64,000 nt of DNA from Actinomycetota bacterium (GTDB taxonomy: Bacteria > Actinomycetota > Actinomycetes > Actinomycetales > Dermatophilaceae). Where the stretch lies: the NCBI GenBank assembly GCA_020161845.1, contig JAIUNK010000019.1:20187-84186 (forward strand), in the 5' to 3' direction. Positions 1-64,000 of the stretch are shown here, one piece after another. Within the stretch, counting starts at the first letter, position 1. Every line of letters starts with the position of its first letter. The notes below the pieces were generated by a model. The model was not told the origin of the DNA. It was given only the letters and a program-made list of their open reading frames with translations, and did no database searches. Both the position numbers and the translations under genes were made by a program.

Positions 1-1
1 G

Positions 2-202
2 CAGGTGCTCGTCATGGAGCTCGGCGCGGCTTTCACCGCCATGCACCGACTGGCAACCGTTGTGGCCGACGCGGATTTGCTCGCTCGGGAGCCCGAGCCC
101 GTAGATGTCCCTAACGCCGCGTTACAGCGCCGATTCGTCTCGTTCTGCGAGGTCACATCTGCCGCCGATCCTGCTGCGGGGGTATTCGCCGAATCACTCT
201 GA
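2..202 (+). CDS. Hypothetical protein, C-terminal part (gene begins before the window)
   Basis: The reading frame is open from the window edge to TGA at 200-202, so only the last 66 residues are seen. They align with the C-terminus of the protein at 1601-2260: both have a T-A-M-H-x-L-A motif, a run of about 30 intervening residues, then R-x-x-S-(F/Y)-x-E-V near the end. The two are therefore paralogues flanking the glycosyltransferase gene. No known family is recognised in this fragment. The gene converges on the glycosyltransferase across the hairpin at 217-244. Confidence 0.6.
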   Translation, partial: QVLVMELGAAFTAMHRLATVVADADLLAREPEPVDVPNAALQRRFVSFCEVTSAADPAAGVFAESL

Positions 203-216
203 TCCCCGTCCTACCT

Positions 217-244
217 GAGCCCGCCACGACATCGTGGCGGGCTC
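217..244. terminator. Hairpin between convergent genes
   Basis: GAGCCCGCCACGA (217-229) and its exact reverse complement (232-244) are separated by 2 nt, giving a 12-13 bp GC stem. It lies between the convergent stops at 202 (+) and 302 (-) and can serve both. There is no strong T tract. Confidence 0.6.
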
Positions 245-301
245 GGGCCCTTTGGGACAAGGGGTTCAGGCGGTCGGTGTCTCTCCCTGTGTGGTGGGGG
301 T

Positions 302-1402
302 TCAGGCGGTGAGCGCGGCGAGGTCGTCTGCGTACCGGGATTCGCCGTAGAGGTCGACCAGCGTACGAAGTGTGGCGACGACCTCGCCCGCATCCATTGC
401 CTGCAGCGCGGCCAAGCGGCGAAGATCGAGAACCTCAAGGTCTGCGGCACGCTCGCGGATATCGGGGCTAGGTGAGCCGAGCCAGGGCGCGGTGAGTCTC
501 AGGACGTCAGTCCAGCCGCCCCCGCGATGGCACAGGCGCGCTGCAACGTCCCGCAATGTGCGCTCGTCGCCACCGGCTGATCGAAGACCTTCCAGGTGTC
601 GGGCAGCCTCGCTCACCCGGTCGGACGCGATGAGCGTCGTCGTGATGTCGACGGCGGTGAGGCGCCACGAAAGGGTGCCGACGGCGAAGCCCGCCAAGGC
701 CTCCGCGTAGAGGACGAGTGCGTCGTCGGTACGCCCGAGGGCCGCCAAGGATCGCGCAGCGTGGCGTGCCGATCGGATGACGTCGGTTGGGTCGCGGCGC
801 GCCCGGGCGGCCGAGAGGGCGCCCAGAGCCGTGCCGGCATTGCGTTCAGCCTTGGCGGCCCGGAGCCGCTCGGTGGCGTAGCCATAGTGCCGCAGTGAAG
901 CAACGCTCTCGCCGATCGTGCCGATCCGACAGGTTCTGCCATCCAGTCGCGTGGGGATCTCGTGGATCGCACGGGCGAAACGCACCTCGTCGCGCCATAC
1001 GAGTTTTGCATATGGCGTTCGGCCTGCGATCCGTCCTTCCTCGTCGAGATGTTGTTGGACCAGGCTGAAGACGTCGCAACCGGTGCCCACGAGGTGTCCG
1101 GCGAGAGCGGCGGGATCACCAACGTACTCCTCGTCCGCGTCGATCGTCAGCGCCCACGCGGCGCTGGACATGGCGAGGCTGGCGTTGCGCGCACGTGCGA
1201 AGTCGTCATCCCAATAGCCTTCAGCGACATGGCAACCCGCCGCCCTGGCGATGGCGATGGTGTCGTCGGTGGACCCCGTGTCGTAGACGTGGACTTCTCC
1301 GAGCAGAGGTCGAAGCGCCTCCAGAGAGGCGAGGCAACGCGGCAGGTTGAGCGCTTCGTCCTTGACGATGAGACACGCATCGAGGATTGGCGGGGAGTCC
1401 AT
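302..1402 (-). CDS. Family 2 glycosyltransferase with C-terminal helical repeats, probable flagellar regulon member
   Basis: The product has 366 residues. Residues 6-95 form a GT2-type nucleotide-sugar fold: the start is ACLIVKDEALNLPRCL, followed by VYDTGSTDDT at 39-48 and the DxD-like TIDADEEY at 86-93. The segment WDDDFARARNASL is typical of GT2 enzymes carrying a tetratricopeptide-like tail. Residues from about 200 onward are Ala/Leu/Arg-rich helices that fit TPR repeats. A longer ORF starts at 1468, but its ATG lies inside the -10 element of the promoter at 1465-1492, so the internal ATG at 1402 was chosen. The sugar and acceptor are unknown. The FliA-type promoter suggests flagellin or another flagellar protein as target; that is inference. 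Confidence 0.8.
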   Translation of the reverse strand: MDSPPILDACLIVKDEALNLPRCLASLEALRPLLGEVHVYDTGSTDDTIAIARAAGCHVAEGYWDDDFARARNASLAMSSAAWALTIDADEEYVGDPAALAGHLVGTGCDVFSLVQQHLDEEGRIAGRTPYAKLVWRDEVRFARAIHEIPTRLDGRTCRIGTIGESVASLRHYGYATERLRAAKAERNAGTALGALSAARARRDPTDVIRSARHAARSLAALGRTDDALVLYAEALAGFAVGTLSWRLTAVDITTTLIASDRVSEAARHLEGLRSAGGDERTLRDVAARLCHRGGGWTDVLRLTAPWLGSPSPDIRERAADLEVLDLRRLAALQAMDAGEVVATLRTLVDLYGESRYADDLAALTA

Positions 1403-1464
1403 GGAGTGCACCTGTCTGCTGCTGATCGCCCCGGCGTCGACGTGCCGGCTTGCCGTCGCCTTCT

Positions 1465-1492
1465 CCATCGGCCGAGGCTGTCGCGCGATGAG
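1465..1492 (-). promoter_or_regulatory. FliA (sigma-28)-type promoter for the glycosyltransferase
   Basis: On the minus strand, CTCA (rc of 1489-1492), 16 nt, then GCCGATGG (rc of 1465-1472). The predicted start near 1458 leaves a leader of about 56 nt before ATG 1402. It matches the motif found upstream of the flagellar units in this window. Confidence 0.65.
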
Positions 1493-1512
1493 GTCCCTCC
1501 TTCGCCAGCCTG

Positions 1513-1541
1513 CTCAGAAGCGTTACCCCGTAAGCCGATAG
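1513..1541 (+). promoter_or_regulatory. FliA-type promoter for the hypothetical gene at 1601
   Basis: CTCA (1513-1516), 17 nt, GCCGATAG (1534-1541). It is divergent from the promoter at 1465-1492 and about 20 bp away from it, so the two genes share one control region. The predicted start is near 1548. Confidence 0.65.
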
Positions 1542-1600
1542 GGCAACGTGAGGACAATGTGTGGAGCACGACCTGCTGCTCGGCCCTGGCAGGTGGGCGT

Positions 1601-2260
1601 GTGAGTCCATCGCCGTCGAGCGATGAGGTCAACTTCGTCGCAGGGCAGGACCAGGCGGTGCGGCGGATCGTCGGTACGTCGGGTGCCCGCCCACTAGGGT
1701 CGCCGGACGCCGACCGGCACTCGGCGTACGGGCAGGCTCCGGCGTACGGCCTGGACAGCGCTGACCCCCGCCCGGGCGCCGTCGAGGTGCCGGCCTTCCG
1801 CGTGGTGGTGGCCACCGACTTCGCCGCCGAATCGCTGTCCGCCCGAACCGCGCCGCTGTCTGTGCTCAAGGCTTTTGCGCTCATGTTCTCGGCCGGGCAA
1901 CCCGTGAACCTGATCTTCGCCGTCGACCACGAGGCCGCAGAGGCGGATGCTCTGGCCGCGCAGCAGCTCCTGGCGCAACTCCCGGGGGACCGACCGCTGG
2001 CGGGCATCGCGATCGAGTCGTTCGACGAGGCGCCGGCTCAGCCGACGTACGTCTCGCTCATCCCGCAAGGCGATCCCGCCGCGCTGATCACCGACCTGGC
2101 GAAGACCCTGACGGCGATGCACCTGCTCGCCGAGACTCTGGCTCATCCAGGCCGGCTGCGGATCGCTCTCGTCCATCAGCACCTCATCGCGCGCGTCCGC
2201 GACCGCCGCCTGGCCGACCGCCTGACCAGCTATCGCGAGGTCGACCTTCCCGGGTTGTAG
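1601..2260 (+). CDS. Hypothetical protein, paralogue of the gene ending at 202
   Basis: The conserved-looking part begins at FRVVVATDFAAESLS (about 1795) and runs to the stop. The stretch PLSVLKAFALMFSAGQPVNLIFAV resembles the linker and beta-strand pattern of GT-B glycosyltransferase C-domains, but no catalytic motif is evident and I do not assign a function. Start choice is uncertain. GTG 1601 follows AGGTGGG (1591-1597). GTG 1559 with GAGGA at 1550-1554 is also possible; both lie after the FliA-type promoter. The last 50 residues match the partial gene at 2-202. It is divergent from the glycosyltransferase, and a shared role in flagellar glycosylation is inferred from regulation only. Confidence 0.55.
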   Translation: MSPSPSSDEVNFVAGQDQAVRRIVGTSGARPLGSPDADRHSAYGQAPAYGLDSADPRPGAVEVPAFRVVVATDFAAESLSARTAPLSVLKAFALMFSAGQPVNLIFAVDHEAAEADALAAQQLLAQLPGDRPLAGIAIESFDEAPAQPTYVSLIPQGDPAALITDLAKTLTAMHLLAETLAHPGRLRIALVHQHLIARVRDRRLADRLTSYREVDLPGL

Positions 2261-2320
2261 TGGGGCGCGGTCGGACCGGGCGTCGACACCTGTCGGCCTG
2301 ATCTCACGTGTCAGAACATT

Positions 2321-2355
2321 GCCAGATGACGCATGCGGCGAATCTGGCATAGGAT
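2321..2355 (+). promoter_or_regulatory. Autoregulated leaderless promoter of the toxin-antitoxin pair
   Basis: The inverted repeat GCCAGAT (2321-2327) / ATCTGGC (2342-2348) brackets GCATGC (2331-2336). It directly abuts the -10 element TAGGAT (2350-2355). A start 7 nt downstream falls on the A of ATG 2362, so the mRNA is probably leaderless. The repeat covers the promoter, as expected for an operator bound by an AbrB-type antitoxin or its complex. Confidence 0.6.
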
Positions 2356-2361
2356 CGTCAT

Positions 2362-2703
2362 ATGGCAGAACGCGCTTCGGTGAAGGTCGGTCCCTCGAAT
2401 CGTGTCGTCATGCCCGCCCAGGTCAGGGCCGCGTTGGGGGTCCAAGAAGGTGACCGTGTCGAGTTCGTCATTGACGGAGTTGACGTCCACCTAGTGTCGC
2501 CCCACATCCGGCTCGCCGCCGTGTGGGCCAAAAATCACGGTGGCGACGGCGGGGACTCGACGAGCGACGTCCGAGAGGCGCGCCTGAACGACCTCGCCCA
2601 GCAGGATGCCAAGTGGGACCGCATCGAGGCCGCCGTGAGCGGCGACGACCGCAGCGAAGACGAGATCGCCGCCGATCTGCTCGCCCGTATCGGTCTCGAC
2701 TGA
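2362..2703 (+). CDS. AbrB/MazE-type antitoxin of a VapBC-like pair
   Basis: The product has 113 residues. Residues 5-48 form a SpoVT-AbrB swapped-hairpin DNA-binding domain: VKVGPSNRVVMPAQVRAALG, then VQEGDRVEFVIDGVDVHLV. The acidic C-terminal half, including DDRSEDEIAADLLARIGLD, would wrap and neutralise the PIN toxin. The ATG overlaps nothing upstream and sits at the probable transcription start. The stop TGA at 2701-2703 overlaps the toxin ATG by one base, so translation is coupled. By family, it should repress its own promoter through the inverted repeat at 2321-2348. Confidence 0.8.
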   Translation: MAERASVKVGPSNRVVMPAQVRAALGVQEGDRVEFVIDGVDVHLVSPHIRLAAVWAKNHGGDGGDSTSDVREARLNDLAQQDAKWDRIEAAVSGDDRSEDEIAADLLARIGLD

Positions 2704-3143
2704 TGGTGGCCGTGTGCCTTGACTCCTCCGCCGTCGTCTCCTTGCTGATCCAGGAACGCGGGTGGCAGGCCGTCCACGCGGTTTTGCAGCGTGTCGACAG
2801 CGCGTTCCTCCCGTGCCCAGGTCTCGCCGAGGTGATCACAACGACTCGGGAGAAGGGCAACGTCTCGACCGGCCCAGAGATCGCCGAGGCGTTGCGCGGT
2901 CAAGGGGTCGAGTTCGCCCAGAGCACTGAGGCCGATCTGATCGAGGCCGCCGACCTTCTGGAAATGTCGGCGACCCATCCCGGCCCACCCGGACGAAACG
3001 GCAGGCCTGCCACATTGTCGATGGCCGACGCCCTGATTATCGCCGCCGCGCAGCGCCTCGGTGCACCCGTCCTCACCCGTGACCGGTACTGGTCGGACCT
3101 CGCCCACGCCGGCCTGATCCGAGTCACGATCCACACGTTCTGA
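2703..3143 (+). CDS. PIN-domain ribonuclease toxin (VapC-like)
   Basis: The product has 146 residues, a normal VapC length. The PIN acidic residues are visible: Asp in CLDSSAVVSLL (about residue 6), Glu in GLAEVITT, Asp in SMADALIIAAAQ and Asp in LTRDRYW. These coordinate Mg2+ for RNA cleavage. The start ATG 2703-2705 overlaps the antitoxin stop. A longer upstream reading frame exists but overlaps the antitoxin and lacks PIN features. The pair lies between the glycosyltransferase region and the chemotaxis genes, with hairpins on both sides, and looks like a separate insertion. The RNA target is not predictable. Confidence 0.85.
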   Translation: MVAVCLDSSAVVSLLIQERGWQAVHAVLQRVDSAFLPCPGLAEVITTTREKGNVSTGPEIAEALRGQGVEFAQSTEADLIEAADLLEMSATHPGPPGRNGRPATLSMADALIIAAAQRLGAPVLTRDRYWSDLAHAGLIRVTIHTF

Positions 3144-3187
3144 CGCCGCTGAAACCGGACACGCCGTTCGTAGCACCCAGACGCGAC

Positions 3188-3250
3188 GACGCGGCCCGGC
3201 GTGCCGGTCCGCCTCCCGGGGGAGGCAGCAACGGTACGCCGGGCCGCGTC
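3188..3250. terminator. Nested double-hairpin bidirectional terminator
   Basis: Arms 3188-3206 and 3232-3250 pair at 18 of 19 positions, with a G-T at the other. The apical loop holds a second hairpin, GCCTCC-CGGG-GGAGGC (3211-3226). It separates the convergent toxin gene (stop 3143) and the minus-strand gene ending at 3276. Confidence 0.7.
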
Positions 3251-3275
3251 AAGGGACCGAGCAGCGGGCCGAGCA

Positions 3276-3761
3276 CTACATGGGGACGACGATGCCGATC
3301 GCGCCGAGCCCGTAGCCCTCGATGTCCAGCTGGTAGTCGGCACGTTTGCCGAGACCACGCAGCAGCATGGCGGCATTCGTGGGAATCACCGAACCAGGCT
3401 GGAACACCGCATTGAGCTTGAGGTGCGTCTCGTTCTCGCCCACGTTGAACAGGGACGCGAAGATGTTGAGCACCTCATAAAAGTTGTCGTAGAGCGCCGG
3501 TGGCAGCTCCACGTTCTCGATGGCCGAATTCGCCCCGGTCGGGGGCACCAGGCCGAGCGCCGCGCCGGAGCGCGCCGCCAAATCGAGGTCCGCGCAGACG
3601 AGCGCCTTGGTGTCGAGGTTGCCGTCGACGTACAGGCCGGTGCAGCAGGCGCGTCGCGCGCTGGGCACCACCGGCTTGTCGTGCGGCGAGATCGTCACCG
3701 TGCGGCCCAGAAGGTCCTGGAAGAGGTCCTTCACGGGCTTTGGCTCGGGGATGGGAGTCAT
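3276..3761 (-). CDS. Conserved-looking protein of the chemotaxis locus, possibly CheX/CheC-related
   Basis: The product has 161 residues from ATG 3761; a longer ORF begins at 3833 without a better start. The sequence runs from KDLFQDLLGRTVTISPHDKP, through YVDGNLDTKALVCADLDLAARSGAAL, to ALYDNFYEVLNIFASLFN. The last motif, a helix followed by hydrophobic strands, is reminiscent of CheX/CheC folds, where such helices carry the phosphatase residues. However, no clear ExxN motif is seen. There is no signal peptide or membrane segment. It lies 85 bp downstream of cheY and is probably read from the FliA-type promoter upstream of cheX (4885-4912). The function is inferred from context only. Confidence 0.6.
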   Translation of the reverse strand: MTPIPEPKPVKDLFQDLLGRTVTISPHDKPVVPSARRACCTGLYVDGNLDTKALVCADLDLAARSGAALGLVPPTGANSAIENVELPPALYDNFYEVLNIFASLFNVGENETHLKLNAVFQPGSVIPTNAAMLLRGLGKRADYQLDIEGYGLGAIGIVVPM

Positions 3762-3846
3762 GGTCCTAGAGCGTTTCTCGCGATACTGCGCGGATGGGGG
3801 AGAGGCGTACGCCGTGGCTGCGGCGCGCGCCAAGTAAGCAGGGGCG

Positions 3847-4209
3847 TCAGCCCAGGACCGGCTTCAGGGCCTCGGAGAACATGTCCGCCGTGAACGGCTT
3901 GGCGATGAGGAACAGCGCGCCGTGCTCGGAGGCCTGCGAACGCATCGCGTCCGAACCCTCGGAGGTCACGAAGCCGAACGGGACCTGGTTGCCGTCCGCG
4001 CGCAGCGCCTGCAGGAACTCGATCCCACTCATGTTGGGCATGTTCCAGTCGGACAGCACCATGTCGGGGCTGTTGGCCTTGACGGCCGCCAGACCTTCGG
4101 CGCCGTCCTCACATTCGATGATGTCCGCGCCGTCGTACCCGGCCTGGCGCAGGGTACGGACCACGATCATCCGCATCGCGCGGCTGTCATCGGCAACTAC
4201 GACCTTCAC
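3847..4209 (-). CDS. cheY: CheY-type single-domain response regulator
   Basis: The product has 120 residues, receiver domain only. Acidic pocket D7 and D8, phosphorylation site D54 in VLSDWNMP, T82 in FVTSEG and K104 in IAKPFT are all present, so it should be phosphorylated by CheA and bind the flagellar switch. The start is GTG 4209 (VKVVVADD). A second CheY is encoded at 8977; this one sits with the CheX-like genes, so it may be the dephosphorylation substrate of CheX. Confidence 0.9.
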   Translation of the reverse strand: MKVVVADDSRAMRMIVVRTLRQAGYDGADIIECEDGAEGLAAVKANSPDMVLSDWNMPNMSGIEFLQALRADGNQVPFGFVTSEGSDAMRSQASEHGALFLIAKPFTADMFSEALKPVLG

Positions 4210-4307
4210 GGTTGTCTCACTCTCTGGGTCAATCTGTCAGTCACAAGGGAAACACAGGGGAAAAGGACTCTTGGCCCGGCTGGCGCTCGCGCGCCCGGAG
4301 CAGAATG

Positions 4308-4760
4308 TCAGGACTTCTGGGGCCGGTTCCACACGGTGAGGAACATGGGGAATCCCCCGGCGATATAGCCGGCCTCGAGGAGCGGCTTCCCGCCGGGCAC
4401 CCGCAGCGTCGGGCTCTTGCCCTGGGCGACGACCGGAAGCGAGAGCGTGCTCGGTTCGGGCAGCAGGGATTTGATGTTCCCGCCGACCATATTCGTCAGC
4501 TCGCCGATGCCGTCGGCGATGTCGTCGTCGGAGGCTTCGTCGTCGGCCATGCCGAACATCGTGGCCGCGAACCGGCGCGCGCCGTCGCCGCCCATCTCCA
4601 TGGAGATGAGGCAGTCGGTGGCCCCGGTGACCCCCACGGACCCCGCGACGGCGTCGTTGGTCTCCGGGCGAGGCATGTCGACGGCTTCGGCGTCAATGCC
4701 GAGCATCGAGCTCCACACCTCTTGGATGATCTGTGCGACATCGTCGCTGGACAAGTGCAT
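4308..4760 (-). CDS. cheX: CheX-like chemotaxis phosphatase
   Basis: The product has 150 residues. The segment DDDIADGIGELTNMVGGNIKSLL has the E-x-x-N arrangement (GELTNMVGGN) of the CheX/CheC/FliY active-site helix, which hydrolyses CheY-P. MEMGGDGARRFAATMFGM is the preceding strand and helix of that fold. It starts at ATG 4760 and is the first gene of a minus-strand unit, cheX-cheY-(3276-3761). It is read from the FliA-type promoter at 4885-4912, divergently from cheA. Confidence 0.8.
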   Translation of the reverse strand: MHLSSDDVAQIIQEVWSSMLGIDAEAVDMPRPETNDAVAGSVGVTGATDCLISMEMGGDGARRFAATMFGMADDEASDDDIADGIGELTNMVGGNIKSLLPEPSTLSLPVVAQGKSPTLRVPGGKPLLEAGYIAGGFPMFLTVWNRPQKS

Positions 4761-4884
4761 ACTCGGTCCTTTGTGAAGTCCTTCAGGCAGGCCCTTCGGA
4801 ATGGACGGCGGTCGGCCGAATCTAACGGCGCGGCCGGGTCTGCTGCCCCGGGCCGCACGGCCTTACCACACGTGGACGACGGCC

Positions 4885-4912
4885 TTATCGGCTCTGCCAC
4901 AAGGGACTTGAG
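4885..4912 (-). promoter_or_regulatory. FliA-type promoter of cheX
   Basis: On the minus strand, CTCA (rc of 4909-4912), 16 nt, GCCGATAA (rc of 4885-4892). The -10 part equals the classical sigma-28 -10 consensus. The predicted start is near 4878. Confidence 0.75.
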
Positions 4913-5140
4913 CGTTCGTCGCTGGTCATGACGCCGGGATCACCGCCGTGTCGACCGGGCCCGTGGACCCGAAGAGTCCATCGTCCGCTGCGCCGGACGG
5001 TGAAGGCCACCCGGGCGCCGTCTCGCCCCTCGGTCGCCGGCCCCCCTGCTGCGCCGCAGCACTCCCGCCGCGGCGGGGCCGCGATCCCCACGGGGGCGCA
5101 GCTTTCCGGATCCCGGCGGTTCTGCGATCCGGCGCGGCGG

Positions 5141-5168
5141 CTCAGCTCCCCCCATTCTCAGGCGATAG
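5141..5168 (+). promoter_or_regulatory. Upstream FliA-like promoter of cheA
   Basis: CTCA (5141-5144), 16 nt, GGCGATAG (5161-5168). The -10 deviates at one position from GCCGAT. It is in tandem with the stronger match at 5210. Confidence 0.45.
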
Positions 5169-5209
5169 GTTCCCGGCGCGAAACGCTCTGCGAACAGCCG
5201 TAACTCTGC

Positions 5210-5237
5210 CTCAGATCGCGGAGTCAGGAGCCGATTG
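5210..5237 (+). promoter_or_regulatory. FliA-type promoter of cheA
   Basis: CTCA (5210-5213), 16 nt, GCCGATTG (5230-5237). The predicted start near 5244 precedes the GAGGAG ribosome site at 5261-5266. Confidence 0.75.
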
Positions 5238-5273
5238 AAGCCTCGATTCCCCTATCTCACGAGGAGTATGCCG

Positions 5274-7730
5274 ATGGAAGGCATGGAGGAGATCGTTCAG
5301 GAGTTCCTGATCGAATCCCACGAGAACCTTGACCAGCTGGACCAGGACCTGCTCGCCCTCGAGCGGGACCCCAACTCCCGTGAGCTGCTGTCGAGCATCT
5401 TCCGCACCCTCCACACGATCAAGGGCACCAGTGGCTTCCTGGCCCTGCACACGCTCGAACGAGTGGCGCACGCCGGCGAAAGCCTGCTGAGCAAGCTGCG
5501 TGACGGCGAGATGGCGCTCAACAACGAGATCGCAACCACGCTGCTGGAGATGGTCGACGCCGTCCGCGCGCTGCTCGGGCACATCGAGAACGACGGCAAC
5601 GAGGGCACCGAGACCTACGAAGAACTGGTCGCGCACCTGCAGGACCTGCTCGAGGGCCGGTTCCGGGACGGCGCGGCCGCCGAGGCTCAGGAGTCCCCGC
5701 AGGCGATCGACAGCGCCGATGAGTCGGCGCAGGCGGCCGCTGTCGTCGCCACCGCCGCCGTCGAGGCGGCCGTGGCCGTGGCGGCCGGCGGATCGTCGGC
5801 CGGCACGCCCGCCCCGGCACCGGTCGCGCTCGCGGAGGGACCTGGCGAGCCACCCGCTGAGGCACCCGCGGCAGCCGAGACGCCCGCGGCAGCCGAGGCG
5901 CCAGCGGCTCCCGCTCCCGCCGTACCGTCTGCGCCCAAGGAAGCGGCGACCGCCGCCGCCAAGGCGCAGACAACGGCCGCCAAGGCCGCCTCTGAGAGCG
6001 CCCCCGTCCAGGCCAAGGGCGACGAGCACCGTCGCAGCGTCGCCGACTCCAGCATCCGCGTCGACGTCGACCTGCTCGACACGCTGATGAACCTGGTCGG
6101 TGAGCTGGTCCTGACCCGCAACCAGCTGATCCAGCGGGCCGCGGCCCGCCAGGACCAGGAGCTGATGCGCTCGATGCATCGCCTCAACCTCGTCGCCGGC
6201 GAGCTGCAGGAGGGCGTCATGAAGACGCGCATGCAGCCCATCGACAACGTCTGGTCGAAGATCCCCCGCGTGGTGCGCGACCTGGCCAACCAGATGGGCC
6301 GCCAGATCCGCGTCGACATGGAGGGCAAAGACACCGAGCTCGACAAGACGATCCTTGAGGCCATCAAGGACCCGCTGACGCACCTGGTCCGCAACTCCTG
6401 CGACCACGGCATCGAGACGCCGGAGACCCGCATCGCCAAGGGCAAGCCGGCCGAGGGTCGCCTGCTCATGCGGGCGTTCCACGAGGGCGGCCAGGTCAAC
6501 ATCGAGATCATCGACGACGGCGCCGGCATCGACCCCGACAAGCTGCGCGACAAGGCCGTCGAAAAGCAGTTGCTGTCCCGCGAGGAAGCCGACCGGCTCA
6601 GCGACCGGGACGCGTTCCACCTCATCTTCAAGGCGGGCTTCTCCACCGCCGCCCAGGTCACCAATGTCTCCGGCCGTGGCGTCGGGATGGACGTCGTCAA
6701 GACGAACATCGAGAAGATCGGCGGCGTCATCGACGTCAGCAGCGTCACCGGTGAGGGCACCACGGTCCGCATCAAGATCCCGCTGACCCTGGCGATCATC
6801 CCCGCGCTGCTGGTTCGCGGCGACGAGAACATGTTCGCGATCCCGCAGGTCAACCTCCTGGAACTGGTCCGTCTGGACAAGGAGCAGGCGGCCGAGCGCC
6901 TGGAGAACATCCAGGGCACCCCGGTCTACCGGCTGCGCGGGGCGTTGCTCCCGCTGGTCGACCTGCGCAAGCAGATCGCCGCCGAGGAGATCGAGCACGA
7001 AACCACGTTCATCGCGGTCCTCAAGGCCGACGAGAAGCAGTTCGGTCTCGTCGTCGACGACATCGAGGACACCGAGGAGATCGTCGTCAAGCCGCTGGGC
7101 AAGCAGCTGCGGGGCATCAACCTCTACGCCGGCGCCACCCTGATGGGTGACGGCCGCGTCGCGCTGATCCTCGACGCGAACAGCCTGGCCGGCCGCGCGG
7201 GCATGATCAACGACTCGGGCGAGGCCGCCAAGCGGGCCGCCGAGGAGGCCGCGCGCCGCTCCAACAGCGACGCCACCTCGCTGCTGGTCGTCAAGCTGGG
7301 CAACGGCCGCCGCGCGGCGCTGCCGCTGAAGGTCGTGGAGCGGCTGGAGGAGTTCCCGATGGCGCGCGTGGAGACCGTCGGTGCGAACCAGGTCGTCCAA
7401 TACCGCGGGGTCATCCTCCCGCTGCTGCGCCTCGCCGACGACTACGGCAGCTACGAGGCCATGGAGGAGAACGCGCCGCTGCAGGTCGTCGTCTGCCAGC
7501 ACCGCGGGCAGCTGTTCGGCTTCGTGGTCAGCCAGGTGCTCGACATCGTCGAGGACGAGCTGGCCATCCGCACCCACCTCGACACCGGGGGCAACCTCGG
7601 CTCCGACGTCGTCAACGAGCACGTCACCGAGCTGCTCAACATCGACCACGCGCTGCTGGGGATGCTCCCGCCGGAGTTGGAGAACTACGGCCAGCAGTTC
7701 ACCGACGACGAGTACGCCGGGCTGCGGTGA
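5274..7730 (+). CDS. cheA: Chemotaxis histidine kinase CheA with two CheW-like domains
   Basis: The product has 818 residues. The HPt domain is at 1-130 with phospho-His H47 in RTLHTIKGTSGF. Residues 135-255 are an Ala/Pro-rich linker in place of a recognisable CheY-binding P2 domain. Next come the P3 dimerisation region from about 265, a HATPase_c domain with N box LVRNSCDHGIETPE, G1 DDGAGID and G2 GRGVGMDVV, and a P5 CheW-like domain. A second CheW-like segment (TSLLVVKLGNGRRAALPLKV onward) ends the protein. ATG 5274 is chosen because GAGGAG (5261-5266) is 7 nt upstream; TTG 5235 lies inside the promoter. It autophosphorylates and transfers phosphate to CheY and CheB. Confidence 0.93.
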   Translation: MEGMEEIVQEFLIESHENLDQLDQDLLALERDPNSRELLSSIFRTLHTIKGTSGFLALHTLERVAHAGESLLSKLRDGEMALNNEIATTLLEMVDAVRALLGHIENDGNEGTETYEELVAHLQDLLEGRFRDGAAAEAQESPQAIDSADESAQAAAVVATAAVEAAVAVAAGGSSAGTPAPAPVALAEGPGEPPAEAPAAAETPAAAEAPAAPAPAVPSAPKEAATAAAKAQTTAAKAASESAPVQAKGDEHRRSVADSSIRVDVDLLDTLMNLVGELVLTRNQLIQRAAARQDQELMRSMHRLNLVAGELQEGVMKTRMQPIDNVWSKIPRVVRDLANQMGRQIRVDMEGKDTELDKTILEAIKDPLTHLVRNSCDHGIETPETRIAKGKPAEGRLLMRAFHEGGQVNIEIIDDGAGIDPDKLRDKAVEKQLLSREEADRLSDRDAFHLIFKAGFSTAAQVTNVSGRGVGMDVVKTNIEKIGGVIDVSSVTGEGTTVRIKIPLTLAIIPALLVRGDENMFAIPQVNLLELVRLDKEQAAERLENIQGTPVYRLRGALLPLVDLRKQIAAEEIEHETTFIAVLKADEKQFGLVVDDIEDTEEIVVKPLGKQLRGINLYAGATLMGDGRVALILDANSLAGRAGMINDSGEAAKRAAEEAARRSNSDATSLLVVKLGNGRRAALPLKVVERLEEFPMARVETVGANQVVQYRGVILPLLRLADDYGSYEAMEENAPLQVVVCQHRGQLFGFVVSQVLDIVEDELAIRTHLDTGGNLGSDVVNEHVTELLNIDHALLGMLPPELENYGQQFTDDEYAGLR

Positions 7731-7735
7731 TCGTC

Positions 7736-8170
7736 ATGGCTCACCAGTACTGCACGTTCCGCCTCGGCGGCCACCTGTTCGGGGTGCCGGTCGAGACCGT
7801 CCAGGAGGTGCTGCGCCAGCAGGACCTCACCAAGGTCCCGCTGGCCCCGCCGGCGGTCTCCGGGCTGATCAACCTGCGCGGCCAGATCGTCATCACCGTC
7901 GACCTGCGCCATCAGATGGGGCTGCCGCCGCGGGATCGGGACAAGCCGGCGACGAATGTCGTCGTCCGCACCAGCGAGGGCGCGACCAGCCTGCAGGTCG
8001 ACGAAATCGGCGACGTCCTCGAGCCCGACCTGGACCGGTTCGAGGCACCGCCCGAGACGGTGCCCGCGCAGGTCCGGGACATGGTGGTCAAGGTCTGCAA
8101 GCTGGACCACGACCTGATGCTCGTTCTGGACACCGAGAAGGCCGCCTCGGTCAACGGCAAGGCCGCCTGA
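7736..8170 (+). CDS. cheW: CheW chemoreceptor coupling protein, first copy
   Basis: The product has 144 residues, one CheW SH3-like double barrel: YCTFRLGGHLFGVPVETVQEVL, GLINLRGQIVITVDLR, and NVVVRTSEGATSLQVDEIGDVLE. It couples receptors to CheA. A GTG at 7727 overlaps the cheA stop, but ATG 7736 matches the start of the second copy (MANQYCTF), so it is preferred. The gene is translationally close-coupled to cheA. It is about 75-80% identical by eye to the copy at 8434. Confidence 0.9.
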   Translation: MAHQYCTFRLGGHLFGVPVETVQEVLRQQDLTKVPLAPPAVSGLINLRGQIVITVDLRHQMGLPPRDRDKPATNVVVRTSEGATSLQVDEIGDVLEPDLDRFEAPPETVPAQVRDMVVKVCKLDHDLMLVLDTEKAASVNGKAA

Positions 8171-8224
8171 GCGAGCAGTAGCGCTGCCGTGAGCAGTTGC
8201 GCTGCCGCGCACGACGTACGGCAT

Positions 8225-8253
8225 GGGCCGGCCCCTTTCGCGGGGGCCGGCCC
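8225..8253 (+). terminator. Hairpin after the first cheW
   Basis: GGGCCGGCCCC (8225-8235) pairs perfectly with 8243-8253 across a 7-nt loop. It lies 55 nt after the cheW stop and before the next FliA-like promoter. Downstream, 8268-8315 holds several imperfect copies of CGACGCCCGCG. Confidence 0.6.
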
Positions 8254-8346
8254 GTCGTCGTGCCCGCGACCCGACGCCCGCGCCTCGACGCCCGCGACCC
8301 GACGCCCGCGACCTTGGGCGCAGCACGTTCACCACCGGGGAGAGTG

Positions 8347-8374
8347 CTTGAGAACGTAGCCGCTTCGCCGATGT
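8347..8374 (+). promoter_or_regulatory. FliA-like promoter of the second cheW unit
   Basis: CTTG (8347-8350), 16 nt, GCCGATGT (8367-8374). The -35 part matches CTCA only in its first two bases, but spacing and -10 are conserved. The predicted start is near 8381. Confidence 0.45.
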
Positions 8375-8433
8375 GAAGAATGACCCGCCGGGCTGCGGCC
8401 CGGCCAGCAGTCCCTCCGAGAGAAGAGCGCTCC

Positions 8434-8874
8434 ATGGCGAACCAGTACTGCACGTTCCGCCTCGGCGGTCACCTCTTCGGGGTGCCCGTGGAGACGGTCC
8501 AGGAAGTCCTGCGACAGCAGGAGCTGACCAAGGTGCCGTTGTCCTCGCCGGAGGTGCGCGGCCTGATCAACCTGCGCGGCCAGATCGTCGTGACGGTCGA
8601 CCTGCGCTGCCGGATCGGCTTGCCGGAGCGCGCGGCCGACACCCCGGTCACCAATGTCGTCGTCCGGACCAGCGAGGGCGCCACCAGTCTGCTCGTGGAC
8701 GAGATCGGCGATGTGCTGGAGCCGGATCTGGACCGATTCGAGGCACCGCCGGAGACGGTCCCGGCGCGGGTCCGCGACCTGGTGGTCCGGGTCTGCAAGC
8801 TCGACCACGACCTCATGCTCGTCCTCGACACGGACAAGGCCGTCGCTGTCGACGGCGCCGCCTCCGCTGCCTAA
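8434..8874 (+). CDS. cheW: CheW coupling protein, second copy
   Basis: The product has 146 residues and the same CheW fold as its neighbour, sharing the N-terminal run YCTFRLGGHLFGVPVETVQE exactly. It arose by local duplication. Differences cluster around residues 45-75 and at the C-terminus, which could alter array coupling. ATG 8434 has GAGAGAAG 8 nt upstream. It heads a cheW-cheY-cheB-cheR unit; whether the two CheW copies serve distinct receptor sets cannot be told here. Confidence 0.9.
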   Translation: MANQYCTFRLGGHLFGVPVETVQEVLRQQELTKVPLSSPEVRGLINLRGQIVVTVDLRCRIGLPERAADTPVTNVVVRTSEGATSLLVDEIGDVLEPDLDRFEAPPETVPARVRDLVVRVCKLDHDLMLVLDTDKAVAVDGAASAA

Positions 8875-8976
8875 CGCGAGCCCGGCCAAGCGGCGCAGTT
8901 CGGTCGCCGTGCCCCTCCGCCCTCGCCAGGCGGACCCGCCCAGGCCCGACCGGGCCAAGGAACCTAGAGGACGACA

Positions 8977-9342
8977 ATGCGTGCACTGGTGATCGACGAC
9001 TCGCGTGCGATGCGCACCATCCTGACGCGGACGATGGACAGCCTGGGCTTCGAGGTCGAGGCCGTCGGCGACGGGGCACAAGCGCTGGAGGCGGTGCAGC
9101 GCGGCCCGCTGCCCGACGTCTGCCTCATTGACTGGAACATGCCCGTGATGAACGGGTTGGAGTTCATCGTCGAGGTGCGCAAGAACCGCGACTGGCGCGA
9201 CATCACGCTGATGATGGTCACGACGGAGGCCGAGCAGGCCAACATCGTGCGAGCGCTGGCTGCCGGCGCGCACGAATACGTGATCAAGCCGTTCACCACC
9301 GAGATCATCGAGGACAAGCTCGCGATGCTGGGGCTGCTCTGA
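8977..9342 (+). CDS. cheY: CheY response regulator
   Basis: The product has 121 residues. Receiver residues D7, D8, D52 (LIDWNMP), T82/T83 (MMVTTEAE) and K104 (VIKPFT) are intact. The order cheW-cheY-cheB-cheR and the one-base overlap of its TGA with the cheB ATG place it in the main chemotaxis operon. It is the more likely motor-binding CheY. It differs from the copy at 3847 at many surface positions. Confidence 0.92.
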   Translation: MRALVIDDSRAMRTILTRTMDSLGFEVEAVGDGAQALEAVQRGPLPDVCLIDWNMPVMNGLEFIVEVRKNRDWRDITLMMVTTEAEQANIVRALAAGAHEYVIKPFTTEIIEDKLAMLGLL

Positions 9343-10496
9343 TGCCCGAGAAAATTCGCGCCATGGTGTGCGACGACTCGGTGGTGATCCGCCGGCTCGT
9401 CGCCGACGTGTTGGCCGCCGATCCCGAGATCGAGGTCGTCGGCACCGCCGTCAACGGCAAGAACGCCCTCGACAAGATCCCGCTGCTCAAGCCCGACATC
9501 CTCACCCTCGATGTCGAGATGCCGATCATGGACGGCCTGCAGACGCTGATCGAGGTCCGCAAGACCTACAAAAAGCTGCCCATCATCATGTTCTCGACGC
9601 TGACCGCGCGCGGCGCAGGCGCCACGCTGGACGCCCTCGAGCGCGGCGCGTCGGACTACGTCTGCAAGCCGGCCAACGTGGGCTCCCTCTCGGAGTCGAT
9701 GGAGGCCGTCCGCAGCCAGCTGATCCCCAAGATCAAGTCGCTCACCGGCCGCGCCCCCATCGCCCCCGTGGCGCGGGCCGCCCGGCCGGCGTTCGGCGCG
9801 CCACCGCCCGGAGCACCCGGTGCCCCGGGTCGGCCCGGCGCCGCCGCGGCGGGGGCCGCAGGCCCGCTCAAGGCCGCCACCCTCGGAAACCGCGTCGATG
9901 TCGTCGCCATCGGGGTGTCGACCGGTGGCCCGGACGCGCTGACCACGGTCATCACGGCGCTACCCGCGAACTTCCCGGTGCCCATCGTGGTGACTCAGCA
10001 CATGCCGCCGGTGTTCACCCAGCTGTTCGCCCAGCGTCTGAACGCCAAGGCGAAGGTCGAGGTGCGCGAGGCCGCCGCGGGCGACCCGCTCAAGCCCGGC
10101 GTGGTCCTCATCGCCCCCGGCGACTGGCACATGCGGTTCAAGCAGGCCGCCAACGGTCCCGTCGTGGTGCTGGACCAGGGGCCCCAGGAGAACTACTGCC
10201 GCCCCGCCGTGGACCCGATGTTCCGCTCGATCACCGAGATGTTCAGCTCGCACGTGCTCTCGGTCATCATGACCGGGATGGGCAGCGACGGGCATCGCGG
10301 CGCCGAGCAGATCATCCGCGCCGGCGGCAGCCTGATCGTTCAGGACGAGGCCACCTCCGTGGTCTGGGGCATGCCGGGCGCCGCCGTCCAGGCCGGCCTC
10401 CCGTGCGATGTCCTGCCCCTCGGCAAGCTCGCCGAGGTCATCACCTCCCGCGCGAGCGCGGCCCGTTCCGGCTCGGCCCCGAGGAGGACGCCATGA
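9342..10496 (+). CDS. cheB: Chemoreceptor glutamate methylesterase CheB
   Basis: The product has 384 residues. The N-terminal receiver has D57 in TLDVEMPIMDG. A Pro/Ala/Gly linker spans about 138-178. The C-terminal methylesterase has catalytic S193 (GVSTGGPDAL), H220 (TQHMPPVFT) and D316 (GMGSDGHRG). It removes methyl groups from, or deamidates, receptor glutamines for adaptation and is activated by CheA. The start overlaps the cheY stop; its stop overlaps the cheR ATG. Confidence 0.95.
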   Translation: MPEKIRAMVCDDSVVIRRLVADVLAADPEIEVVGTAVNGKNALDKIPLLKPDILTLDVEMPIMDGLQTLIEVRKTYKKLPIIMFSTLTARGAGATLDALERGASDYVCKPANVGSLSESMEAVRSQLIPKIKSLTGRAPIAPVARAARPAFGAPPPGAPGAPGRPGAAAAGAAGPLKAATLGNRVDVVAIGVSTGGPDALTTVITALPANFPVPIVVTQHMPPVFTQLFAQRLNAKAKVEVREAAAGDPLKPGVVLIAPGDWHMRFKQAANGPVVVLDQGPQENYCRPAVDPMFRSITEMFSSHVLSVIMTGMGSDGHRGAEQIIRAGGSLIVQDEATSVVWGMPGAAVQAGLPCDVLPLGKLAEVITSRASAARSGSAPRRTP

Positions 10497-11311
10497 CCAT
10501 CTCCGGACCCGATATCGACTTCGTCAGCCAGATCGTCCGGCAACGGGCGGCCATCGTGTTGGACCGCAGCAAGGAATACCTGATCGAGTCGCGGCTGCAG
10601 ACCCTGGCTCGGGAGCGCGGTGACGCCTCCATCACGGAACTGGTCAGCAAGCTGCGCCAGGCCCCGCATGGTCCGCTGCGAGACCAGGTCGTCGAGGCGA
10701 TGACGACCAACGAGACCTCCTTTTTCCGGGACATCCATCCGTTCCGGGCCCTGTCCGATCAGATCCTTCCCGAGTTGCTCGTCCAGCGCGGCCGGGAACG
10801 CTCGCTCAACATCTGGTGTGCCGCCTGCAGCTCCGGTCAGGAGCCCTACACGATCGCCATGTCGATCCAGGAGCTGATCGGCGCCGAACCGAGCTGGCGG
10901 GTGCGACTGCTGGCCACCGACATCGACACGCAGATGCTCACCCGCACCAAGGAGGGCATCTATAACCAGTTCGAGGTCAACCGTGGCCTGCCGGCACAGC
11001 TGCTGGTGCGCTACTTCGCGCGGCACGGCATGAACTACCAGATCGATGCGCGGCTGCGGAACATGGTCGAGACGAAGTTCATGAACCTCGCGGAGCCCTT
11101 CCCGCCCATGCCGCAGATGGACGTGGTCTTCCTGCGCAATGTGCTGATCTACTTCGACGTCGAGACCAAGAAGCAGATCCTCGCGCAGGTCAAGAAGATC
11201 ATCCGGCCCGACGGCTATCTGTTCCTCGGCGGCGCCGAGACCACGATGAACGTCGACGACCAGTGGATCCGGCACACCGTCGGCCGCGCGACCGTCTACA
11301 AACTGCAGTAA
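10493..11311 (+). CDS. cheR: Chemoreceptor methyltransferase CheR
   Basis: The product has 272 residues. An N-terminal helical CheR domain is followed by a SAM-binding Rossmann fold: NIWCAACSSGQEPYTIAM (SAM loop), LLATDIDTQML and VVFLRNVLIYFD. It methylates receptor glutamates and opposes CheB. ATG 10493 overlaps the cheB stop and follows GAGGAGG (10481-10487). A long upstream extension in the same frame is antisense-like and rejected. It is the last gene before the hairpin at 11322-11365. Confidence 0.95.
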   Translation: MTISGPDIDFVSQIVRQRAAIVLDRSKEYLIESRLQTLARERGDASITELVSKLRQAPHGPLRDQVVEAMTTNETSFFRDIHPFRALSDQILPELLVQRGRERSLNIWCAACSSGQEPYTIAMSIQELIGAEPSWRVRLLATDIDTQMLTRTKEGIYNQFEVNRGLPAQLLVRYFARHGMNYQIDARLRNMVETKFMNLAEPFPPMPQMDVVFLRNVLIYFDVETKKQILAQVKKIIRPDGYLFLGGAETTMNVDDQWIRHTVGRATVYKLQ

Positions 11312-11321
11312 GCGCCCGCCA

Positions 11322-11365
11322 CAACGGCGCCGTACGTCGGGGGAGCCCGGCGTCCGGCGCCGTTG
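11322..11365 (+). terminator. Hairpin ending the chemotaxis operon
   Basis: CAACGGCGCCG (11322-11332) pairs perfectly with CGGCGCCGTTG (11355-11365). It begins 11 nt after the cheR stop and precedes the flgB promoter. Confidence 0.6.
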
Positions 11366-11431
11366 GCATTCGCGCTGTTCAGCCCCGGTTTCTTTGGCGG
11401 ACAACGGGGTTCGGGTGTCCAGCCGGATCGG

Positions 11432-11459
11432 CTCAGAGCGGACGTCGCCGCGCCGAAGA
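11432..11459 (+). promoter_or_regulatory. FliA-type promoter of the flgB operon
   Basis: CTCA (11432-11435), 16 nt, GCCGAAGA (11452-11459). The predicted start near 11466 gives a leader of about 120 nt to flgB ATG 11585. Confidence 0.7.
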
Positions 11460-11584
11460 GAAGGGTGGCCATGGATGGCGCAACCCGCACCACTCGGCAC
11501 GGATTGCCACGCACGACCTCCTCGCAGAGGGACCGTCCCCACCCGGACCCCGCGACCAGCATCGTCACGTCCGGGGGACCCCAG

Positions 11585-11941
11585 ATGACCAGCCTCATCG
11601 GCGACACCACCATGTCGGCCCTGCACCAGGCCCTGTCCGGCCTGTCGCTGCGGCAGCGCACGATCGCGGACAACATCGCCAACATCGAGACGCCCGGCTT
11701 CATGGCCGGCAAGGTCGACTTCGAGACGAGCCTGAAGCGGGCGTTCGCCAACGGCGACCCCGGGGCCGCCGCGGTCGGGCGGGCCCGCTCGCTCGAGCCC
11801 ACCCGGACCAACGGCAGCAACGTCAACCTCGATGAGGAGACCCTCGCCAGCGCACAGACGCTGCTGACCACCCAGCTCGCCACCGCCGCCATGACCAGCA
11901 AGTTCCAGCGGTTGCGGATCGCCATTACCGGACAGGCCTGA
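11585..11941 (+). CDS. flgB: Flagellar basal-body rod protein FlgB
   Basis: The product has 118 residues. The N-terminal rod signature LRQRTIADNIANIETPGFMAGKVDF is intact, and the C-terminal helix ends in MTSKFQRLRIAITGQA. It forms the proximal rod with FlgC. A longer ORF starts at 11363, but ATG 11585 fits the family N-terminus. It is the first gene of the rod/C-ring operon, 5 bp before flgC. Confidence 0.93.
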   Translation: MTSLIGDTTMSALHQALSGLSLRQRTIADNIANIETPGFMAGKVDFETSLKRAFANGDPGAAAVGRARSLEPTRTNGSNVNLDEETLASAQTLLTTQLATAAMTSKFQRLRIAITGQA

Positions 11942-11946
11942 GCAGC

Positions 11947-12345
11947 ATGAGCATCTTCGGTGCGATGAACGTCGCGTATTCCGGCCTGGTCGTAGACCGC
12001 AAGTGGTTGGACGCCGTCTCGGACAACATCGCGAACATGAACAACGTCAGCCGGACGGACGAGAAGGCCTTTCAGGCGCGCTACATCGTCGCGCGGGCCA
12101 ACCAGTACGGCAGCAACGGCGGCGCCTATGTCGCCGGGAACCTGTGGGGCGATCCCGCCGGGCGCGTCGTGTCCGACCCGACGAACCCGCTGGCGGACGC
12201 CGACGGCAACGTGCGGATCCCCGACATCAACCTGTCCGACCAGATGGCGCACCTGATGATCGCGCAGCGGGCCTATCAGGCCAATCTCGCGGTCGTCGAC
12301 CGGAGCAAGTCCATGTATGAAGCGGCGATCGGAATCGGCAAGTGA
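11947..12345 (+). CDS. flgC: Flagellar basal-body rod protein FlgC
   Basis: The product has 132 residues. The N-terminus LVVDRKWLDAVSDNIANMNN and C-terminus MIAQRAYQANLAVVDRSKSMYEAAIGIGK are the paired rod-protein helices. It is a proximal rod subunit. The stop overlaps the fliE start by 4 nt (GTGA). Confidence 0.94.
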   Translation: MSIFGAMNVAYSGLVVDRKWLDAVSDNIANMNNVSRTDEKAFQARYIVARANQYGSNGGAYVAGNLWGDPAGRVVSDPTNPLADADGNVRIPDINLSDQMAHLMIAQRAYQANLAVVDRSKSMYEAAIGIGK

Positions 12346-12677
12346 CCTTCCTCATCCCGGGCATCAGCACGATCCCCGCCTTCGGCATCCAGCCCGTCCG
12401 CGATCTCACTGGGGTGGACAAGCTCACCACGCCCAGCTCGGTGTCCTCGCCGAGCGGTGGAGAGTTCGGCTCCATCCTGGCCACGAAGATCGGTGAGCTG
12501 GACGCCCTCCACAAGACCAGCGACACGCTCGCGGTGAAGGCCGTCACCGGCGACCTCACCGACATCCACGACTACACCGTCGCCGCCAACGAGGCCACCG
12601 CCGCGACCCAGCTCGTGGTGCAGGTCCGTAACAAGGCGGTCGAGGCCTTCAACGAGATCATGCGGATGCCCCTGTGA
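12342..12677 (+). CDS. fliE: Flagellar hook-basal body protein FliE
   Basis: The product has 111 residues. The C-terminal FliE pattern is clear: DIHDYTVAANEATAATQLVV followed by VRNKAVEAFNEIMRMPL. It links the MS ring to the rod. The first 35 residues are a Pro/Ser-rich extension typical of this short family. It starts with GTG 12342, overlapping flgC, and its stop overlaps fliF. Confidence 0.93.
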   Translation: MTFLIPGISTIPAFGIQPVRDLTGVDKLTTPSSVSSPSGGEFGSILATKIGELDALHKTSDTLAVKAVTGDLTDIHDYTVAANEATAATQLVVQVRNKAVEAFNEIMRMPL

Positions 12678-14281
12678 GAAACGTCAAGATCCAGGCCGTC
12701 CTGGGGCGCGCGCGTGGCGCCTTCACCGGCTTCACCGCCGGCCAGCGCGCCGTCACGATCATTGCGGTCGTGGTGGCGGTGGTCGGCCTGGTCGTCTTCG
12801 CCCAGTGGGCGGGGCGTCCGACGATGACGCCGCTCTACACCAACCTCAGCGCCTCGGACGCGGCGGCGGTGACCTCGAAGCTGAGCGAGCGCGGCGTCGC
12901 CTACGAGTTGCAGGACGGCAGCAAGACGGTCCTGGTGCCCGCCGACAAGCTCGATCAGGCCCGCCTCGACATCGCCGCCGCGAACGTCGTCCAGAACAGC
13001 CCGGAGGCCGGTGGCTACGCGCTGCTCGACAAGAGCAGCCTGACGAGCAGCGACTACCAGCAGAAGCTCACGGCCAAGCGCGCCTTCGAGGGCGAGCTCG
13101 CCAAGACGATCCGCAAGATCGACCGGGTCCGGGACGCCAACGTGATCCTGGCGCTCGGCGAGGACTCGCCGTACCTCGACGAACAGACCAAGCCGACCGC
13201 GTCGGTCCAGGTGAGCATGCAGGACGGGGCGAAGTTGGCCAGCGGCCAGGTGGACGCGATCACCCACCTGGTCGCCTCCGCGATCCCGAAGCTGGACGCC
13301 AGCGCCGTCACGGTGACCGACGCCAAGGGCGTGCGCTACACCGACGAGGGCGGCGGCTCGGGCGGCACCGCGGACGCCAAGGCCGAACAGATCCGGGCCA
13401 TCTCCGCGCAGAAGACCACCCAGATCCAGCGCTTCCTGGACACCATCGTGGGCCCGGGCAACTCGACCGTCGCGGTGCAGGCCGACCTCGACTTCGACAA
13501 CACCAAGGTGGTCCGCCAGGAGTACATCCCGGTGCCCGCGGGTGCCATTCCGCTGGTCGAGCAGCACAGCACGGAGAAGATGACCGGCGCCACCGGCCAG
13601 GTCGTCGGCGGCGTGCTCGGACCGGACAACATCACCGTTCCCGGGCTGGACCAGGGCACGTCCAAGAACGACTACTCCAAGGACGACTTCACCAAGCAGA
13701 ACCCCTACGGCACGCAGACCACCAGCAAGGACCTGTCCAAGGGCGCCGTGAAGAAGCTGAGCGTGGCCGTCGCGGTCGACGCCACGAAGGCCGGCACCTA
13801 CAGCACGGCAGAACTGCAGAAGCTGATCGCGGTCGCCGCGGGCATCGAGACGCCTCGCGACCAGATCCAGGTCAGCAAGCTGGCCTTCGACACCAAGGCC
13901 GCCGAGGCCGCCAAGGCCAAGTCCGACGCCGACGCCGCCGCCGCGCGGCAGGCCGAGCTGATCGACCTCGGCAAGAATGCCGGCCTGGTGATCCTGCTGC
14001 TGCTGGCCCTGGTCATCGGGTTCCGCCGCAGCCGCAAGCAGACCGAGGTCGTCGACCTCGGCGAGCTGCCCTCGGCGGAGCAGATGGGCGAGCTGACCGC
14101 CATCGAGCCACCGCTGGAATACCAGCTCGATAACGAACCCCTCCCGGTCATCGAGGCCACCCCCGTCGACCCGCAGAGCCAGGCCCGCGTGCTGGCCCGC
14201 GAGGAGATCGGAAGTCTCGTGGAGGAGGACCCGGACGAGGTCGCGCGCCTGCTGCGCGGCTGGATCTCAGAACGGAGCTGA
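12674..14281 (+). CDS. fliF: MS-ring protein FliF
   Basis: The product has 535 residues. Transmembrane helix 1 is at about 25-45 (VTIIAVVVAVVGLVVFAQWA) and helix 2 at about 432-450 (AGLVILLLLALVIGF). Between them lies the periplasmic ring-building YscJ/FliF region (LYTNLSASDAAAVTSKLSERGV onward). The cytoplasmic tail ends in the FliG-binding acidic segment. It starts with GTG 12674, overlapping fliE. It is the first-assembled ring of the basal body and houses the export apparatus. Confidence 0.95.
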   Translation: MRNVKIQAVLGRARGAFTGFTAGQRAVTIIAVVVAVVGLVVFAQWAGRPTMTPLYTNLSASDAAAVTSKLSERGVAYELQDGSKTVLVPADKLDQARLDIAAANVVQNSPEAGGYALLDKSSLTSSDYQQKLTAKRAFEGELAKTIRKIDRVRDANVILALGEDSPYLDEQTKPTASVQVSMQDGAKLASGQVDAITHLVASAIPKLDASAVTVTDAKGVRYTDEGGGSGGTADAKAEQIRAISAQKTTQIQRFLDTIVGPGNSTVAVQADLDFDNTKVVRQEYIPVPAGAIPLVEQHSTEKMTGATGQVVGGVLGPDNITVPGLDQGTSKNDYSKDDFTKQNPYGTQTTSKDLSKGAVKKLSVAVAVDATKAGTYSTAELQKLIAVAAGIETPRDQIQVSKLAFDTKAAEAAKAKSDADAAAARQAELIDLGKNAGLVILLLLALVIGFRRSRKQTEVVDLGELPSAEQMGELTAIEPPLEYQLDNEPLPVIEATPVDPQSQARVLAREEIGSLVEEDPDEVARLLRGWISERS

Positions 14282-14284
14282 CCC

Positions 14285-15298
14285 ATGACCGCCCTCGCCC
14301 AGATGACCGGCCTGCGCAAGGCCGCCATCCTGCTCGTGCAGCTCGGCACCGAGCACTCCGCATCGATCATGAAGACGCTGCGACCCGCGGAGGTCGAGGC
14401 GATCTCCGCCGAGATCGCCCGGCTCGACTCCGTCGACGTCGAGACGCTCGATGAGGTGTTGGAGGAGTTCCGGCAGCTCGCCCAGGCCCGGCAGTACTAC
14501 GTGCAGGGTGGCGTGAACTTCGCCGAAGAGGTCCTGATCGCCACCATGGGTCAGGAGCGGGCCCACGAGGTGATGCAGCGGCTCACCGCCAGCCTCGTGG
14601 AGATGCCGTTCGAGTTCCTGCGCCGGGTCGACGCGAAGCTGATCCTGAGCTACCTGCAGGACGAGCACCCGCAGACCATCACGTTGGTGCTGGCCCACAT
14701 GCAACCCGACGCCGCCGCGATCATCCTGTCCGGGCTCGCGCCCGAGACTCAGGCCGAGGTGGCGCACCGGCTGGCCATCATGGACCGCACCAGCCCCGAG
14801 ATCGTCAAGCAGGTCGAGGCGCACCTGGAGCGCCGCCTGTCCACGCTCGTGCAGGCCAGCGACTACAGCAACGTCGGCGGCCTGACGGCGTTGGTCGACG
14901 TCATCAACCAGAGCGACCGGACGACGGAGCGGTTGATCCTCGAAGGCCTGGAGAAGCGGGACCTGGAGCTGGCCGAAGAGGTCCGCGCGCACATGTTCAT
15001 GTTCGAGGACATCGTGGGCCTGGACGACCGCGCCGTTCAGGTCGTGCTGCGCAAAGTCGACTCCAAGGACCTCGCGGTGGCGCTCAAGGGCGTCCGCGAG
15101 GACGTCCGGGAGAAGATCACCCGCAACATGTCCGAGCGGGCCGCCCTCGCCCTCGCCGACGAGATCTCGATCCTCGGGCCGGTCCGGCTCAAGCAGGTCG
15201 AAGAGTCGCAGGCCGTCGTCATCCGGCATATCCGGATGCTCGAGGAGGCCGGCGAGATCGTGGTGAGCCGCGGTGGAACGGACGAGTTCGTTGCCTAA
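14285..15298 (+). CDS. fliG: Motor switch protein FliG
   Basis: The product has 337 residues and standard three-domain length. The N-terminal FliF-binding part starts LRKAAILLVQLGTEHSASIMK, the middle has the EHPQTITLVLAHM motif, and the C-terminal torque helix carries LVGLDDRAVQVVLRKVDSKDLAVALKG-like charged residues. It converts MotAB stator force to rotation. It lies 3 bp after fliF and overlaps fliH by 26 nt. Confidence 0.95.
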   Translation: MTALAQMTGLRKAAILLVQLGTEHSASIMKTLRPAEVEAISAEIARLDSVDVETLDEVLEEFRQLAQARQYYVQGGVNFAEEVLIATMGQERAHEVMQRLTASLVEMPFEFLRRVDAKLILSYLQDEHPQTITLVLAHMQPDAAAIILSGLAPETQAEVAHRLAIMDRTSPEIVKQVEAHLERRLSTLVQASDYSNVGGLTALVDVINQSDRTTERLILEGLEKRDLELAEEVRAHMFMFEDIVGLDDRAVQVVLRKVDSKDLAVALKGVREDVREKITRNMSERAALALADEISILGPVRLKQVEESQAVVIRHIRMLEEAGEIVVSRGGTDEFVA

Positions 15299-16013
15299 CG
15301 GCCGGTCCAGCCGCGGGTACGTGCTGCGCGGCGGCGAGCACAACTCGCCGGTCCGCCCGGCGCGCATGTCGTCGGACCTGCTCAACAGCGAGTACGTCGC
15401 CCCCGGGGTGGCCGATCCGCGCCTCGTCGACCCGCACCTGGAGGCGGTCGTCGAGCAGGCCGCCATGGAGGCCCGCGCACGTGGTTTCCGTGCGGGGCAT
15501 TCGGCGGGCTACGCCGCCGGCCGGCAGGAGGGCCTGGCGCTGGTGGACGAACAGCGCCGGCTGATGGCCGAGCGCGACGAGATCGACCGCGCCCGGCGCG
15601 CCGACTACCTCCAGGACCTCAGTCAGGCCGTGTCCGAAGCCGCCGCGTCGGCCTTGGCGGTGCACACCCCGACGCTGACCGAGCTCTACGACACCATCGC
15701 CACGATGGCCGTCGAACTCGCCGAGGAACTGGTGGGCCATCACCTGGAGCTGGGCGGCCATGCCGCCAAGGACGCGCTGATCCGCGCCATGGCGCAGGCG
15801 CCTCGGGGCGTCGAGGTCACGGTCCGCCTTCACCCCGCAGACTTCGCCGAGGTCAGCGCGTATGCCGCGGGGGTGCCCGAGTGGGGCGATGTCAGCTGGG
15901 TCGCCGATCCTCGGGTGGAACGGTTCGGCGCGCTCGTCCAGGCCGAGAACCTGGAGATCGACGCCCAATACGGCCCTGCCTTCGAGCGGGTTCGTAAGGT
16001 GGTCCGCCCGTGA
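15273..16013 (+). CDS. fliH: Flagellar export ATPase stator FliH
   Basis: The product has 246 residues. It contains the GxxxG-like Ala/Gly helix (RAGHSAGYAAGRQEGLALVDEQ), a long charged helix, and a C-terminal FliH/HrpE domain (VEVTVRLHPADFAEV ... VERFGALVQAENLEIDAQYGPAFERV). It anchors and regulates FliI. GTG 15273 lies inside the end of fliG; TTG 15291 is an alternative. The stop overlaps the fliI GTG by 4 nt. Confidence 0.88.
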   Translation: MERTSSLPNGRSSRGYVLRGGEHNSPVRPARMSSDLLNSEYVAPGVADPRLVDPHLEAVVEQAAMEARARGFRAGHSAGYAAGRQEGLALVDEQRRLMAERDEIDRARRADYLQDLSQAVSEAAASALAVHTPTLTELYDTIATMAVELAEELVGHHLELGGHAAKDALIRAMAQAPRGVEVTVRLHPADFAEVSAYAAGVPEWGDVSWVADPRVERFGALVQAENLEIDAQYGPAFERVRKVVRP

Positions 16014-17308
16014 GGGCCCTCATGGAGCAGCTGCGCGAGGCCGCCAAGCCCACGATCAGCGGCCGCGTGGTCAGCGCGGTGGGCCTGTCCATCGAGATCG
16101 CCGGGCTGGAGCTCGGCGTGGGCGAGGCGGTGCGGATCATCGGCGACGAGGGGCCGATCATGGCGGAGGTGGTCGCCCTGGGCGACGGCCGCGCCACCTG
16201 CATGCCGATCTCCGACCTGCGCGGCGTACGGGCGGGCTGCCCCGTGCAGTCGACCGGCGGCCCGCTGCGCGTGCCGGTGGGTCGCGGACTGCTCGGCCGG
16301 GTCGTCAACGCGCTCGGCGAGCCGTTGGACGGCCGTGGTGGACTCGGGAACGTTCAGCTGGTCGGCTCCGGGGGTACCCCGCCGCCGGCGATGCAGCGGG
16401 ATCGGATCGACACCCCGATGCCGCTGGGCGTCCGCGCGATCGACGCGATGATCCCCTGCGGACGCGGCCAGCGCCTCGGCATCTTCGCCGGATCCGGCGT
16501 CGGCAAGTCGAGCCTGTTGTCGATGATCGTCAAGGGCACTACGGCGCCGGTGTGCGTGCTGGCGCTGGTGGGGGAGCGGGGCCGCGAGGTCCGCGAGTTC
16601 GTCGAGGGCGACCTGGGCGAGGAGGGGCTGCGTCGCGCCGTCGTCGTGGTGGCCACCTCGGACGAACCGGCGCTGGTCCGGCTGCGCGCCGCCTTCACGG
16701 CGACGCGGATCGCCGAGTGGTTCCGCGACCAGGGCGAGGACGTGGTGCTGTGCATGGACTCCGTGACCCGCGTCGCGATGGCCCAACGCGAGGTGGGTCT
16801 CGCCTCGGGGGAGCCGCCCGCGACCCGCGGATATCCGCCGAGCGTCTTCGGGTTGATGCCGCGCTTGCTGGAGCGAGCGGGTACGGCGCCGCGGGGCAGC
16901 ATCACCGGCCTCTACACCGTGCTCGTCGACGGTGACGACCTCAACGACCCGATCGCGGACAACGTGCGCTCGATCCTCGACGGCCACATCGTGTTGTCCC
17001 GGCGGCTCGCCACGTCCGGGCACTACCCGGCGATCGACGTGCTGGAATCCATCTCCCGAGCGGAGAAGGCCATCACCACCCGGGAGCAGCGCACCGACTC
17101 GGTGACGATCCGTCAACTGCTCGCCGCCAAACGGGACGCCAAGGACCTCATCGAGATCGGCGCCTATGTCGCCGGCAGCAACCCCCAGGTCGACCGCGCG
17201 CTGCAGCAGTCGGGCGACATCGACGCCTTCCTGCGCCAGGACCTGGAGGATCTCACCCCGGCCGAGCAGACCTGGACCTGGCTGCACGAGCTGGCCGCGG
17301 CGGGCTGA
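16010..17308 (+). CDS. fliI: Flagellum-specific export ATPase FliI
   Basis: The product has 432 residues. Walker A is AGSGVGKSS (160-168), Walker B is DVVLCMDSVTR, and the family motif PPATRGYPPSVFGLMPRLLERAG and arginine-finger region are present. It is a hexameric F1-like ATPase that unfolds export substrates. It starts with GTG 16010, coupled to fliH. Confidence 0.96.
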   Translation: MRALMEQLREAAKPTISGRVVSAVGLSIEIAGLELGVGEAVRIIGDEGPIMAEVVALGDGRATCMPISDLRGVRAGCPVQSTGGPLRVPVGRGLLGRVVNALGEPLDGRGGLGNVQLVGSGGTPPPAMQRDRIDTPMPLGVRAIDAMIPCGRGQRLGIFAGSGVGKSSLLSMIVKGTTAPVCVLALVGERGREVREFVEGDLGEEGLRRAVVVVATSDEPALVRLRAAFTATRIAEWFRDQGEDVVLCMDSVTRVAMAQREVGLASGEPPATRGYPPSVFGLMPRLLERAGTAPRGSITGLYTVLVDGDDLNDPIADNVRSILDGHIVLSRRLATSGHYPAIDVLESISRAEKAITTREQRTDSVTIRQLLAAKRDAKDLIEIGAYVAGSNPQVDRALQQSGDIDAFLRQDLEDLTPAEQTWTWLHELAAAG

Positions 17309-17352
17309 GATGAGCGTCCCCTCGGTGTCGCGCGACGAGATCTGAGCCACCC

Positions 17353-17793
17353 ATGGCGAAGAAGACCGCGCGGGAGAAGCAACTGGACACGCTGCTGAGG
17401 ATCCGCCGACTGCAAGAGGACCTGGCCAAGGGTGAGCTCGCCAAGGCCAATGCGGCCACTCGCGCGGCGTACGGTCGGCTCGAGGCGAGCCGCGCCACCT
17501 ACGCGACCGAGGTCGTGCCACCCCAGACCTGCGATGTCGCCGGCTTCCGGGCCCATCTGGCGCGGATGAACTCCGTCGCCGGCATGGTGCGCGGGGCCGA
17601 GCGCGGCGTCGAGACGGCCGAGGAGGACGCCGCCGCGGCGCGCGTCGAGGTCGCGCAGCGGCGCGTCAAGAGCCAGGGCCTGGAGCGACTGGTGGACAAC
17701 GTGCGGGCCGCGGCTTTCGCGGAAATGCTCGCGGCCGACCAGCGCACTGCCGAAGAGAGTAGGGCAGGCGTCCGTCCGAAGGGAGCTCGATGA
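17353..17793 (+). CDS. fliJ: Flagellar FliJ-like protein
   Basis: The product has 146 residues, almost all coiled coil, beginning KKTAREKQLDTLLRIRRLQEDLAKGELAKA. Sequence identity to FliJ is weak, as usual for this family. Length, coiled coil and position directly after fliI support the call. It would sit in the FliI ring as a central stalk. Its stop overlaps the next start by 4 nt. Confidence 0.75.
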   Translation: MAKKTAREKQLDTLLRIRRLQEDLAKGELAKANAATRAAYGRLEASRATYATEVVPPQTCDVAGFRAHLARMNSVAGMVRGAERGVETAEEDAAAARVEVAQRRVKSQGLERLVDNVRAAAFAEMLAADQRTAEESRAGVRPKGAR

Positions 17794-18935
17794 GCGTCGA
17801 CTTGTCCGGCATCGCCGCATGCCAGGCCCGGATCACCGAACTGCAGGCGCGGTTCGGCGGGGGGGCCGGACCGGTGCAGCCCGGCACGTATACCGCCGAC
17901 GGCGCCCTCAACGGCAAGACCGCCTGGAACTACAAGCTCCAGGACCTGGTCAACGTTCGCAGCTACGACAACACGACCAAGCCGTGGTCCGGGGTCGATC
18001 CGATGATGTCCTACGGCAACATCTCCACCCCCAACGGCATGGGCGGCACGTTCACCTCCGGCACCAACCGCGTCACCAACCCCAAGCCCGCGGCCGCGGT
18101 CGCCGGCGCCCTCGCCACGGCACCCGGCGCCACCGGGCAGGCCGTCGTGCAGGCGGCGTCGAAGTACCTCGGGGTCCCTTACGTCTGGGGCGGCACGACC
18201 GCCGCGGGACTCGACTGCTCCGGGCTGGTGCAGAAGGCGTACGGCGACCTCGGCGTGACGATGCCGCGGGTGGCCGCCGACCAGGCCCGGATGGGCACCC
18301 CGGTCGCCTCGCTGGCCCAGGCCAAGCCGGGGGACCTGCTCGCCTTCGGCAGCCCCGTCGATCACATCGCGATCTACGTCGGTGACGGCAAGATGATCGC
18401 GGCGCCACAGCCGGGGGAGAACGTCAAGATTCAAAGCGTCTACACCACGCCGGTCGCGATCCGCCGAGTCGTCTCCGACAGCGCCGCCGGGGTGCGGCTG
18501 ACCAGCGCGGCCGTGGCCGGTGCGGGTGCCCCCGCCGGTTCCGCGCTGGCCCAGGCGCCCGCGCAGTACGCCGCGCTGTTCCGCGCGGCCGAGGCGAAGT
18601 ACGGCGTGCCCGCCACCCTGCTGGCCGCTGTCGCCAAGCAGGAGAGCGCGTTCAACCCCAGCGCGATCAGCTCGGCCGGGGCGATCGGGCTCATGCAGAT
18701 CATGCCGGCCACGGCCGCCGGACTCGGCGTCAACCCCCGCGATCCCGCCCAGGCGGTCGACGGCGCGGCGCGCCTGTTGCGCGACGGCCTCAAGCAGTTC
18801 GGCTCGACATCGCTGGCGCTCGCGGCGTACAACGCCGGACCGGGTGCGGTCCAGCGCTACGGCGGGATCCCGCCCTACGCGGAGACCCGCGACTACGTGC
18901 GCCGCATCACCGCCGACCCAGGAGTCACCGCATGA
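17790..18935 (+). CDS. Dual peptidoglycan hydrolase: NlpC/P60 endopeptidase plus SLT lytic transglycosylase
   Basis: The product has 381 residues. Residues 1-100 have no recognised domain. Residues 115-225 form an NlpC/P60 cysteine peptidase with C143 (GLDCSGLV) and H192 (PVDHIAIYVGDG). Residues 255-375 form a lysozyme-like SLT domain with catalytic E285 (AKQESAFNPSAISSAGAIGLMQ) and AYNAGPGAVQRYGG. There is no signal peptide, so export through the flagellar apparatus, like FlgJ, is plausible. It occupies the place of flgJ and probably opens the thick wall for the rod. It overlaps fliJ and fliK by 4 nt each. Confidence 0.88.
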   Translation: MSVDLSGIAACQARITELQARFGGGAGPVQPGTYTADGALNGKTAWNYKLQDLVNVRSYDNTTKPWSGVDPMMSYGNISTPNGMGGTFTSGTNRVTNPKPAAAVAGALATAPGATGQAVVQAASKYLGVPYVWGGTTAAGLDCSGLVQKAYGDLGVTMPRVAADQARMGTPVASLAQAKPGDLLAFGSPVDHIAIYVGDGKMIAAPQPGENVKIQSVYTTPVAIRRVVSDSAAGVRLTSAAVAGAGAPAGSALAQAPAQYAALFRAAEAKYGVPATLLAAVAKQESAFNPSAISSAGAIGLMQIMPATAAGLGVNPRDPAQAVDGAARLLRDGLKQFGSTSLALAAYNAGPGAVQRYGGIPPYAETRDYVRRITADPGVTA

Positions 18936-20941
18936 CGATTCGCATCGCGCCGGACCTGGGCCGAATGGCCGCGACGGCCGCGACGGGCGCGACGGCCGGG
19001 ACGGCCGGGACGGCCGCGGAGGCCGCCGAACAGCCGGCGGACGGCGCGTTCTCCCAGGCGCTGCAGGCCAAGTTGCGCAGCGCCGAGACGGCCGAGGCGG
19101 CGCGCGCGACCGCGGCGCGCTCGCGGCAGGCGGAGCACCGGTCCCCGGCGCACGCGGGGCGGACGAACGGTGCGCGCCCCGAGTCATCGGCGGGTGGCGC
19201 ACACCGCAGCGCCGAGGCTGCGGAGCGAAGCCGTGCGGCGGCCGAGCCGGCGTCCTCGCCACGACCGCAGGATGCGGCGACTCATCAGGCGCAGGCTGCC
19301 GCGGTCGTGGCCCAGGTGGCGTCGACACCCGCCGCTGGGAGCGACGTCGCGGGGGCTGGGCAGACCACCATCAGCGGCGTCGCGGCCGTGGGCACGTCGG
19401 TGGCCACGCAGGCCCTGGCCGACGCCGCGACGGCGGACCTGACGATGGCCGCAACGTCTGTCGCCGCGGCCCAGCTGAGCATCGGCACCACCGCGCAGCA
19501 GGTCGCCGTCGGCCAGGGCAGCCTCGCCCCCGAGATCGGGGCTGCCCAGGCGCCGGTCGCGACAGCGGCCCTCGTCCCGTCCGTTGTCCCCGCCGGTCAG
19601 ACTGCGGTGGTTCCGTCGATGTCGACTCCGACCGCGACGCCCACCGTGCCAGCTCTCGCCGTGCCTCTCGCGGAGTCCGTTGCGGCGGCCGAGCCGGGAG
19701 CGCTCTCGCGACAGACCCTGGTCGACGCCGCGGACGCCCTCGCCGCCAAGACCGCGCCGGTCGCGCCGGCCCTGCCCGACGCAGACCCGGTCAGCGCCGA
19801 GATGCGTGCGTCCGCTTTCGGTGGCGTGGCCACGGGGGGCGCCCGGCCGTACGCCGACGCGGGTGACGTCACGGCGGGGTTCGGCGCAGCGGACGCCGCA
19901 GCCACGACGCGTTTCGCGACGACGACCGGTGCCGCGCCCGCGGCTCCGGTCACGGTGCAGCCCGTCGCTACGGGTTCCGGCGAGTCCGGTTCGGGTTCGG
20001 TCGTGGCCCTGACGAGCCTGGGTCAGGCCGCCACGGCGGCCCCAAGGCTGGCCGGGCAAGCCGACGGTGCCTCCGGTGCGAGCGACCCGGCCCTGCCGAC
20101 CACCCCGGCATCCCCGACCAGCCCGGCATCCTCGGCGGCCCCGGCGTCCGCGACCGCGGCGCCGGACAGCACCGGTACTCCGGTCTCCGGACAGGGTGCC
20201 ACCCCGGCGTCGTCGGCCGTCGCACCCGTGATCGCCCAGCATGTCGCAACCCGAGCCGTGGTCGCCAGCGTGTTGGGCGAGGCGTCCTCGGCCGCGCTCA
20301 GCGGTGCGGAGCCGGTGCGCAGCGACACCATCGCCGGTTCGGCCGAGCGCGCGACGGCCCCGGTCCTCGCGCCTCCCGTCGAGAGCCAGCCGCCGGCGGC
20401 CCCGCCCGCCCAGGTCGTCGCGGCCCCGGCCCACGCGCCCGCGGTGACGTCCGCGCACCCGACAGTGCCGGCCCAGGCCGCCGCACCGCCGCCGGCCGTG
20501 CACAGCCAGATCCTGACGGCCGTCACGCCGGTGTTGAACCGCCGAGACGGGTCCTACAGCGTGGAGCTTCAGCTCGACCCCGCCAGCCTCGGCCGGGTCC
20601 GGGTCCACCTCGCCATCGCCAGCGGCGAGGTCTCGCTGCACCTCGCCTCTGGCGATGCAGGCACCCGCGACATGCTGCGGCAGAACCTGGACCAGTTGCG
20701 CCAGCAACTCGCCGATTCCGGCTTCGGTCGGTCGTCGCTTGACGTCGGGGACGGGTCGTCCAACGCCTGGCAGCAGGCCGCCGACCGTCAGGCCGCCCGG
20801 CACGGCGATGCCCAGCGGGCCACCCACGGTGGCCTCGCCGGCGAGACCACCCTGATCACCGAGCCGTCCCTCCGCGGCGATGCCTCCGAGTCATCGACTC
20901 GTTCCCGGACCGGGGACGGACCGCTCGACGTGCGTATCTAA
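18932..20941 (+). CDS. fliK: Flagellar hook-length control protein FliK
   Basis: The product has 669 residues. About 500 residues are Ala/Thr/Pro/Val-rich, low-complexity and presumably extended ruler sequence. The C-terminal Flg_hook domain (about 535-620) reads SVELQLDPASLGRVRVHLAI ... VSLHLASGDAGTRDMLRQNLDQLRQQL. It measures hook length and switches FlhB specificity. The long repetitive linker predicts a ruler longer than the roughly 400-residue enteric protein. Confidence 0.88.
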   Translation: MTIRIAPDLGRMAATAATGATAGTAGTAAEAAEQPADGAFSQALQAKLRSAETAEAARATAARSRQAEHRSPAHAGRTNGARPESSAGGAHRSAEAAERSRAAAEPASSPRPQDAATHQAQAAAVVAQVASTPAAGSDVAGAGQTTISGVAAVGTSVATQALADAATADLTMAATSVAAAQLSIGTTAQQVAVGQGSLAPEIGAAQAPVATAALVPSVVPAGQTAVVPSMSTPTATPTVPALAVPLAESVAAAEPGALSRQTLVDAADALAAKTAPVAPALPDADPVSAEMRASAFGGVATGGARPYADAGDVTAGFGAADAAATTRFATTTGAAPAAPVTVQPVATGSGESGSGSVVALTSLGQAATAAPRLAGQADGASGASDPALPTTPASPTSPASSAAPASATAAPDSTGTPVSGQGATPASSAVAPVIAQHVATRAVVASVLGEASSAALSGAEPVRSDTIAGSAERATAPVLAPPVESQPPAAPPAQVVAAPAHAPAVTSAHPTVPAQAAAPPPAVHSQILTAVTPVLNRRDGSYSVELQLDPASLGRVRVHLAIASGEVSLHLASGDAGTRDMLRQNLDQLRQQLADSGFGRSSLDVGDGSSNAWQQAADRQAARHGDAQRATHGGLAGETTLITEPSLRGDASESSTRSRTGDGPLDVRI

Positions 20942-20957
20942 TGCGAAGGGAAGCTTC

Positions 20958-21566
20958 ATGACTGTCGATGCCAGCGGGAGTACGTCGCCAAGCGCGTCAT
21001 ACACGCTCTCGCCCAACTACTCCCCGGTCAAGATCGACGGCAAGACCTACAGCCCGCCCACGACGACGTACACCACGGACGCCAAGGGCAACCTCGTCGC
21101 CACGACGACTCCAGGCACTGGCATGCAGGGCCTGACCGGGCAGAACACGACGGGGAAGTCCCAGACGGAGTTCGACGGGGAGACCTTTCTCAAGTTGCTG
21201 GTCACGCAGCTGAAATATCAGGACCCCAGCAAGCCGATGGATTCCAGCCAGATCATGCAGCAGTCGGCGACATTGTCGATGGTCGAGCAGATCAACAACA
21301 TGGTGAAGTCCAACGCCACCATTCAGTCGACCTACACGTCCATGCTTGCGGAGCAACGGATCTCCTCCGCGGTGGCGATCGTCGGCCGTACCGTGGAATA
21401 CCTCAGCGACCCCACCGATCCCACCAAGACCGCGGAGGGGGTCGTCGATTCCGTCAAGTTCGACGGGACCGGGCCGATCTTGTCCGTAGGTGGAAAGAGC
21501 GTCCCCTACCAGGACGTCACGCAGGTCAAAGCTCCTACAGCGACGACGCCACAGTCGTCGGCCTAG
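20958..21566 (+). CDS. flgD: Flagellar hook capping protein FlgD
   Basis: The product has 202 residues. The conserved FlgD N-terminal segment is at about 72-110: FLKLLVTQLKYQDPSKPMDS, then QQSATLSMVEQINNM. The Ig-like C-terminal half is short. It caps the growing hook and recruits FlgE. ATG 20958 has GAAGGGAAG upstream; an ORF extension to 20880 lies within fliK. Confidence 0.93.
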   Translation: MTVDASGSTSPSASYTLSPNYSPVKIDGKTYSPPTTTYTTDAKGNLVATTTPGTGMQGLTGQNTTGKSQTEFDGETFLKLLVTQLKYQDPSKPMDSSQIMQQSATLSMVEQINNMVKSNATIQSTYTSMLAEQRISSAVAIVGRTVEYLSDPTDPTKTAEGVVDSVKFDGTGPILSVGGKSVPYQDVTQVKAPTATTPQSSA

Positions 21567-21680
21567 GACTCGACCCCGCCTGAGCGGCCCCCCACGCCCG
21601 GCACCACGCACGAATCACCGCATCACCCGCTGGCAGCAGGGCCTGTTCGGGCTCGCCTGACGACGAAGGAAACGCACTCC

Positions 21681-22790
21681 ATGCTTCGTTCGATGTATTC
21701 GGCCGTCTCCGGCCTCCGCGTCCACCAGACCATGCTGGACGTCACGGGCAACAACATCTCGAACGTCAACACGTTCGGCTTCAAGACCGGCCGCGCCGTC
21801 TTCGAGGACAACCTGTCCCAGATCATCCGCGGTTCGTCGGCGCCCGTGCCGGCCACCGGCGGCGGCCCCGGCATCGGCGGTATCAACCCCGCCCAGGTCG
21901 GCCTCGGCGCCCGCCTCGGCGCGATCACCAATATCTTCAGCCAGGGCGGTCTGCAGGTCACCAACCAGACCACCGACGTGGCCATCCAGGGCGACGGCTT
22001 CTTTACCGTCGAGAAGGCCGGCGCCAACTTCTTCACCCGCAACGGCGCCTTCAACTTCGACACTGACGGCAACCTGGTGACGAGCAACGGCTCCTACGTG
22101 CTCGGCTACATGTACGCCCCTGGCGCGCGCGTTGCGGCAACCAACACCAAGGACGATGTCACCGCCGCGCTCGCGGGGAACGTCATGCTCGACAAGACCG
22201 GAGCGCCGGTCACCCCGACTACAACGCCGAATGACCTCCAGGCAGTTCCGCTGAAGCTGCCGACGGCGCTCATCGCCGGCTTCCGAGTCGGCGCGAACCA
22301 GTCGTTCCAGCTCACTAACAACGCGGTCAATGCCAACGGTGAAGCCACGCTGGGCACGCCTGGGTTCGTCGGTTGGGATGACTACATGCTGGGCATGGAT
22401 GTCGCTGCGGGCGGCACCGCAGTGAACAAGGACCTCGCGCTGGAGTCCTTCCAGATCAACCCGGACGGCAAGATGGTCGGCTCGTTCTCGGACGGCACCA
22501 AGCGTGTCTTCGGTCAGATCGCCCTGACGACCTTCAACAACCCTCCGGGCTTGGAGAAGGTCGGCGGGTCGATGTACCGCCAGACAAATAACTCCGGCAT
22601 CGCCGACACGGGCATCCCCGCCAACGGCGGGCGTGGCACGGTCGAGTCCGGCACCTTGGAGATGTCGAACGTCGACCTGGCGCAGGAGTTCACCAACCTG
22701 ATCGTCGCCCAGCGCGGTTTCCAGGCGAACTCCAAGGTCGTCTCCACCTCCGACGAGGTTCTCTCGGACCTCATCCAGATGAAGCGCTGA
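21681..22790 (+). CDS. flgE: Flagellar hook protein FlgE
   Basis: The product has 369 residues. The N-terminus MYSAVSGLRVHQTMLDVTGNN, ISNVNTFGFK and the C-terminal SNVDLAQEFTNLIVAQRGFQANSKVVSTSDEVL are the D0/D1 helices shared by rod and hook proteins. The central D2 region is small, so the hook protein is compact. It starts at ATG 21681 after GAAGGAAA (21666-21673), with a 114-bp gap from flgD. No flgF or flgG follows in the window. The unit ends at the hairpin 22835-22869. Confidence 0.92.
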   Translation: MLRSMYSAVSGLRVHQTMLDVTGNNISNVNTFGFKTGRAVFEDNLSQIIRGSSAPVPATGGGPGIGGINPAQVGLGARLGAITNIFSQGGLQVTNQTTDVAIQGDGFFTVEKAGANFFTRNGAFNFDTDGNLVTSNGSYVLGYMYAPGARVAATNTKDDVTAALAGNVMLDKTGAPVTPTTTPNDLQAVPLKLPTALIAGFRVGANQSFQLTNNAVNANGEATLGTPGFVGWDDYMLGMDVAAGGTAVNKDLALESFQINPDGKMVGSFSDGTKRVFGQIALTTFNNPPGLEKVGGSMYRQTNNSGIADTGIPANGGRGTVESGTLEMSNVDLAQEFTNLIVAQRGFQANSKVVSTSDEVLSDLIQMKR

Positions 22791-22834
22791 TAGCCGATAA
22801 CACGCCCTTCGGCACGGCAACATCGCAGCTCAGA

Positions 22835-22869
22835 GCGACGCGCCCACCTCGTGGAGGTGGGCGCGTCGC
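22835..22869 (+). terminator. Perfect 16-bp hairpin after flgE
   Basis: 22835-22850 pairs perfectly with 22854-22869 across a GTG loop; CTTGCTTT follows. It ends the long flgB-flgE unit, 14 bp before the flbD promoter. Confidence 0.8.
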
Positions 22870-22882
22870 CTTGCTTTGCCAA

Positions 22883-22910
22883 CTCAGTTCACCAGATCGG
22901 CTGTCGATAG
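22883..22910 (+). promoter_or_regulatory. FliA-type promoter of the flbD-motAB-fliL unit
   Basis: CTCA (22883-22886), 16 nt, GTCGATAG (22903-22910). One mismatch to GCCGAT. The predicted start near 22917 leaves a leader of about 72 nt. Confidence 0.6.
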
Positions 22911-22988
22911 GACTGTGCAGGCCGCCCCGGCGGCCGTGCCAGAGCACGACCTCGTACGACCTGGCTAAGACTCCACGGATGGATACCC

Positions 22989-23240
22989 ATGATCACTGTC
23001 ACGCGGCGGAACGGTACGACGTTCGCCCTCAACCCCGATCTGATCGAGCGGGTTGAGGCGACGCCGGACACTGTCGTGACCCTGGTGAGTGGGACGAAGT
23101 ACGTCGTGGCCGAAACCGTCGACCAGATCGTGGCCGAGGTCTGCAATTTCCGGGCTGCCGTCCTGACGGCGTCGGCCTCGCCGCAGGTGGATCCGGTTCC
23201 TCCGGTCCGGCTGCACTCGGTCTCGACGACGGAGCGCTGA
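22989..23240 (+). CDS. flbD: FlbD family flagellar protein
   Basis: The product has 83 residues. The first 60 match the small FlbD/SwrD family: MITVTRRNGTTFALNPDLIE, then VTLVSGTKYVVAETVDQIV. In Bacillus this protein (SwrD) boosts stator function, which fits its place one base before motA. The last 20 residues are a Pro/Ser-rich tail. The start is ATG 22989. Confidence 0.88.
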   Translation: MITVTRRNGTTFALNPDLIERVEATPDTVVTLVSGTKYVVAETVDQIVAEVCNFRAAVLTASASPQVDPVPPVRLHSVSTTER

Positions 23241-23241
23241 C

Positions 23242-24018
23242 GTGGATCTCGGAACGATTGTCGGAATCGGCCTGGTCACCGCGGCGGTCTTCGCCTCGGC
23301 CATCCTGGACGGCGTCGCCATCAGTCACCTGTTGCTGCCGGCCCCGTTGGTGCTCATCTTCATCGGTGGCTTCGGCGCCGCCGCGGGTGGCCTGCTCTTC
23401 TCGGAGTACGGCATCGCATTGAAAAGCCTGCCGCGCGCGTTCACCGCGAAGGCCCCCGACGGCAGCGAATTGGTCGAGGTCATCGTGAAGATGGCAGACC
23501 GGGCCCGTCGCGAGGGCCTGCTGGCGCTGGAGGACATGGCCAAGGAGATTCAGGATCCCCTGCTCAAAGAGGGCATCCAGATGACCGTCGACGGCACGGA
23601 TGCCGCCGAGATCGAAGAGCTCCTGCAGATGCGGATCGACGCCAAGAAGGACCTGGACAAGGTGGCCGTCGCCTTCTGGGAGGCCATGGGCGGTTACGCC
23701 CCGACCATCGGCGTCGTCGGCGCCGTCCTCGGCCTGATCCACGCCCTCGGCAACCTCGACGACGTCGGTGCCCTGGGCGAGATGATCGCCTCCGCGTTCG
23801 TCGCCACCATGTGGGGCGTCTTCATCGCCAACGGCTGGTGGTTGCCGTTGTCGGCCAAGCTGAAGCGCCTGTCCCAGCTCGAGGTCAAGAACATGGAGAT
23901 GATCGTGGAAGGCGTGCTCGCGGTGGCCGCCGGCACCTCGCCGCGCGTCGTCGAGCAGAAGCTCCGCTCGTCCCTGCCCGCCGGTGCGGGCAAGGGCAAG
24001 GATGCCAAGGCGGCCTGA
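23242..24018 (+). CDS. motA: Flagellar stator subunit MotA
   Basis: The product has 258 residues and four transmembrane helices: residues 1-20, about 28-50, and a pair in the second half (YAPTIGVVGAVLGLIHAL and FVATMWGVFIANGWWLPLS). The cytoplasmic loop has charged torque residues around MADRARREGLLALED. With MotB it forms the ion channel driving rotation. It starts with GTG 23242 just after the flbD stop. Confidence 0.94.
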   Translation: MDLGTIVGIGLVTAAVFASAILDGVAISHLLLPAPLVLIFIGGFGAAAGGLLFSEYGIALKSLPRAFTAKAPDGSELVEVIVKMADRARREGLLALEDMAKEIQDPLLKEGIQMTVDGTDAAEIEELLQMRIDAKKDLDKVAVAFWEAMGGYAPTIGVVGAVLGLIHALGNLDDVGALGEMIASAFVATMWGVFIANGWWLPLSAKLKRLSQLEVKNMEMIVEGVLAVAAGTSPRVVEQKLRSSLPAGAGKGKDAKAA

Positions 24019-24019
24019 C

Positions 24020-24886
24020 ATGGCGAAGAAGAAGAAGGCGGCCGAGCCGGAGCCGCACGCGAATCACGAGCGCTGGATGATCTCCTACGCCGACATGCTC
24101 ACGCTGCTGCTCGCCCTGTTCATCGTCATGTTCGCGATCAGCAAGGTGGACCAGGCCAAGTTCATCCAGTTCGCCCAGGGTGCCAGTCAGGCGTTCGGCG
24201 GTTCGGGCCAGGTGGTGCTCAACGGCCAGGGCGGCTCCGAGATGGGTTCGGACGGCATCATGCAGAACAACAGGCCGCCGGCCACCGATGGCTTGACCGT
24301 CGATGCCGCCACGGCCGCCCAGATGATCGCCGCGGCGCAGGCCCGCCAGCAAGCGCAGGCCGCCGAGAAGCAGCGCCTGGAGCAGCTCAAGGCCCAACTC
24401 GCCAGCGAGATGGCGGCCAAGGGTCTGCAGGACGCCGTCAGCCTCAGGATCGACGAGCGCGGGCTGGTCGTGAACATCCTCACCGACCAGGTGCTCTTCG
24501 ACACCGGGCAGGCCACGCTGCGCCCGGACGGGGTCCAGGTCCTCGACCTCATCGCGCCCTCCATCGTCAAGTTGCCGAACAAACTCACCGTCGAGGGGCA
24601 TACGGACAACGTCCCGATCAGGACCGCGCAGTTCCCGTCGAACTGGGAGCTGTCCCAAGCCCGCGCGGCCAGTGTGCTGCAACGGCTCATTGCCGATGGC
24701 GTCGATCAGGCGCGGTTGTCGCTCGCGGCGTACGGCGAGCAGCGGCCCATCGACACCAACGACACCAAAGCCGGGCGCGGTCACAACCGGCGCGTCGCCC
24801 TCGTGGTACTCGCCAATCTCCCGCAGCCGCTGGCTGCCTCGACCCCGATCGCTTCGCCGTCACCGGTCGAGGCGCCCTCTCATTAG
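24020..24886 (+). CDS. motB: Flagellar stator subunit MotB
   Basis: The product has 288 residues. A basic N-terminus is followed by one membrane helix (WMISYADMLTLLLALFIVMF) carrying the ion-binding Asp in SYADM. A plug/linker with an Ala/Gln-rich coiled part follows, then an OmpA-like peptidoglycan-binding domain with VEGHTDNVPI and ELSQARAASVLQRLIADGV. It anchors the stator to the wall. ATG 24020 is 1 base after the motA stop; the longer ORF from 23984 overlaps motA. Confidence 0.95.
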   Translation: MAKKKKAAEPEPHANHERWMISYADMLTLLLALFIVMFAISKVDQAKFIQFAQGASQAFGGSGQVVLNGQGGSEMGSDGIMQNNRPPATDGLTVDAATAAQMIAAAQARQQAQAAEKQRLEQLKAQLASEMAAKGLQDAVSLRIDERGLVVNILTDQVLFDTGQATLRPDGVQVLDLIAPSIVKLPNKLTVEGHTDNVPIRTAQFPSNWELSQARAASVLQRLIADGVDQARLSLAAYGEQRPIDTNDTKAGRGHNRRVALVVLANLPQPLAASTPIASPSPVEAPSH

Positions 24887-24899
24887 GAGCATGTTCCAG

Positions 24900-25385
24900 A
24901 TGGCCAAGGACAAGGACGAGAAGCCCGCGGAGGGCGACGGCGCCGCCAAGGGCGGTGGCAAGAAGATGCTCATCATCATCGCCGCCACGGCCGTCGTCGT
25001 GCTGCTGGCCGCCGGGCTGGTGTTCAAGATGGTGCTCGGGCCCAAGGAACCGCCGGTGGACCTCACCAAGGAGCCCGGCGCGGTGGTGAGCCTTAAAGAG
25101 GCCATGACGCTCAACCTGGCGGACGGCAAGTACCTGAAGATGGGCCTCGCGCTGCAACTCTCCGAGGACGCCACGCTCAAGGCCGGCGGGGAGAAGGCCC
25201 TGGCCTCGTTCGACGGCTCCAAGGCCCGCGATGCCGCGATCGGCGTGCTCGGCCACTACACGATGGAACAGCTGCTCAAGCCCGAGACCAAGGAGAAGGC
25301 CCAAGACACGCTCACCAAGGAAGTGAACGAGCGTTACGAGGGCAAGGTCATCAGGGTCTACTTCACCGACTTCGTGATGCAGTGA
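24900..25385 (+). CDS. fliL: Flagellar basal body-associated protein FliL
   Basis: The product has 161 residues: a Lys-rich cytoplasmic start, one membrane helix (MLIIIAATAVVVLLAAGLVF), and a periplasmic FliL domain ending VIRVYFTDFVMQ. It supports stator function. ATG 24900 is preferred because AGGAG (24885-24889) is 10 nt upstream; ATG 24891 would leave only 1 nt. The ribosome site overlaps the motB stop. Confidence 0.9.
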   Translation: MAKDKDEKPAEGDGAAKGGGKKMLIIIAATAVVVLLAAGLVFKMVLGPKEPPVDLTKEPGAVVSLKEAMTLNLADGKYLKMGLALQLSEDATLKAGGEKALASFDGSKARDAAIGVLGHYTMEQLLKPETKEKAQDTLTKEVNERYEGKVIRVYFTDFVMQ

Positions 25386-25415
25386 GGCCCCCGTGGGCAC
25401 CCCTTCCACCCCGGT

Positions 25416-25454
25416 AATCGCCTCAGAAGCAGGCGATTCGAGCCGATCTGAGGC
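25416..25454 (+). promoter_or_regulatory. FliA-type promoter of fliM, overlapping two alternative hairpins
   Basis: CTCA (25422-25425), 16 nt, GCCGATCT (25442-25449), with the fliM GTG at 25458, so the transcript would be almost leaderless. The same bases include AATCGCCT/AGGCGATT (25416-25423/25431-25438) and GCCTCAGA/TCTGAGGC (25420-25427/25447-25454). These two pairings are mutually exclusive, and the second would hide the GAGG ribosome site in read-through mRNA from motB-fliL. Confidence 0.6.
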
Positions 25455-25457
25455 AAC

Positions 25458-26324
25458 GTGAACGGCACCCCTGCGCTCTACGACTTCCGGAGTCCCAGCC
25501 GGTTCAGTCGCGAGCAGGTGCGTGCCCTGCAGATGGTGAACGAGACGTTCGCCCGGCAGATGGCGACGGTCCTGTCGACGACGCTGCGGATCGTCGGTCA
25601 CGCCGGCCTGACCAGCGTCGAACAGGTCACCTACGACGACTACGCCCGGGCACTGCCGAACCCCTCGCTGTTGGCGGTCTGCGAGTTCGCGCCGATGGGC
25701 GGCGACGGCGTCTTCCAGATGCCGATGGAAGTCGTGATGAGCGTCATCGACCGGCTGCTCGGCGGACCGGGCACCGACGAACAACCCAGCCGGGCCCTCT
25801 CAGACATCGAGGCCGGCCTGATCCGCAGCGTGGTCCAGCGGATCGTGCGCGAGCTGACCTACGCCTTCGATGCGCTGGCTCCGGTCAAGGCCACCGTGCA
25901 GTCGCTGGAGTCGGACGTGCAGCTGTTGCAGCTGGCCCCCCCGCAGGACCCGATGGTCATCTCCAACTTCGAGCTGCGCATCGGCGATCTCGTCTCGACC
26001 GCCACGTTGTGTATCCCGGTCTCGACGGTCGCCCCGGTCCTCGACGTGCTCAAGGCGAAGCCGCAAGAGTTGACCGGGCCGCAAGCCGCCGCCGCGCGCG
26101 CGCTCAAGGACCGCATGCAAGAGGTGCCGGTCACGGTGACGGTGGCCTTCGAACCGATCCAGTTGACCAGTCACGAGGTGCTCGACCTTCAGGTCGGCGA
26201 CGTGCTACCGCTGCGGCACCCCACCAACCAGCCGTTGACGCTGTCGGCCGACGGGGTGGCCGTCGGTGCCGCCGTGCCCGGCAGTCACGGTAGCCGGCTC
26301 GCCTGCCAAATCGTGACCCTCTAG
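25458..26324 (+). CDS. fliM: Flagellar motor switch protein FliM
   Basis: The product has 288 residues. The N-terminus YDFRSPSRFSREQVRALQMVNETFARQMATVL is the conserved start of the FliM middle domain. A central CheC-like fold follows, and a SpoA domain (VTVTVAFEPIQLTSHEVLDLQVGDVLPLRH) closes it. The N-terminal CheY-P-binding peptide (LSQxEIDALL type) usual in FliM is absent; only a few residues precede the middle domain. CheY-P may therefore dock elsewhere, for example on FliN. GTG 25458 has GAGG 4 nt upstream. Confidence 0.9.
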   Translation: MNGTPALYDFRSPSRFSREQVRALQMVNETFARQMATVLSTTLRIVGHAGLTSVEQVTYDDYARALPNPSLLAVCEFAPMGGDGVFQMPMEVVMSVIDRLLGGPGTDEQPSRALSDIEAGLIRSVVQRIVRELTYAFDALAPVKATVQSLESDVQLLQLAPPQDPMVISNFELRIGDLVSTATLCIPVSTVAPVLDVLKAKPQELTGPQAAAARALKDRMQEVPVTVTVAFEPIQLTSHEVLDLQVGDVLPLRHPTNQPLTLSADGVAVGAAVPGSHGSRLACQIVTL

Positions 26325-26361
26325 ACCTCCGTCCCCACACCCTGCCGCGAAGGAACCGCCG

Positions 26362-27477
26362 ATGTCCTCCCTCAACGAAGAACTCGACGCCGCACTGGTA
26401 GCGGCCGCCGAGGCGTTGCCGAGCCACTTCGCGGAATCCGCCGAGCTGACGATCGAGGTGCTCTCGGCCATCCAGGCGACCACGCTGTCGCTGCCGGGCG
26501 GCGCGTACGGGATCGAGAGCGTCATCAAGGACGCGGGCAACGTCGGCTCCGCCGTCTTGATCGTGACCGGTCTGATCGACCACGCGACCGGGGAGATCCT
26601 GGACCGCACCGAGGCGCGGGACAAGTGGACGGCCGCGCTCACCGAGGCGCTGACCGCGCTGAAGGGTTCGCTCGGCGAGTTCAAGTCGGGCCAGATCCAC
26701 ATGACCGATGCCTTCGACGTGCTGGACAAGGCCGACGAGTGCAACGTGGTGGGTCTGTTCAGCGGCCAAACGCTGGCGGCTCTGCTGTTGACCCTCCCCG
26801 CCAAGGCCACCGGCCAGGGCGCCTCCGCCCAGCTCGCGGCGGCCATCGAGGCGGCCGAGTCCGACGAGGCCGACGACGGGGCCGACGACGGTGACGCCGC
26901 CGACGCTACGGCGGCCGACGATGAGGGTGGCGAGGGTGCCGCTGCCGCTGGCGCCGGTCCTGTCGCCGCAGCGACCGAGGAGGGCGGCGTGCAGGTGGCC
27001 CCCGGTCTCGGGGCTCCCGGCGCCGCTGCTGCCGCACCCGGCGCCCAGGCCGCCCCCGGCGCCCAGGCCGCCTCCGGTGCCCCCGGCGAACCGGTCGGCG
27101 ATCCGACGATGCACGGCGTCTATGTCCCCCCGCCGCCGCGCGACCCCCATGGGCCGACCGGCGCCCCCGCCATGACGCTGGCGCCCCTGACGGGCCAGTT
27201 CAGCTACTCCATCGACCCGCGCCGGATCGACCTGCTGCGCGACGTGATGATGGGTGTCAGTGTCGAACTGGGCCGCACCCGAATGCCGGTGCAGCAGATC
27301 CTCGGCCTCATCCCGGGCTCCATCATCGAACTCGACCGCGCCGCGGGGGCACCCGTCGACGTGATGGTGAACGGCAAGCTCATCGCCCACGGCGAGGTCG
27401 TCGTCGTCGACGAGGAGTTCGCCGTGCGCATCTCCGAGGTCTGCACGCCCGACAGCGACGGGCGGGTCAGCGCGTGA
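26362..27477 (+). CDS. fliN: Flagellar motor switch protein FliN/FliY with extra N-terminal domain
   Basis: The product has 371 residues, far longer than the 100-140 of simple FliN. Residues 1-150 form an alpha/beta domain of CheC/CheX-like appearance (NEELDAALVAAAEALPSHF ... GSAVLIVTGLID). Residues 151-270 are an acidic then Ala/Pro/Gly linker. Residues 275-365 are the SpoA/FliN domain (LLRDVMMGVSVELGRTRMPV ... NGKLIAHGEVVVVDEEFAVRI). The layout recalls FliY of Firmicutes, which binds and dephosphorylates CheY-P. A phosphatase motif is not certain here. It overlaps fliO by 4 nt. Confidence 0.88.
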   Translation: MSSLNEELDAALVAAAEALPSHFAESAELTIEVLSAIQATTLSLPGGAYGIESVIKDAGNVGSAVLIVTGLIDHATGEILDRTEARDKWTAALTEALTALKGSLGEFKSGQIHMTDAFDVLDKADECNVVGLFSGQTLAALLLTLPAKATGQGASAQLAAAIEAAESDEADDGADDGDAADATAADDEGGEGAAAAGAGPVAAATEEGGVQVAPGLGAPGAAAAAPGAQAAPGAQAASGAPGEPVGDPTMHGVYVPPPPRDPHGPTGAPAMTLAPLTGQFSYSIDPRRIDLLRDVMMGVSVELGRTRMPVQQILGLIPGSIIELDRAAGAPVDVMVNGKLIAHGEVVVVDEEFAVRISEVCTPDSDGRVSA

Positions 27478-27920
27478 CGGACGGCTCGACCGTCGCCCTC
27501 CTGCTGCGCATGGCGGTCTCGTTGGCGGTCGTCCTGGCCGTCATCGTCTGGGCGGCCAGGGTGCTGCACCGGCGCCAGGGCGGCCTGCTGGGTCGAGTGC
27601 AGCGAGAGGTCCCGGTCACGGTGCTCGCGCGCCAATCCCTGTCCCGACACGCCGGGCTCTCGGTGGTCGAGGTCGGCCCCCGGATTCTCGTCCTCGGCGT
27701 GACGGACGCCGAGGTCAGCCTGCTGACGACGCTGGACTCATCGGAGCTGACCGAGGACATCGCCGCGCCGGCCGCCCCCGCGGCCTCGTTCGCCGAGGCG
27801 CTGCGGCACGCCGGGGGGCTCGGTGCCCGGCGCGAGGTCAAGCGCCAGGCGGAGCAGGCCCGCGAGATCGCCGATCGTCTTGACGGCGTCGATCGCTCCG
27901 GGGGACGGCACCGTGGCTGA
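27474..27920 (+). CDS. fliO: Flagellar export protein FliO
   Basis: The product has 148 residues. One N-terminal membrane helix (LLLRMAVSLAVVLAVIVWAARVL) is followed by a FliO domain (VTVLARQSLSRHAGLSVVEVGPRILVLGVTDAEVSLL). It assists FliP assembly. It starts with GTG 27474, overlapping fliN; the stop overlaps the fliP start by 8 nt. Confidence 0.88.
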   Translation: MTDGSTVALLLRMAVSLAVVLAVIVWAARVLHRRQGGLLGRVQREVPVTVLARQSLSRHAGLSVVEVGPRILVLGVTDAEVSLLTTLDSSELTEDIAAPAAPAASFAEALRHAGGLGARREVKRQAEQAREIADRLDGVDRSGGRHRG

Positions 27921-29034
27921 GCCCGACCGCACGAACCTGCGCCGCGCCCACCGGCCACCGCGGCCCGTGGCGGCCGTGGTGGCCCGGCTGCCGAAGGGGG
28001 CCGATGGTCGACCGCTGCGGGCGCGCCAGCGCCTCGTCGTGGCGGCCCTGCTCCTGCTCGTCGGCGGCGCATTGCTCAGCCCCGCGCTCGAGGCGGCACG
28101 CACCTCGTTCGCGGGCTCGGGCAGCACGGCCCAGGCCGCCTGGTCGGGCGCCGCGCCGGCCGTCTCAGCGCCTGCTGCGCCGTCGGCCATCTACGGGATC
28201 CCGCCTGCCGCGCCGCCCTCGGCGTACGCTCGCACGACGCACGGGCAGCCCGGGACCGCCCCGACCTCACCCGCCGAGCCGGCGGCAGCCGCAATCGCCG
28301 TACCCGCGGCCCCCGCCGCGCCCGGGGCACCCGCGGCGCCCACCGTCCCCGCCGTGCCCACCGTCGGGCCGGGCGGCGTCAGCGTCTCGGTCGACACCGG
28401 CACGGCCGGGCGCAATCAGGTCATCCAGATCATCATCTTGATGACGGTGCTCTCGATCGCGCCGTCGCTGCTGCTGCTCTGTACGTCGTTCACCAAGATC
28501 GCGGTCGTGTTGTCGCTGACGCGCAATGCCCTCGGCACCCCGACCATCCCGCCCAACCAGGTCCTCGCCGGCCTGGCGCTGTTCCTGAGCCTGTTTGTGA
28601 TGTCGCCGGTCATCTCGCAGATGAACGACGTCGGCGTGCAGCCCTATCTCAACAACCAGCTGAACGAGCAGCAGGCGCTGGCGAAGGGTGGCGAACCGCT
28701 GCGGCTCTTCATGGCCGCCCACACCGGTGACATGGAACTGCAGACCATGATCAAGATGAGCAAATCGGAGCAGCCGAGGAACAAGGCGGACACCTCGTTC
28801 ACGACGCTCATTCCGGCGTTCATCCTCTCCGAGCTCAAGAGTGCTTTCATCATCGGTTTCGTCATCTTCATCCCCTTCCTCGTCATCGACCTGGTCGTGA
28901 GTTCGGTGCTGATGTCGATGGGCATGATGATGCTGCCGCCGGTGATGATCTCGCTGCCGTTCAAGTTGCTGCTGTTCGTCATGGTCGACGGCTGGTCGCT
29001 CATCACGACGGCGCTCATCACGAGTTATCGCTAG
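27913..29034 (+). CDS. fliP: Flagellar export gate protein FliP with N-terminal extension
   Basis: The product has 373 residues; enteric FliP has about 245. Residues 1-35 are basic, 37-58 form a hydrophobic segment (VVAALLLLVGGALLSPALEA), and 59-155 are an Ala/Pro-rich linker. The FliP core follows: VIQIIILMTVLSIAPSLLLL, TSFTKIAVVLSLTRNALGTP and IPFLVIDLVVSSVLMSMGMM. GTG 27913 is used; internal starts near the core are possible, so the extension needs checking. It forms the export gate with FliQ and FliR. Confidence 0.9.
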   Translation: MAEPDRTNLRRAHRPPRPVAAVVARLPKGADGRPLRARQRLVVAALLLLVGGALLSPALEAARTSFAGSGSTAQAAWSGAAPAVSAPAAPSAIYGIPPAAPPSAYARTTHGQPGTAPTSPAEPAAAAIAVPAAPAAPGAPAAPTVPAVPTVGPGGVSVSVDTGTAGRNQVIQIIILMTVLSIAPSLLLLCTSFTKIAVVLSLTRNALGTPTIPPNQVLAGLALFLSLFVMSPVISQMNDVGVQPYLNNQLNEQQALAKGGEPLRLFMAAHTGDMELQTMIKMSKSEQPRNKADTSFTTLIPAFILSELKSAFIIGFVIFIPFLVIDLVVSSVLMSMGMMMLPPVMISLPFKLLLFVMVDGWSLITTALITSYR

Positions 29035-29051
29035 CGGCGCGGGGGAGAACT

Positions 29052-29324
29052 ATGACCGACAACCAGGTGATGCATATCGCCGTGCAAGCGATGATCCTCG
29101 GGGTGAAGGTGGCCGGCCCGGTTCTGCTGGTCAGCCTCGTGATCGGCTTCGCGATCTCCCTGCTGCAGGCGGTCACCCAGGTCCAGGAGATGACCCTCAC
29201 CTTCGTGCCCAAGATCATCGTCGCCGCCCTGATCCTGCTGCTGCTGGGGAACTGGATGATGGGCGAGATGGTCGGCTTCACCCGGCAGCTGTTCCACGAT
29301 CTGCCGGCGTTGCTGCAGAAATGA
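29052..29324 (+). CDS. fliQ: Flagellar export gate protein FliQ
   Basis: The product has 90 residues and two membrane hairpin helices (AGPVLLVSLVIGFAISLLQA and IIVAALILLLLGNWMMGEMV) with the family motif QAVTQVQEMTLTFVPKI. ATG 29052 follows GGGGGAG (29041-29047). The stop overlaps fliR by 4 nt. Confidence 0.95.
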   Translation: MTDNQVMHIAVQAMILGVKVAGPVLLVSLVIGFAISLLQAVTQVQEMTLTFVPKIIVAALILLLLGNWMMGEMVGFTRQLFHDLPALLQK

Positions 29325-30124
29325 CCGCGGCGACGCTGGCCCCGGCGGCCGGGGTCACCCTCAGCGGCTCCTACGAGCTGCTGCTCACCTATCTGCTCGT
29401 CATGGCCCGGCTGATGGCGTTCCTGGTCATCGCCCCCCCGTTCAGCGGTCGCATGCTCAGCATGAAGGTCAAAGGTGCCTTGGCGGCCGCCTTGGCCCTG
29501 CCGATCGCCCCCGCGCTGGCCAGCGAGGCTCGGTTCGCCGACATGTACGCCCTGGCCTGGGCGGTGGTTTATCACATCGGCACCGGAGCGGTGCTGGGCT
29601 TCCTCGCCATGATGCTGTTCGCCGCCGTCCAGACGGCCGGGGACCTGATCGACCTGTTCAGCATGTTCACGATGAGCCAACTGCTCGACCCCTTCTCCAA
29701 TACCCAGAGCGGCGTCTTCGGCCGCATCCAACGGCTGATTGGCACCACGTTGCTGTTCGCCTCCGGCGGGCACCTCGTGATGCTGCAGGGGGTCCTGCGC
29801 AGCTTCCAGGTCGCGCCCCTGCATGCGCCGGCGCTGGGCGAAACGGCCCAGCTGCTGGTGCGGGACCTCGGCGTGTACGTCGTGGCCGCGCTGGAGATTT
29901 GCGGACCCATCGTCGCGGTCCTGGTGCTGGCCGACATCTCGTTGGGCCTGGTCAGCCGCGCCGTGCCCAGCCTGAACATCTTCCAGCTGGCGTTTCCGGT
30001 CAAGACCGTGCTCACGGTCGCGCTCGCGAGCATCTCCGTGTCGCTGCTGCCGGCCGCCGTCAGCCTCCTCGTGGACCGGATTCAGACCGACATGGGCGTG
30101 GTCAACCGGTTGCTGGGGGGGTGA
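29321..30124 (+). CDS. fliR: Flagellar export gate protein FliR
   Basis: The product has 267 residues with about six hydrophobic segments. The family pattern MARLMAFLVIAPPFSGRMLSMKVK near the start and a QTAGDLIDLFSMFTMSQLLDPFSNTQ motif are clear. It completes the FliPQR gate. ATG 29321 overlaps the fliQ stop. Confidence 0.93.
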   Translation: MTAATLAPAAGVTLSGSYELLLTYLLVMARLMAFLVIAPPFSGRMLSMKVKGALAAALALPIAPALASEARFADMYALAWAVVYHIGTGAVLGFLAMMLFAAVQTAGDLIDLFSMFTMSQLLDPFSNTQSGVFGRIQRLIGTTLLFASGGHLVMLQGVLRSFQVAPLHAPALGETAQLLVRDLGVYVVAALEICGPIVAVLVLADISLGLVSRAVPSLNIFQLAFPVKTVLTVALASISVSLLPAAVSLLVDRIQTDMGVVNRLLGG

Positions 30125-30130
30125 GCGGCC

Positions 30131-31363
30131 GTGGCCGAGGACAAGCACAGCAAGACCGAGAAGCCCACCGGCAAGCGCCGCAAGGAGGCCAAGGACGAGG
30201 GCAATGTCGCCAAGACGCCGGACCTGTCGGCCTGGTTGACGGTGTTGGCGTTCGTGGCGCTGGGGCCTTACACGGTGGGCGCCCTGCGCGGCGCGTTCAC
30301 CGAGCTCCTCAACGAGGTCCCCCGCATGGCGAGCCGGCCGGACGTCCTGGAGATCCGCCCCATCATGCTGTCGGTGCTGGCCGACTTCGCCAAGATCGTC
30401 GGTCCGATCGTGTTCGCCTGCATGGTGCTCGGTGTCATGGGGCACGTCGTCCAGGGCGGCGTGCACGTCTCGTCCAAGCGCTTCAAGCCGAAGTGGAAGA
30501 AGCTCAACCCGGGACCGGGCATCAAGAACATGTTCGGCGCGCAGAGCCTGTGGACCCTGACCAAGACGCTGATCAAGTTCGTCGTCTTCGGCACGGTGGC
30601 CTTCATGGTGAGCCGCGACGTCATCAGCCGGCTCGCCACCAGCGGGCGGTGGAGCCTGTCGGCCGTGGTCTCGGTGGGCGCCGCCTCAGCCATGGACATC
30701 CTCCGGCTCATCGCGATCACCGGTCTGGTGATCGCGGCGGCTGACTGGGTGATGGAGAAGCGCCGCGTCGAGAAGTCGCTGAAGATGACCAAAGACGAGG
30801 TCAAGCGCGAGGCCAAGATGCAGGAAGGGGACCCGCTGGCCAAGGGGCAGCGCAAGGCCCGCGCCCGCGAAATGGCTCGGCAGCGCATGATGGCCAACGT
30901 CGCCGACGCCACGGTCGTCATGGTCAATCCGACCCACGTGGCGGTCGCGCTGAAATACGAACCCGGCGGCGGCGCCCCCCAGGTGGTCGCCAAGGGCGCC
31001 GGCCATCTGGCGCTGCGGATCCGCGCAGAAGCCGAGGAGCACGGCGTACCGATGGTCCGGGACCCCCTCGTCACCCGCATGCTCTACAAGCTGTGCGAGG
31101 TCGATCACTACATCCCCCCGGACCTGTACGACGCCATCGCCCAGGTCCTCGCGTTCGTCTTCTACCTGGATCAGATGGGCAAGGCCGACGGCACCCATGA
31201 GACCCCGGTCGCCCACGATCCGGACGACGTGCCGGAGGAGTACTCCGACGACGCGCTGGGCCTGCGGGCGCACCCGGACGCTGCCGACGTGGTCGAGGGG
31301 GAGGTGGCGGCACCGGACGGCGAGCCGGGCCGCCATCGAGACGATTCGCACCGCGTCGCCTAG
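30131..31363 (+). CDS. flhB: Flagellar export switch protein FlhB
   Basis: The product has 410 residues. The N-terminus KTEKPTGKRRKEAKDEGNVAKTPDL is typical, followed by four membrane helices and the cytoplasmic autocleavage site NPTH at about 266-269. After the FlhB domain there is an acidic tail of about 60 residues (DPDDVPEEYSDDALGLRAH onward) longer than in enteric FlhB. Self-cleavage and FliK switch export from hook to filament substrates. GTG 30131 is 6 bp after fliR. Confidence 0.95.
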   Translation: MAEDKHSKTEKPTGKRRKEAKDEGNVAKTPDLSAWLTVLAFVALGPYTVGALRGAFTELLNEVPRMASRPDVLEIRPIMLSVLADFAKIVGPIVFACMVLGVMGHVVQGGVHVSSKRFKPKWKKLNPGPGIKNMFGAQSLWTLTKTLIKFVVFGTVAFMVSRDVISRLATSGRWSLSAVVSVGAASAMDILRLIAITGLVIAAADWVMEKRRVEKSLKMTKDEVKREAKMQEGDPLAKGQRKARAREMARQRMMANVADATVVMVNPTHVAVALKYEPGGGAPQVVAKGAGHLALRIRAEAEEHGVPMVRDPLVTRMLYKLCEVDHYIPPDLYDAIAQVLAFVFYLDQMGKADGTHETPVAHDPDDVPEEYSDDALGLRAHPDAADVVEGEVAAPDGEPGRHRDDSHRVA

Positions 31364-31375
31364 CCGTGGCCGACC

Positions 31376-31403
31376 CTCAGGTCGACCACTCCGGTGCCGA
31401 ATA
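31376..31403 (+). promoter_or_regulatory. FliA-type promoter of flhA
   Basis: CTCA (31376-31379), 16 nt, GCCGAATA (31396-31403). The predicted start near 31410 leaves about 50 nt before GTG 31461. Confidence 0.7.
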
Positions 31404-31460
31404 GCTACAGGTCAGGACGCCGACGGCGGACGTCGACTTGTCTCCCCTTCGTGAGGTCAC

Positions 31461-33509
31461 GTGAAGTCGAATCGGGTAGCGCAGATCGGCGTGCCGGCCG
31501 CCATCATCGGCATCGTCGTGATGATGGTCGTGCCGATGCCGGCACCGCTGCTCGACATCCTGCTGGCGTTCAACATGACGCTGTCGATCCTCATCATGCT
31601 GGTGAGCCTCGCCGTCACCCGGCCGTTGGACTTCTCGATCTTCCCCGCCCTGCTGCTCATCGCCACGCTGTTCCGGTTGGCCATGAACCTGGCGGCGACC
31701 CGCCTGGTGCTGCTGGACGGCTATGCCGGTGAGGTCATCAACGCCTTCGGCCACTTCGTCGTCGGCGGCTCGCTGGTCGTCGGGCTGGTGGTCTTCATCA
31801 TCCTGATGGTCATCCAGTTCGTCGTCATCACCAATGGCGCGGGGCGCGTCGCCGAGGTGGCCGCACGGTTCACCCTCGACGCGATGCCCGGCAAGCAGAT
31901 GGCCGTCGACGCCGACCTCAACTCCGGCCTGATCGACGAGAACGAGGCGCGCCAGCGGCGCAAGGATGTCGCCGCAGAGGCGGACTTCTACGGCGCGATG
32001 GACGGTGCCAGCAAGTTCGTCAAGGGCGACGCGATCGCCGCGATCGTGATCACGCTGGTGAACCTCATCGGCGGACTCATCGTGGGCATCCTGCAGCGGG
32101 GCATGCCCATCGGCGACGCCGTCGCGACGTACTCCCTGCTCTCCATCGGTGACGGTCTGGTCTCCCAGATCCCCGCCCTGCTGCTGTCGATCTCCACCGG
32201 TCTCATCGTGACCCGGGCGACCACCGAGAGCGACATGGGCACCGACCTGCTCGCTCAGTTCGGGCGGCAGCGCCAGGCGATCATGCTGGCCGGCGCGGCG
32301 ATCATCGGGGTCGGCCTGGTGCCCGGCCTGCCCAAGCTCCCGTTCTTCCTGCTCGGCGGCGCGACGCTGCTGGTCGGGTTCCGGATCCCGGACCCGAGCA
32401 AGCAGCCCGCCGTGGTCGCCGAGGCCGAGGAGCTGCCCCGCGAGCCGCAGAAGGACAGCCCGATGGCGATCGCGCAGGACATGCGCGTCGAGCCGCTCGA
32501 GCTGGAGCTGGCCTACGACCTCATCGACCTGGTCGACGCCTCCGCGGGTGGTGACCTTCTCGATCGGGTGCGGGCGCTGCGCCGCAAGCTCGCGCAGGAG
32601 ATCGGCATCGTGGTGCCCCTGGTGCGCACCCGCGACAACCTCGACCTCCCCCCGCGGCATTACGCGATCCGGGTGCACGGTGTCGAGGTGGCCCGCGGCC
32701 AGGCGCCGGCGGGCATGGTCCTGGCCATCGGCGAGGAGTTGGACAGCCTGCCGGGGATGGTGACCAAGGAACCGGTCTTCGGTCTGGACGCCAAGTGGGT
32801 GCCGGCGGAGCTGCGCGAGCACGTCGCCCTGGCCAACGCCACCGTCGTGGACCGGTCGTCGGTCGTGACCACCCACATGGCGGAGGTGGTCCGGACCTAC
32901 GCCGCCCAGCTGCTCGGCCGCGAGGACGTCAAGATGCTGGTCGACATGGTCAAACAGAACCACCCGGTCGTCATCGAGGAACTCACCCCGCAGCCGCTGT
33001 CCCTGGGCGAGGTGCAGCGCACCCTGCAGGCCCTGCTCGACGAGCGGGTCTGCATTCGAGACCTGGTCCGGATCTTCGAGGCCGTCTCGATGCGCGCCAA
33101 GATCAGCACGGACGCCGACGGGCTCGTCGAAGCCGCGCGCGGTGCCCTGGGGGCCGCGATCGCCACCGCGCACGCCGTCGAGGGGCGGCTGCCGGTCATC
33201 ACCTTCGACCCGATGCTGGAGCAGCGGCTCTTGGAGTGCCTGCGGGCCGGCGACTCGGGCACGTTCCTGATGCTGGATCCGGTGCTGTCCGAGCACCTCG
33301 CGATGGAGGCGGGTCGATTGGCCGCCGAGAGTGAGGCTGCGGGGGAGCCGGCGGTGCTGGTCTGCGCCCAACCGCTCCGCCTGCCGGTACGGCGGCTCGT
33401 GGAGGCGACCTCGCCTCGGTTGCCGGTGTTGTCGTACGCCGAACTGGGGGGCCAACTCACCCTCGTGACCGCGGGGGTGGTGAATGTCCAAGAAGTCACG
33501 GCAGCCTGA
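31461..33509 (+). CDS. flhA: Flagellar export gate protein FlhA
   Basis: The product has 682 residues. The N-terminal third has about eight membrane helices and the conserved FHIPEP-type cytoplasmic loop (GKQMAVDADLNSGLIDENEARQRR). The C-terminal half is the nonameric substrate-docking ring (VHGVEVARGQAPAGMVLAIG onward). It powers proton-driven export. The start is GTG 31461; the stop overlaps the next gene by 26 nt. Confidence 0.96.
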   Translation: MKSNRVAQIGVPAAIIGIVVMMVVPMPAPLLDILLAFNMTLSILIMLVSLAVTRPLDFSIFPALLLIATLFRLAMNLAATRLVLLDGYAGEVINAFGHFVVGGSLVVGLVVFIILMVIQFVVITNGAGRVAEVAARFTLDAMPGKQMAVDADLNSGLIDENEARQRRKDVAAEADFYGAMDGASKFVKGDAIAAIVITLVNLIGGLIVGILQRGMPIGDAVATYSLLSIGDGLVSQIPALLLSISTGLIVTRATTESDMGTDLLAQFGRQRQAIMLAGAAIIGVGLVPGLPKLPFFLLGGATLLVGFRIPDPSKQPAVVAEAEELPREPQKDSPMAIAQDMRVEPLELELAYDLIDLVDASAGGDLLDRVRALRRKLAQEIGIVVPLVRTRDNLDLPPRHYAIRVHGVEVARGQAPAGMVLAIGEELDSLPGMVTKEPVFGLDAKWVPAELREHVALANATVVDRSSVVTTHMAEVVRTYAAQLLGREDVKMLVDMVKQNHPVVIEELTPQPLSLGEVQRTLQALLDERVCIRDLVRIFEAVSMRAKISTDADGLVEAARGALGAAIATAHAVEGRLPVITFDPMLEQRLLECLRAGDSGTFLMLDPVLSEHLAMEAGRLAAESEAAGEPAVLVCAQPLRLPVRRLVEATSPRLPVLSYAELGGQLTLVTAGVVNVQEVTAA

Positions 33510-33996
33510 CGCGGCCAAGGCCGGCAAGAAGGGCAAGGGCAAGAAGGGCAAGGGCGCGAAAGGCTCGCCCACCGCGGGTCAACGCAGCCTGGTCGTCGAG
33601 TCCCGGCCGCCTGGCGTCCCGTTCCCCGTGGTGGTCCTGCTGACCGCGGTGATCTCGCTGCCCACTGTCGCCAACTACCTCGCCGGCGGTCTGCGCTTCG
33701 ACGCGATGATCATCCGGGTGATGGCGGCCCTGGCCGTGTCCTGGCTCCTGTCGAGCCTGGTCTTCGCGGTGGTCGAGTCGATGCGGCCGACGCAGGTCAC
33801 GGCGATCGTCGATCTGCCGCCTGCCGAGGCCTATGAGGCGCTCGCGGCGCAGGGCCCGCTGTCCGGAACGATCATGGACCCCGTCGGCGACCCCGACCCC
33901 GACCCCGACCCCTTCGCGGTGGATCCGCTGGCGCCGCTGCCGCCGGTGCCGCCCGTCGATGTCGAGCCCGGCGCGAGCGAGGAACCGGCGGCCTGA
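33484..33996 (+). CDS. Small Lys-rich membrane protein of the flagellar locus, unknown
   Basis: The product has 170 residues. Residues 5-35 are Lys/Gly-rich (KKGKGKKGKGAKGS), then come two membrane helices (VPFPVVVLLTAVISLPTVANYLA and MIIRVMAALAVSWLLSSLVFAVV), and an acidic tail with a DPDPDPDP run. Start ATG 33484 lies inside flhA, so the two are coupled. No family is recognised. The basic N-terminus and acidic C-terminus would both face the cytoplasm. Location suggests a role in export or localisation, unproven. Confidence 0.7.
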   Translation: MSKKSRQPDAAKAGKKGKGKKGKGAKGSPTAGQRSLVVESRPPGVPFPVVVLLTAVISLPTVANYLAGGLRFDAMIIRVMAALAVSWLLSSLVFAVVESMRPTQVTAIVDLPPAEAYEALAAQGPLSGTIMDPVGDPDPDPDPFAVDPLAPLPPVPPVDVEPGASEEPAA

Positions 33997-34050
33997 CTCC
34001 TTCGCACCAACGCCGGCAGCGCATCTCATGACCACCGCCGGCAGCACCGC

Positions 34051-34701
34051 TCAGCGGGGCCGCTCGCGCGTCCGCCGGGAGGCTCGCGCGTGCGAGCGCA
34101 CCGCGCTCAGGGCCGGGTCGAGCTCGCCCTCCTCGAGGAGGCGGACCAGCTTCTCGTGTTCGGCGATGATGTCGTCGAGGTCGACGACGAGCCGCGCCGA
34201 GGCGGTCATGGTGAGCCGCTGCTGACGGTCCCGTAGCGCTTCGAAGAGCCCCGTCAGAAAGCTGTTCTGGGCGGCGGCGACGATGGCGAGGTGGAAGCTG
34301 GTCTCGGCCACCGTGAACGCGGCCACGTCTCGGGCGCGGGCGTGCTTGCCCTGCTCCGTGACCAGGTTCCACAGCTCATCGACCAGGGTGCCGGGCGCCC
34401 GGTCGTTCTCGGTGAGCAGCTTGGTGATCGCGAAGGTCTCGATGAGTTCGCGCGCCTCGGACAGTGACGTGGCCTCGTCGGGGGAGATGGGCACGACGAC
34501 GGCGCCGCGCTTGGGATAGAGCTCGAGAAAGCCCTCGGCCTGCAGCCGCAGGAAGGCCTCGCGCACCGGCGTACGGCTGACTCCCAGCGCCGCCGACACC
34601 GCTCCCTCGGTGATGACATCGCCGCCCGCGAGGCGCCCGTCGATGATGCGGGCGCGGGTGTCCTGATAGGCACGATCGGTCGCCGACAACTGTCGGTTCA
34701 T
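34051..34701 (-). CDS. GntR-family (FCD subfamily) transcriptional regulator
   Basis: The product has 216 residues. The winged helix-turn-helix is at about 10-75 (ARIIDGRLAGGDVITEGAVSAALGVSRTPVREAFLRLQAEGF). The C-terminal FCD ligand domain has metal-ligand-like Asp and His residues (FTVAETSFHLAIVAAAQNSF). ATG 34701 has AAAGGGG 5 nt upstream. It follows the hox operon on the same strand, 181 bp after hoxW, so it could control the hydrogenase or itself via the dyad at 34742-34778. The effector is probably a small carboxylate by family. Confidence 0.85.
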   Translation of the reverse strand: MNRQLSATDRAYQDTRARIIDGRLAGGDVITEGAVSAALGVSRTPVREAFLRLQAEGFLELYPKRGAVVVPISPDEATSLSEARELIETFAITKLLTENDRAPGTLVDELWNLVTEQGKHARARDVAAFTVAETSFHLAIVAAAQNSFLTGLFEALRDRQQRLTMTASARLVVDLDDIIAEHEKLVRLLEEGELDPALSAVRSHARASRRTRERPR

Positions 34702-34741
34702 AGTGCCCCTTTCGTGCGTGCGGCCGACCGTGCTACCCCGT

Positions 34742-34778
34742 GGACAAGGAATGCCCGGCCGGGCAAGGCAGCTTGTCC
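34742..34778. promoter_or_regulatory. Compound dyad between hoxW and the GntR gene
   Basis: GGACAAG (34742-34748) pairs with CTTGTCC (34772-34778), enclosing the 14-bp palindrome TGCCCGGCCGGGCA (34752-34765). It lies 41 nt upstream of the GntR ATG. It may be the hox operon terminator or a regulator binding site. Confidence 0.45.
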
Positions 34779-34882
34779 AGTTATGACGGTAACCTCTCGC
34801 AGGCGCCTAAGCAACGAACAAGCCGCAGGTGGGACGGCATGTGTCGGATGCGGACGTGCGACCGGATCGGGGCCAACCGTTG

Positions 34883-35440
34883 TCATAATGTTGGTTCGGG
34901 CGTCCGTCTTGTCGGGTTGGACAGGACGCGCGCGACCAGATCGGCGACGGCGGGCAGCGCGGCCGCCACCGGCGCCGTCAGGCTCGCGACGCCCTCGCCG
35001 AAGTGCCGGGTCGCCACCTCGACGAGGACGGTCGGCGGCGCTGCGCCGTACAGCTGCAGGGTCAGCGCCAGCAGCGCCTCCGGCGTGACGTGGTGCGAGG
35101 AGAAGCCGGTGCCGCGCGGCTCGGGTGCGACGGTGCGCCAGCTCAGGGTGCCCGGCGGTACGTCGTACGCCGCGCGCGCGTCGATCAGCACGACCCGCCC
35201 CGCCATGGCCACGTCGGCGGCGAGCTCGGGCAGCAGCTGGAACTCCTGGCGCACCGTGCACCGGGCGAAGCGGGGATCGACGGCCAGCGCGGCCGCGGCA
35301 TGCCAGCCCACCCCGTCGTCCTCGCGCAGCGAATTGCCGTAGCCGACGAGGAGCGGGCCGGGCGCGTCGTCCACCAGGTCGGGACTCACCCGGGACCGGC
35401 CGGGCCGCTCAGCGGGCGATCTCGTCGACGACCGTTCCAT
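34883..35440 (-). CDS. hoxW: Hydrogenase maturation endopeptidase (HoxW-like)
   Basis: The product has 185 residues from ATG 35440; GTG 35389 would shorten it by 17. The HybD/HycI fold shows GYGNSLREDDGVGWHAA near the start, DARAAYDVPPGTL, and SSHHVTPEALLALTLQLYG with the nickel-sensing Glu/Asp/His positions. It removes the C-terminal peptide of HoxH once nickel is inserted. It overlaps the hoxH end by 32 nt, and is last in the operon. Confidence 0.88.
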   Translation of the reverse strand: MERSSTRSPAERPGRSRVSPDLVDDAPGPLLVGYGNSLREDDGVGWHAAAALAVDPRFARCTVRQEFQLLPELAADVAMAGRVVLIDARAAYDVPPGTLSWRTVAPEPRGTGFSSHHVTPEALLALTLQLYGAAPPTVLVEVATRHFGEGVASLTAPVAAALPAVADLVARVLSNPTRRTPEPTL

Positions 35441-36833
35441 CCGGGGCGATCGCCTGGATCCGCAGCGCCATCTGACCGACCGCGTGGGTCGAGCAGGACA
35501 GGCACGGGTCGTAGCAGCGGATCAGCCCTTCCACCCGGTTGAGCAGCGACTCCTCCAGGGGTCGGCCCGGCTTGATGTAGTGCTTGGCGACATCGGTGAC
35601 GCCCCGGTTCATGGCCAGGTTGTTGTGCCCGGTCGCGATGATCAGGTTGGCCCACCGCATGATGCCGTTGTCGTCGACCTCGTAGTGGTGCAGCAGCGTC
35701 CCGCGCGGTGCCTCGGAGACGCCGATCCCGGTGTTGGCGTTGATCCCGGCCGTCGAGCGGACCCGGTCGGAGAGGATCTCCGGGTCGGTCAGCAGCGACT
35801 CGATCTTCTCCAGGCAGAACAGCGTGTCGATGAGCCGGGCGTAGTGGAAGTGGAAGCTGGACCGGGGAAACCGCCCGAATCGGAACCGATAGTGGTCGAG
35901 TTCGACCTGCGAGCGGGGCAACCCCGTCTGGTCGCAGGTGGCGATGCGGGCCAGCGTGCCCACCCGATAGATCCCGTCCGGATAGCCCTTGTCGCGGAAG
36001 TAGGTCGACTTCAGGAACGAGAACGGCTCGACGTGCTCACCCAGATAGGACCGGTAGTCGGTGGGATCGCAGCGGTCCCGCAGCAGCGTGCCGTCGTGGT
36101 CGACGATGCGCAGGTCGCCGTCGTAGTGCTCCATCCCGCCGGTCTCGGAGACCAGGCTCATGAACGCCGAGGGGAACTGGCCCATCGCGGAGGCCTCGTC
36201 CTCGAACCGGATGAGTTCCTTCTTGAACCAGGCCAGGGTCCGATCCATGATCGCGTAGGCCTCGGGCATCCCGGCCAGCATCTGATCGCGCAGGCCGGCG
36301 TCCAGCGGGGCGGACACCCCGCCCGGGACCAGCCAGGCCGGATGGATGCGCTTCTTGCCCAGCCATTCGATGATCTGCTGCCCGTACCGGCGCAGCGCGA
36401 TGCCGTCCTTGGCCAGCTGGGGGTTGGCCCCGAGCATCCCGTAGATGTTGCGCTGGGCGGGATCGCCGTCATAGCCGAACAGCAGGTCGGGCGAGGACAG
36501 GTGGAAGAAGGACAGCGCGTTCGACTGCACGATCTGGGCCAGGTTCATGATCCGGCGCAGGTTGGCCCCGGTCGGCGGTGGCGTCACCGCCATGATGGCG
36601 TCGACGGTCTTCGCGGACGCGGTCAGGTGGGACACCGGGCAGATCCCACAGATCCGCGCCATGAGCGAGGGCATCTCGTGCACGGGGCGGCCTTCGCAGA
36701 GCTTCTCGAACCCCCGGAACTGGGTGACGTGAAACTGGGCGTGGTCGACGCTGCCGTCGTCGTGCAGGAAGATCGTGATCTTGCTGTGGCCCTCAATGCG
36801 GGTCACCGGGTCGATGACGATGGTGCTGGTCAT
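35409..36833 (-). CDS. hoxH: Bidirectional [NiFe]-hydrogenase large subunit HoxH
   Basis: The product has 474 residues. Nickel ligands are C62/C65 in [10 protein letters not shown] and C444/C447 in DPCLSCSTH. The 24 residues after H450 are the peptide removed by HoxW. The sequence and the hoxEFUY neighbours place it in group 3d, NAD-linked hydrogenases. ATG 36833 ([16 protein letters not shown]) is chosen over an ORF extension to 36950. There is a 37-bp gap from hoxY. Confidence 0.95.
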
Positions 36834-36870
36834 CACTGACTCACCGCTCTCTTCGTGGTGGCGAACACGG

Positions 36871-37407
36871 TCATCGCCCGAATCGGGCGGCCCCGGACGC
36901 GTCGTCGACGCGGCCGTCCAGCAGGGCGGTGACGCAATGCCAGATCTCATCCGCTGAGGGCGGGCAGCCGGGCAGGAAGGCGTCGATGGGCACGTAGTAC
37001 TGCACGGGCCGGATCGGGTCGAGCAGGTCGGGCACTACCTCGTTGGGGTGCATGGGGTTTTCGTCGACATTCTCGATGTAGGCCCGGTCGAGCACCGCCT
37101 TCTTGCCGAATGGGTTGCGCATTCCGGGGACGTTCGCGGTGATGGCGCAGTCGCCGAAGGCCACGACGATCCGGGAGTGGGCGCGCACCTTGCGCAGCTT
37201 GGCCAGGTCGTCCGCCGACGCGACGCCCCCCTCGACCAGGGTCACGTCGACCAGCTCTGGGAACTCCTTGTGGTCCACCAGCGGAGAAAAGACCAGGTCG
37301 GCTCGCGTCCCTAGCTCGATGAGCCGTTCGTCGAGGTCAAGGAAGGACATGTGGCAGCCGGAGCAGCCGTCCAGCCACACCGTGGCCAGTGAGATCTTGT
37401 CCGCCAT
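36871..37407 (-). CDS. hoxY: Bidirectional hydrogenase small subunit HoxY
   Basis: The product has 178 residues, the short form without extra clusters. The proximal [4Fe-4S] cysteines are visible in WLDGCSGCHMSF, VAFGDCAITANVPG and LPGCPPSADEIW. It passes electrons from the HoxH site to HoxU. ATG 37407 overlaps the hoxU stop by one base. Confidence 0.94.
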   Translation of the reverse strand: MADKISLATVWLDGCSGCHMSFLDLDERLIELGTRADLVFSPLVDHKEFPELVDVTLVEGGVASADDLAKLRKVRAHSRIVVAFGDCAITANVPGMRNPFGKKAVLDRAYIENVDENPMHPNEVVPDLLDPIRPVQYYVPIDAFLPGCPPSADEIWHCVTALLDGRVDDASGAARFGR

Positions 37408-38123
37408 CAGTCGGTCTCCCGTCGGGACTGCTGCGCGCGCAGATAGGGCATGAACGGCCGGCGGTGCCGGTCCTCTGAGGAGGCGCGGCCCTTTTCGAAG
37501 AGCGCACCGGTGGGGCAGACCTGCACGCACTTGCCGCAGCTGGTGCACGTGGTCGCCTCACCCCACGGGGTGCCCAGTTCGGTGACCAGGCGGGCTTCGA
37601 TACCGCGTCCTTCGATGTCCCAGACGTGGGCGCCTTCGATCTCCCCACAGACTCGGGCGCACCGGCCGCACAGGATGCAGCGGTTGTGGTCGATCGCGAA
37701 GCGTTCGTGGGTAGCGTCGACCTCGAACTTGGGGCTGATATAGGGCAGCTCGAAGTGGCTCACGCCGTGCCGTTCGGCTTGATCCTGCAGCTCGCAGTGG
37801 TTGTTCGCGACGCACACCGAGCACACGTGGTTGCGCTCGGTGAACATCAACTCCAACACCTGTCGGCGGTATTCGTGCAGCCGCTCAGAGTTGGCCAGAA
37901 TGTCCTGGCCCTCTTCGATCAGGGTGGTGCAGGCGGGCAGCAGCCTGCCGGTCTGGCGGACCTCCACCAGACAGATGCGGCAGGCACCGATCGGCTTCAG
38001 GCCTTGCAGGTGACACAGGGTGGGGACGTTGATGCCGTTCTCCCGTGCTACTTCCAGGATCGTCTCGCCGGCGGCGCCCGCCACGTCCTGGTCGTCGATC
38101 TTCAGCGTGTAGACGTTGCTCAT
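37407..38123 (-). CDS. hoxU: Hydrogenase diaphorase iron-sulfur subunit HoxU
   Basis: The product has 238 residues. The N-terminal [2Fe-2S] ferredoxin domain has C37/C48/C51-type spacing ([22 protein letters not shown]). A His/Cys cluster ([15 protein letters not shown]) and two [4Fe-4S] motifs ([11 protein letters not shown] and [11 protein letters not shown]) follow. It is related to NuoG's N-terminus and wires HoxF to HoxY. ATG 38123 overlaps the hoxF stop. Confidence 0.94.
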
Positions 38124-39820
38124 GCGCGCGACACCTCCTCGTGCGACCCGTCCTTGACCGGCATGGGGCAGACGCCGGCTGGGCAGTGCTGGTCCTCGAT
38201 GTGGGCCAGGTATTCGTCGCGGAAGTAGCGCAGCGTCGAGAACACCGGGTTGGGGGCGGTCTGGCCCAGACCGCACAGGGAGGTCGCCTTGACCATGCCG
38301 GCCAGCTTCTCCAGCGCAGCGAGGTCATCGGGAGTGGCAAGGCCCTCGGTCATCTTGCTGAGCAGGGCGTGCATGTGGGTCGTGCCGACCCGACAGGGCA
38401 CGCACTTGCCGCAGCTCTCCTCGACGCAGAACTCCATGAAGAACTTGGCGACGTCCACCATGCACGCCGTGTCGTCCATGACGATCATCCCGCCGGAGCC
38501 CATGATCGAGCCCTTCTCGGCAAGCGACTCATAGTCCAGCGGCATGTCGAGGTAGTCGGCTGGAATGCACCCACCGGACGGACCCCCGGTCTGCACGGCC
38601 TTGAACGGACGCCCTCCCGGGATGCCACCGCCGATGTCGTAGACCACCTCACGCAGGGTGGTGCCCATCGGCACTTCGATGATTCCGGTGTGCACGACCC
38701 GCCCGGCGAGGGCGAAAACCTTGGTGCCCTTAGACTTCGCGGCACCGATCGAGGCGTACCAGGCGCCGCCGCGATTGATGATCGGTGCGATCGCGGCGAA
38801 CGTCTCGACGTTGTTGATCAGGGTGGGCTTGCCGTGCAGGCCGCGAACCGCGGGGTACGGCGGCCGTGGCCGGGGCATGCCGCGCCCGCCCTGGATGGAA
38901 TACAGCAGCGCCGTCTCTTCGCCGCAGACGAACGCTCCAGCCCCCAAGCGCACGTCCACTTCGAAGGTGAAGCGGGTGTCGAAAATGTTCTTGCCGAGGA
39001 TGCCGTGGCGTTCGGCTTGCCGGATCGCCTGCCGGAGTCGCTTGACCGCGAGCGGGTATTCGGCGCGGCAGTAGATGTAGCCCTCGGTCGCACCGACCGC
39101 GTAGGCGGCCAGGGCCATGCCCTCCAGGATCCGGTGCGGATCGGACTCCAGCAACGTCCGGTCCATGAAGGCGCCGGGGTCCCCCTCATCGGCATTGCAG
39201 ATGACGTATTTGCCCTCGGGGCCTGACGACTTGGCCACCGTCGTCCACTTCAGCCCGGTGGGGAAACCACCGCCGCCGCGCCCACGCAATCCCGAGGCGA
39301 CGATCTCAGCGATGACCGCCGACGGCGTCAGCTCGTGCACGGCCTTACGCAGCGCCTGGTAGCCGCCGAGGCGCAAGTAGTCGTCGATGTTCTCCGGGTC
39401 GACCAGTCCGGAATGCTCCATGGCGACCTTCATCTGCAGCACCGCGGTGGGCGCCGTGATATCGGTGTGCGGGGTGCCCGGGGGGATCTGGGCGACCGCG
39501 TCCACGACGTGGTTCAGCGCGTCGGGTTTCAGGCCTTCGAAGTAGGCCCCGGTTTGTGGGACCTGGGCCAGCGGTCCACGGGCGCACATCCCCAACCCGA
39601 GGCAGCCGACCCGCTTCACCTCGACGTCGGTGACGCCGTCCGCCGTGAACCGGTCGGCCAGGGCGTCGACGATCTGCTCGGAGTTCAGCGAGCGACACCC
39701 GGAGGCTTCACAGACCAACACGCTGGCGCGAACGCCAGCAAGCGGGGACAGGCCGTGGGTACGGCGCCGGGTGGCGCCCCGGGCGGGTCGCGCGCCAGTT
39801 GCGGGTGCGTCGGAGGTCAT
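38120..39820 (-). CDS. hoxF: Hydrogenase diaphorase NADH/FMN subunit HoxF
   Basis: The product has 566 residues. An N-terminal thioredoxin-like [2Fe-2S] domain ([12 protein letters not shown] ... VGCLGLGMC) precedes the NuoF-like core with FMN/NAD motifs [16 protein letters not shown] and [19 protein letters not shown]. The [4Fe-4S] site is [16 protein letters not shown]. It oxidises or reduces NAD(H). ATG 39820 overlaps the hoxE end by 4 nt. Confidence 0.95.
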
Positions 39821-40320
39821 GAGGTGGTCTCCTGCGGAATGGCGGCCAGGCGCGCGACGACGCCCTCGGGGGAGAGCTGACCGGCCAGTTCGCCGTCGAT
39901 GACGACGACCGGCGCGATGGAGCACGCGCCGACGCATCGCGCGGTCAGCGCGGACAGGCGGCCGTCCTGGGTGGTGCCGCCGGACTTGATGCCGAATTCA
40001 GCCTCGATGCCCTTGAGGATCGCCCCCGCGCCGTTGATGTAGCAGGCTGTGCCGGTGCAGACCACGCAGGTGTGCGCGCCCTGCGGCTTCAAGGTGAAGT
40101 AGGAGTAGAAGGTCGCGACACCGTAGACCTTGGACGGCGGCACACCGAGGTAGCTGCCGATATAGAGCATGGCGGCGTCATCGATATAGCCGAACGCCTC
40201 CTGAGCGGCGTGCAAGGCCTCGATGAGGGCGTCGGCGCCACCGCCCAACCGGCGCATCCGCGTGTCGACGATCTTCCAGCGCTTGTCGTCGCTGGGCGCC
40301 TGGGGAAGGGTCTTGACCAC
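39817..40320 (-). CDS. hoxE: Hydrogenase diaphorase subunit HoxE
   Basis: The product has 167 residues. NuoE-like [2Fe-2S] ligands are C88, C93, C129 and C133 (CTGTAC and CVGAC). GTG 40320 is chosen because AGGAG sits 7 nt upstream on the minus strand and the length matches the family; the ATG at 40413 lacks such a site. It is first of the hoxEFUYH-hoxW operon, divergent from cobF. No hyp maturation genes occur in the window. Confidence 0.9.
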
Positions 40321-40489
40321 CGCGTCGCTCCTGTTCGAATCCGGGCCGCGAGGCCTTCGGTGGGCGGTCGTCGGCCGAGACGGGACCTCAATCTCGGCGG
40401 CTATGCGCGTCATGCTATGGGGTGACCGGTCGGTAGGTTCGGGGAACGCGGCAGGATCCTTCCGGCTCGGATCGGGCATCCTGGGGGGC

Positions 40490-41398
40490 GTGGATGGCGC
40501 GGGCGGGACGACGTACGACGACAGGATCGGTGACGAGCCGCGCGGGGCCGCGGCAGCCGCGCCGCCGGTACGTCGGGAGCTGCTGCTGATCGGGATGGGT
40601 GCCGGCGACCCGGACTGGCTCACCCTGGAGGCGGTCCGAGCCATCCGGTCCATCGACGTGTTGTTCGTCGTGCTGAAAGAGGCCGAGTACGACGAGCCGG
40701 TGCTGGCCCGCCGGGAGGTGGTGCGGCGGCACCGCGACACCCCGCTGCGCGTCGTCGAGTTGCGGGACCCGCCGCGGCCGTGGCGGTCCGCGCCGGATTA
40801 CGACGCCGCGGTCGCTCGGTGGCGCGCGCAGCGCCGGGAGCAGTGGGGCGCGGCGGTCGGCGCGGAGCTGGCCGGCGGGGGCAGCGGGGGATTCTTGGTC
40901 TGGGGAGATCCCGGGCTCTACGAGAGCACGCTGGCGATCGTCGAGGAGCTCGCCGCCGCCGCACCGGCCGATCGGGCTCTGACGGTCCGGGTGCTGCCGG
41001 GAATTAGCAGTGTGCTGGCGCTGGCCGCGCGGCACCGGATCCCGCTGAACCGGCAGGGCCGGGCCGTGCAGATCAGCCCCGCACGGCTGGTGGTCGACGG
41101 CATGCCCGCGGGCGTCGACGACGTGGTGGTCATGCTTGACGGCCGGGCGACCTTCGCCACGATCGACCCCGAGGGGCTGGACATCTATTGGGGCGCCTAC
41201 CTGGGCAGCGCGGACGAGATCCTGATCGCGGGCCCCCTGGTGCAGGTCCGCGACGAGATCGCGGCGGTGCGCGCGGCCGCGACGGAGCGCAAGGGCTGGA
41301 TGTTCGACATCTACCTGTTGCGGCGGCGCCAGGTGACGCCGCGGCGCACCGGATCGGTCGAGGCTGGCGCTATTTCGCGGCGCCGGCGACCAGGTTGA
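40490..41398 (+). CDS. cobF: Precorrin-6A synthase (deacetylating) CobF
   Basis: The product has 302 residues from GTG 40490; ATG 40403 is an alternative. The tetrapyrrole methylase fold shows ELLLIGMGAGDPDWLTLEAVRAI, FLVWGDPGLYEST and VLPGISSVLALAARHRIPL. CobF methylates C1 of precorrin-5 in aerobic cobalamin synthesis. No other cob genes are nearby. The 3' end overlaps that of the convergent DUF1345 gene by 29 nt. Confidence 0.9.
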   Translation: MDGAGGTTYDDRIGDEPRGAAAAAPPVRRELLLIGMGAGDPDWLTLEAVRAIRSIDVLFVVLKEAEYDEPVLARREVVRRHRDTPLRVVELRDPPRPWRSAPDYDAAVARWRAQRREQWGAAVGAELAGGGSGGFLVWGDPGLYESTLAIVEELAAAAPADRALTVRVLPGISSVLALAARHRIPLNRQGRAVQISPARLVVDGMPAGVDDVVVMLDGRATFATIDPEGLDIYWGAYLGSADEILIAGPLVQVRDEIAAVRAAATERKGWMFDIYLLRRRQVTPRRTGSVEAGAISRRRRPG

Positions 41399-42014
41399 TC
41401 GTGGCCGCGATGATGCCGGTGCCGAACAGATAGGACAGCAGCGTGTGGAACAGCACGACCTTGCGCAGCGTCGGGGTCGTGATGTCGGTGTCGGAGACCT
41501 GATAGGTCATGCCGAGGGTGAACGCGAGATAGGCGAAGTCCGAGAAGGGCGGGTCGGCCTTTGAGGTGAAGTCCACGCTGCCGGGTTCGGCGTTGTAATA
41601 GTGCCGCGCGTATCGCACGACGTACGTCGTGTGCACCAGCAACCACGCCATGGCGACCGTGCCCAGCGCGAGCGCCGCCTGCGCGCCGGTGGTGTCGGCA
41701 GGCCCGGTGAACAGCATGAGGCCGATCCCGCCGAGGGCGGCCATGGAGGCGGAGACCGCCACGGCGTCGGTGGGGCCACGTTCGGAGGAATAGTCCGCCA
41801 CCAGGCTCCGCGTCGCTGCGGCGTCGGCCCGCAGGATCGTCCAGAGCAGCGGGACCGCGAAGACAATGGCGATGATGACGAAGCCGACCAGGAGATGGCC
41901 CACCAGGCCGGCGTCGGAGGGCGCGGGGATCACGGCGGCGGCGACCGTTCCGGTCAGGAAGCCGATCGCGAGCCGGCGACGGAGCAGCAGACGGGGGGTG
42001 GTCTTCAAGGACAT
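41370..42014 (-). CDS. DUF1345 family membrane protein
   Basis: The product has 214 residues with about five membrane helices: LAIGFLTGTVAAAVIPA, LLVGFVIIAIVFAVPLLWTIL, AVSASMAALGGIGLMLF, LALGTVAMAWLLVHTTYVVRY and a C-terminal pair. The stretch FSDFAYLAFTLGMTYQVSDTDI is the DUF1345 signature. Function is unknown in the family. ATG 42014 has GAAAGG upstream. Confidence 0.85.
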   Translation of the reverse strand: MSLKTTPRLLLRRRLAIGFLTGTVAAAVIPAPSDAGLVGHLLVGFVIIAIVFAVPLLWTILRADAAATRSLVADYSSERGPTDAVAVSASMAALGGIGLMLFTGPADTTGAQAALALGTVAMAWLLVHTTYVVRYARHYYNAEPGSVDFTSKADPPFSDFAYLAFTLGMTYQVSDTDITTPTLRKVVLFHTLLSYLFGTGIIAATINLVAGAAK

Positions 42015-42166
42015 GCGGCAGCCTTTCGGGCGCGGCTTGGTGTGCAGCACAGTGTGCCGCCGTTGGCTGGCACGCTACTGACTGAGCGCCTCGATGAGTT
42101 GCGGGCCGAGGGCCTCGGCGCGTGATCGCCGCCGGCGAGTCCACCGGGCTGCTGCCGACGAGTGCG

Positions 42167-42200
42167 AAAAACCCCAGTGTCAACCGGGGTTGACCTGGGG
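42167..42200 (-). terminator. Rho-independent terminator of the tRNA operon
   Basis: Minus-strand stem built from CCCCA..GTCAACC (42172-42185) and GGTTGAC..TGGGG (42188-42200), followed by TTTTT (rc of 42167-42171). It lies 5 nt after tRNA-Phe. Confidence 0.85.
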
Positions 42201-42205
42201 TCTCG

Positions 42206-42282
42206 TGGTGGCCAGGGGCGGGGTCGAACCGCCGACCTTCCGATTTTCAGTCGGACGCTCGTACCAACTGAGCTACCTGGCC
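42206..42282 (-). tRNA. tRNA-Phe (GAA)
   Basis: 77 nt including an encoded CCA. Acceptor GGCCAGG/CCTGGCC, anticodon loop CTGAAAA, T arm GGTTCGACCCC. It is third in the Glu-Asp-Phe minus-strand operon. Confidence 0.95.
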
Positions 42283-42295
42283 TGGACAAACTGAG

Positions 42296-42369
42296 CGACC
42301 CCGACCGGGCTCGAACCGGCGACCTCCGCCGTGACAGGGCGGCGCGCTAACCAACTGCGCTACGGGGCC
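42296..42369 (-). tRNA. tRNA-Asp (GTC)
   Basis: 74 nt, no encoded CCA. Acceptor GGCCCCG/CGGGGTC with one G-U pair, anticodon loop CTGTCAC, discriminator G73 as expected for Asp. Confidence 0.95.
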
Positions 42370-42402
42370 TCGTGTTGAGGATTGACCTCAGGAGGTACTG
42401 CG

Positions 42403-42475
42403 TATCCCCAACGGGATTCGAACCCGTGCTACCGCCGTGAAAGGGCGGGGTCCTAGGCCGCTAGACGATGGGGAC
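42403..42475 (-). tRNA. tRNA-Glu (TTC)
   Basis: 73 nt, no encoded CCA. 5' end GTCCCCATCGTCTAGC, anticodon loop CTTTCAC, T arm GGTTCGAATCCC. It is first in the operon. Confidence 0.95.
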
Positions 42476-42544
42476 CTGCGGTGTCATCCGGTCAGGTCCG
42501 TCGCCGCCAGCGAGCCGCGCTCGGATCCGTCGAGGACTTCCGAA

Positions 42545-42574
42545 AGCATAGGGGACGAGGTCGCCAATCGCCAA
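42545..42574 (-). promoter_or_regulatory. Candidate promoter of the tRNA operon
   Basis: On the minus strand, TTGGCG (rc of 42569-42574), 18 nt, TATGCT (rc of 42545-42550). It is about 70 nt upstream of tRNA-Glu. Confidence 0.5.
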
Positions 42575-42637
42575 AGCGGGGGGCGGGCCCGTCCCGACCT
42601 GCGCTGGAGGCTTCGGCGTGGCGTTGGAGGGCTCGGC

Positions 42638-42763
42638 GTGACAGCCGTCGCGACAGGGCTGCTGTCGTGGACACCGCAGTAATCCTGTCCCGACGGCTGT
42701 CACCGGCCGGGTCCTGTCCCGACGGCTGTCACCGGCCGGGTCCTGTCCCGACGGCTGTCACCG
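42638..42763. repeat. Three 29-bp direct repeats plus one inverted copy at the end of the PHP gene
   Basis: The unit beginning CCTGTCCCGACGGCTGTCAC starts at 42684, 42713 and 42742 (period 29; third copy partial). GTGACAGCCGTCGCGACAGG (42638-42657) is its inverse with one mismatch. The third copy contains the PHP gene stop codon (42758-42760). In the PHP transcript any copy can pair with the inverse to make a 20-bp stem. Confidence 0.85.
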
Positions 42764-43798
42764 ACCCTTGGCCGCCCAGGACTGCACCCGCTCCAGCGGC
42801 CAGGTCGTCACGATCCGCTCCGGTTCGATGCCCAGTCGCTGGGCCCGCTCGCAGCCGTAGTCGACAAAATCCAGCTGACCGGGCGCGTGCGCATCGCTGT
42901 CGATCGCGAACAGGCAGCCGGCCGCCAGCGCCTGGTCGATCAGGTCATCCGGCGGGTCGACCCGCTCGGGTCGGCTGTTGATCTCCACCGCAACCCCCTC
43001 CTCGGCACACGCCGCGAAGACGGCCGAGGCGTCGAATCGGCTCTGCGCGCGCGGCTGCTGGCCTGCGCGGCGCACGACGTACCGGCCCGTGCAGTGCCCC
43101 AACACCGCGACCCGCGGGTGGCGCACCGCCGCGAGCATCCGTCGCGTCATCGCGGCCGGCTCCATCGCGAGCTTGCTGTGCACCGAGGCGACGACGACGT
43201 CGACCTGCCCGAGCATCTCCTCGGTTTGATCCAGCGCGCCGTCGTCCAGGATGTCCACCTCGATCCCGGACAGCAGCCGGAAGTCGTCCCCGACCGCCCC
43301 GTTGACCGCGTCCACCACGCTCAGCTGCTGCGCCAGGCGCTGCGCGGACAGGCCGTTCGCCACCCGCAGCCGCGGCGAATGATCGGTGAGCGCCTGGTAG
43401 GCGTGCCCCACCTGCATCGCCGTCGCTACCATCTCTTCGATCGGGGAGCCGCCGTCCGACCAGTCCGAATGGGAGTGCAGGTCACCCTGCGTCGCGGCGC
43501 GCAGCGCTTCGCCGCCCGTCGCGAGTGGGCCGGCGTCGGCCTCCAGGTCGGCCAGGTACGCCGGCACCGTCCCGGCCAGGGCCTCGGCGATGACCGCAGC
43601 GGTCTTCGGACCGACACCCGGAAGGTCCGTCAGCGTACCGGCGGCGTGCCGCCGGGCCAGCTCCTCCGGTCCCACCCGCAGCGCCGTGGCCGCAGCACCC
43701 CGGAACGCCTTGACTCGATGGGTGTCGGCAAGGCGGCGTTCGAGCAGGAAGGCGATCCGGCGCAGGGCGTCGATGGGCTCGACGGTGGGCTCAGTCAT
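42758..43798 (-). CDS. PHP-domain phosphoesterase with N-terminal helix-hairpin-helix (PolX C-terminal type)
   Basis: The product has 346 residues. Residues 1-75 resemble the DNA polymerase beta 8-kDa/HhH part (LTDLPGVGPKTAAVIAEALAG). Residues 105-335 are a PHP domain with metal ligands in GDLHSHSDWSDGG, LTDHSPRL, GIEVDI, ASVHSK, LGHCTGR and AIDSDAHAP. The polymerase palm is missing, so it is the exonuclease/phosphoesterase-only version. A -10-like TAGCGT (rc of 43806-43811) lies 7 nt before the ATG, suggesting a leaderless transcript. Confidence 0.88.
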   Translation of the reverse strand: MTEPTVEPIDALRRIAFLLERRLADTHRVKAFRGAAATALRVGPEELARRHAAGTLTDLPGVGPKTAAVIAEALAGTVPAYLADLEADAGPLATGGEALRAATQGDLHSHSDWSDGGSPIEEMVATAMQVGHAYQALTDHSPRLRVANGLSAQRLAQQLSVVDAVNGAVGDDFRLLSGIEVDILDDGALDQTEEMLGQVDVVVASVHSKLAMEPAAMTRRMLAAVRHPRVAVLGHCTGRYVVRRAGQQPRAQSRFDASAVFAACAEEGVAVEINSRPERVDPPDDLIDQALAAGCLFAIDSDAHAPGQLDFVDYGCERAQRLGIEPERIVTTWPLERVQSWAAKGR

Positions 43799-43821
43799 GC
43801 CGCAAACGCTAGGCCCCCGCG

Positions 43822-43886
43822 CGCCGTACGCCGTACGCCGTGTGCTCCCCCAGGCCGTACGCCGTGCAGCCGTACGCCGTACGCGG
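43822..43886. repeat. Cluster of CGTACGCC-type short repeats
   Basis: The heptamer GCCGTAC occurs five times, several directly abutting, upstream of the PHP gene. It looks like slippage-prone simple sequence; no function is evident. Confidence 0.6.
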
Positions 43887-44016
43887 TCAGCAACCCCACA
43901 GGATCCCGACGGCAGAAGACCATGGGTCGGCGCGACACTGGAGGCATCCCCGCGGCGGCGTCCTCTGGCGACTGAGCCGAGACACCCAGCGGGGGTGCCG
44001 AGGCACGGGAGGCCCG

Positions 44017-44178
44017 ATGAGCAAGCCGTCGGTCGCGTTGTACGTCCTTGCGCTCGTGCTTGTCGTGGTCGGGGTCGATGTCCTCTTCTTCCGCGGCCAC
44101 ACCTGGGCCCGGCTCCTCGTCAATGTCGGCATCGTCTCGGTGTTCGCGGCGGTTTACCTGCGATTCTTCCGACAGTGA
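44017..44178 (+). CDS. Small two-helix membrane protein
   Basis: The product has 53 residues: [20 protein letters not shown] and [19 protein letters not shown] form two membrane helices separated by RGHTWAR. ATG 44017 has GGGAGG 4 nt upstream. It lies 100 bp before glyA. No family assigned. Confidence 0.65.
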
Positions 44179-44278
44179 CCCGCGGCGGGCGGTGCCGGGT
44201 AGTCCAGGTGCGGCGCAGCTGCGGCCACCGTCGGGGAACCCGAGCCCGTTCCAGTCCACCCGTGGGAGGATGACGCCC

Positions 44279-45553
44279 ATGGAGCTCCTCAACATGCCGC
44301 TGGCTCAGCTGGACCCCGAGATCGCCGCCGCCCTGGACGCCGAGCGCGACCGCCAGGAGACGACGCTGGAGATGATCGCGTCGGAGAACTTCGCCCCCGT
44401 GGCCGTCATGCAGGCGCAGGGCTCGGTGGCCACGAACAAATATGCCGAGGGCTATCCGGGCAAGCGCTATTACGGCGGGTGTGAGCACGTCGACGTGGTG
44501 GAGCAGCTGGCGATCGACCGGCTCAAGGCGCTCTTCGGGGCGGGGTTCGCCAACGTGCAGCCGCATTCGGGGGCGCAGGCCAACACGGCGGTCTACTTTG
44601 CGCTCCTCAAGCCGGGCGACACGATCCTGGGCATGGATCTCGCGCACGGGGGTCACCTCACCCATGGGATGCGGATCAACTACAGCGGCAAGATGTTCAA
44701 CGTCGCGGCGTACCACGTGGGCGCCGACGGACGCGTCGACATGGCCGAGGTGGAGCGCCTGGCCAAGGAGACCAAGCCGCAGATGATCATCGCGGGCTGG
44801 TCGGCCTACCCGCGCCAGCTCGACTTCGCCGAGTTTCGGCGGATCGCCGACGAGGTCGGCGCCTACCTGATGGTCGACATGGCGCACTTCGCCGGACTGG
44901 TGGCCGCCGGGCTGCACCCGAATCCCATGCCGCACGCCCACGTGGTCACCTCGACGACCCATAAGACGTTGTGTGGCCCGCGCGGCGGGGTCATCCTGAC
45001 CAACGACGCCGACCTGGCCAAGAAGTTCAACTCGGCGGTCTTCCCCGGGATGCAGGGTGGGCCGCTGGAGCACGTCATCGCCGCCAAGGCCGTGGCGTTC
45101 AAGGTGGCGGCGACGCCGGAGTTCGCCGAGCGGCAGCAGCGCACCCTCGCCGGGGCGCGGATCCTCGCCGAACGGCTCACCCAGCCCGACATGGCGGAGC
45201 TCGGGGTGACGGTCCTGACCGGTGGCACCGATGTCCATCTGGTCCTGGTCGACCTGCGCAACAGTGAACTCGACGGCCGGCAGGCCGAGGACCAGCTGCA
45301 CCGCATCGGGATCACCGTGAACCGCAACGCGATTCCCAACGACCCCCGGCCCCCGATGGTGACCTCGGGGCTGCGCATCGGCACCCCGGCCCTGGCCACC
45401 CGGGGCCTGCAGGAGGCGGACTTCCGGGAGGTCGCCGACATCATCGCCGGTGCCCTGCACGCGGGACTCACCGACGCCGAGGCGGCCGCGCTGCGGGCCC
45501 GCGTCGAGGCGGTGGCGCAGCGCTACCCGCTGTATCCCTCGCTGAAGAACTGA
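44279..45553 (+). CDS. glyA: Serine hydroxymethyltransferase
   Basis: The product has 424 residues. PLP lysine K229 in [23 protein letters not shown] and the [18 protein letters not shown] signature are present. It interconverts serine and glycine with tetrahydrofolate. ATG 44279 has GGGAGG 9 nt upstream; ATG 44270 directly abuts it and is unlikely. It is followed 18 bp later by sdaA. Confidence 0.96.
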
Positions 45554-45571
45554 CGACAGCCGCCGCTCCGG

Positions 45572-46948
45572 ATGGCCCTGTCGGTCTTCGACCTGTTCAC
45601 GGTCGGCATCGGCCCCTCGAGTTCGCACACCGTCGGGCCGATGCGGGCCGCGGGCACGTTCGGTGCGGCGCTGCAGCGGCACGACCGGATCGCCCGCACG
45701 CACCGGGTGGTGGTGCAGCTCTACGGGTCGCTCGCCGCGACCGCTCGAGGGCACGGCACCGACACCGCGGTGATCCTGGGGCTGCTGGGCGAGTCCCCGG
45801 AGCGCGTGGATCCGCCGGCGGTGGCGGACGAGGTACGCCGAGTGCGTGCGGACCGCCGATTGCGGCTGTACGGCGTCCGCGACATCGCCTTCGACCCGGA
45901 CGTGGACCTGGTGCTGCACCCGCGCGACGTCCTGCCCGCTCATCCCAACGGGCTCACCTTCACGGCGTACGACGGCGACGGCTCGCTGGTCGCCGAGCGC
46001 ACCTACTACTCCGTCGGGGGCGGCTTCGTCGTGGACGGGCGCTCCATCGGGGAGGCGCCGTTGGTGCAGGACGTGACCGGGGTGCCCCATCCGTTTCGCA
46101 CCGCGGCGGACCTGGTGGACCGATGCGAGGCGACTGGGCTCTCCATCGCCCGCCTGGTCCTGGAGAACGAGCTGACCTGGCGCAGCGAGGATGAGGTCCG
46201 GGCCAAGCTGCTGCACCTCTGGTCGGTGATGCGGGCCTGCGTGGAGAACGGGCGCCGGACCGAGGGGATCCTTCCGGGTGGGCTGCGGGTCCGCCGCCGC
46301 GCTCCGGACCTGGCCCGCCGGCTGCGCCGCGAGGCGACCGCCGCGGATGACCCGATGCGGGGGGTCGATTGGGTGACGCTGTGGGCGTTGGCGGTGAACG
46401 AGGAGAACGCGGCGGGGGGTCGGGTCGTCACCGCTCCCACGAACGGGGCGGCCGGCATCATCCCGGCGGTGCTGCACTACGCGGTGACCTTCGTGCCGGG
46501 GGTCGCGGAGGAGGACATCGTGGTGTTCCTGCTGACGGCTGGGGCCATCGGGATGATCTACAAGCAGACGGCGTCGATCTCCGGGGCGGAGGTGGGATGC
46601 CAGGGCGAGGTCGGTACGGCGTGTTCGATGGCCGCCGCGGGCCTGACCGCGCTGCATGGCGGGACGACCGGGCAGATCGAGAATGCCGCGGAGATCGGCA
46701 TGGAGCACAATCTCGGGTTGACCTGCGATCCGGTGGGTGGGCTGGTGCAGATTCCGTGCATCGAGCGAAACGCGATCGCGGCGGTGATGGCCATCGCGGC
46801 GAGCCGGACCGCGCTGATGGGGGACGGATCGCACAAGGTGACGCTCGATGAGGTGATCACCACGATGCGGGAGACCGGCGCGGACATGAAGGACAAGTAC
46901 AAGGAGACGGCACGCGGGGGCCTGGCGGTGAATGTGATCGAGTGCTGA
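45572..46948 (+). CDS. sdaA: L-serine ammonia-lyase, single-chain iron-sulfur type
   Basis: The product has 458 residues. The N-terminal SDH beta part has [19 protein letters not shown]. The catalytic alpha part has Fe-S cysteines in [29 protein letters not shown] and the C-terminal Cys (VIEC). It converts serine to pyruvate and ammonia. With glyA it forms a glycine/serine catabolic unit. The last four codons and stop are copied in the 55-bp repeats that follow. Confidence 0.94.
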
Positions 46949-47058
46949 CGAAGCGCGAGCGCAGCGGAGCGCGAGGAAGCACTCCAGGGTGATCGAGTGC
47001 TGACGAAGCGCGAGCGCAGCGGAGCGCGAGGAAGCACTCCAGGGTGATCGAGTGCTGT
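46934..47058. repeat. 55-bp tandem repeats copying the sdaA 3' end
   Basis: Units 46934-46988 and 46989-47043 are identical, and a third partial copy of about 14 bp begins at 47044. Each starts with the sdaA end GTGATCGAGTGCTGA and contains GAGTGCT ... AGCACTC plus CGCGAGCGCAGCGGAGCGCG, which can fold as a hairpin. Confidence 0.9.
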
Positions 47059-47077
47059 CCCCCGCTGCGCGGGGGAC
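47057..47077 (+). terminator. Hairpin after the repeats
   Basis: GTCCCCCGC (47057-47065) and GCGGGGGAC (47069-47077) form a perfect 9-bp stem with a TGC loop, 45 bp upstream of the next gene. No T tract. Confidence 0.5.
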
Positions 47078-47121
47078 CCCCAGAAGCGCGCGCGCAGCCG
47101 AGTTGGCGGCAGAATGCGGCC

Positions 47122-48156
47122 ATGACCTATCACGCCGCCGATGACCGTTACGACTCGATGACCTACCGGTTCTGCGGCACCAGCGGCCTGCAATTGCCGC
47201 TGCTGTCACTGGGCCTGTGGCAGAACTTCGGCGACGACACCCCGCACGAGGTTCAGCGGGCCATCGTGCGGCGCGCCTTCGACCGCGGGATCACCCACGT
47301 CGACCTGGCGAACAACTACGGCCCGCCGTACGGTCAGGCCGAGCTGAGCTTCGGCAGGATGCTGCGCCAGGACCTGGCGCCGTACCGCGACGAGCTCATC
47401 ATCTCCACGAAGGCCGGCTGGGACATGTGGCCGGGCCCGTACGGGCAGGGTGGCGGCAGCCGAAAGTACGTGCTGGCCAGCCTCGACCAGTCGCTGCGCC
47501 GCCTCGGCCTGGACTACGTCGACATCTTCTACAGCCACCGGTTCGACCCGGACACCCCGATCGAGGAGACGATGCGCGCGCTCGACGCTGCCGTGCGGGC
47601 GGGCAAGGCGCTGTACGTCGGGATCAGCTCCTACTCGGCCGCCAAGACCCGCGAGGCCGCGACGATTGCTCGCGAACTCGGCACGCCGCTGCTCATTCAC
47701 CAGCCCAGCTATTCGATGCTCAACCGCTGGACCGAGGACCAGCAGCTGCTGGACGAGCTGGAGCGGCAGGGGATGGGCTGCATCGCGTTCACGGCGCTGG
47801 CGCAGGGGGTGCTCACCGACAAATACCTCCAGGGCGTTCCGGAGGGTTCCCGCGCCGGCCGGGCGGGTGCCACCATCGGCCGGTCGCACCTCTCGGAGGA
47901 GGTGCTTGCTCGAGTTCGCGCCCTGGCGGGGATCGCCGAGCAGCGGGGGCAGAGCCTGGCGCAGATGGCGCTGGCGTGGGCCCTGCGGGATCCGCGCATG
48001 ACGAGCCTCGTGATCGGCGCCAGCCGCGTGGAGCAGCTCGACGACAGTCTGGGCGCACTCGACAATCTCACCTTCACCGATGCGGAGCTGGCGGCCATCG
48101 ACGAGTACGCCGTGGATTCCGGGGTCAACCTCTGGGCTGATCAGACCCGGGCCTGA
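47122..48156 (+). CDS. Aldo/keto reductase, YghZ (L-glyceraldehyde 3-phosphate reductase) type
   Basis: The product has 344 residues. The AKR catalytic set is visible: D and Y in THVDLANNYGPPYGQAE, K in IISTKAGWDMW and H in DIFYSHRFDPDTP. NADPH-binding residues occur in the C-terminal SLVIGASRVEQL. The conserved GGGSRKY stretch is typical of the YghZ/Kv-beta-like subgroup. A CAGAAT -10-like element 6 nt before ATG 47122 suggests leaderless expression. Upstream extension of the frame runs into the repeat. Confidence 0.88.
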   Translation: MTYHAADDRYDSMTYRFCGTSGLQLPLLSLGLWQNFGDDTPHEVQRAIVRRAFDRGITHVDLANNYGPPYGQAELSFGRMLRQDLAPYRDELIISTKAGWDMWPGPYGQGGGSRKYVLASLDQSLRRLGLDYVDIFYSHRFDPDTPIEETMRALDAAVRAGKALYVGISSYSAAKTREAATIARELGTPLLIHQPSYSMLNRWTEDQQLLDELERQGMGCIAFTALAQGVLTDKYLQGVPEGSRAGRAGATIGRSHLSEEVLARVRALAGIAEQRGQSLAQMALAWALRDPRMTSLVIGASRVEQLDDSLGALDNLTFTDAELAAIDEYAVDSGVNLWADQTRA

Positions 48157-48159
48157 GGG

Positions 48160-49551
48160 TTGCCTCCGTTGTTCGGCCAGGAGGCGCTATCTCAGCGACG
48201 GGATGCGGTGGACCGACGCATCTCCGCGGCGCTGACCCAGCCGGTCCGGCTCGTGCCGCTGTCCTTCTTCGGCGTCATCGTCCTGGGGACCGTGCTGCTC
48301 ATGTTGCCGATCTCGCATGCGGACGGGACGGTGGACGTGATGGCGGCGGCGTTCACCACGGTCTCCGCCGTCTGTGTCACCGGCTTGGCGACCGTGGACA
48401 CCTCGACCTATTGGACGCCGTTCGGGCAGGTCGTCATCCTGCTGCTCATTCAGGTGGGCGGCTTCGGGATCATGACGCTGGCCACGCTGTTGTCGTTGCT
48501 CATCAGGGGTCGACTGGGGGTGGCAGGCCGGTTGCGGGCGCAGGCCGAAACGCATGCCTTCGACGTCGGCGGGGGTGTCACCCGGCTGATCCGCCGGATC
48601 GCGGTTCGCATGCTGCTCGCCGAGGCGGTCGTGGCGGCTCTGCTGACGATCCGCTTCCGGGTCGCCTATGACGACGACCTCGGCACCGCGTTGTGGCACG
48701 GCGTCTTCCATGCGGTGTCGGCGTTCAACAACGCGGGTTTCGCGCTCTACAGCAACAACCTCGTCGGGTTTGTCACCGATCCGTTCATCTGCCTGCCGAT
48801 CTGCGCCGCGATCATCGCCGGGGGAATCGGCTATCCCGTGTACTTCGAGCTGGCCCGCCGCTGGCGCCGCCCGCACGAGTGGACCGTGCACACCCGCCTC
48901 ACGGTGGGCGGAACCGCGCTCTTGTTGATCACGGGGACGCTGGCCTATCTGGCTTTCGAGTGGACGAATCCGGAGACGATGGGTCCGATGTCGATGCCGG
49001 AGAAGCTGCTCTCCTCTGTGACGGCGTCGGTGGTGGCCCGCACCGCCGGCTTCAACACGATCGACTACGGCGCGATCACCGCCGCGACCCTCGTCATCAC
49101 GTTGGTGCTGATGTTCGTCGGGGGCGGCAGCGCCGGTACGGCGGGTGGGGTGAAGGTCACGACGTTCTTCCTGCTGGGCTTCCTCATCCTGGCCGAGGCC
49201 CGGGGGGAGGACGACGTGGTCGTGGGTCGGCGGCGCATCACCGCGGCGGCGCAACGCCAGGCGGTCTCGGTCGCGCTCCTCGGGGTCGGTTCGGTGACCC
49301 TCGGCACCATCGCCGTCGTCGTCGTGAGCGGCCTGCCCCTGGACGTGGTGGCCTTCGAGGTGATCTCCGCCTTCGGCACCGTCGGGCTGTCCACGGGCAT
49401 CACTCCCAGCCTCAACGTTCCCGCCCAGCTCGTCGTGATGCTGCTGATGTTCACCGGGCGGGTGGGCACCGTTACTCTGGCGTCGGCCCTCGCCTTGCGC
49501 ACCCGCAAGCGGTATTACCACTATCCGGAGACGCATCCCATTGTCGGCTAG
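48160..49551 (+). CDS. ktrB: Potassium uptake protein, KtrB/TrkH channel subunit
   Basis: The product has 463 residues and four M1-P-M2 repeats. Selectivity-filter glycines are in CVTGLAT, FNNAGFAL, RTAGFNT and GTVGLSTG. It forms the K+ (or Na+/K+) conducting dimer gated by the KtrA ring. TTG 48160 lies 4 bp after the reductase stop; GTG 48208 is an alternative. It overlaps ktrA by 11 nt. Confidence 0.9.
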   Translation: MPPLFGQEALSQRRDAVDRRISAALTQPVRLVPLSFFGVIVLGTVLLMLPISHADGTVDVMAAAFTTVSAVCVTGLATVDTSTYWTPFGQVVILLLIQVGGFGIMTLATLLSLLIRGRLGVAGRLRAQAETHAFDVGGGVTRLIRRIAVRMLLAEAVVAALLTIRFRVAYDDDLGTALWHGVFHAVSAFNNAGFALYSNNLVGFVTDPFICLPICAAIIAGGIGYPVYFELARRWRRPHEWTVHTRLTVGGTALLLITGTLAYLAFEWTNPETMGPMSMPEKLLSSVTASVVARTAGFNTIDYGAITAATLVITLVLMFVGGGSAGTAGGVKVTTFFLLGFLILAEARGEDDVVVGRRRITAAAQRQAVSVALLGVGSVTLGTIAVVVVSGLPLDVVAFEVISAFGTVGLSTGITPSLNVPAQLVVMLLMFTGRVGTVTLASALALRTRKRYYHYPETHPIVG

Positions 49552-50236
49552 AGACCGCGGGCGTTCCCCGCAGAGCATTCTCATCATCGGCCTCGGCCGG
49601 TTCGGGTCCGCCGTCGCGTTGGCGCTGATCGCGATGGGCAAGGAGGTGCTGGCTGTCGACGAGAACGCCGACCTGGTGCAGCGCTGGGCGGCCGACCTCA
49701 CCCACGTCGTCCAGGCCGACAGCACCAACGACGAGGCGCTCCGTCAACTGGGGGTGCGCGACTTCGACCGGGCCGTGGTCGCGATCGGCAGCGACATCGA
49801 GGCGAGCGTGCTGACGGTCCTGGCGCTGGCCGAGCTGGGCGTCAAGGACATCTGGGCGAAGGCGATCACGGCCAAGCACGGTGCGATCCTGGAACGGGTC
49901 GGTGCCCATCACGTGATCTATCCCGAGCGTGAGATGGGCGAGAAGGTCGCCCACATGATCGTGACCGCGGTGCACGACTACATCGAGTTCGGCGGTTATG
50001 CCCTGGCCCGAATTCAGGCGCCGACGATGACCTGGGGGGTGCCGCTCGGTGACTCGGGGGTGCGCGCCAAATATCGGGTGACGGTCGTCGGCGTGAAGGA
50101 ACATGGCCAGGGTTTCACTTACGCCGAGCACAGCACGATCGTGCATCCGGGCGACGAACTCTTGGTGACGGGCTCGGTGCCCGACGTGGAGGTCTTCAGC
50201 CAGCTGCCCTCGAAGCCGCCGAGGGTCGGCGGCTGA
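49541..50236 (+). CDS. ktrA: Potassium uptake regulatory subunit, KtrA/TrkA-type RCK protein
   Basis: The product has 231 residues. The RCK_N Rossmann fold has GLGRFG at 17-22 and the acidic end of strand 2 (LAVDENADLV). A C-terminal TrkA_C domain follows (YRVTVVGVKEHGQGF ... HPGDELLVTGSV). It binds nucleotides and gates KtrB. TTG 49541 overlaps the ktrB end, so the pair is an operon. Confidence 0.92.
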   Translation: MSARDRGRSPQSILIIGLGRFGSAVALALIAMGKEVLAVDENADLVQRWAADLTHVVQADSTNDEALRQLGVRDFDRAVVAIGSDIEASVLTVLALAELGVKDIWAKAITAKHGAILERVGAHHVIYPEREMGEKVAHMIVTAVHDYIEFGGYALARIQAPTMTWGVPLGDSGVRAKYRVTVVGVKEHGQGFTYAEHSTIVHPGDELLVTGSVPDVEVFSQLPSKPPRVGG

Positions 50237-50354
50237 CCGTCCCGTTCGGCCCGCGTTACCCGTGTCGTCATCGCCCGTCCACCCTCACCGGGTGGCGCAC
50301 CGGGCGGGTCCTGCTGGTTCGGGAACACTCGTCGTGACATGGGATGATGCCCTC

Positions 50355-51023
50355 ATGCGGTTGCTGTTGATACGCCACGGACAGACGTCTTCCAATATCG
50401 TTCACGCCCTCGACACCGCCGCTCCGGGAGCCGACCTCACCGATCTGGGACGGGCCCAGGCGGCCGCCCTGCCCGAGGCGTTGGCCGCGGAGTCCATCGA
50501 CGCAATTGTGGCGAGCACCCTGGTCCGTACCCAGCAGACGGCGGAACCGCTAGCCGCCGCCCGGGGCCTGCCGGTGCTGGTACGCCCCGGGTTTCGCGAG
50601 ATCGCGGCCGGTGACCTGGAGATGCGCTCCGACGAGGAGGCCATGCATGCCTATGTGGATGTGGTGTTCTCCTGGCCGGACGACCTCGACCGCCGGATGC
50701 CCGGTGGAGAATCCGGCCGGGAGGTCATCGACCGCTGCGATGCCGTCGTGGCCGAGGCCGCGGCGGCCGGGCGCGAGGATGTGGCGATCGTCGCGCACGG
50801 CGCGGTGATCAGGGCGTACGCCGCAGCCCGCGCCCACAACGTCGACCGTGAGTTCGCCGCGCAGCACTGGCTGCGCAACACCGGCATGGTCGTGCTGGAC
50901 GGCGCCGTGGGACGGGGCTGGGAGATGACCCGCTGGGTCGAGCACCCGCTCGGCGGCGAACACCTCGACGGTGATCTGGTCGAGGACCCCACCGGCGCCC
51001 CCGAGGACGAGACCAAGGACTGA
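50355..51023 (+). CDS. Histidine phosphatase (phosphoglycerate mutase fold)
   Basis: The product has 222 residues. Catalytic H8 in LLIRHGQTSSN, the RTQQTAEPL arginine and the second His in IVAHGAVIRAYA are present. The GESGREVIDRCDAVV segment fits the broad-specificity phosphatase branch rather than glycolytic GpmA. GATGAT 6 nt before ATG 50355 may be a leaderless -10. The substrate is unknown. Confidence 0.87.
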   Translation: MRLLLIRHGQTSSNIVHALDTAAPGADLTDLGRAQAAALPEALAAESIDAIVASTLVRTQQTAEPLAAARGLPVLVRPGFREIAAGDLEMRSDEEAMHAYVDVVFSWPDDLDRRMPGGESGREVIDRCDAVVAEAAAAGREDVAIVAHGAVIRAYAAARAHNVDREFAAQHWLRNTGMVVLDGAVGRGWEMTRWVEHPLGGEHLDGDLVEDPTGAPEDETKD

Positions 51024-51123
51024 GCGGACCTGCGATCGTCGCGCTGCGGGATCCTTGCCGCTGGCGGGATCCTGGTCGTCCTGCGCGGCGGAGTGGGGGG
51101 GCCGGGAAGCGTGGGCGGACCGC

Positions 51124-51837
51124 TTAGTCCAGGACCGCGACGGCGATGTCGCCGGGGTGGCTGCCGCAGCTGGCCAGGAGTCGGCCGCTGACGTCCCAGA
51201 TCGCCGATCCGCCCAACGTCGTCGAGTAGCCGCCGCCGGTTTCGCCGGCGAAGCCTGCGAACGCGACCGGCACGGCGTACCGGTCGCGGATCCGCGCCGC
51301 CCGGGAGGTGACCTTCGACGCCTCGTGGGGAGCGCGCACATGCCCCGCCACATAGAGGTCGATGCCGAGCGCTGCGGTCTGCGCCAGGTGCGAGCTGTCC
51401 TTGGTGTCCGTGCACACGCCGATCCCGACGCGCCAGCCGTCGATGGACAGCGTGCTCGGGGAGCGGCCCGGCACGAACCGGGTGGCCTCCTTGCGGCCGA
51501 GGTGCATCTTCACGTACGCCGGGCGCACTCCCTCGCCGTCGATCTCCAGTACGCCGATGCCGCGCGCCGAGCTCTCGCCCGAGCCGACCCGGATCGGGGC
51601 GCCGACCAGCGCCGTCGTACCGGCTTCGCCGCAGGCATCGACCAGCGGCAACAGCGCGGGGGAGCGGGGATCGACGACCGGGGCGTCGTAGCCATAACCG
51701 GTCAACGAGAGTTCGGGGAAGACGACGAGCCGGGCGGCCGCGGCGACCACGGTGGAGGCGTGCGCCGCGACGTTGCCGGCGAGATCACGCAGCCGGGTGA
51801 TGGGCTGGGCGACGGCGATGCGCAGGGGCGCCTTCAT
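51124..51837 (-). CDS. Carbon-nitrogen hydrolase (nitrilase superfamily)
   Basis: The product has 237 residues. The Glu-Lys-Cys triad is E42 (FPELSLTGY), K110 (YVKMHLG) and C142 (GVCTDTKD). It belongs to the amidase branch; the physiological amide is unknown. ATG 51837 (MKAPLRIAVAQ) is chosen; GTG 51864 would add nine residues. Confidence 0.87.
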   Translation of the reverse strand: MKAPLRIAVAQPITRLRDLAGNVAAHASTVVAAAARLVVFPELSLTGYGYDAPVVDPRSPALLPLVDACGEAGTTALVGAPIRVGSGESSARGIGVLEIDGEGVRPAYVKMHLGRKEATRFVPGRSPSTLSIDGWRVGIGVCTDTKDSSHLAQTAALGIDLYVAGHVRAPHEASKVTSRAARIRDRYAVPVAFAGFAGETGGGYSTTLGGSAIWDVSGRLLASCGSHPGDIAVAVLD

Positions 51838-51873
51838 GGACCTGCGCGACGATGCGGTGGTCACGTCCCGAGG

Positions 51874-52149
51874 CTACCCCCCGTGCGGTTCCGTCCGCGC
51901 ATTGTGGGCAACGGGGCTCGGTCCGCCTCCACGCGGGAGGAAGCTCGAGGTGCCGCACTGGCCGGCGACGGAGTCCACCCCGGCCCTGTTGATGGCCTCG
52001 CGGAAACCCGCCCCGGGCTGCTCCGCGGAGCCCTCCATCCAGTGCAGGTCCCGGCCGCGGACCTCGGTGTAGAAGGGGGATCGTCGCGTCGAGATCGGTG
52101 CTGAGGGCTCGCGTCCGCTGCCATCTTGACAAGCCGATGCGTATTTCAC
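51874..52149 (-). CDS. Possible small hypothetical protein
   Basis: 91 codons from GTG 52149. The stretch FYTEVRGRDLHWMEGSAEQP, then GFREAINRAGVDSVAGQC, reads like protein rather than antisense noise, but no family is recognised and codon statistics are only moderately convincing. No clear ribosome site is present. It could be a remnant. Confidence 0.35.
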   Translation of the reverse strand: MKYASACQDGSGREPSAPISTRRSPFYTEVRGRDLHWMEGSAEQPGAGFREAINRAGVDSVAGQCGTSSFLPRGGGPSPVAHNARTEPHGG

Positions 52150-52244
52150 CGGTAACGCGGTGGCGCTGGGATAATTCGGATCGAACCGCGTGAGTACGCG
52201 CAGTATGACGGCGCCGTCACCGGACGACGTAGGGGAGGTGTGTG

Positions 52245-52295
52245 ATGCGATTCATGTGGGCGTGGATTATGCCGCTGATCGAGGTCTACATCTGA
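52245..52295 (+). CDS. 16-residue hydrophobic micro-ORF with a strong ribosome site
   Basis: ATG 52245 to TGA 52293-52295 encodes MRFMWAWIMPLIEVYI. AGGGGAGGTG (52231-52240) places GGAGG about 6 nt upstream, one of the best Shine-Dalgarno matches in the window. A weak promoter TTCACC-N19-GATAAT (52145-52150, 52170-52175) precedes it, and a perfect 11-bp hairpin (52334-52360) follows. No Ser, Thr or Cys, so it is not a lanthipeptide precursor. It could be a secreted or membrane-active peptide, a signal, or a leader peptide for the gene at 52446. Confidence 0.5.
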   Translation: MRFMWAWIMPLIEVYI

Positions 52296-52333
52296 GTGGG
52301 CCGCCCGGAGTGGGCGGAATGAACGAATAACCT

Positions 52334-52360
52334 CCCGCTGGGTGCCCCTCACCCAGCGGG
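52334..52360 (+). terminator. Hairpin after the micro-ORF
   Basis: CCCGCTGGGTG (52334-52344) and CACCCAGCGGG (52350-52360) form a perfect 11-bp stem with a 5-nt loop. It lies between the micro-ORF and the gene at 52446 and may terminate or attenuate. Confidence 0.65.
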
Positions 52361-52445
52361 TGCTGGCTAGCCTGTCGTCGGTAGTGGTAGCGGCCGGGGA
52401 CAGACTAACCCCAGCGGCGGCGGCTTTCGGGGGAAGGCGAAGCTG

Positions 52446-53402
52446 GTGTATCGGTCGGGAGTTCTGGCAGACCTGAAGTTCTTGGCCCGCGGAAAGGGCG
52501 TTCACGCGGCGAATCTCGCGGAACGACTCGGCCCAAACCTCCGCGCCGTGCTCGGTGTCCCGACGGAGGAATCCAGCCCGGCGGTTCGAGCACGGGTCAT
52601 GACTGGTCTGGGCGACGCGGTGACTCACCTGCCCGGCACCGTGCAAGCCTCCGTCGCTGCGGGCCTCGGGCTCGCGCCGGAGGCGCAGAAGTGGTTCCTG
52701 GGTGACCGCCTCAGCTGGGTCGCCGACGCGGAGGGATACAGCGTCAAGACGATTCGGCGCCGCTACCTCGAGGGCCTGGAGTTGTTGGCGGACGTCCTGA
52801 TGGCCCCTGGCCCTGCTGGTCCAGAATCCGAGAGCGTCGACTTCTGGTGCCCCAGCGCGAGCCTGGAGCTGGTCAGCGAACCGCCGCGGATCGAGTTGAT
52901 CGAGACCCGGACGGTCGTGGCCGAGCTGGCCGGACTTCGGTCGGCGCCGGTGGCCTGGAGTTCGGAGGCGGACCGGGCCAAGGCGTCGGACCAGCTGCGG
53001 GTGTATTGCCTTCATGGCGGCCTGGTCAGCAGGGAATCCCCGTCGAGCACCGGTGGACTGTGGCGCGGTCGGGTGTATTTTCCGCGCCCGCTGGCCTCCG
53101 GGGAACGTCACGAATTCCGCACGAGATTGGTCGATCCCCAGCATCAGCAGCGCTTTCTCATCGTGACTGCACAACGTCGGATCGATCACCTTCTGGTCCG
53201 GGTCAAGTTCGTTCCGCACGCCTGGCCGGTAGCGCCGATCGTGGAGCGGGTGGAGGGCATTCCGGCGCAATTCGTGGAGGATCCCGGCGTGCCGGGCGTG
53301 CGGGTCCCGGTGGACGACGTGGGTGAGGTCGTGGCCGAGTTTCATCGGGTGCGCTCCGGCTTCAGCTACGGACTGCGGTGGCGGTCGGCGCAGGAGGCGT
53401 AG
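52446..53402 (+). CDS. Unknown protein with helical N-terminal domain
   Basis: The product has 318 residues. Residues 5-120 are predicted helical: a repressor-like or protein-interaction domain seen in various actinobacterial proteins by general pattern (VLADLKFLARGKGVHAANLA ... SVKTIRRRYLEGLELLADVL). Residues 130-310 are beta-rich (RGRVYFPRPLASGERHEFRT, FLIVTAQRRIDHLLVRVKFV). No signal peptide or membrane helix. GTG 52446 has GGGGGAAGG 8 nt upstream. It may act with the micro-ORF peptide; no function is assigned. Confidence 0.75.
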   Translation: MYRSGVLADLKFLARGKGVHAANLAERLGPNLRAVLGVPTEESSPAVRARVMTGLGDAVTHLPGTVQASVAAGLGLAPEAQKWFLGDRLSWVADAEGYSVKTIRRRYLEGLELLADVLMAPGPAGPESESVDFWCPSASLELVSEPPRIELIETRTVVAELAGLRSAPVAWSSEADRAKASDQLRVYCLHGGLVSRESPSSTGGLWRGRVYFPRPLASGERHEFRTRLVDPQHQQRFLIVTAQRRIDHLLVRVKFVPHAWPVAPIVERVEGIPAQFVEDPGVPGVRVPVDDVGEVVAEFHRVRSGFSYGLRWRSAQEA

Positions 53403-53782
53403 CGAGACCCATCCGCTCGGCGTCGCCGGGCAGCGCTCTGGTCGCGTCCAGCGGACGGGTGGCTCCGCTTGCCGCCATCTGACCAGGTCTTTGGGCAGGC
53501 GTTGGCCACGGTGTGTCCACTCTGGGGAGGCCGTTGTGGGCAAGGTGGTCAGCGCTCGACCCCGTCGAATGTGGTGCCTGGGGAGTCCTGTGCCGACCCG
53601 GCCACCACCGACTGCGCCGGAGGCCATCACCTCGGGTGCGATTGTCGGGCGCGTAGAACGGTGGTGACGCGCGGTCCCGGACAGGGGCCGGGCCGTGCGT
53701 CACCCCCCAATGGGGCGCATCCGGGGCCCGCCGGTGACCGGGTAACCCAGGCCCTCGCATCGAGCAACGTCACAGCGAACGG
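53403..53782. other. Intergenic stretch without recognisable genes
   Basis: Short frames on both strands look like composition noise. TGGGGCGCATCC at 53711-53722 recurs at 54001-54012, on the other side of tRNA-Lys. Nothing else is seen. Confidence 0.5.
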
Positions 53783-53855
53783 TGGGGCCTGTGGGGCTCG
53801 AACCCACGCGCTTCGGATTAAAAGTCCGCTGCTCTGCCAACTGAGCTAAGGCCCC
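53783..53855 (-). tRNA. tRNA-Lys (TTT)
   Basis: 73 nt, no encoded CCA. Acceptor GGGGCCT/AGGCCCC, anticodon loop CTTTTAA, T arm GGTTCGAGCCC, discriminator A. Confidence 0.95.
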
Positions 53856-53997
53856 GTACGTCGTAGGGGCAGGGCGGCCACACGCTCGCGACGTACCTGC
53901 GGCACCCGACGTACCGGCGCCGCCTGCGCACCGGCACCCGGCCGCGACGGCACCGCACCAGCGTAGGCCACGCGCGAGCCTGCCCGGTGACCTTCCC

Positions 53998-54029
53998 GCG
54001 TGGGGCGCATCCCCGGCGGCGCCCCACGC
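53998..54029. repeat. Perfect hairpin upstream of ilvA
   Basis: GCGTGGGGCGC (53998-54008) and GCGCCCCACGC (54019-54029), 10-nt loop. It lies between divergent tRNA-Lys and ilvA, upstream of the ilvA -10, so it may be an operator or insulating terminator. Confidence 0.5.
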
Positions 54030-54064
54030 ACGAGACCGGCGTCCCGAGCAGCGGGACGAGCGCC

Positions 54065-54070
54065 GATAAT
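54065..54070 (+). promoter_or_regulatory. Leaderless -10 element of ilvA
   Basis: GATAAT with 6 nt to GTG 54077; no ribosome site precedes the start. A transcript would begin at or near the start codon. Confidence 0.5.
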
Positions 54071-54076
54071 GGTCCG

Positions 54077-55345
54077 GTGACCAGCCCGCCGACCCTGCCC
54101 ACCGCGCTCGACGTCGAGGCGGCCTACGTCCGGCTGCGCGGCATCGTTCGGGAAACACCGCTGCAGCGCAGCGAGCGGCTCTCGGCACGCACCGGCGCCA
54201 ACGTCTGGGTCAAGCGTGAGGATCTGCAGCCGGTCCGCAGCTATAAGGTGCGGGGCGCCTACAACCTCATCGCCCAGCTCGACCCCGACCAGCGCGGCCA
54301 CGGCGTCGTCGCCGCGAGCGCGGGCAATCACGCCCAGGGCGTCGCCTACGCCTGCGCCCGGCTCGACCACCGGGGGCGCATCTACGTGCCGGGCACGACC
54401 CCGCGGCAGAAGCGGGACCGGATCATCGCGCTCGGGCAGGGTCGGGTCGAGTTGATCGTGGGGGGCGACACGTACGACGACGCGTACGCCGCCTGCCGCG
54501 CCGACGCCGCCGCTACCGGGGCGGTGATCGTGCCCGCGTTCGACCACGTCGACACCATCGCCGGCCAAGGCACCCTCGCGATCGAGGTGTTCCAGCAGCT
54601 CGGCAAGGACCCCGACCTGCTGCTCGTTCCCGTCGGCGGGGGTGGCATGCTCGCCGGCTGCGCCACCTGGCTGGCCGCCCGCCACCCGCACACCCGGGTC
54701 GTCGGGGCGGAACCGGCGGGGGCCGCCTCGATGGCCGCTGCCCTCGACGCGGGCGGCCCTCTCACCCTCGCCGAGCTGGAGACGTTCGTCGACGGTGCCG
54801 CGGTTCGCAAGGTCGGGGAGCTGACGTTCGCGGTCGTCCACGACCTCGGGCTGCGCCTCGTCGCCGTCGACGAGGGCCGGATCTGCACCGAGATGCTGGA
54901 GCTCTACCAGACCGACGGCGTGATCGCCGAGCCCGCCGGGGCGCTGGCCTCGGCGGCGCTGCTCGACCGGCTGGCCGACCTCGACATCGCCCCGGACAGC
55001 GATGTCGTGGTGGTCCTCTCGGGCGGCAACAACGACGTCAGTCGCTACGCCGAGGTGCTGGAACGTTCCCTGGTGGCCGAGGGCCGCAAGCACTACTTCC
55101 TGGTGAACTTCCCGCAGGAGCCCGGCGCGCTGCGCCGGTTCGTCGAGCACGTGTTGGGTCCGGACGACGACATCGCCCTGTTCGAATACGTGAAGCGCTC
55201 GAACCGGGACACCGGCCCGGCGCTCGTCGGCATCGAGCTCGGCGACTCCCGTGACCTGGCCGGCCTGCTGGAGCGGATGGCCGCCTCCCGCATGGTTGTC
55301 GAACGCATCCCCGCCGACAGTCCGTTCTACCGATTCCTCGTCTGA
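54077..55345 (+). CDS. ilvA: Threonine ammonia-lyase with C-terminal ACT-like domain
   Basis: The product has 422 residues. PLP lysine K57 in RSYKVRGAYN, phosphate loop VPVGGGGMLAG and substrate loop ASAGNHAQGVAYA are present. The last 90 residues form one ACT-like regulatory domain (YFLVNFPQEPGALRRFVEHV), so isoleucine control is likely. It converts threonine to 2-oxobutanoate. GTG 54077 is chosen; no better start fits the family N-terminus. Confidence 0.93.
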   Translation: MTSPPTLPTALDVEAAYVRLRGIVRETPLQRSERLSARTGANVWVKREDLQPVRSYKVRGAYNLIAQLDPDQRGHGVVAASAGNHAQGVAYACARLDHRGRIYVPGTTPRQKRDRIIALGQGRVELIVGGDTYDDAYAACRADAAATGAVIVPAFDHVDTIAGQGTLAIEVFQQLGKDPDLLLVPVGGGGMLAGCATWLAARHPHTRVVGAEPAGAASMAAALDAGGPLTLAELETFVDGAAVRKVGELTFAVVHDLGLRLVAVDEGRICTEMLELYQTDGVIAEPAGALASAALLDRLADLDIAPDSDVVVVLSGGNNDVSRYAEVLERSLVAEGRKHYFLVNFPQEPGALRRFVEHVLGPDDDIALFEYVKRSNRDTGPALVGIELGDSRDLAGLLERMAASRMVVERIPADSPFYRFLV

Positions 55346-55365
55346 CCAGCGCAAAGGCCCGCACC

Positions 55366-56220
55366 GTGCACCCGACGTACATCCTCGCCTTCTCCTGCGA
55401 GAACCATCCCGGCATCGTTGCGGCGGTGACCACCACGCTGACCCAGCTCGGCTGCGACATCACCGACGGGCAACAGTTCGACGACCGCCGATCGGGACGG
55501 TTCTTCGCCCGGATGACCTTCTCACCGGTGCGAGCGGACCTGGGGGAGAGCGGTTTTCGTCAGGCGATGAGCCCCGTGCTGAGCTCGCTGGGAGCCGACT
55601 GGAAGGTGCGCGAGGCCGGCACCCGGGCCCGGGCGCTGCTGCTGTCCTCGAAGGAGGATCACTGCCTCGTCGACCTGCTGTATCGGGTGCGGATCGGCGA
55701 GATCGCCATGGACGTGGTGGGGATCGTGAGCAATCACCCCCGCCAGACCTACGGCGACCTCGGCGACATCCCCTTCCACCATCTGCCCGTCACGCCGCAG
55801 ACCAAGCCCGAGCAGGAGGCCGCGATCCGGCAGCTGGTCGAGTCCGAACGCATCGACCTGGTGGTGCTGGCGCGCTACATGCAGATCCTCTCCAGTGACC
55901 TGACCGCCGCCTTGGAGGGGCGCTGCATCAACATCCACCACAGTTTCCTGCCGGGGTTCAAGGGCGCCAAGCCCTACCACCAGGCGTACGAGCGCGGCGT
56001 CAAGCTCATCGGCGCCACCGCGCACTACGTCACGGCGGACCTCGACGAGGGGCCGATCATCGCCCAGGACGTCGAGCCGGTGACGCATCGCGACGGCCCG
56101 GAGACGCTGGTCCGTAAGGGCCGCGACATCGAGCGTCGCGTCCTCGCCTCGGCGGTACGCGCCCATATCGAGGACCGCGTGATGATGCGCGGCGCGACGA
56201 CGATCGTGTTCCCCGCCTGA
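55366..56220 (+). CDS. purU: Formyltetrahydrofolate deformylase
   Basis: The product has 284 residues. The N-terminal ACT domain (ILAFSCENHPGIVAAVTTTL) is joined to a formyl-transferase fold with catalytic Asn-His-Asp: INIHHSFLPGFKGAKPYHQA and TADLDEGPIIAQD. It releases formate from 10-formyl-THF to balance one-carbon pools, which fits glyA and sdaA nearby. GTG 55366 with AAAGG upstream, 20 bp after ilvA. Confidence 0.94.
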   Translation: MHPTYILAFSCENHPGIVAAVTTTLTQLGCDITDGQQFDDRRSGRFFARMTFSPVRADLGESGFRQAMSPVLSSLGADWKVREAGTRARALLLSSKEDHCLVDLLYRVRIGEIAMDVVGIVSNHPRQTYGDLGDIPFHHLPVTPQTKPEQEAAIRQLVESERIDLVVLARYMQILSSDLTAALEGRCINIHHSFLPGFKGAKPYHQAYERGVKLIGATAHYVTADLDEGPIIAQDVEPVTHRDGPETLVRKGRDIERRVLASAVRAHIEDRVMMRGATTIVFPA

Positions 56221-56406
56221 GCCGGGCGAAGGCGGCGTGACCGCAGAGGGGGCGGCCACGACGCGTCGCCGGCGTCGCGGGGGTCCGTACGTCGTGTGCT
56301 CGCGCGCTACGTCGTACGGCGGCGCCACCCGCACCCGAGGTACGGGCGGCGCCGACGTCTCGCCCGGTGAGCCGCACAGCTGCGGCGACCCGTCGGACGA
56401 GGCGGA

Positions 56407-57249
56407 TCAGTGGTGCTCGCGGCGGCGGGCCACCAGGACGAGCGTCGCGCCACCGGCCAGCAGGGCGCTGCCCAGGAGGACCGTCGGCAGAGCGTCGGTG
56501 CCGGTATAGGGCAGCTGGTTCGGTGCCTGCTGGGTCGCGGCCGCGGCCTGCACCTGGACGACCGGGGCGGGCTTGACCGGCGCTACCGGGTCCGCGACGG
56601 CCGGGGCAGGCGGTGTCGGAGCCGGCGGGACCGGGGTCGTCGCGTCGTCCTCGGGTGAGGTGTCGGTGTCGTCGGGAGCGGACTCGTCATCTCCCGGGCA
56701 GGGCGTGGTCGGCTTCGGGTGCTCAGGCTTGGGGTGCTCCGGCTTGGGGTGCCCAGGCTTGGGCGTGTCCCCGGGCTTGGGCGGGTCGGCCGGCTTGGGC
56801 GTGTCACTCGGCTTAGGCGTGTCCCCGGGCTTGGGCGTGTTACCCGGCGTGGGCGTGCCGGCGGGGGCGCAGTGGTCCTCGTTGATCCCGCCACTGTTGC
56901 CGTGCAGGACGCAGTCCTTGCCCCGGTCGGGCTGCGGGTCGTCCTTGCAGGGCTTGCCGGTGTTGCCGTGGTCGCAACCGTCCGCCTGCTCGCGGCTCGG
57001 GTCGGTCTGGGTGCGCGGCTGACCCTGACCGGGCGTGCTCTTGGGCGCCTGGGCCTTGGGGTCGGTCGGCTGGAAGTGGACCGTGCTGCGGACGATGGGT
57101 GCACGGGCACCGGCGTCGGGAGCGGTGGCCTCGGGTGCCGGGACGCCCGCAAAGGCCGGGCCGGCGGAGGCCGCCAGACCGACCACGGCCAACGCCAGGC
57201 CAGCGGTGGACACAGCGGACGCGCGCAGGGTGAAGCAAGAAAGCGACAT
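56407..57249 (-). CDS. LPxTG cell-wall-anchored Pro-rich surface protein
   Basis: The product has 280 residues. A signal peptide (about 1-35, STAGLALAVVGLAASAGPAFA) leads to a mature region with two small Cys pairs (CDHGNTGKPCKDD and CVLHGNSGGINEDHC). About 60 residues of PKPGDT/PKPEH repeats and an acidic-Pro segment follow, then the sortase signal LPYTG at 246-250, a hydrophobic helix and RRREHH. It is a wall-spanning stalk; the exposed function is unknown. ATG 57249 has GGGGGA upstream. Confidence 0.88.
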   Translation of the reverse strand: MSLSCFTLRASAVSTAGLALAVVGLAASAGPAFAGVPAPEATAPDAGARAPIVRSTVHFQPTDPKAQAPKSTPGQGQPRTQTDPSREQADGCDHGNTGKPCKDDPQPDRGKDCVLHGNSGGINEDHCAPAGTPTPGNTPKPGDTPKPSDTPKPADPPKPGDTPKPGHPKPEHPKPEHPKPTTPCPGDDESAPDDTDTSPEDDATTPVPPAPTPPAPAVADPVAPVKPAPVVQVQAAAATQQAPNQLPYTGTDALPTVLLGSALLAGGATLVLVARRREHH

Positions 57250-57330
57250 GCGGAAATCCCCCAGTAGTCGAATGACGGCGACTCCCCACAAGTCACCGGC
57301 GCTCAGCGGCCTCTCCCCAGAGGCGGCCCG

Positions 57331-57352
57331 TCAACACGGACGTCCGTGTTGA
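57331..57352. promoter_or_regulatory. Perfect 22-bp palindrome upstream of the LPxTG gene
   Basis: The half-site TCAACACGGAC is followed by its exact complement. The length and symmetry are those of a TetR-type operator. It lies 82 bp upstream of the LPxTG gene start in the divergent region 57250-57550. Confidence 0.6.
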
Positions 57353-57415
57353 ACTGCACGGACCGATCATCGACGTCGTGACCAGTGCGTTAGCGAGAAA
57401 CTGACCCAAATCGAG

Positions 57416-57431
57416 AGTGATCTAGATCACA
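57416..57431. promoter_or_regulatory. CRP/GlxR-like binding site
   Basis: AGTGATCTAGATCACA; the inner 14 bp (57417-57430) are a perfect palindrome and match the TGTGA-N6-TCACA consensus at all but the first base. It could control the LPxTG gene (167 bp away) or the helicase (120 bp away). The surrounding bases are AT-richer than the window average. Confidence 0.7.
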
Positions 57432-57550
57432 TTTCCGGTGGGCGTGTGGATCAGGATGGGCGGCAAGCCGTTTCGCGCTTGCGTAGGGGACCCGGGGTGT
57501 CCGCCATCCGGATCATCGGTCCGCGGAGCGCCTGAAAGGATGGGGGCGCC

Positions 57551-60142
57551 ATGGCCTCTCTCTCCGCGCAACTCGCCGACCTGGACTCCGCCGATCCCGA
57601 CGCACTGTCTGCCGCGTTCGAGCGGTGGGTGGCGGCGAGCGGCCTGACGCCGTACCCGCATCAGGAGGAGGCCCTGCTGGAGCTGGTCACGGGCAGCAAT
57701 GTCATCCTCGCGACGCCGACCGGGTCCGGGAAGTCGCTCGTCGCGGCCGGGCTGCACGCCTTCTCGTTCGCGCGCTACCCGCGCACCGGGCGCCGTACCT
57801 TCTACACCGCACCCATCAAGGCGCTGGTCAGCGAGAAGTTCTTCGATTTGTGCGCGACCTTCGGCGCCGCGCAGGTGGGCATGGTCACCGGCGACGCCGC
57901 CGTGAACCCCGACGCTCCGATCATCTGCTGCACCGCGGAGATCCTCGCCAATCTCGCGCTGCGCGAGGGCGCGGATCTCGCCGTCGACTCCGTGGTCATG
58001 GACGAGTTCCACTTCTACGCCGACCCGGAGCGCGGCTGGGCCTGGCAGGTGCCGCTGCTGGCGTTGCCCCGCGCACAGTTCCTGCTGATGAGCGCGACGT
58101 TGGGCGACGTCACCATGTTCGCGGAGGACCTGGTCCGCCGGACCGGCCGGCCCACCGCCGTCGTCGCCGACGCCCCGCGCCCGGTGCCGCTGCACTTCCG
58201 CTTCGCGATGACCCCGCTGCACGAGACGCTGGAGGACATCGTCACGGCGCGCGAGACCCCGGCGTACGTCGTGCACTTCACCCAGGCCGCAGCGCTCGAG
58301 CGGGCCCAGGCGCTCATGTCCCTCAACGTCACCACCCGTGCGGAGAAGGACGCGATCGCCGCGACGATCGGCGCGTTCCGGTTCGGCAAGGGCTTCGGCC
58401 AGGTGCTGGCCCGGTTGGTCCGGCACGGCATCGGCGTGCACCACGCGGGGATGCTGCCGAAGTACCGGCGCCTGGTCGAGACCCTGGCCCAGGCCGGGCT
58501 GCTGAAGGTCATCTGCGGCACCGACACCCTCGGGGTGGGCATCAACGTCCCGATCCGCACGGTCGTGCTGACCAGCCTGTCCAAGTACGACGGGTCGCGA
58601 CAGCGCCTCCTGAAGGCGCGGGAGTTCCACCAGATCGCCGGGCGCGCCGGGCGGGCCGGCTTCGACGTGAGCGGCACGGTCGTCGTGCAGGCCCCCGACC
58701 ACGTCATCGAGAACCACCGGGCGATGATCAAGGCCGGCGACGACGTGCGCAAGCAGCGCAAACTCGCCAAGCGCAAGCCGCCGGAGGGCTTCGTCAACTA
58801 CTCGCAGGACACCTTCGAGCGTCTGCTCGCCGCGGTGCCCGAGCCGCTCACCCCACGCCTGCGGGTGACCCACGCGATGGTGCTCAACGTGATCCAGCGC
58901 CCCGGCGACCCGGTGGCCGCGATGCGGCGGCTGCTCACCGACAATCACGAGACGCCGCGCAGTCAAGCCCACCTGCAACGCCGGGCCATCGCGATCCTCC
59001 GCTCCCTGCTGCAGGCAGGGGTGGTCGAGCGGTTGCCGGAGCCCGACGCGACCGGCCGCACCCTCGCGGTGGTCGTGGACCTGCAGCGCAACTTCTCCTT
59101 GAATCAGCCGCTGTCGGCCTTCGCGTTGGCCGCCCTGGAGCTGTTGGACCCGCTGGCCCCGACGTACCCGCTCGACGTCGTCTCCGTCGTCGAGGCGACC
59201 CTGGACGATCCGCGGGCGGTGCTGCTGGCGCAGCAGTTCAAGGCGCGCGGCGAAGCGGTCGCGGAGATGAAGGCCGAGGGCATCGAGTACGAGGAGCGCA
59301 TGGAGCTGCTCGAGGACGTCAGCTGGCCCAAGCCGTTGGATGAGCTGCTGGCGGCGGCGTACGCGACCTACCGCCCCAGCCACCCCTGGCTCGCCGAGGA
59401 GGATCTCTCGCCCAAGTCGGTGGTGCGGGACCTGTTCGAGCGGGCCATGACGTTCGGCGAGTTCATCGCCTACTACCAGCTGCAACGCGCCGAGGGGCTG
59501 GTGCTGCGCTATCTGACCGATGCCTATCGGGCGCTGCGCCAGACCGTGCCGGACGTCATGAAGACCGAGGAGCTGGAGGACCTGATCGCCTGGCTCGGCG
59601 AGCTGGTCCGCCAGACCGACTCCTCGCTGCTGGATGAGTGGGAGGCGCTCACCGACCCGACGCGCGACGAGGCCGCGCCGGTGCGACCGGGCGATGTGAT
59701 GGCGGCCGGGCCGAAGCCGATCACGGCCAACGAGCGGGCGTTCCGGGTGCTGGTCCGCTCGGCGATGTGGCGGCGGGTGGAGCTGCTGGCGTTGGAACGG
59801 TTCGCCGAGCTGGCGGCGCTGGAGGCGGCGGGCTTCGCCGGCGACGCGGGGGAGGGCGGCGACCCGCTGGAGGAGGGGGAGTGGGCGCAGGCGTACGCCG
59901 AGCTGGCCGCCGACTATCCCGCCCACCACGGCACGGACCTGATCGGGATTGGGCCCGAGGCCCGCGGACCTGGCCTGCTGCGTTTGGATACGGCAGCCGA
60001 GCCGGGCTTCTGGCTGGTTGAGCAGATCCTCGACGACCCGCAGGGCGACCACGATTGGCGGATCTTCGCCGAGGTGGACCTCGCCGCCAGCGATGCGGCC
60101 GGTGAGCTGGTCCTGCACGCGACGGACCTGGCCCGGGCCTGA
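57551..60142 (+). CDS. Ski2-like DEAD/DEAH-box helicase with C-terminal DUF3516-type region
   Basis: The product has 863 residues. Motif I is ATPTGSGKS (54-62), motif II is DEFH (151-154), motif III is LMSATLG and motif VI is QIAGRAGRAGF. The C-terminal 450 residues, with YQLQRAEGLVLRYLTDAYRALRQTVP, match the actinobacterial DUF3516-containing helicases. It probably unwinds RNA; the substrate is unknown. ATG 57551 follows GAAAGGATGGGGG. Confidence 0.92.
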   Translation: MASLSAQLADLDSADPDALSAAFERWVAASGLTPYPHQEEALLELVTGSNVILATPTGSGKSLVAAGLHAFSFARYPRTGRRTFYTAPIKALVSEKFFDLCATFGAAQVGMVTGDAAVNPDAPIICCTAEILANLALREGADLAVDSVVMDEFHFYADPERGWAWQVPLLALPRAQFLLMSATLGDVTMFAEDLVRRTGRPTAVVADAPRPVPLHFRFAMTPLHETLEDIVTARETPAYVVHFTQAAALERAQALMSLNVTTRAEKDAIAATIGAFRFGKGFGQVLARLVRHGIGVHHAGMLPKYRRLVETLAQAGLLKVICGTDTLGVGINVPIRTVVLTSLSKYDGSRQRLLKAREFHQIAGRAGRAGFDVSGTVVVQAPDHVIENHRAMIKAGDDVRKQRKLAKRKPPEGFVNYSQDTFERLLAAVPEPLTPRLRVTHAMVLNVIQRPGDPVAAMRRLLTDNHETPRSQAHLQRRAIAILRSLLQAGVVERLPEPDATGRTLAVVVDLQRNFSLNQPLSAFALAALELLDPLAPTYPLDVVSVVEATLDDPRAVLLAQQFKARGEAVAEMKAEGIEYEERMELLEDVSWPKPLDELLAAAYATYRPSHPWLAEEDLSPKSVVRDLFERAMTFGEFIAYYQLQRAEGLVLRYLTDAYRALRQTVPDVMKTEELEDLIAWLGELVRQTDSSLLDEWEALTDPTRDEAAPVRPGDVMAAGPKPITANERAFRVLVRSAMWRRVELLALERFAELAALEAAGFAGDAGEGGDPLEEGEWAQAYAELAADYPAHHGTDLIGIGPEARGPGLLRLDTAAEPGFWLVEQILDDPQGDHDWRIFAEVDLAASDAAGELVLHATDLARA

Positions 60143-60223
60143 CCCGCGGCCGTCCCTCAACGGATGCGGCCATCCACACGGGGGCGGACCAGGCGGGTCG
60201 GTTGCACGGGTCACCATCAAGAC

Positions 60224-60300
60224 TTATCCACAGGGCGACCGTTCGTGACCAGCGCCGATAGCACCATGGTGCCAAAAGGGCAGGTCGTGAACGGTCACGG
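60224..60300. promoter_or_regulatory. Consensus DnaA box next to a long co-centred dyad
   Basis: TTATCCACA (60224-60232) equals the DnaA box consensus. Next to it, 60237-60250 and 60283-60296 form 14 pairs (two G-U in RNA). The perfect palindrome GCACCATGGTGC (60261-60272) sits exactly at the centre, 60266.5. The region between the helicase stop and deoC (410 bases) otherwise holds only the fragment at 60328-60450. Confidence 0.55.
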
Positions 60301-60327
60301 GGGAGCAGGAGTCGTTGCCCGCCGGAG

Positions 60328-60450
60328 TCAGGGGCCGGTGCCCTGGCCGGCGATCTTCCAGGTGCCGTCCGCCTGTTGGCGAACACTGACGAACCAGGTC
60401 ATTCGGCTCGTCTGCTCCTTCAGGGGAGGGTTTGCCACCGGTATCGGTCG
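60328..60450 (-). pseudogene. C-terminal remnant of a secreted or lipoprotein-like gene
   Basis: A 40-codon minus-strand frame ends in TWFVSVRQQADGTWKIAGQG and TGP, then TGA. That pattern is typical of the last beta strands of NTF2-like actinobacterial proteins. The frame is closed upstream by TAA (rc of 60451-60453), so the rest of the gene is missing. A tiny GTG-started gene cannot be excluded. Confidence 0.4.
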
Positions 60451-60539
60451 TTAACCCTCCCCAGGAGTGTGATGCACCGGCCGTACGTCGAGGGGTCGCG
60501 CCACCGCCGACCGTACGGCGGGCCACCGGAGGCTCCCCG

Positions 60540-60545
60540 TAGGCT
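60540..60545 (+). promoter_or_regulatory. Leaderless -10 element of deoC
   Basis: TAGGCT with 7 nt to ATG 60553; no ribosome site is present. Confidence 0.45.
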
Positions 60546-60552
60546 GACGCAC

Positions 60553-61314
60553 ATGACCCGCATCGCTCCCGGCACCACCTTGACCGTTCAGCAGATCGCC
60601 GACCTGGTGGATCACGCGCTGCTCAAGCCGGAGCTGACCCCGCGGGAGATCGCGCAGGGGGTCGCGGAGGTGGCGGCGCTGAACGCCTGGAGTGTCTGCG
60701 TGCGACCCAGCGACGTCCCCGCCGTGGCGAAGCAGCTGGCGGGCCAGTACTCGAAGGTCTGCACCGTCCTGGGTTTCCCGCACGGCACGACCAGCACCGC
60801 CGCGAAGGTCGCCGAGGCTCGGCAGGCCATCGCCGACGGGGCGGTCGAGCTGGACATGGTCCTCAACATCGGGCGGCTGCGCGGCGGGGCCGTCGACGAC
60901 GTCCGCGAGGACATCGCCGCGGTGGTCGCCGCCGGTCACGAGGGGGGAGCGCTGGTCAAGGTGATCTTCGAGACGGCCCTGCTCGACGAGGGCGAGAAGG
61001 TCGACGCCTGCCGGGCGGCCGCGGACGCGGGCGCCGACTTCGTCAAGACCTCCACCGGGTTCGCGGGCGGGGGCGCGACCGTCGCCGACATCCTGCTGAT
61101 GGCCGCCAACGTCCCCGACCGGGTCAGCGTCAAGGCGTCCGGCGGGGTCCGCGACGTCGAGACGGCGCTGGCCATGGTGGCGGCCGGGGCCACCCGGATC
61201 GGCACGTCGAGCACCGCGGACATCCTGGACGGTGCCCGCCGACTGGCCGAGGCGGGGCGGCTCGTCGTACCGGCGCCGGACCGCACCGCAGCGGCGGCCG
61301 CACCCGGGTACTGA
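60553..61314 (+). CDS. deoC: Deoxyribose-phosphate aldolase
   Basis: The product has 253 residues. Schiff-base K165 in FVKTSTGF, proton-relay Asp in ELDMVLNIG and Lys in VSVKASGGVRD are present. It cleaves 2-deoxyribose 5-phosphate to acetaldehyde and glyceraldehyde 3-phosphate. No other deo genes are adjacent. The start follows the family N-terminus; an ORF extension to 60376 has no coding character. Confidence 0.95.
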   Translation: MTRIAPGTTLTVQQIADLVDHALLKPELTPREIAQGVAEVAALNAWSVCVRPSDVPAVAKQLAGQYSKVCTVLGFPHGTTSTAAKVAEARQAIADGAVELDMVLNIGRLRGGAVDDVREDIAAVVAAGHEGGALVKVIFETALLDEGEKVDACRAAADAGADFVKTSTGFAGGGATVADILLMAANVPDRVSVKASGGVRDVETALAMVAAGATRIGTSSTADILDGARRLAEAGRLVVPAPDRTAAAAAPGY

Positions 61315-61402
61315 GCAGCCCCAACACTACCCGGGTGGCATCGAGACGTCCGACTGAGAGAATGAGGCCGCGCCGTCCCCACCCCGAGGAGCCCAGCCCC
61401 AC

Positions 61403-63874
61403 ATGCCGGTTACCGGAACCTATCGCCTGCAGTTGCACCACGAATTCGGGTTCGCCGACGCCGAGCGCATCGTGCCCTACCTGGCCGACCTGGGTGTGAG
61501 CCATCTCTACCTGTCGCCGATCCTGCAGGCCGCGACGGGGTCGCTGCACGGCTACGACGTGCTCGACCACGGGGAGATCGCGGCCGACCTGGGCGGTCGC
61601 GCGGCGTTCGAGAGCCTGGCCCGCGCCGCCCGGGCCCATGATCTCGGCATCATCGTCGACGTCGTGCCCAATCACATGGCCTTCGCCGCCCCCGAGTACC
61701 TGAACAAGCCGTTGTGGGAGCTGCTCCGCGACGGCCGCGACGCCCGCACCGCCTACTGGTTCGACGTCGACTGGAAGGCCGGCGGTGGCCGCCTGGGCCT
61801 GCCGATCCTCGGCGACGACCTGGAGCCGGTGCTGGAGCGCGCCGAAATCGAACTCACCACCAGGGCAGACCCGATCACCGGCCGCGACGTACCGGTCCTG
61901 CGCTATTTCGAGCACGTCCTGCCGGTGGCGGTCGGCACCGAGGGCGGCCACCCGGACGGCACCACCGACGGCGTGATCATCCGCGGCCTGCTAGACCGGC
62001 AGCACTATCGGCTCGCGAACTGGCGCGACAAGGCCGAGACCCTCAACTACCGACGGTTCTTCGAGGTCGACCAGCTGATCGCGGTCCGCGTCGAGGTGCC
62101 CGCGGTCTTCGAGGAGACCCATCGGCTGCTCCTGGAACTCAACCACGCCGGCATGATCGACGGCTTCCGCATCGACCACCCCGACGGGCTCGCCGACCCG
62201 GCCGGCTACCTGGAGCAGCTGCGCAAGGCCGCGACCAAGGGCACGTACGTCGTGGTCGAGAAGATCCTCGAGGCCAGCGAGGACCTCCCGACCGCCTGGG
62301 CCTGCGACGGCACCACGGGGTACGACGCCCTGCGCGCCCTGCAGGACGCCCTCGTCGACACCGCGGACGCGGCGGTGCTGACCCGCGAATGGGTCGAGGC
62401 CGGCGGGGACGCCACCCTGGCCGAGTCGGTGCAGGCGGCCAAGCGCCAGGTCGTCGCCCAGTCGCTGACTCCCGAGGTCGAGCGGCTCGTCCGGCGCGCC
62501 CGGGAGGCGTTGCCGGACGCCGATCCGGAGCGGCTGCGCGACGCGGTCGTCGAACTGCTGGTGGCGGGCGAGGTCTATCGCGCCTATGTCCGCCCGGACG
62601 AGCGGCTGTCCGTGGATGCTCGGGAGCGGCTCACCGACGCCTTCGCGACCGCCATCGGCACCCGGCCGGACCGGGAGGCGGAGCTGCGGGCGTTGATCCC
62701 GCTCAGCGTCGCCGACCCCTCCGACGCCAACGCCCTCGACTTCACCGTTCGGCTGCAGCAGACCTGGGGCCCGGTGATGGCCAAGGGCATCGAGGACACC
62801 ACGTTCTATCGCTGGCATCGGCTCATCGCCCTCAACGAGGTGGGCGGCGACCCCGGCGGCCTGGACACCGGTTCCCCCGCCGACCTGCACGACTGGGCGC
62901 AGCGGCAGGCCAAGGACTGGCCGCGCGGCATGACGACCCTGTCCACCCACGACACCAAGCGCAGCGAGGACGTGCGCGCCCGGCTCCTGGCGGTCGCCGG
63001 CGACCCGCAGGCCTGGGCGGACTGCTCGCGGGTCGCCCGGGAGCGCGCGCGCGAGTCCGGGGTGGACCTGCCCACCGCGCACCTGCTGTGGCAGACCATC
63101 CTCGGGGTCGGCGACATCGACCACGACCGGATGGCGACCTACGTGCGCAAGGCGCTGCGGGAGGCCAAGCAACTCACGGCCTGGGTCGACGGCGACGAGG
63201 ACTACGAACGTCGCGTCATCGACTTCGTCGACGAGATGCGCAAGGACGGCCGGTTGCACGACGAGATCGACCAGGCCCTGGCCCGCAACGCCGAGGCGGT
63301 CCGGGCGACGATCCTCGCGGCCAAGACCGTGCAGCTCACGATGCCGGGCGTCCCGGACTGCTACCAGGGCTGCGAGGTTGTCGACCTGTCCCTGGTCGAC
63401 CCCGACAACCGGCGCCCGGTCGACTACGACCGGCGCTCCGCCTTGCTGGCGGCCGTGCGGGCGCAGGGGCTCGCCGCGGTCCCGCCCGAGCGGCGCCTCG
63501 ACGCGGAGAAGCTGCTGGTCACCTCGACGATCATGGGGTTGCGTCGCGACGAGCCGGAGCTGTTCGCGGGGCCCTACACCGCGGTTCCCACGACGTCCGA
63601 GCACGCGCTGGGCTTCCTGCGCGAGGCCGCCGCCAGCAGCATCGCCGACGCCGTCGCGGGGGCCCTGGGCCTCGGGCGGCGCAGCCGGCTGATCACGCTG
63701 GTCACCCGCGCCCCGGCGCGGCTCGCGGCGAGCGGTGGCTGGGGCGCGGCGACCGTTGAGCTGCCCGACGGCGCCTGGGAGGATGTGCTGACCGGGGCGA
63801 GCGCGACCGGCGGTACGACGTCCGTTGGTGCCCTGCTGTCCGCCCTGCCGGTCGCCGTGCTGGTGCAGCGCTAA
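61403..63874 (+). CDS. treY: Maltooligosyl trehalose synthase
   Basis: The product has 823 residues. GH13 motifs are IVDVVPNHMAF (region I), GFRIDHPDGLADP (region II, nucleophile Asp), VVVEKILE (region III, acid/base Glu) and TLSTHDTKRSEDVRARL (region IV). It converts the reducing end of maltodextrin to a trehalosyl unit. treZ and treX are not in the window. ATG 61403 has GAGGAG about 11 nt upstream. Confidence 0.95.
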   Translation: MPVTGTYRLQLHHEFGFADAERIVPYLADLGVSHLYLSPILQAATGSLHGYDVLDHGEIAADLGGRAAFESLARAARAHDLGIIVDVVPNHMAFAAPEYLNKPLWELLRDGRDARTAYWFDVDWKAGGGRLGLPILGDDLEPVLERAEIELTTRADPITGRDVPVLRYFEHVLPVAVGTEGGHPDGTTDGVIIRGLLDRQHYRLANWRDKAETLNYRRFFEVDQLIAVRVEVPAVFEETHRLLLELNHAGMIDGFRIDHPDGLADPAGYLEQLRKAATKGTYVVVEKILEASEDLPTAWACDGTTGYDALRALQDALVDTADAAVLTREWVEAGGDATLAESVQAAKRQVVAQSLTPEVERLVRRAREALPDADPERLRDAVVELLVAGEVYRAYVRPDERLSVDARERLTDAFATAIGTRPDREAELRALIPLSVADPSDANALDFTVRLQQTWGPVMAKGIEDTTFYRWHRLIALNEVGGDPGGLDTGSPADLHDWAQRQAKDWPRGMTTLSTHDTKRSEDVRARLLAVAGDPQAWADCSRVARERARESGVDLPTAHLLWQTILGVGDIDHDRMATYVRKALREAKQLTAWVDGDEDYERRVIDFVDEMRKDGRLHDEIDQALARNAEAVRATILAAKTVQLTMPGVPDCYQGCEVVDLSLVDPDNRRPVDYDRRSALLAAVRAQGLAAVPPERRLDAEKLLVTSTIMGLRRDEPELFAGPYTAVPTTSEHALGFLREAAASSIADAVAGALGLGRRSRLITLVTRAPARLAASGGWGAATVELPDGAWEDVLTGASATGGTTSVGALLSALPVAVLVQR

Positions 63875-63889
63875 GGCGCGTTGTGTGGG

Positions 63890-64000
63890 TTAGTCGCCGG
63901 TCAGGATGGCGGTTCTGAGCGTGTGGGCCGCGATGGTGCTGGCCGTGCGGGTGAGCAGGCCCCATAGGGTGTGCGCGCCGTGGCGGGCGAGTTCCATCTG
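63890..64000 (-). CDS. C-terminal fragment of an unidentified gene running off the window
   Basis: A minus-strand frame of 36 residues, QMELARHGAHTLWGLLTRTA to ILTGD, ends at TAA (63890-63892), 15 bp past the treY stop. The pattern could be a transposase tail, but the family cannot be named from this much sequence. Confidence 0.35.
   Translation of the reverse strand, partial: QMELARHGAHTLWGLLTRTASTIAAHTLRTAILTGD

What the first reader, a model, noticed from the sequence alone, without database searches (positions are those of the whole stretch)
1465..31403. A FliA-type promoter regulon readable directly from the sequence
CTCA-N16(17)-GCCGA(T/A) occurs upstream of nine units: 1465-1492(-), 1513-1541(+), 4885-4912(-), 5141-5168 and 5210-5237(+), 8347-8374 (weaker), 11432-11459, 22883-22910, 25422-25449 and 31376-31403. 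Spacing is 16 in all but one, and most sit just after a hairpin that ends the preceding unit. This defines the operon structure and an actinobacterial sigma-28 consensus with CTCA rather than TAAA at -35.
Basis: partly seen in the sequence, partly recalled or inferred. Interest (0 to 1): 0.75.

Follow-up and report, generated by a model that had tools for sequence, protein, structure and literature searches.

The report
Flagellar sigma-factor promoters of an actinobacterium
The repeated DNA signature in front of these swimming and chemotaxis genes is very probably a set of promoters for the flagellar sigma factor, of a kind already described in a related bacterium, and its differences between lineages seem to run parallel with changes in the part of that sigma factor that reads DNA.

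Summary
The set is real. CTCA-N16 before G[CT]CGA[AT] is the top tetramer-and-spacing pair of 3,584 tried upstream of genes in the flagellar part of the window. Genome-wide, 30 of 60 N16 matches lie within 200 nt upstream of a gene start, 4% expected. Six core promoters recur at the same operons in relatives. In the family, CTCAG-N15-GYCGAT is denser in 12 genomes with FlhA than in 47 without (p 2.5e-5).

Corrections: 5141 is not conserved, 8347 is weak, 1513 has a spacing (N17) without support elsewhere. Hairpins precede three of nine units clearly. Many genome-wide targets are not recognisable as motility genes.

CTCA-N16 equals TCAG-N15, in register with E. coli TAAA-N15, so the -35 differs from TAAAGTTT mainly at bases 2 and 4. 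CTCA(N15-17)GCCGAA was, as I recall, reported for Actinoplanes missouriensis (Jang 2016; not held), so the element is known.

The newer part, still a hypothesis: lineage-specific -35 words (CTCAG, GTCAGG, CTAAC/CTTAC) run parallel with the FliA recognition helix.

The parts
1467..1492 (-). probable FliA-type promoter CTCAT-N15-GCCGAT before a family-2 glycosyltransferase gene (coding from ATG at 1402)
   Evidence: exact N16 match; Glycos_transf_2; a 35%-identical gene in G248 has CTCAG-N15-GCCGAT 9 nt before its ATG; no orthologue at this place in the relatives fetched
1513..1539 (+). doubtful promoter, CTCA-N17-GCCGAT, before hypothetical gene 1601-2260
   Evidence: N17 sites lie within 200 nt upstream of a gene in 1 of 25 cases genome-wide, this being the one
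4887..4912 (-). FliA-type promoter before cheX (4308-4760); response regulator gene 3847-4209 and gene 3276-3761 follow
   Evidence: conserved in G239, G235, G210 and G248, not seen in G246; CheX and Response_reg hits
5141..5166 (+). CTCA-N16-GGCGAT upstream of the cheA promoter; probably not a promoter
   Evidence: mismatch in -10; no N16 counterpart in 4 relatives, a CTCA-N14-GGCGAT in one
5210..5235 (+). FliA-type promoter of the cheA operon
   Evidence: conserved in G239, G235, G210, G246; CheA domains
8347..8372 (+). weak candidate CTTGA-N15-GCCGAT before a second cheW (8434-8874)
   Evidence: like sequence in G239 only; CheW domain
11322..11365 (+). hairpin between cheR and the flgB promoter
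   Evidence: 20-nt arms, 90% complementary, 4-nt loop
11432..11457 (+). FliA-type promoter of the flgB operon
   Evidence: CTCA-N16 in 7 of 8 family genomes with flgB, window's included; Flg_bb_rod
22835..22869 (+). terminator-like hairpin after flgE
   Evidence: 16-bp perfect stem, T-rich tail
22883..22908 (+). FliA-type promoter CTCAG-N15-GTCGAT of flbD and the genes after it
   Evidence: exact CTCA-N16-G[CT]CGAT in 6 of 9 family genomes, imperfect in 3; FlbD
25422..25447 (+). FliA-type promoter of the fliM operon; GCCGAT ends 10 nt before the GTG start
   Evidence: CTCA-N16 in 8 of 9 family genomes, distance 10 nt in 7; FliM
31376..31401 (+). FliA-type promoter of flhA
   Evidence: CTCA-N16 in 11 of 11 family genomes, window's included; FHIPEP model

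Best explanation
The sites are promoters read by RNA polymerase carrying a FliA (sigma-28) sigma factor. Region 2 of the sigma factor would read G(C/T)CGAT and region 4.2 would read (C)TCAG(G)T, whose TCAG stands 15 bp upstream. The genome has two close FliA paralogues side by side on another contig (C76). Flagellar structural, export, motor and chemotaxis operons, the flagellin gene and the flgN-fliW-csrA genes carry this one promoter type, so early and late flagellar genes would be switched on together rather than in tiers. The fliA genes lack the motif and would be turned on by another sigma factor. No FlgM was detected, which fits the absence of a hook-completion checkpoint. Shown by computation: the motif, its spacing, its conservation, its link to family genomes with FlhA, and the sigma genes. 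Inferred: that FliA reads the sites, where transcription starts, and the absence of tiers.
For: CTCAN{15,17}GCCGAW: 96 matches against 26 for the reversed pattern; TAAAN{14,17}GCCGAW: 8 against 5. N16: 30 of 60 within 200 nt upstream of a gene, 4% expected, p 4e-26; outside the window 24 of 52; N17 1 of 25; N15 3 of 11. Among N16 sites CTCAG is 19 of 30 upstream but 1 of 19 inside genes, and GCCGAT 22 of 30 but 6 of 19. Same operons with diverged spacers in up to 11 family genomes. CTCAG-N15-GYCGAT: 221 vs 24 control in 12 FlhA+ genomes, 344 vs 120 in 47 FlhA- genomes; median per Mb 4.64 vs 1.85, p 2.5e-5, p 6e-4 without the genus. With the -35 left free, CTCAG-N15 is the top pentamer in the family set (39 of 113 sites). 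Two FliA genes on C76; best solved match 6pmi, named FliA, E 5e-35. Sites before flagellin (ACCGAT) and before flgN in own genome (GACGAT, 29 nt), G248, G239, G235 (29 nt each) and G246; flagellin, FlgN, FliW, CsrA by Pfam. No motif in 300 nt before either fliA. FlgM over cut-off in none of 12 family genomes.
Against: No transcript 5' ends or mutant were available. Across 197 genomes of the phylum raw counts of CTCA-N16-GCCGAW do not separate 41 genomes with FlhA from 156 without (p 0.63; own genome and one other FlhA+ genome are the strongest outliers, but several FlhA- genomes stand out too). Some FlhA- family genomes have many CTCAG matches (for example G212 19, G202 17). Of 24 downstream genes outside the window scanned with Pfam, 3 are flagellin/FlgK (two near-duplicates), 3 histidine kinases, 10 other families (for example lumazine synthase, glucosamine-6-phosphate isomerase type, TetR) and 8 none. 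In 3 of 12 FlhA-bearing family genomes no FliA was found at E 1e-20; I take this as assembly gaps but did not show it. In 18 more distant actinobacterial FlhA loci only 2 have a plain CTCA-N16-GCCGAT site before flhA.
Confidence: 0.92

Rival explanations
1. Promoters of the sigma-28 type, but read by another member of the sigma family, or split between the two FliA paralogues.
For: Own genome has 6 matches to the FliA_WhiG model; besides the two FliA genes there are C82 (533-aa frame, 112.8 bits), C44 (303 aa, 92.3 bits) and two under 27 bits. Many downstream genes are not flagellar.
Against: In the family the CTCAG motif is on median 2.5 times denser where FlhA is present. Matches of about 110 bits occur in all 18 genomes searched and are probably general or stress sigma factors (inference).
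Confidence: 0.12
2. The motif is an operator for a DNA-binding regulator of motility and not a promoter.
For: It lies upstream of whole operons and is conserved.
Against: Fixed direction relative to the gene, near-fixed 16-bp spacing, GCCGAT equal to the sigma-28 -10, short distance to starts (10 nt at fliM in 7 genomes).
Confidence: 0.03
3. Chance in GC-rich DNA.
For: Two exact matches in the window lie inside genes; raw phylum counts show no link to FlhA.
Against: Position test p 4e-26, first of 3,584 patterns, footprints at six operons.
Confidence: 0.01

Closest known systems
FliA promoters of Actinoplanes missouriensis, CTCA(N15-17)GCCGAA (Jang et al. 2016, J Bacteriol 198:2219; content recalled, paper not held; Hashiguchi et al. 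2020 likewise; both seen only in reference lists)
   Same: same -35 and -10, same spacing range, flagellar cluster under one promoter type (recalled); three FliA-family sigma factors there, two here
   Different: here GCCGAT in 22 and GCCGAA in 8 of 30 upstream N16 sites, and 31 of 35 sites have spacing 16; the organism is probably from another family (not established)
E. coli sigma-28 consensus TAAAGTTT-n11-GCCGATAA (PMC2859248 Table 1, passage)
   Same: same -10; with CTCA-N16 rewritten as TCAG-N15, T1, A3 and G5 coincide in register
   Different: A2 to C, A4 to G, T7 to C in the family consensus; early flagellar genes of E. coli are not FliA-dependent (recalled)
Streptomyces/Rubrobacter WhiG promoters, TAAA and GCCGATAA (PMC8325347, passages)
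   Same: related sigma factor, same -10
   Different: TAAA -35; WhiG-like helices keep His, (S/C)Q(L/I/M)H(T/S), where FliA here has SQMRAE

Membership tests
sigma-28 (FliA) promoter | -10 GCCGAT | tested here: met
   of 10 listed sites 7 have CTCA with GCCGAW, one GTCGAT, one GGCGAT, one GCCGAT with CTTG
sigma-28 (FliA) promoter | -35 TAAA 15 bp upstream | tested here: not met
   TAAA form not enriched, 8 vs 5; the element is TCAG in the same register
sigma-28 (FliA) promoter | transcription lost without FliA | not testable with these tools
   needs a mutant
Actinoplanes-type FliA promoter CTCA(N15-17)GCCGAW (definition recalled) | CTCA and GCCGAW at 15-17 bp | tested here: met
   not met by 5141, 8347 and, in the -10, 22883
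Actinoplanes-type FliA promoter CTCA(N15-17)GCCGAW (definition recalled) | a FliA-family sigma gene in the genome | tested here: met
   two on C76; model matches 181 and 171 bits, below the curated cut-off of 189.6, but best solved relative is FliA
Actinoplanes-type FliA promoter CTCA(N15-17)GCCGAW (definition recalled) | mapped starts downstream | not testable with these tools
   no RNA data
classic tiered flagellar regulon with FlgM checkpoint | FlgM present | tested here: not met
   none over cut-off in 12 family genomes; sub-threshold hits in G221 (E 0.09) and Aeromicrobium (E 0.011) inside long frames; Bacillus locus genome L118 found at E 1.8e-17; a short protein may be missed

The most novel reading that the evidence does not exclude
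Actinobacteria hold a natural series of re-specified flagellar promoters. The FliA recognition helix and the -35 element appear to have changed together: ESR(I/V)SQ(M/L/I)R(A/T)EA with CTCAG-N15, LSRVSQMRARA with GTCAGG/CTCAAG one base further away, H(S/A)A(V/I)SQ(Q/T)R(A/S)EA with CTAAC/CTTAC-N15, while WhiG-like factors in the same phylum keep His at the Arg position and, where studied, use TAAA. The -10 stayed nearly constant. This would give a readable code linking region 4.2 residues to -35 bases, and would explain how FliA and WhiG avoid each other's promoters in one cell.
Probability: 0.35. Interest if true: 0.6.

Novelty: new member of a known kind. Interest (0 to 1): 0.42.

Why it matters
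The promoter type can be used to draw the flagellar regulon of a whole actinobacterial family from sequence, including flagellin, flgN-fliW-csrA and possibly non-motility genes. Placing the actinobacterial -35 in register with the E. coli one shows that it differs at a few bases and is not an unrelated word. If the helix/-35 parallel holds, it offers a tractable case of how a sigma factor and its promoters change together.

Tried and rejected
Phylum-wide raw counts as a test of function: no association (p 0.63). Matches inside genes probably swamp the signal; the stricter family test separated the groups.

TAAA spacing from non-actinobacterial loci: in 28 loci, of 123 GCCGATA sites 1, 2, 4 and 3 have TAAA at N14, N15, N16 and N17, too few to fix the spacing; the E. 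coli consensus was taken from PMC2859248.

Autoregulation of fliA: considered because a CTCA site lies between the paralogues (C76:51351-51376, minus). Rejected as the fliA promoter because 1.07 kb without a called gene separates it from fliA-A, no motif stands within 300 nt of either fliA, and both have a TATAGT-like upstream sequence (by eye).

A single residue (His to Arg) as the whole cause of the -35 change: not upheld. Patulibacter has CTCAAG, and the two of its 12 sigma matches that I examined carry SQLHTK or CQIAGT.

My first hairpin search used too short a distance and missed the flgB hairpin; it was redone.

sigma-70 promoter scan of the cluster: nothing above chance. Literature on a helix/-35 comparison in Actinobacteria: nothing recognisable in the listings, nor on neighbouring topics; the held library lacks the key subscription papers.
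Full report
What was claimed.

What is there. All ten sequences are at the given coordinates. The window is contig 78, bases 20187-84186, of a 4.39-Mb genome in 82 contigs. Gene boundaries come from a codon-usage gene finder trained on this window. CheA, CheW, CheX, a response regulator, FlgB-type rod protein, FlbD, FliM and FlhA were confirmed with profile models; other flagellar names rest on gene order and my reading.

More than chance? With one mismatch, 22 matches occur in the window where shuffles give 10.8. Upstream of genes in window 1-34000, CTCA-N16 before G[CT]CGA[AT] is the most frequent of 3,584 tetramer/spacing pairs (6 cases). Genome-wide, CTCAN{15,17}GCCGAW has 96 matches and the reversed pattern 26. 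I looked at the surroundings of all 96: 44 intergenic, 6 partly overlapping a gene, 46 inside genes. Of 60 with N16, 30 lie within 200 nt upstream of a gene in the right direction, 19 inside genes, 11 elsewhere; 4% was expected from the window's own layout (p 4e-26). Outside the window it is 24 of 52. With N17 it is 1 of 25, namely 1513; with N15, 3 of 11. Upstream N16 sites are CTCAG in 19 of 30 and GCCGAT in 22 of 30; sites inside genes in 1 and 6 of 19. Contigs C3 and C70 are near-duplicates, so one site counts twice.

Relatives. In the same family the element recurs at the same operons while the bases between -35 and -10 differ (window's genome counted): flhA 11 of 11, cheA 5 of 5, fliM 8 of 9, flgB 7 of 8, cheX 5 of 6, flbD 6 of 9 exact. 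The distal cheA site 5141 has no N16 counterpart in 4 relatives. The weak 8347 site has one in G239; in G235, G210 and G246 the cheW match lies directly behind cheA and is not comparable. The glycosyltransferase behind 1465 has no orthologue in place, but a 35%-identical gene in G248 starts 9 nt after CTCAG-N15-GCCGAT. The part of the contig before the window holds flagellin, FliD and FlgK genes; flagellin has CTCAG-N15-ACCGAT upstream. flgN, followed by fliW and csrA, has the motif 29 nt upstream in own genome (GACGAT), G248, G239 and G235, and 9 nt upstream in G246. GTCGAT occurs as -10 at flbD, at flhA and flgN of G239, and at a flagellin-like gene, so the -10 is best written G(C/T)CGAT. 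At fliM the -10 ends 10 nt before the start codon in 7 genomes and 13 in one, which predicts a nearly leaderless message.

Hairpins. A wider search finds stems before cheW2, flgB and flbD, an imperfect one between cheX and cheA, and none before fliM or flhA.

Family-wide test. CTCAG-N15-GYCGAT is present at a median of 4.64 per Mb in 12 genomes with FlhA and 1.85 in 47 without (p 2.5e-5; without the window's genus p 6e-4); the reversed control does not differ significantly (p 0.11). A looser test across 197 genomes of the phylum gave no association (p 0.63).

Who reads it? The genome has two FliA paralogues, 78% identical, on contig 76. The closest solved sequences are 6pmi (named FliA; E. coli as I recall) and 6pfv (named sigma factor; Streptomyces WhiG as I recall). 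Neither fliA has the motif within 300 nt upstream. FlgM was not found over its cut-off in 12 family genomes; two weak hits, one of them in the family, lie inside long frames. The picture is one promoter type for basal body, export, motor, chemotaxis and filament. The absence of tiers is an inference.

Regulon outside motility. Of 28 called genes outside the window that follow a motif, I scanned 24 with Pfam (the 4 shortest, under 80 aa, left out): 3 flagellin or FlgK families (two near-duplicates), 3 histidine kinases, 10 other families, 8 none. So the motif is not confined to motility genes; some of these may be chance. In A. [quoted passage not shown]

The -35 in register. CTCA-N16 is the same as TCAG-N15. 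The E. coli consensus is TAAAGTTT-n11-GCCGATAA, that is TAAA-N15, and single changes at T1, A3 or G5 cut aer promoter activity from 223 to 23, 26 and 50 units (PMC2859248 Table 1, passage). The commonest bases of the family at -20 to -13 are C T C A G G T C. T1, A3, G5 and T6 are kept; A2 became C, A4 G and T7 C. 'CTCA rather than TAAA' thus overstates the difference.

Lineages. With only the -10 fixed, the commonest upstream word was CTCAG-N15 in the family (39 of 113 sites) and in Nocardioides, Aeromicrobium, Pseudosporangium and Dactylosporangium (4 of 18), GGTCA-N17 in four Geodermatophilaceae (5 of 23), CTTAC or CTAAC-N15 in six Micrococcales loci (8 of 34) and CTCAA-N15 in Patulibacter (4 of 7) (family and order names of these genera recalled). 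Non-flagellar sites dilute these fractions. Before flhA, only 2 of 18 distant loci have a plain CTCA-N16-GCCGAT site. The FliA helices differ in parallel: ESR(I/V)SQ(M/L/I)R(A/T)EA; LSRVSQMRARA; H(S/A)A(V/I)SQ(Q/T)R(A/S)EA; WhiG-like factors keep His. These rest on 29 sigma loci of the many matches; several genomes have further matches that I did not examine. Patulibacter, Cellulomonas (QSRISQLRTEA) and Nitriliruptoraceae (EARASQLRHEA) do not fit simply. The sample is small and phylogenetically clumped, so this is a hypothesis.

What is known. From memory, Jang et al. 2016 reported CTCA(N15-17)GCCGAA from mapped starts in A. missouriensis; the paper is not held and was seen only in reference lists. 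PMC8325347 (passages) gives TAAA/GCCGATAA for WhiG and says that Actinoplanes flagellar and pilus genes are transcribed by WhiG-like sigma factors. The promoter type is therefore known; this is a new, well-conserved member. I found no paper on the helix/-35 parallel in the listings.

Verdict. Very probably a FliA promoter set of a known kind, with three of the ten listed sites doubtful and the hairpin statement only partly upheld.

Noticed in passing
contig C76:49367-52282 (L173): Two FliA paralogues side by side, 78% identical; G235 and G239 also have two copies, about 6-7 kb apart; G248 has one whole copy and fragments, one at a contig end.
   Followed up: partly
C76:51351-51376 (-), L173: An exact CTCA-N16-GCCGAT site between the two fliA genes with no called gene for about 1.07 kb downstream; possibly an untranslated RNA.
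   Followed up: no
window 25442-25458: fliM promoter ends 10 nt before the start codon in 7 family genomes, predicting a near-leaderless mRNA.
   Followed up: partly
window 302-1402 and L031:12620-13882: Related family-2 glycosyltransferases on either side of the flagellin gene cluster; the window copy has a probable FliA-type promoter, which suggests flagellin glycosylation.
   Followed up: partly
L295:356-386 (G248:C41): Two overlapping CTCAG-N15-GCCGAT sites on opposite strands, formed by a palindrome; one stands 9 nt before a glycosyltransferase gene.
   Followed up: no
L292 and L293 (contigs C3 and C70): Two small near-duplicate contigs each carry two flagellin-like genes with CTCA sites; recent duplication, or an assembly or strain-mixture effect.
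   Followed up: no
L174 around 4073 (C24:30072): A CTCA-N16-GCCGAT site in the long spacer between what read as dnaA and dnaN (by eye); probably chance.
   Followed up: no
window 2362-3143: A MazE-type antitoxin domain gene and a PIN-domain gene, a likely toxin-antitoxin pair between the glycosyltransferase and chemotaxis genes.
   Followed up: partly
window 35409-37407: Nickel-dependent hydrogenase large subunit and a small-subunit-type gene shortly after the flagellar genes; neighbouring genes read like the rest of a hydrogenase cluster (not tested).
   Followed up: partly
L053 after position 1650 (C50): Short repeats that look like a CRISPR array (by eye) downstream of one motif match with N17, probably chance.
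   Followed up: no
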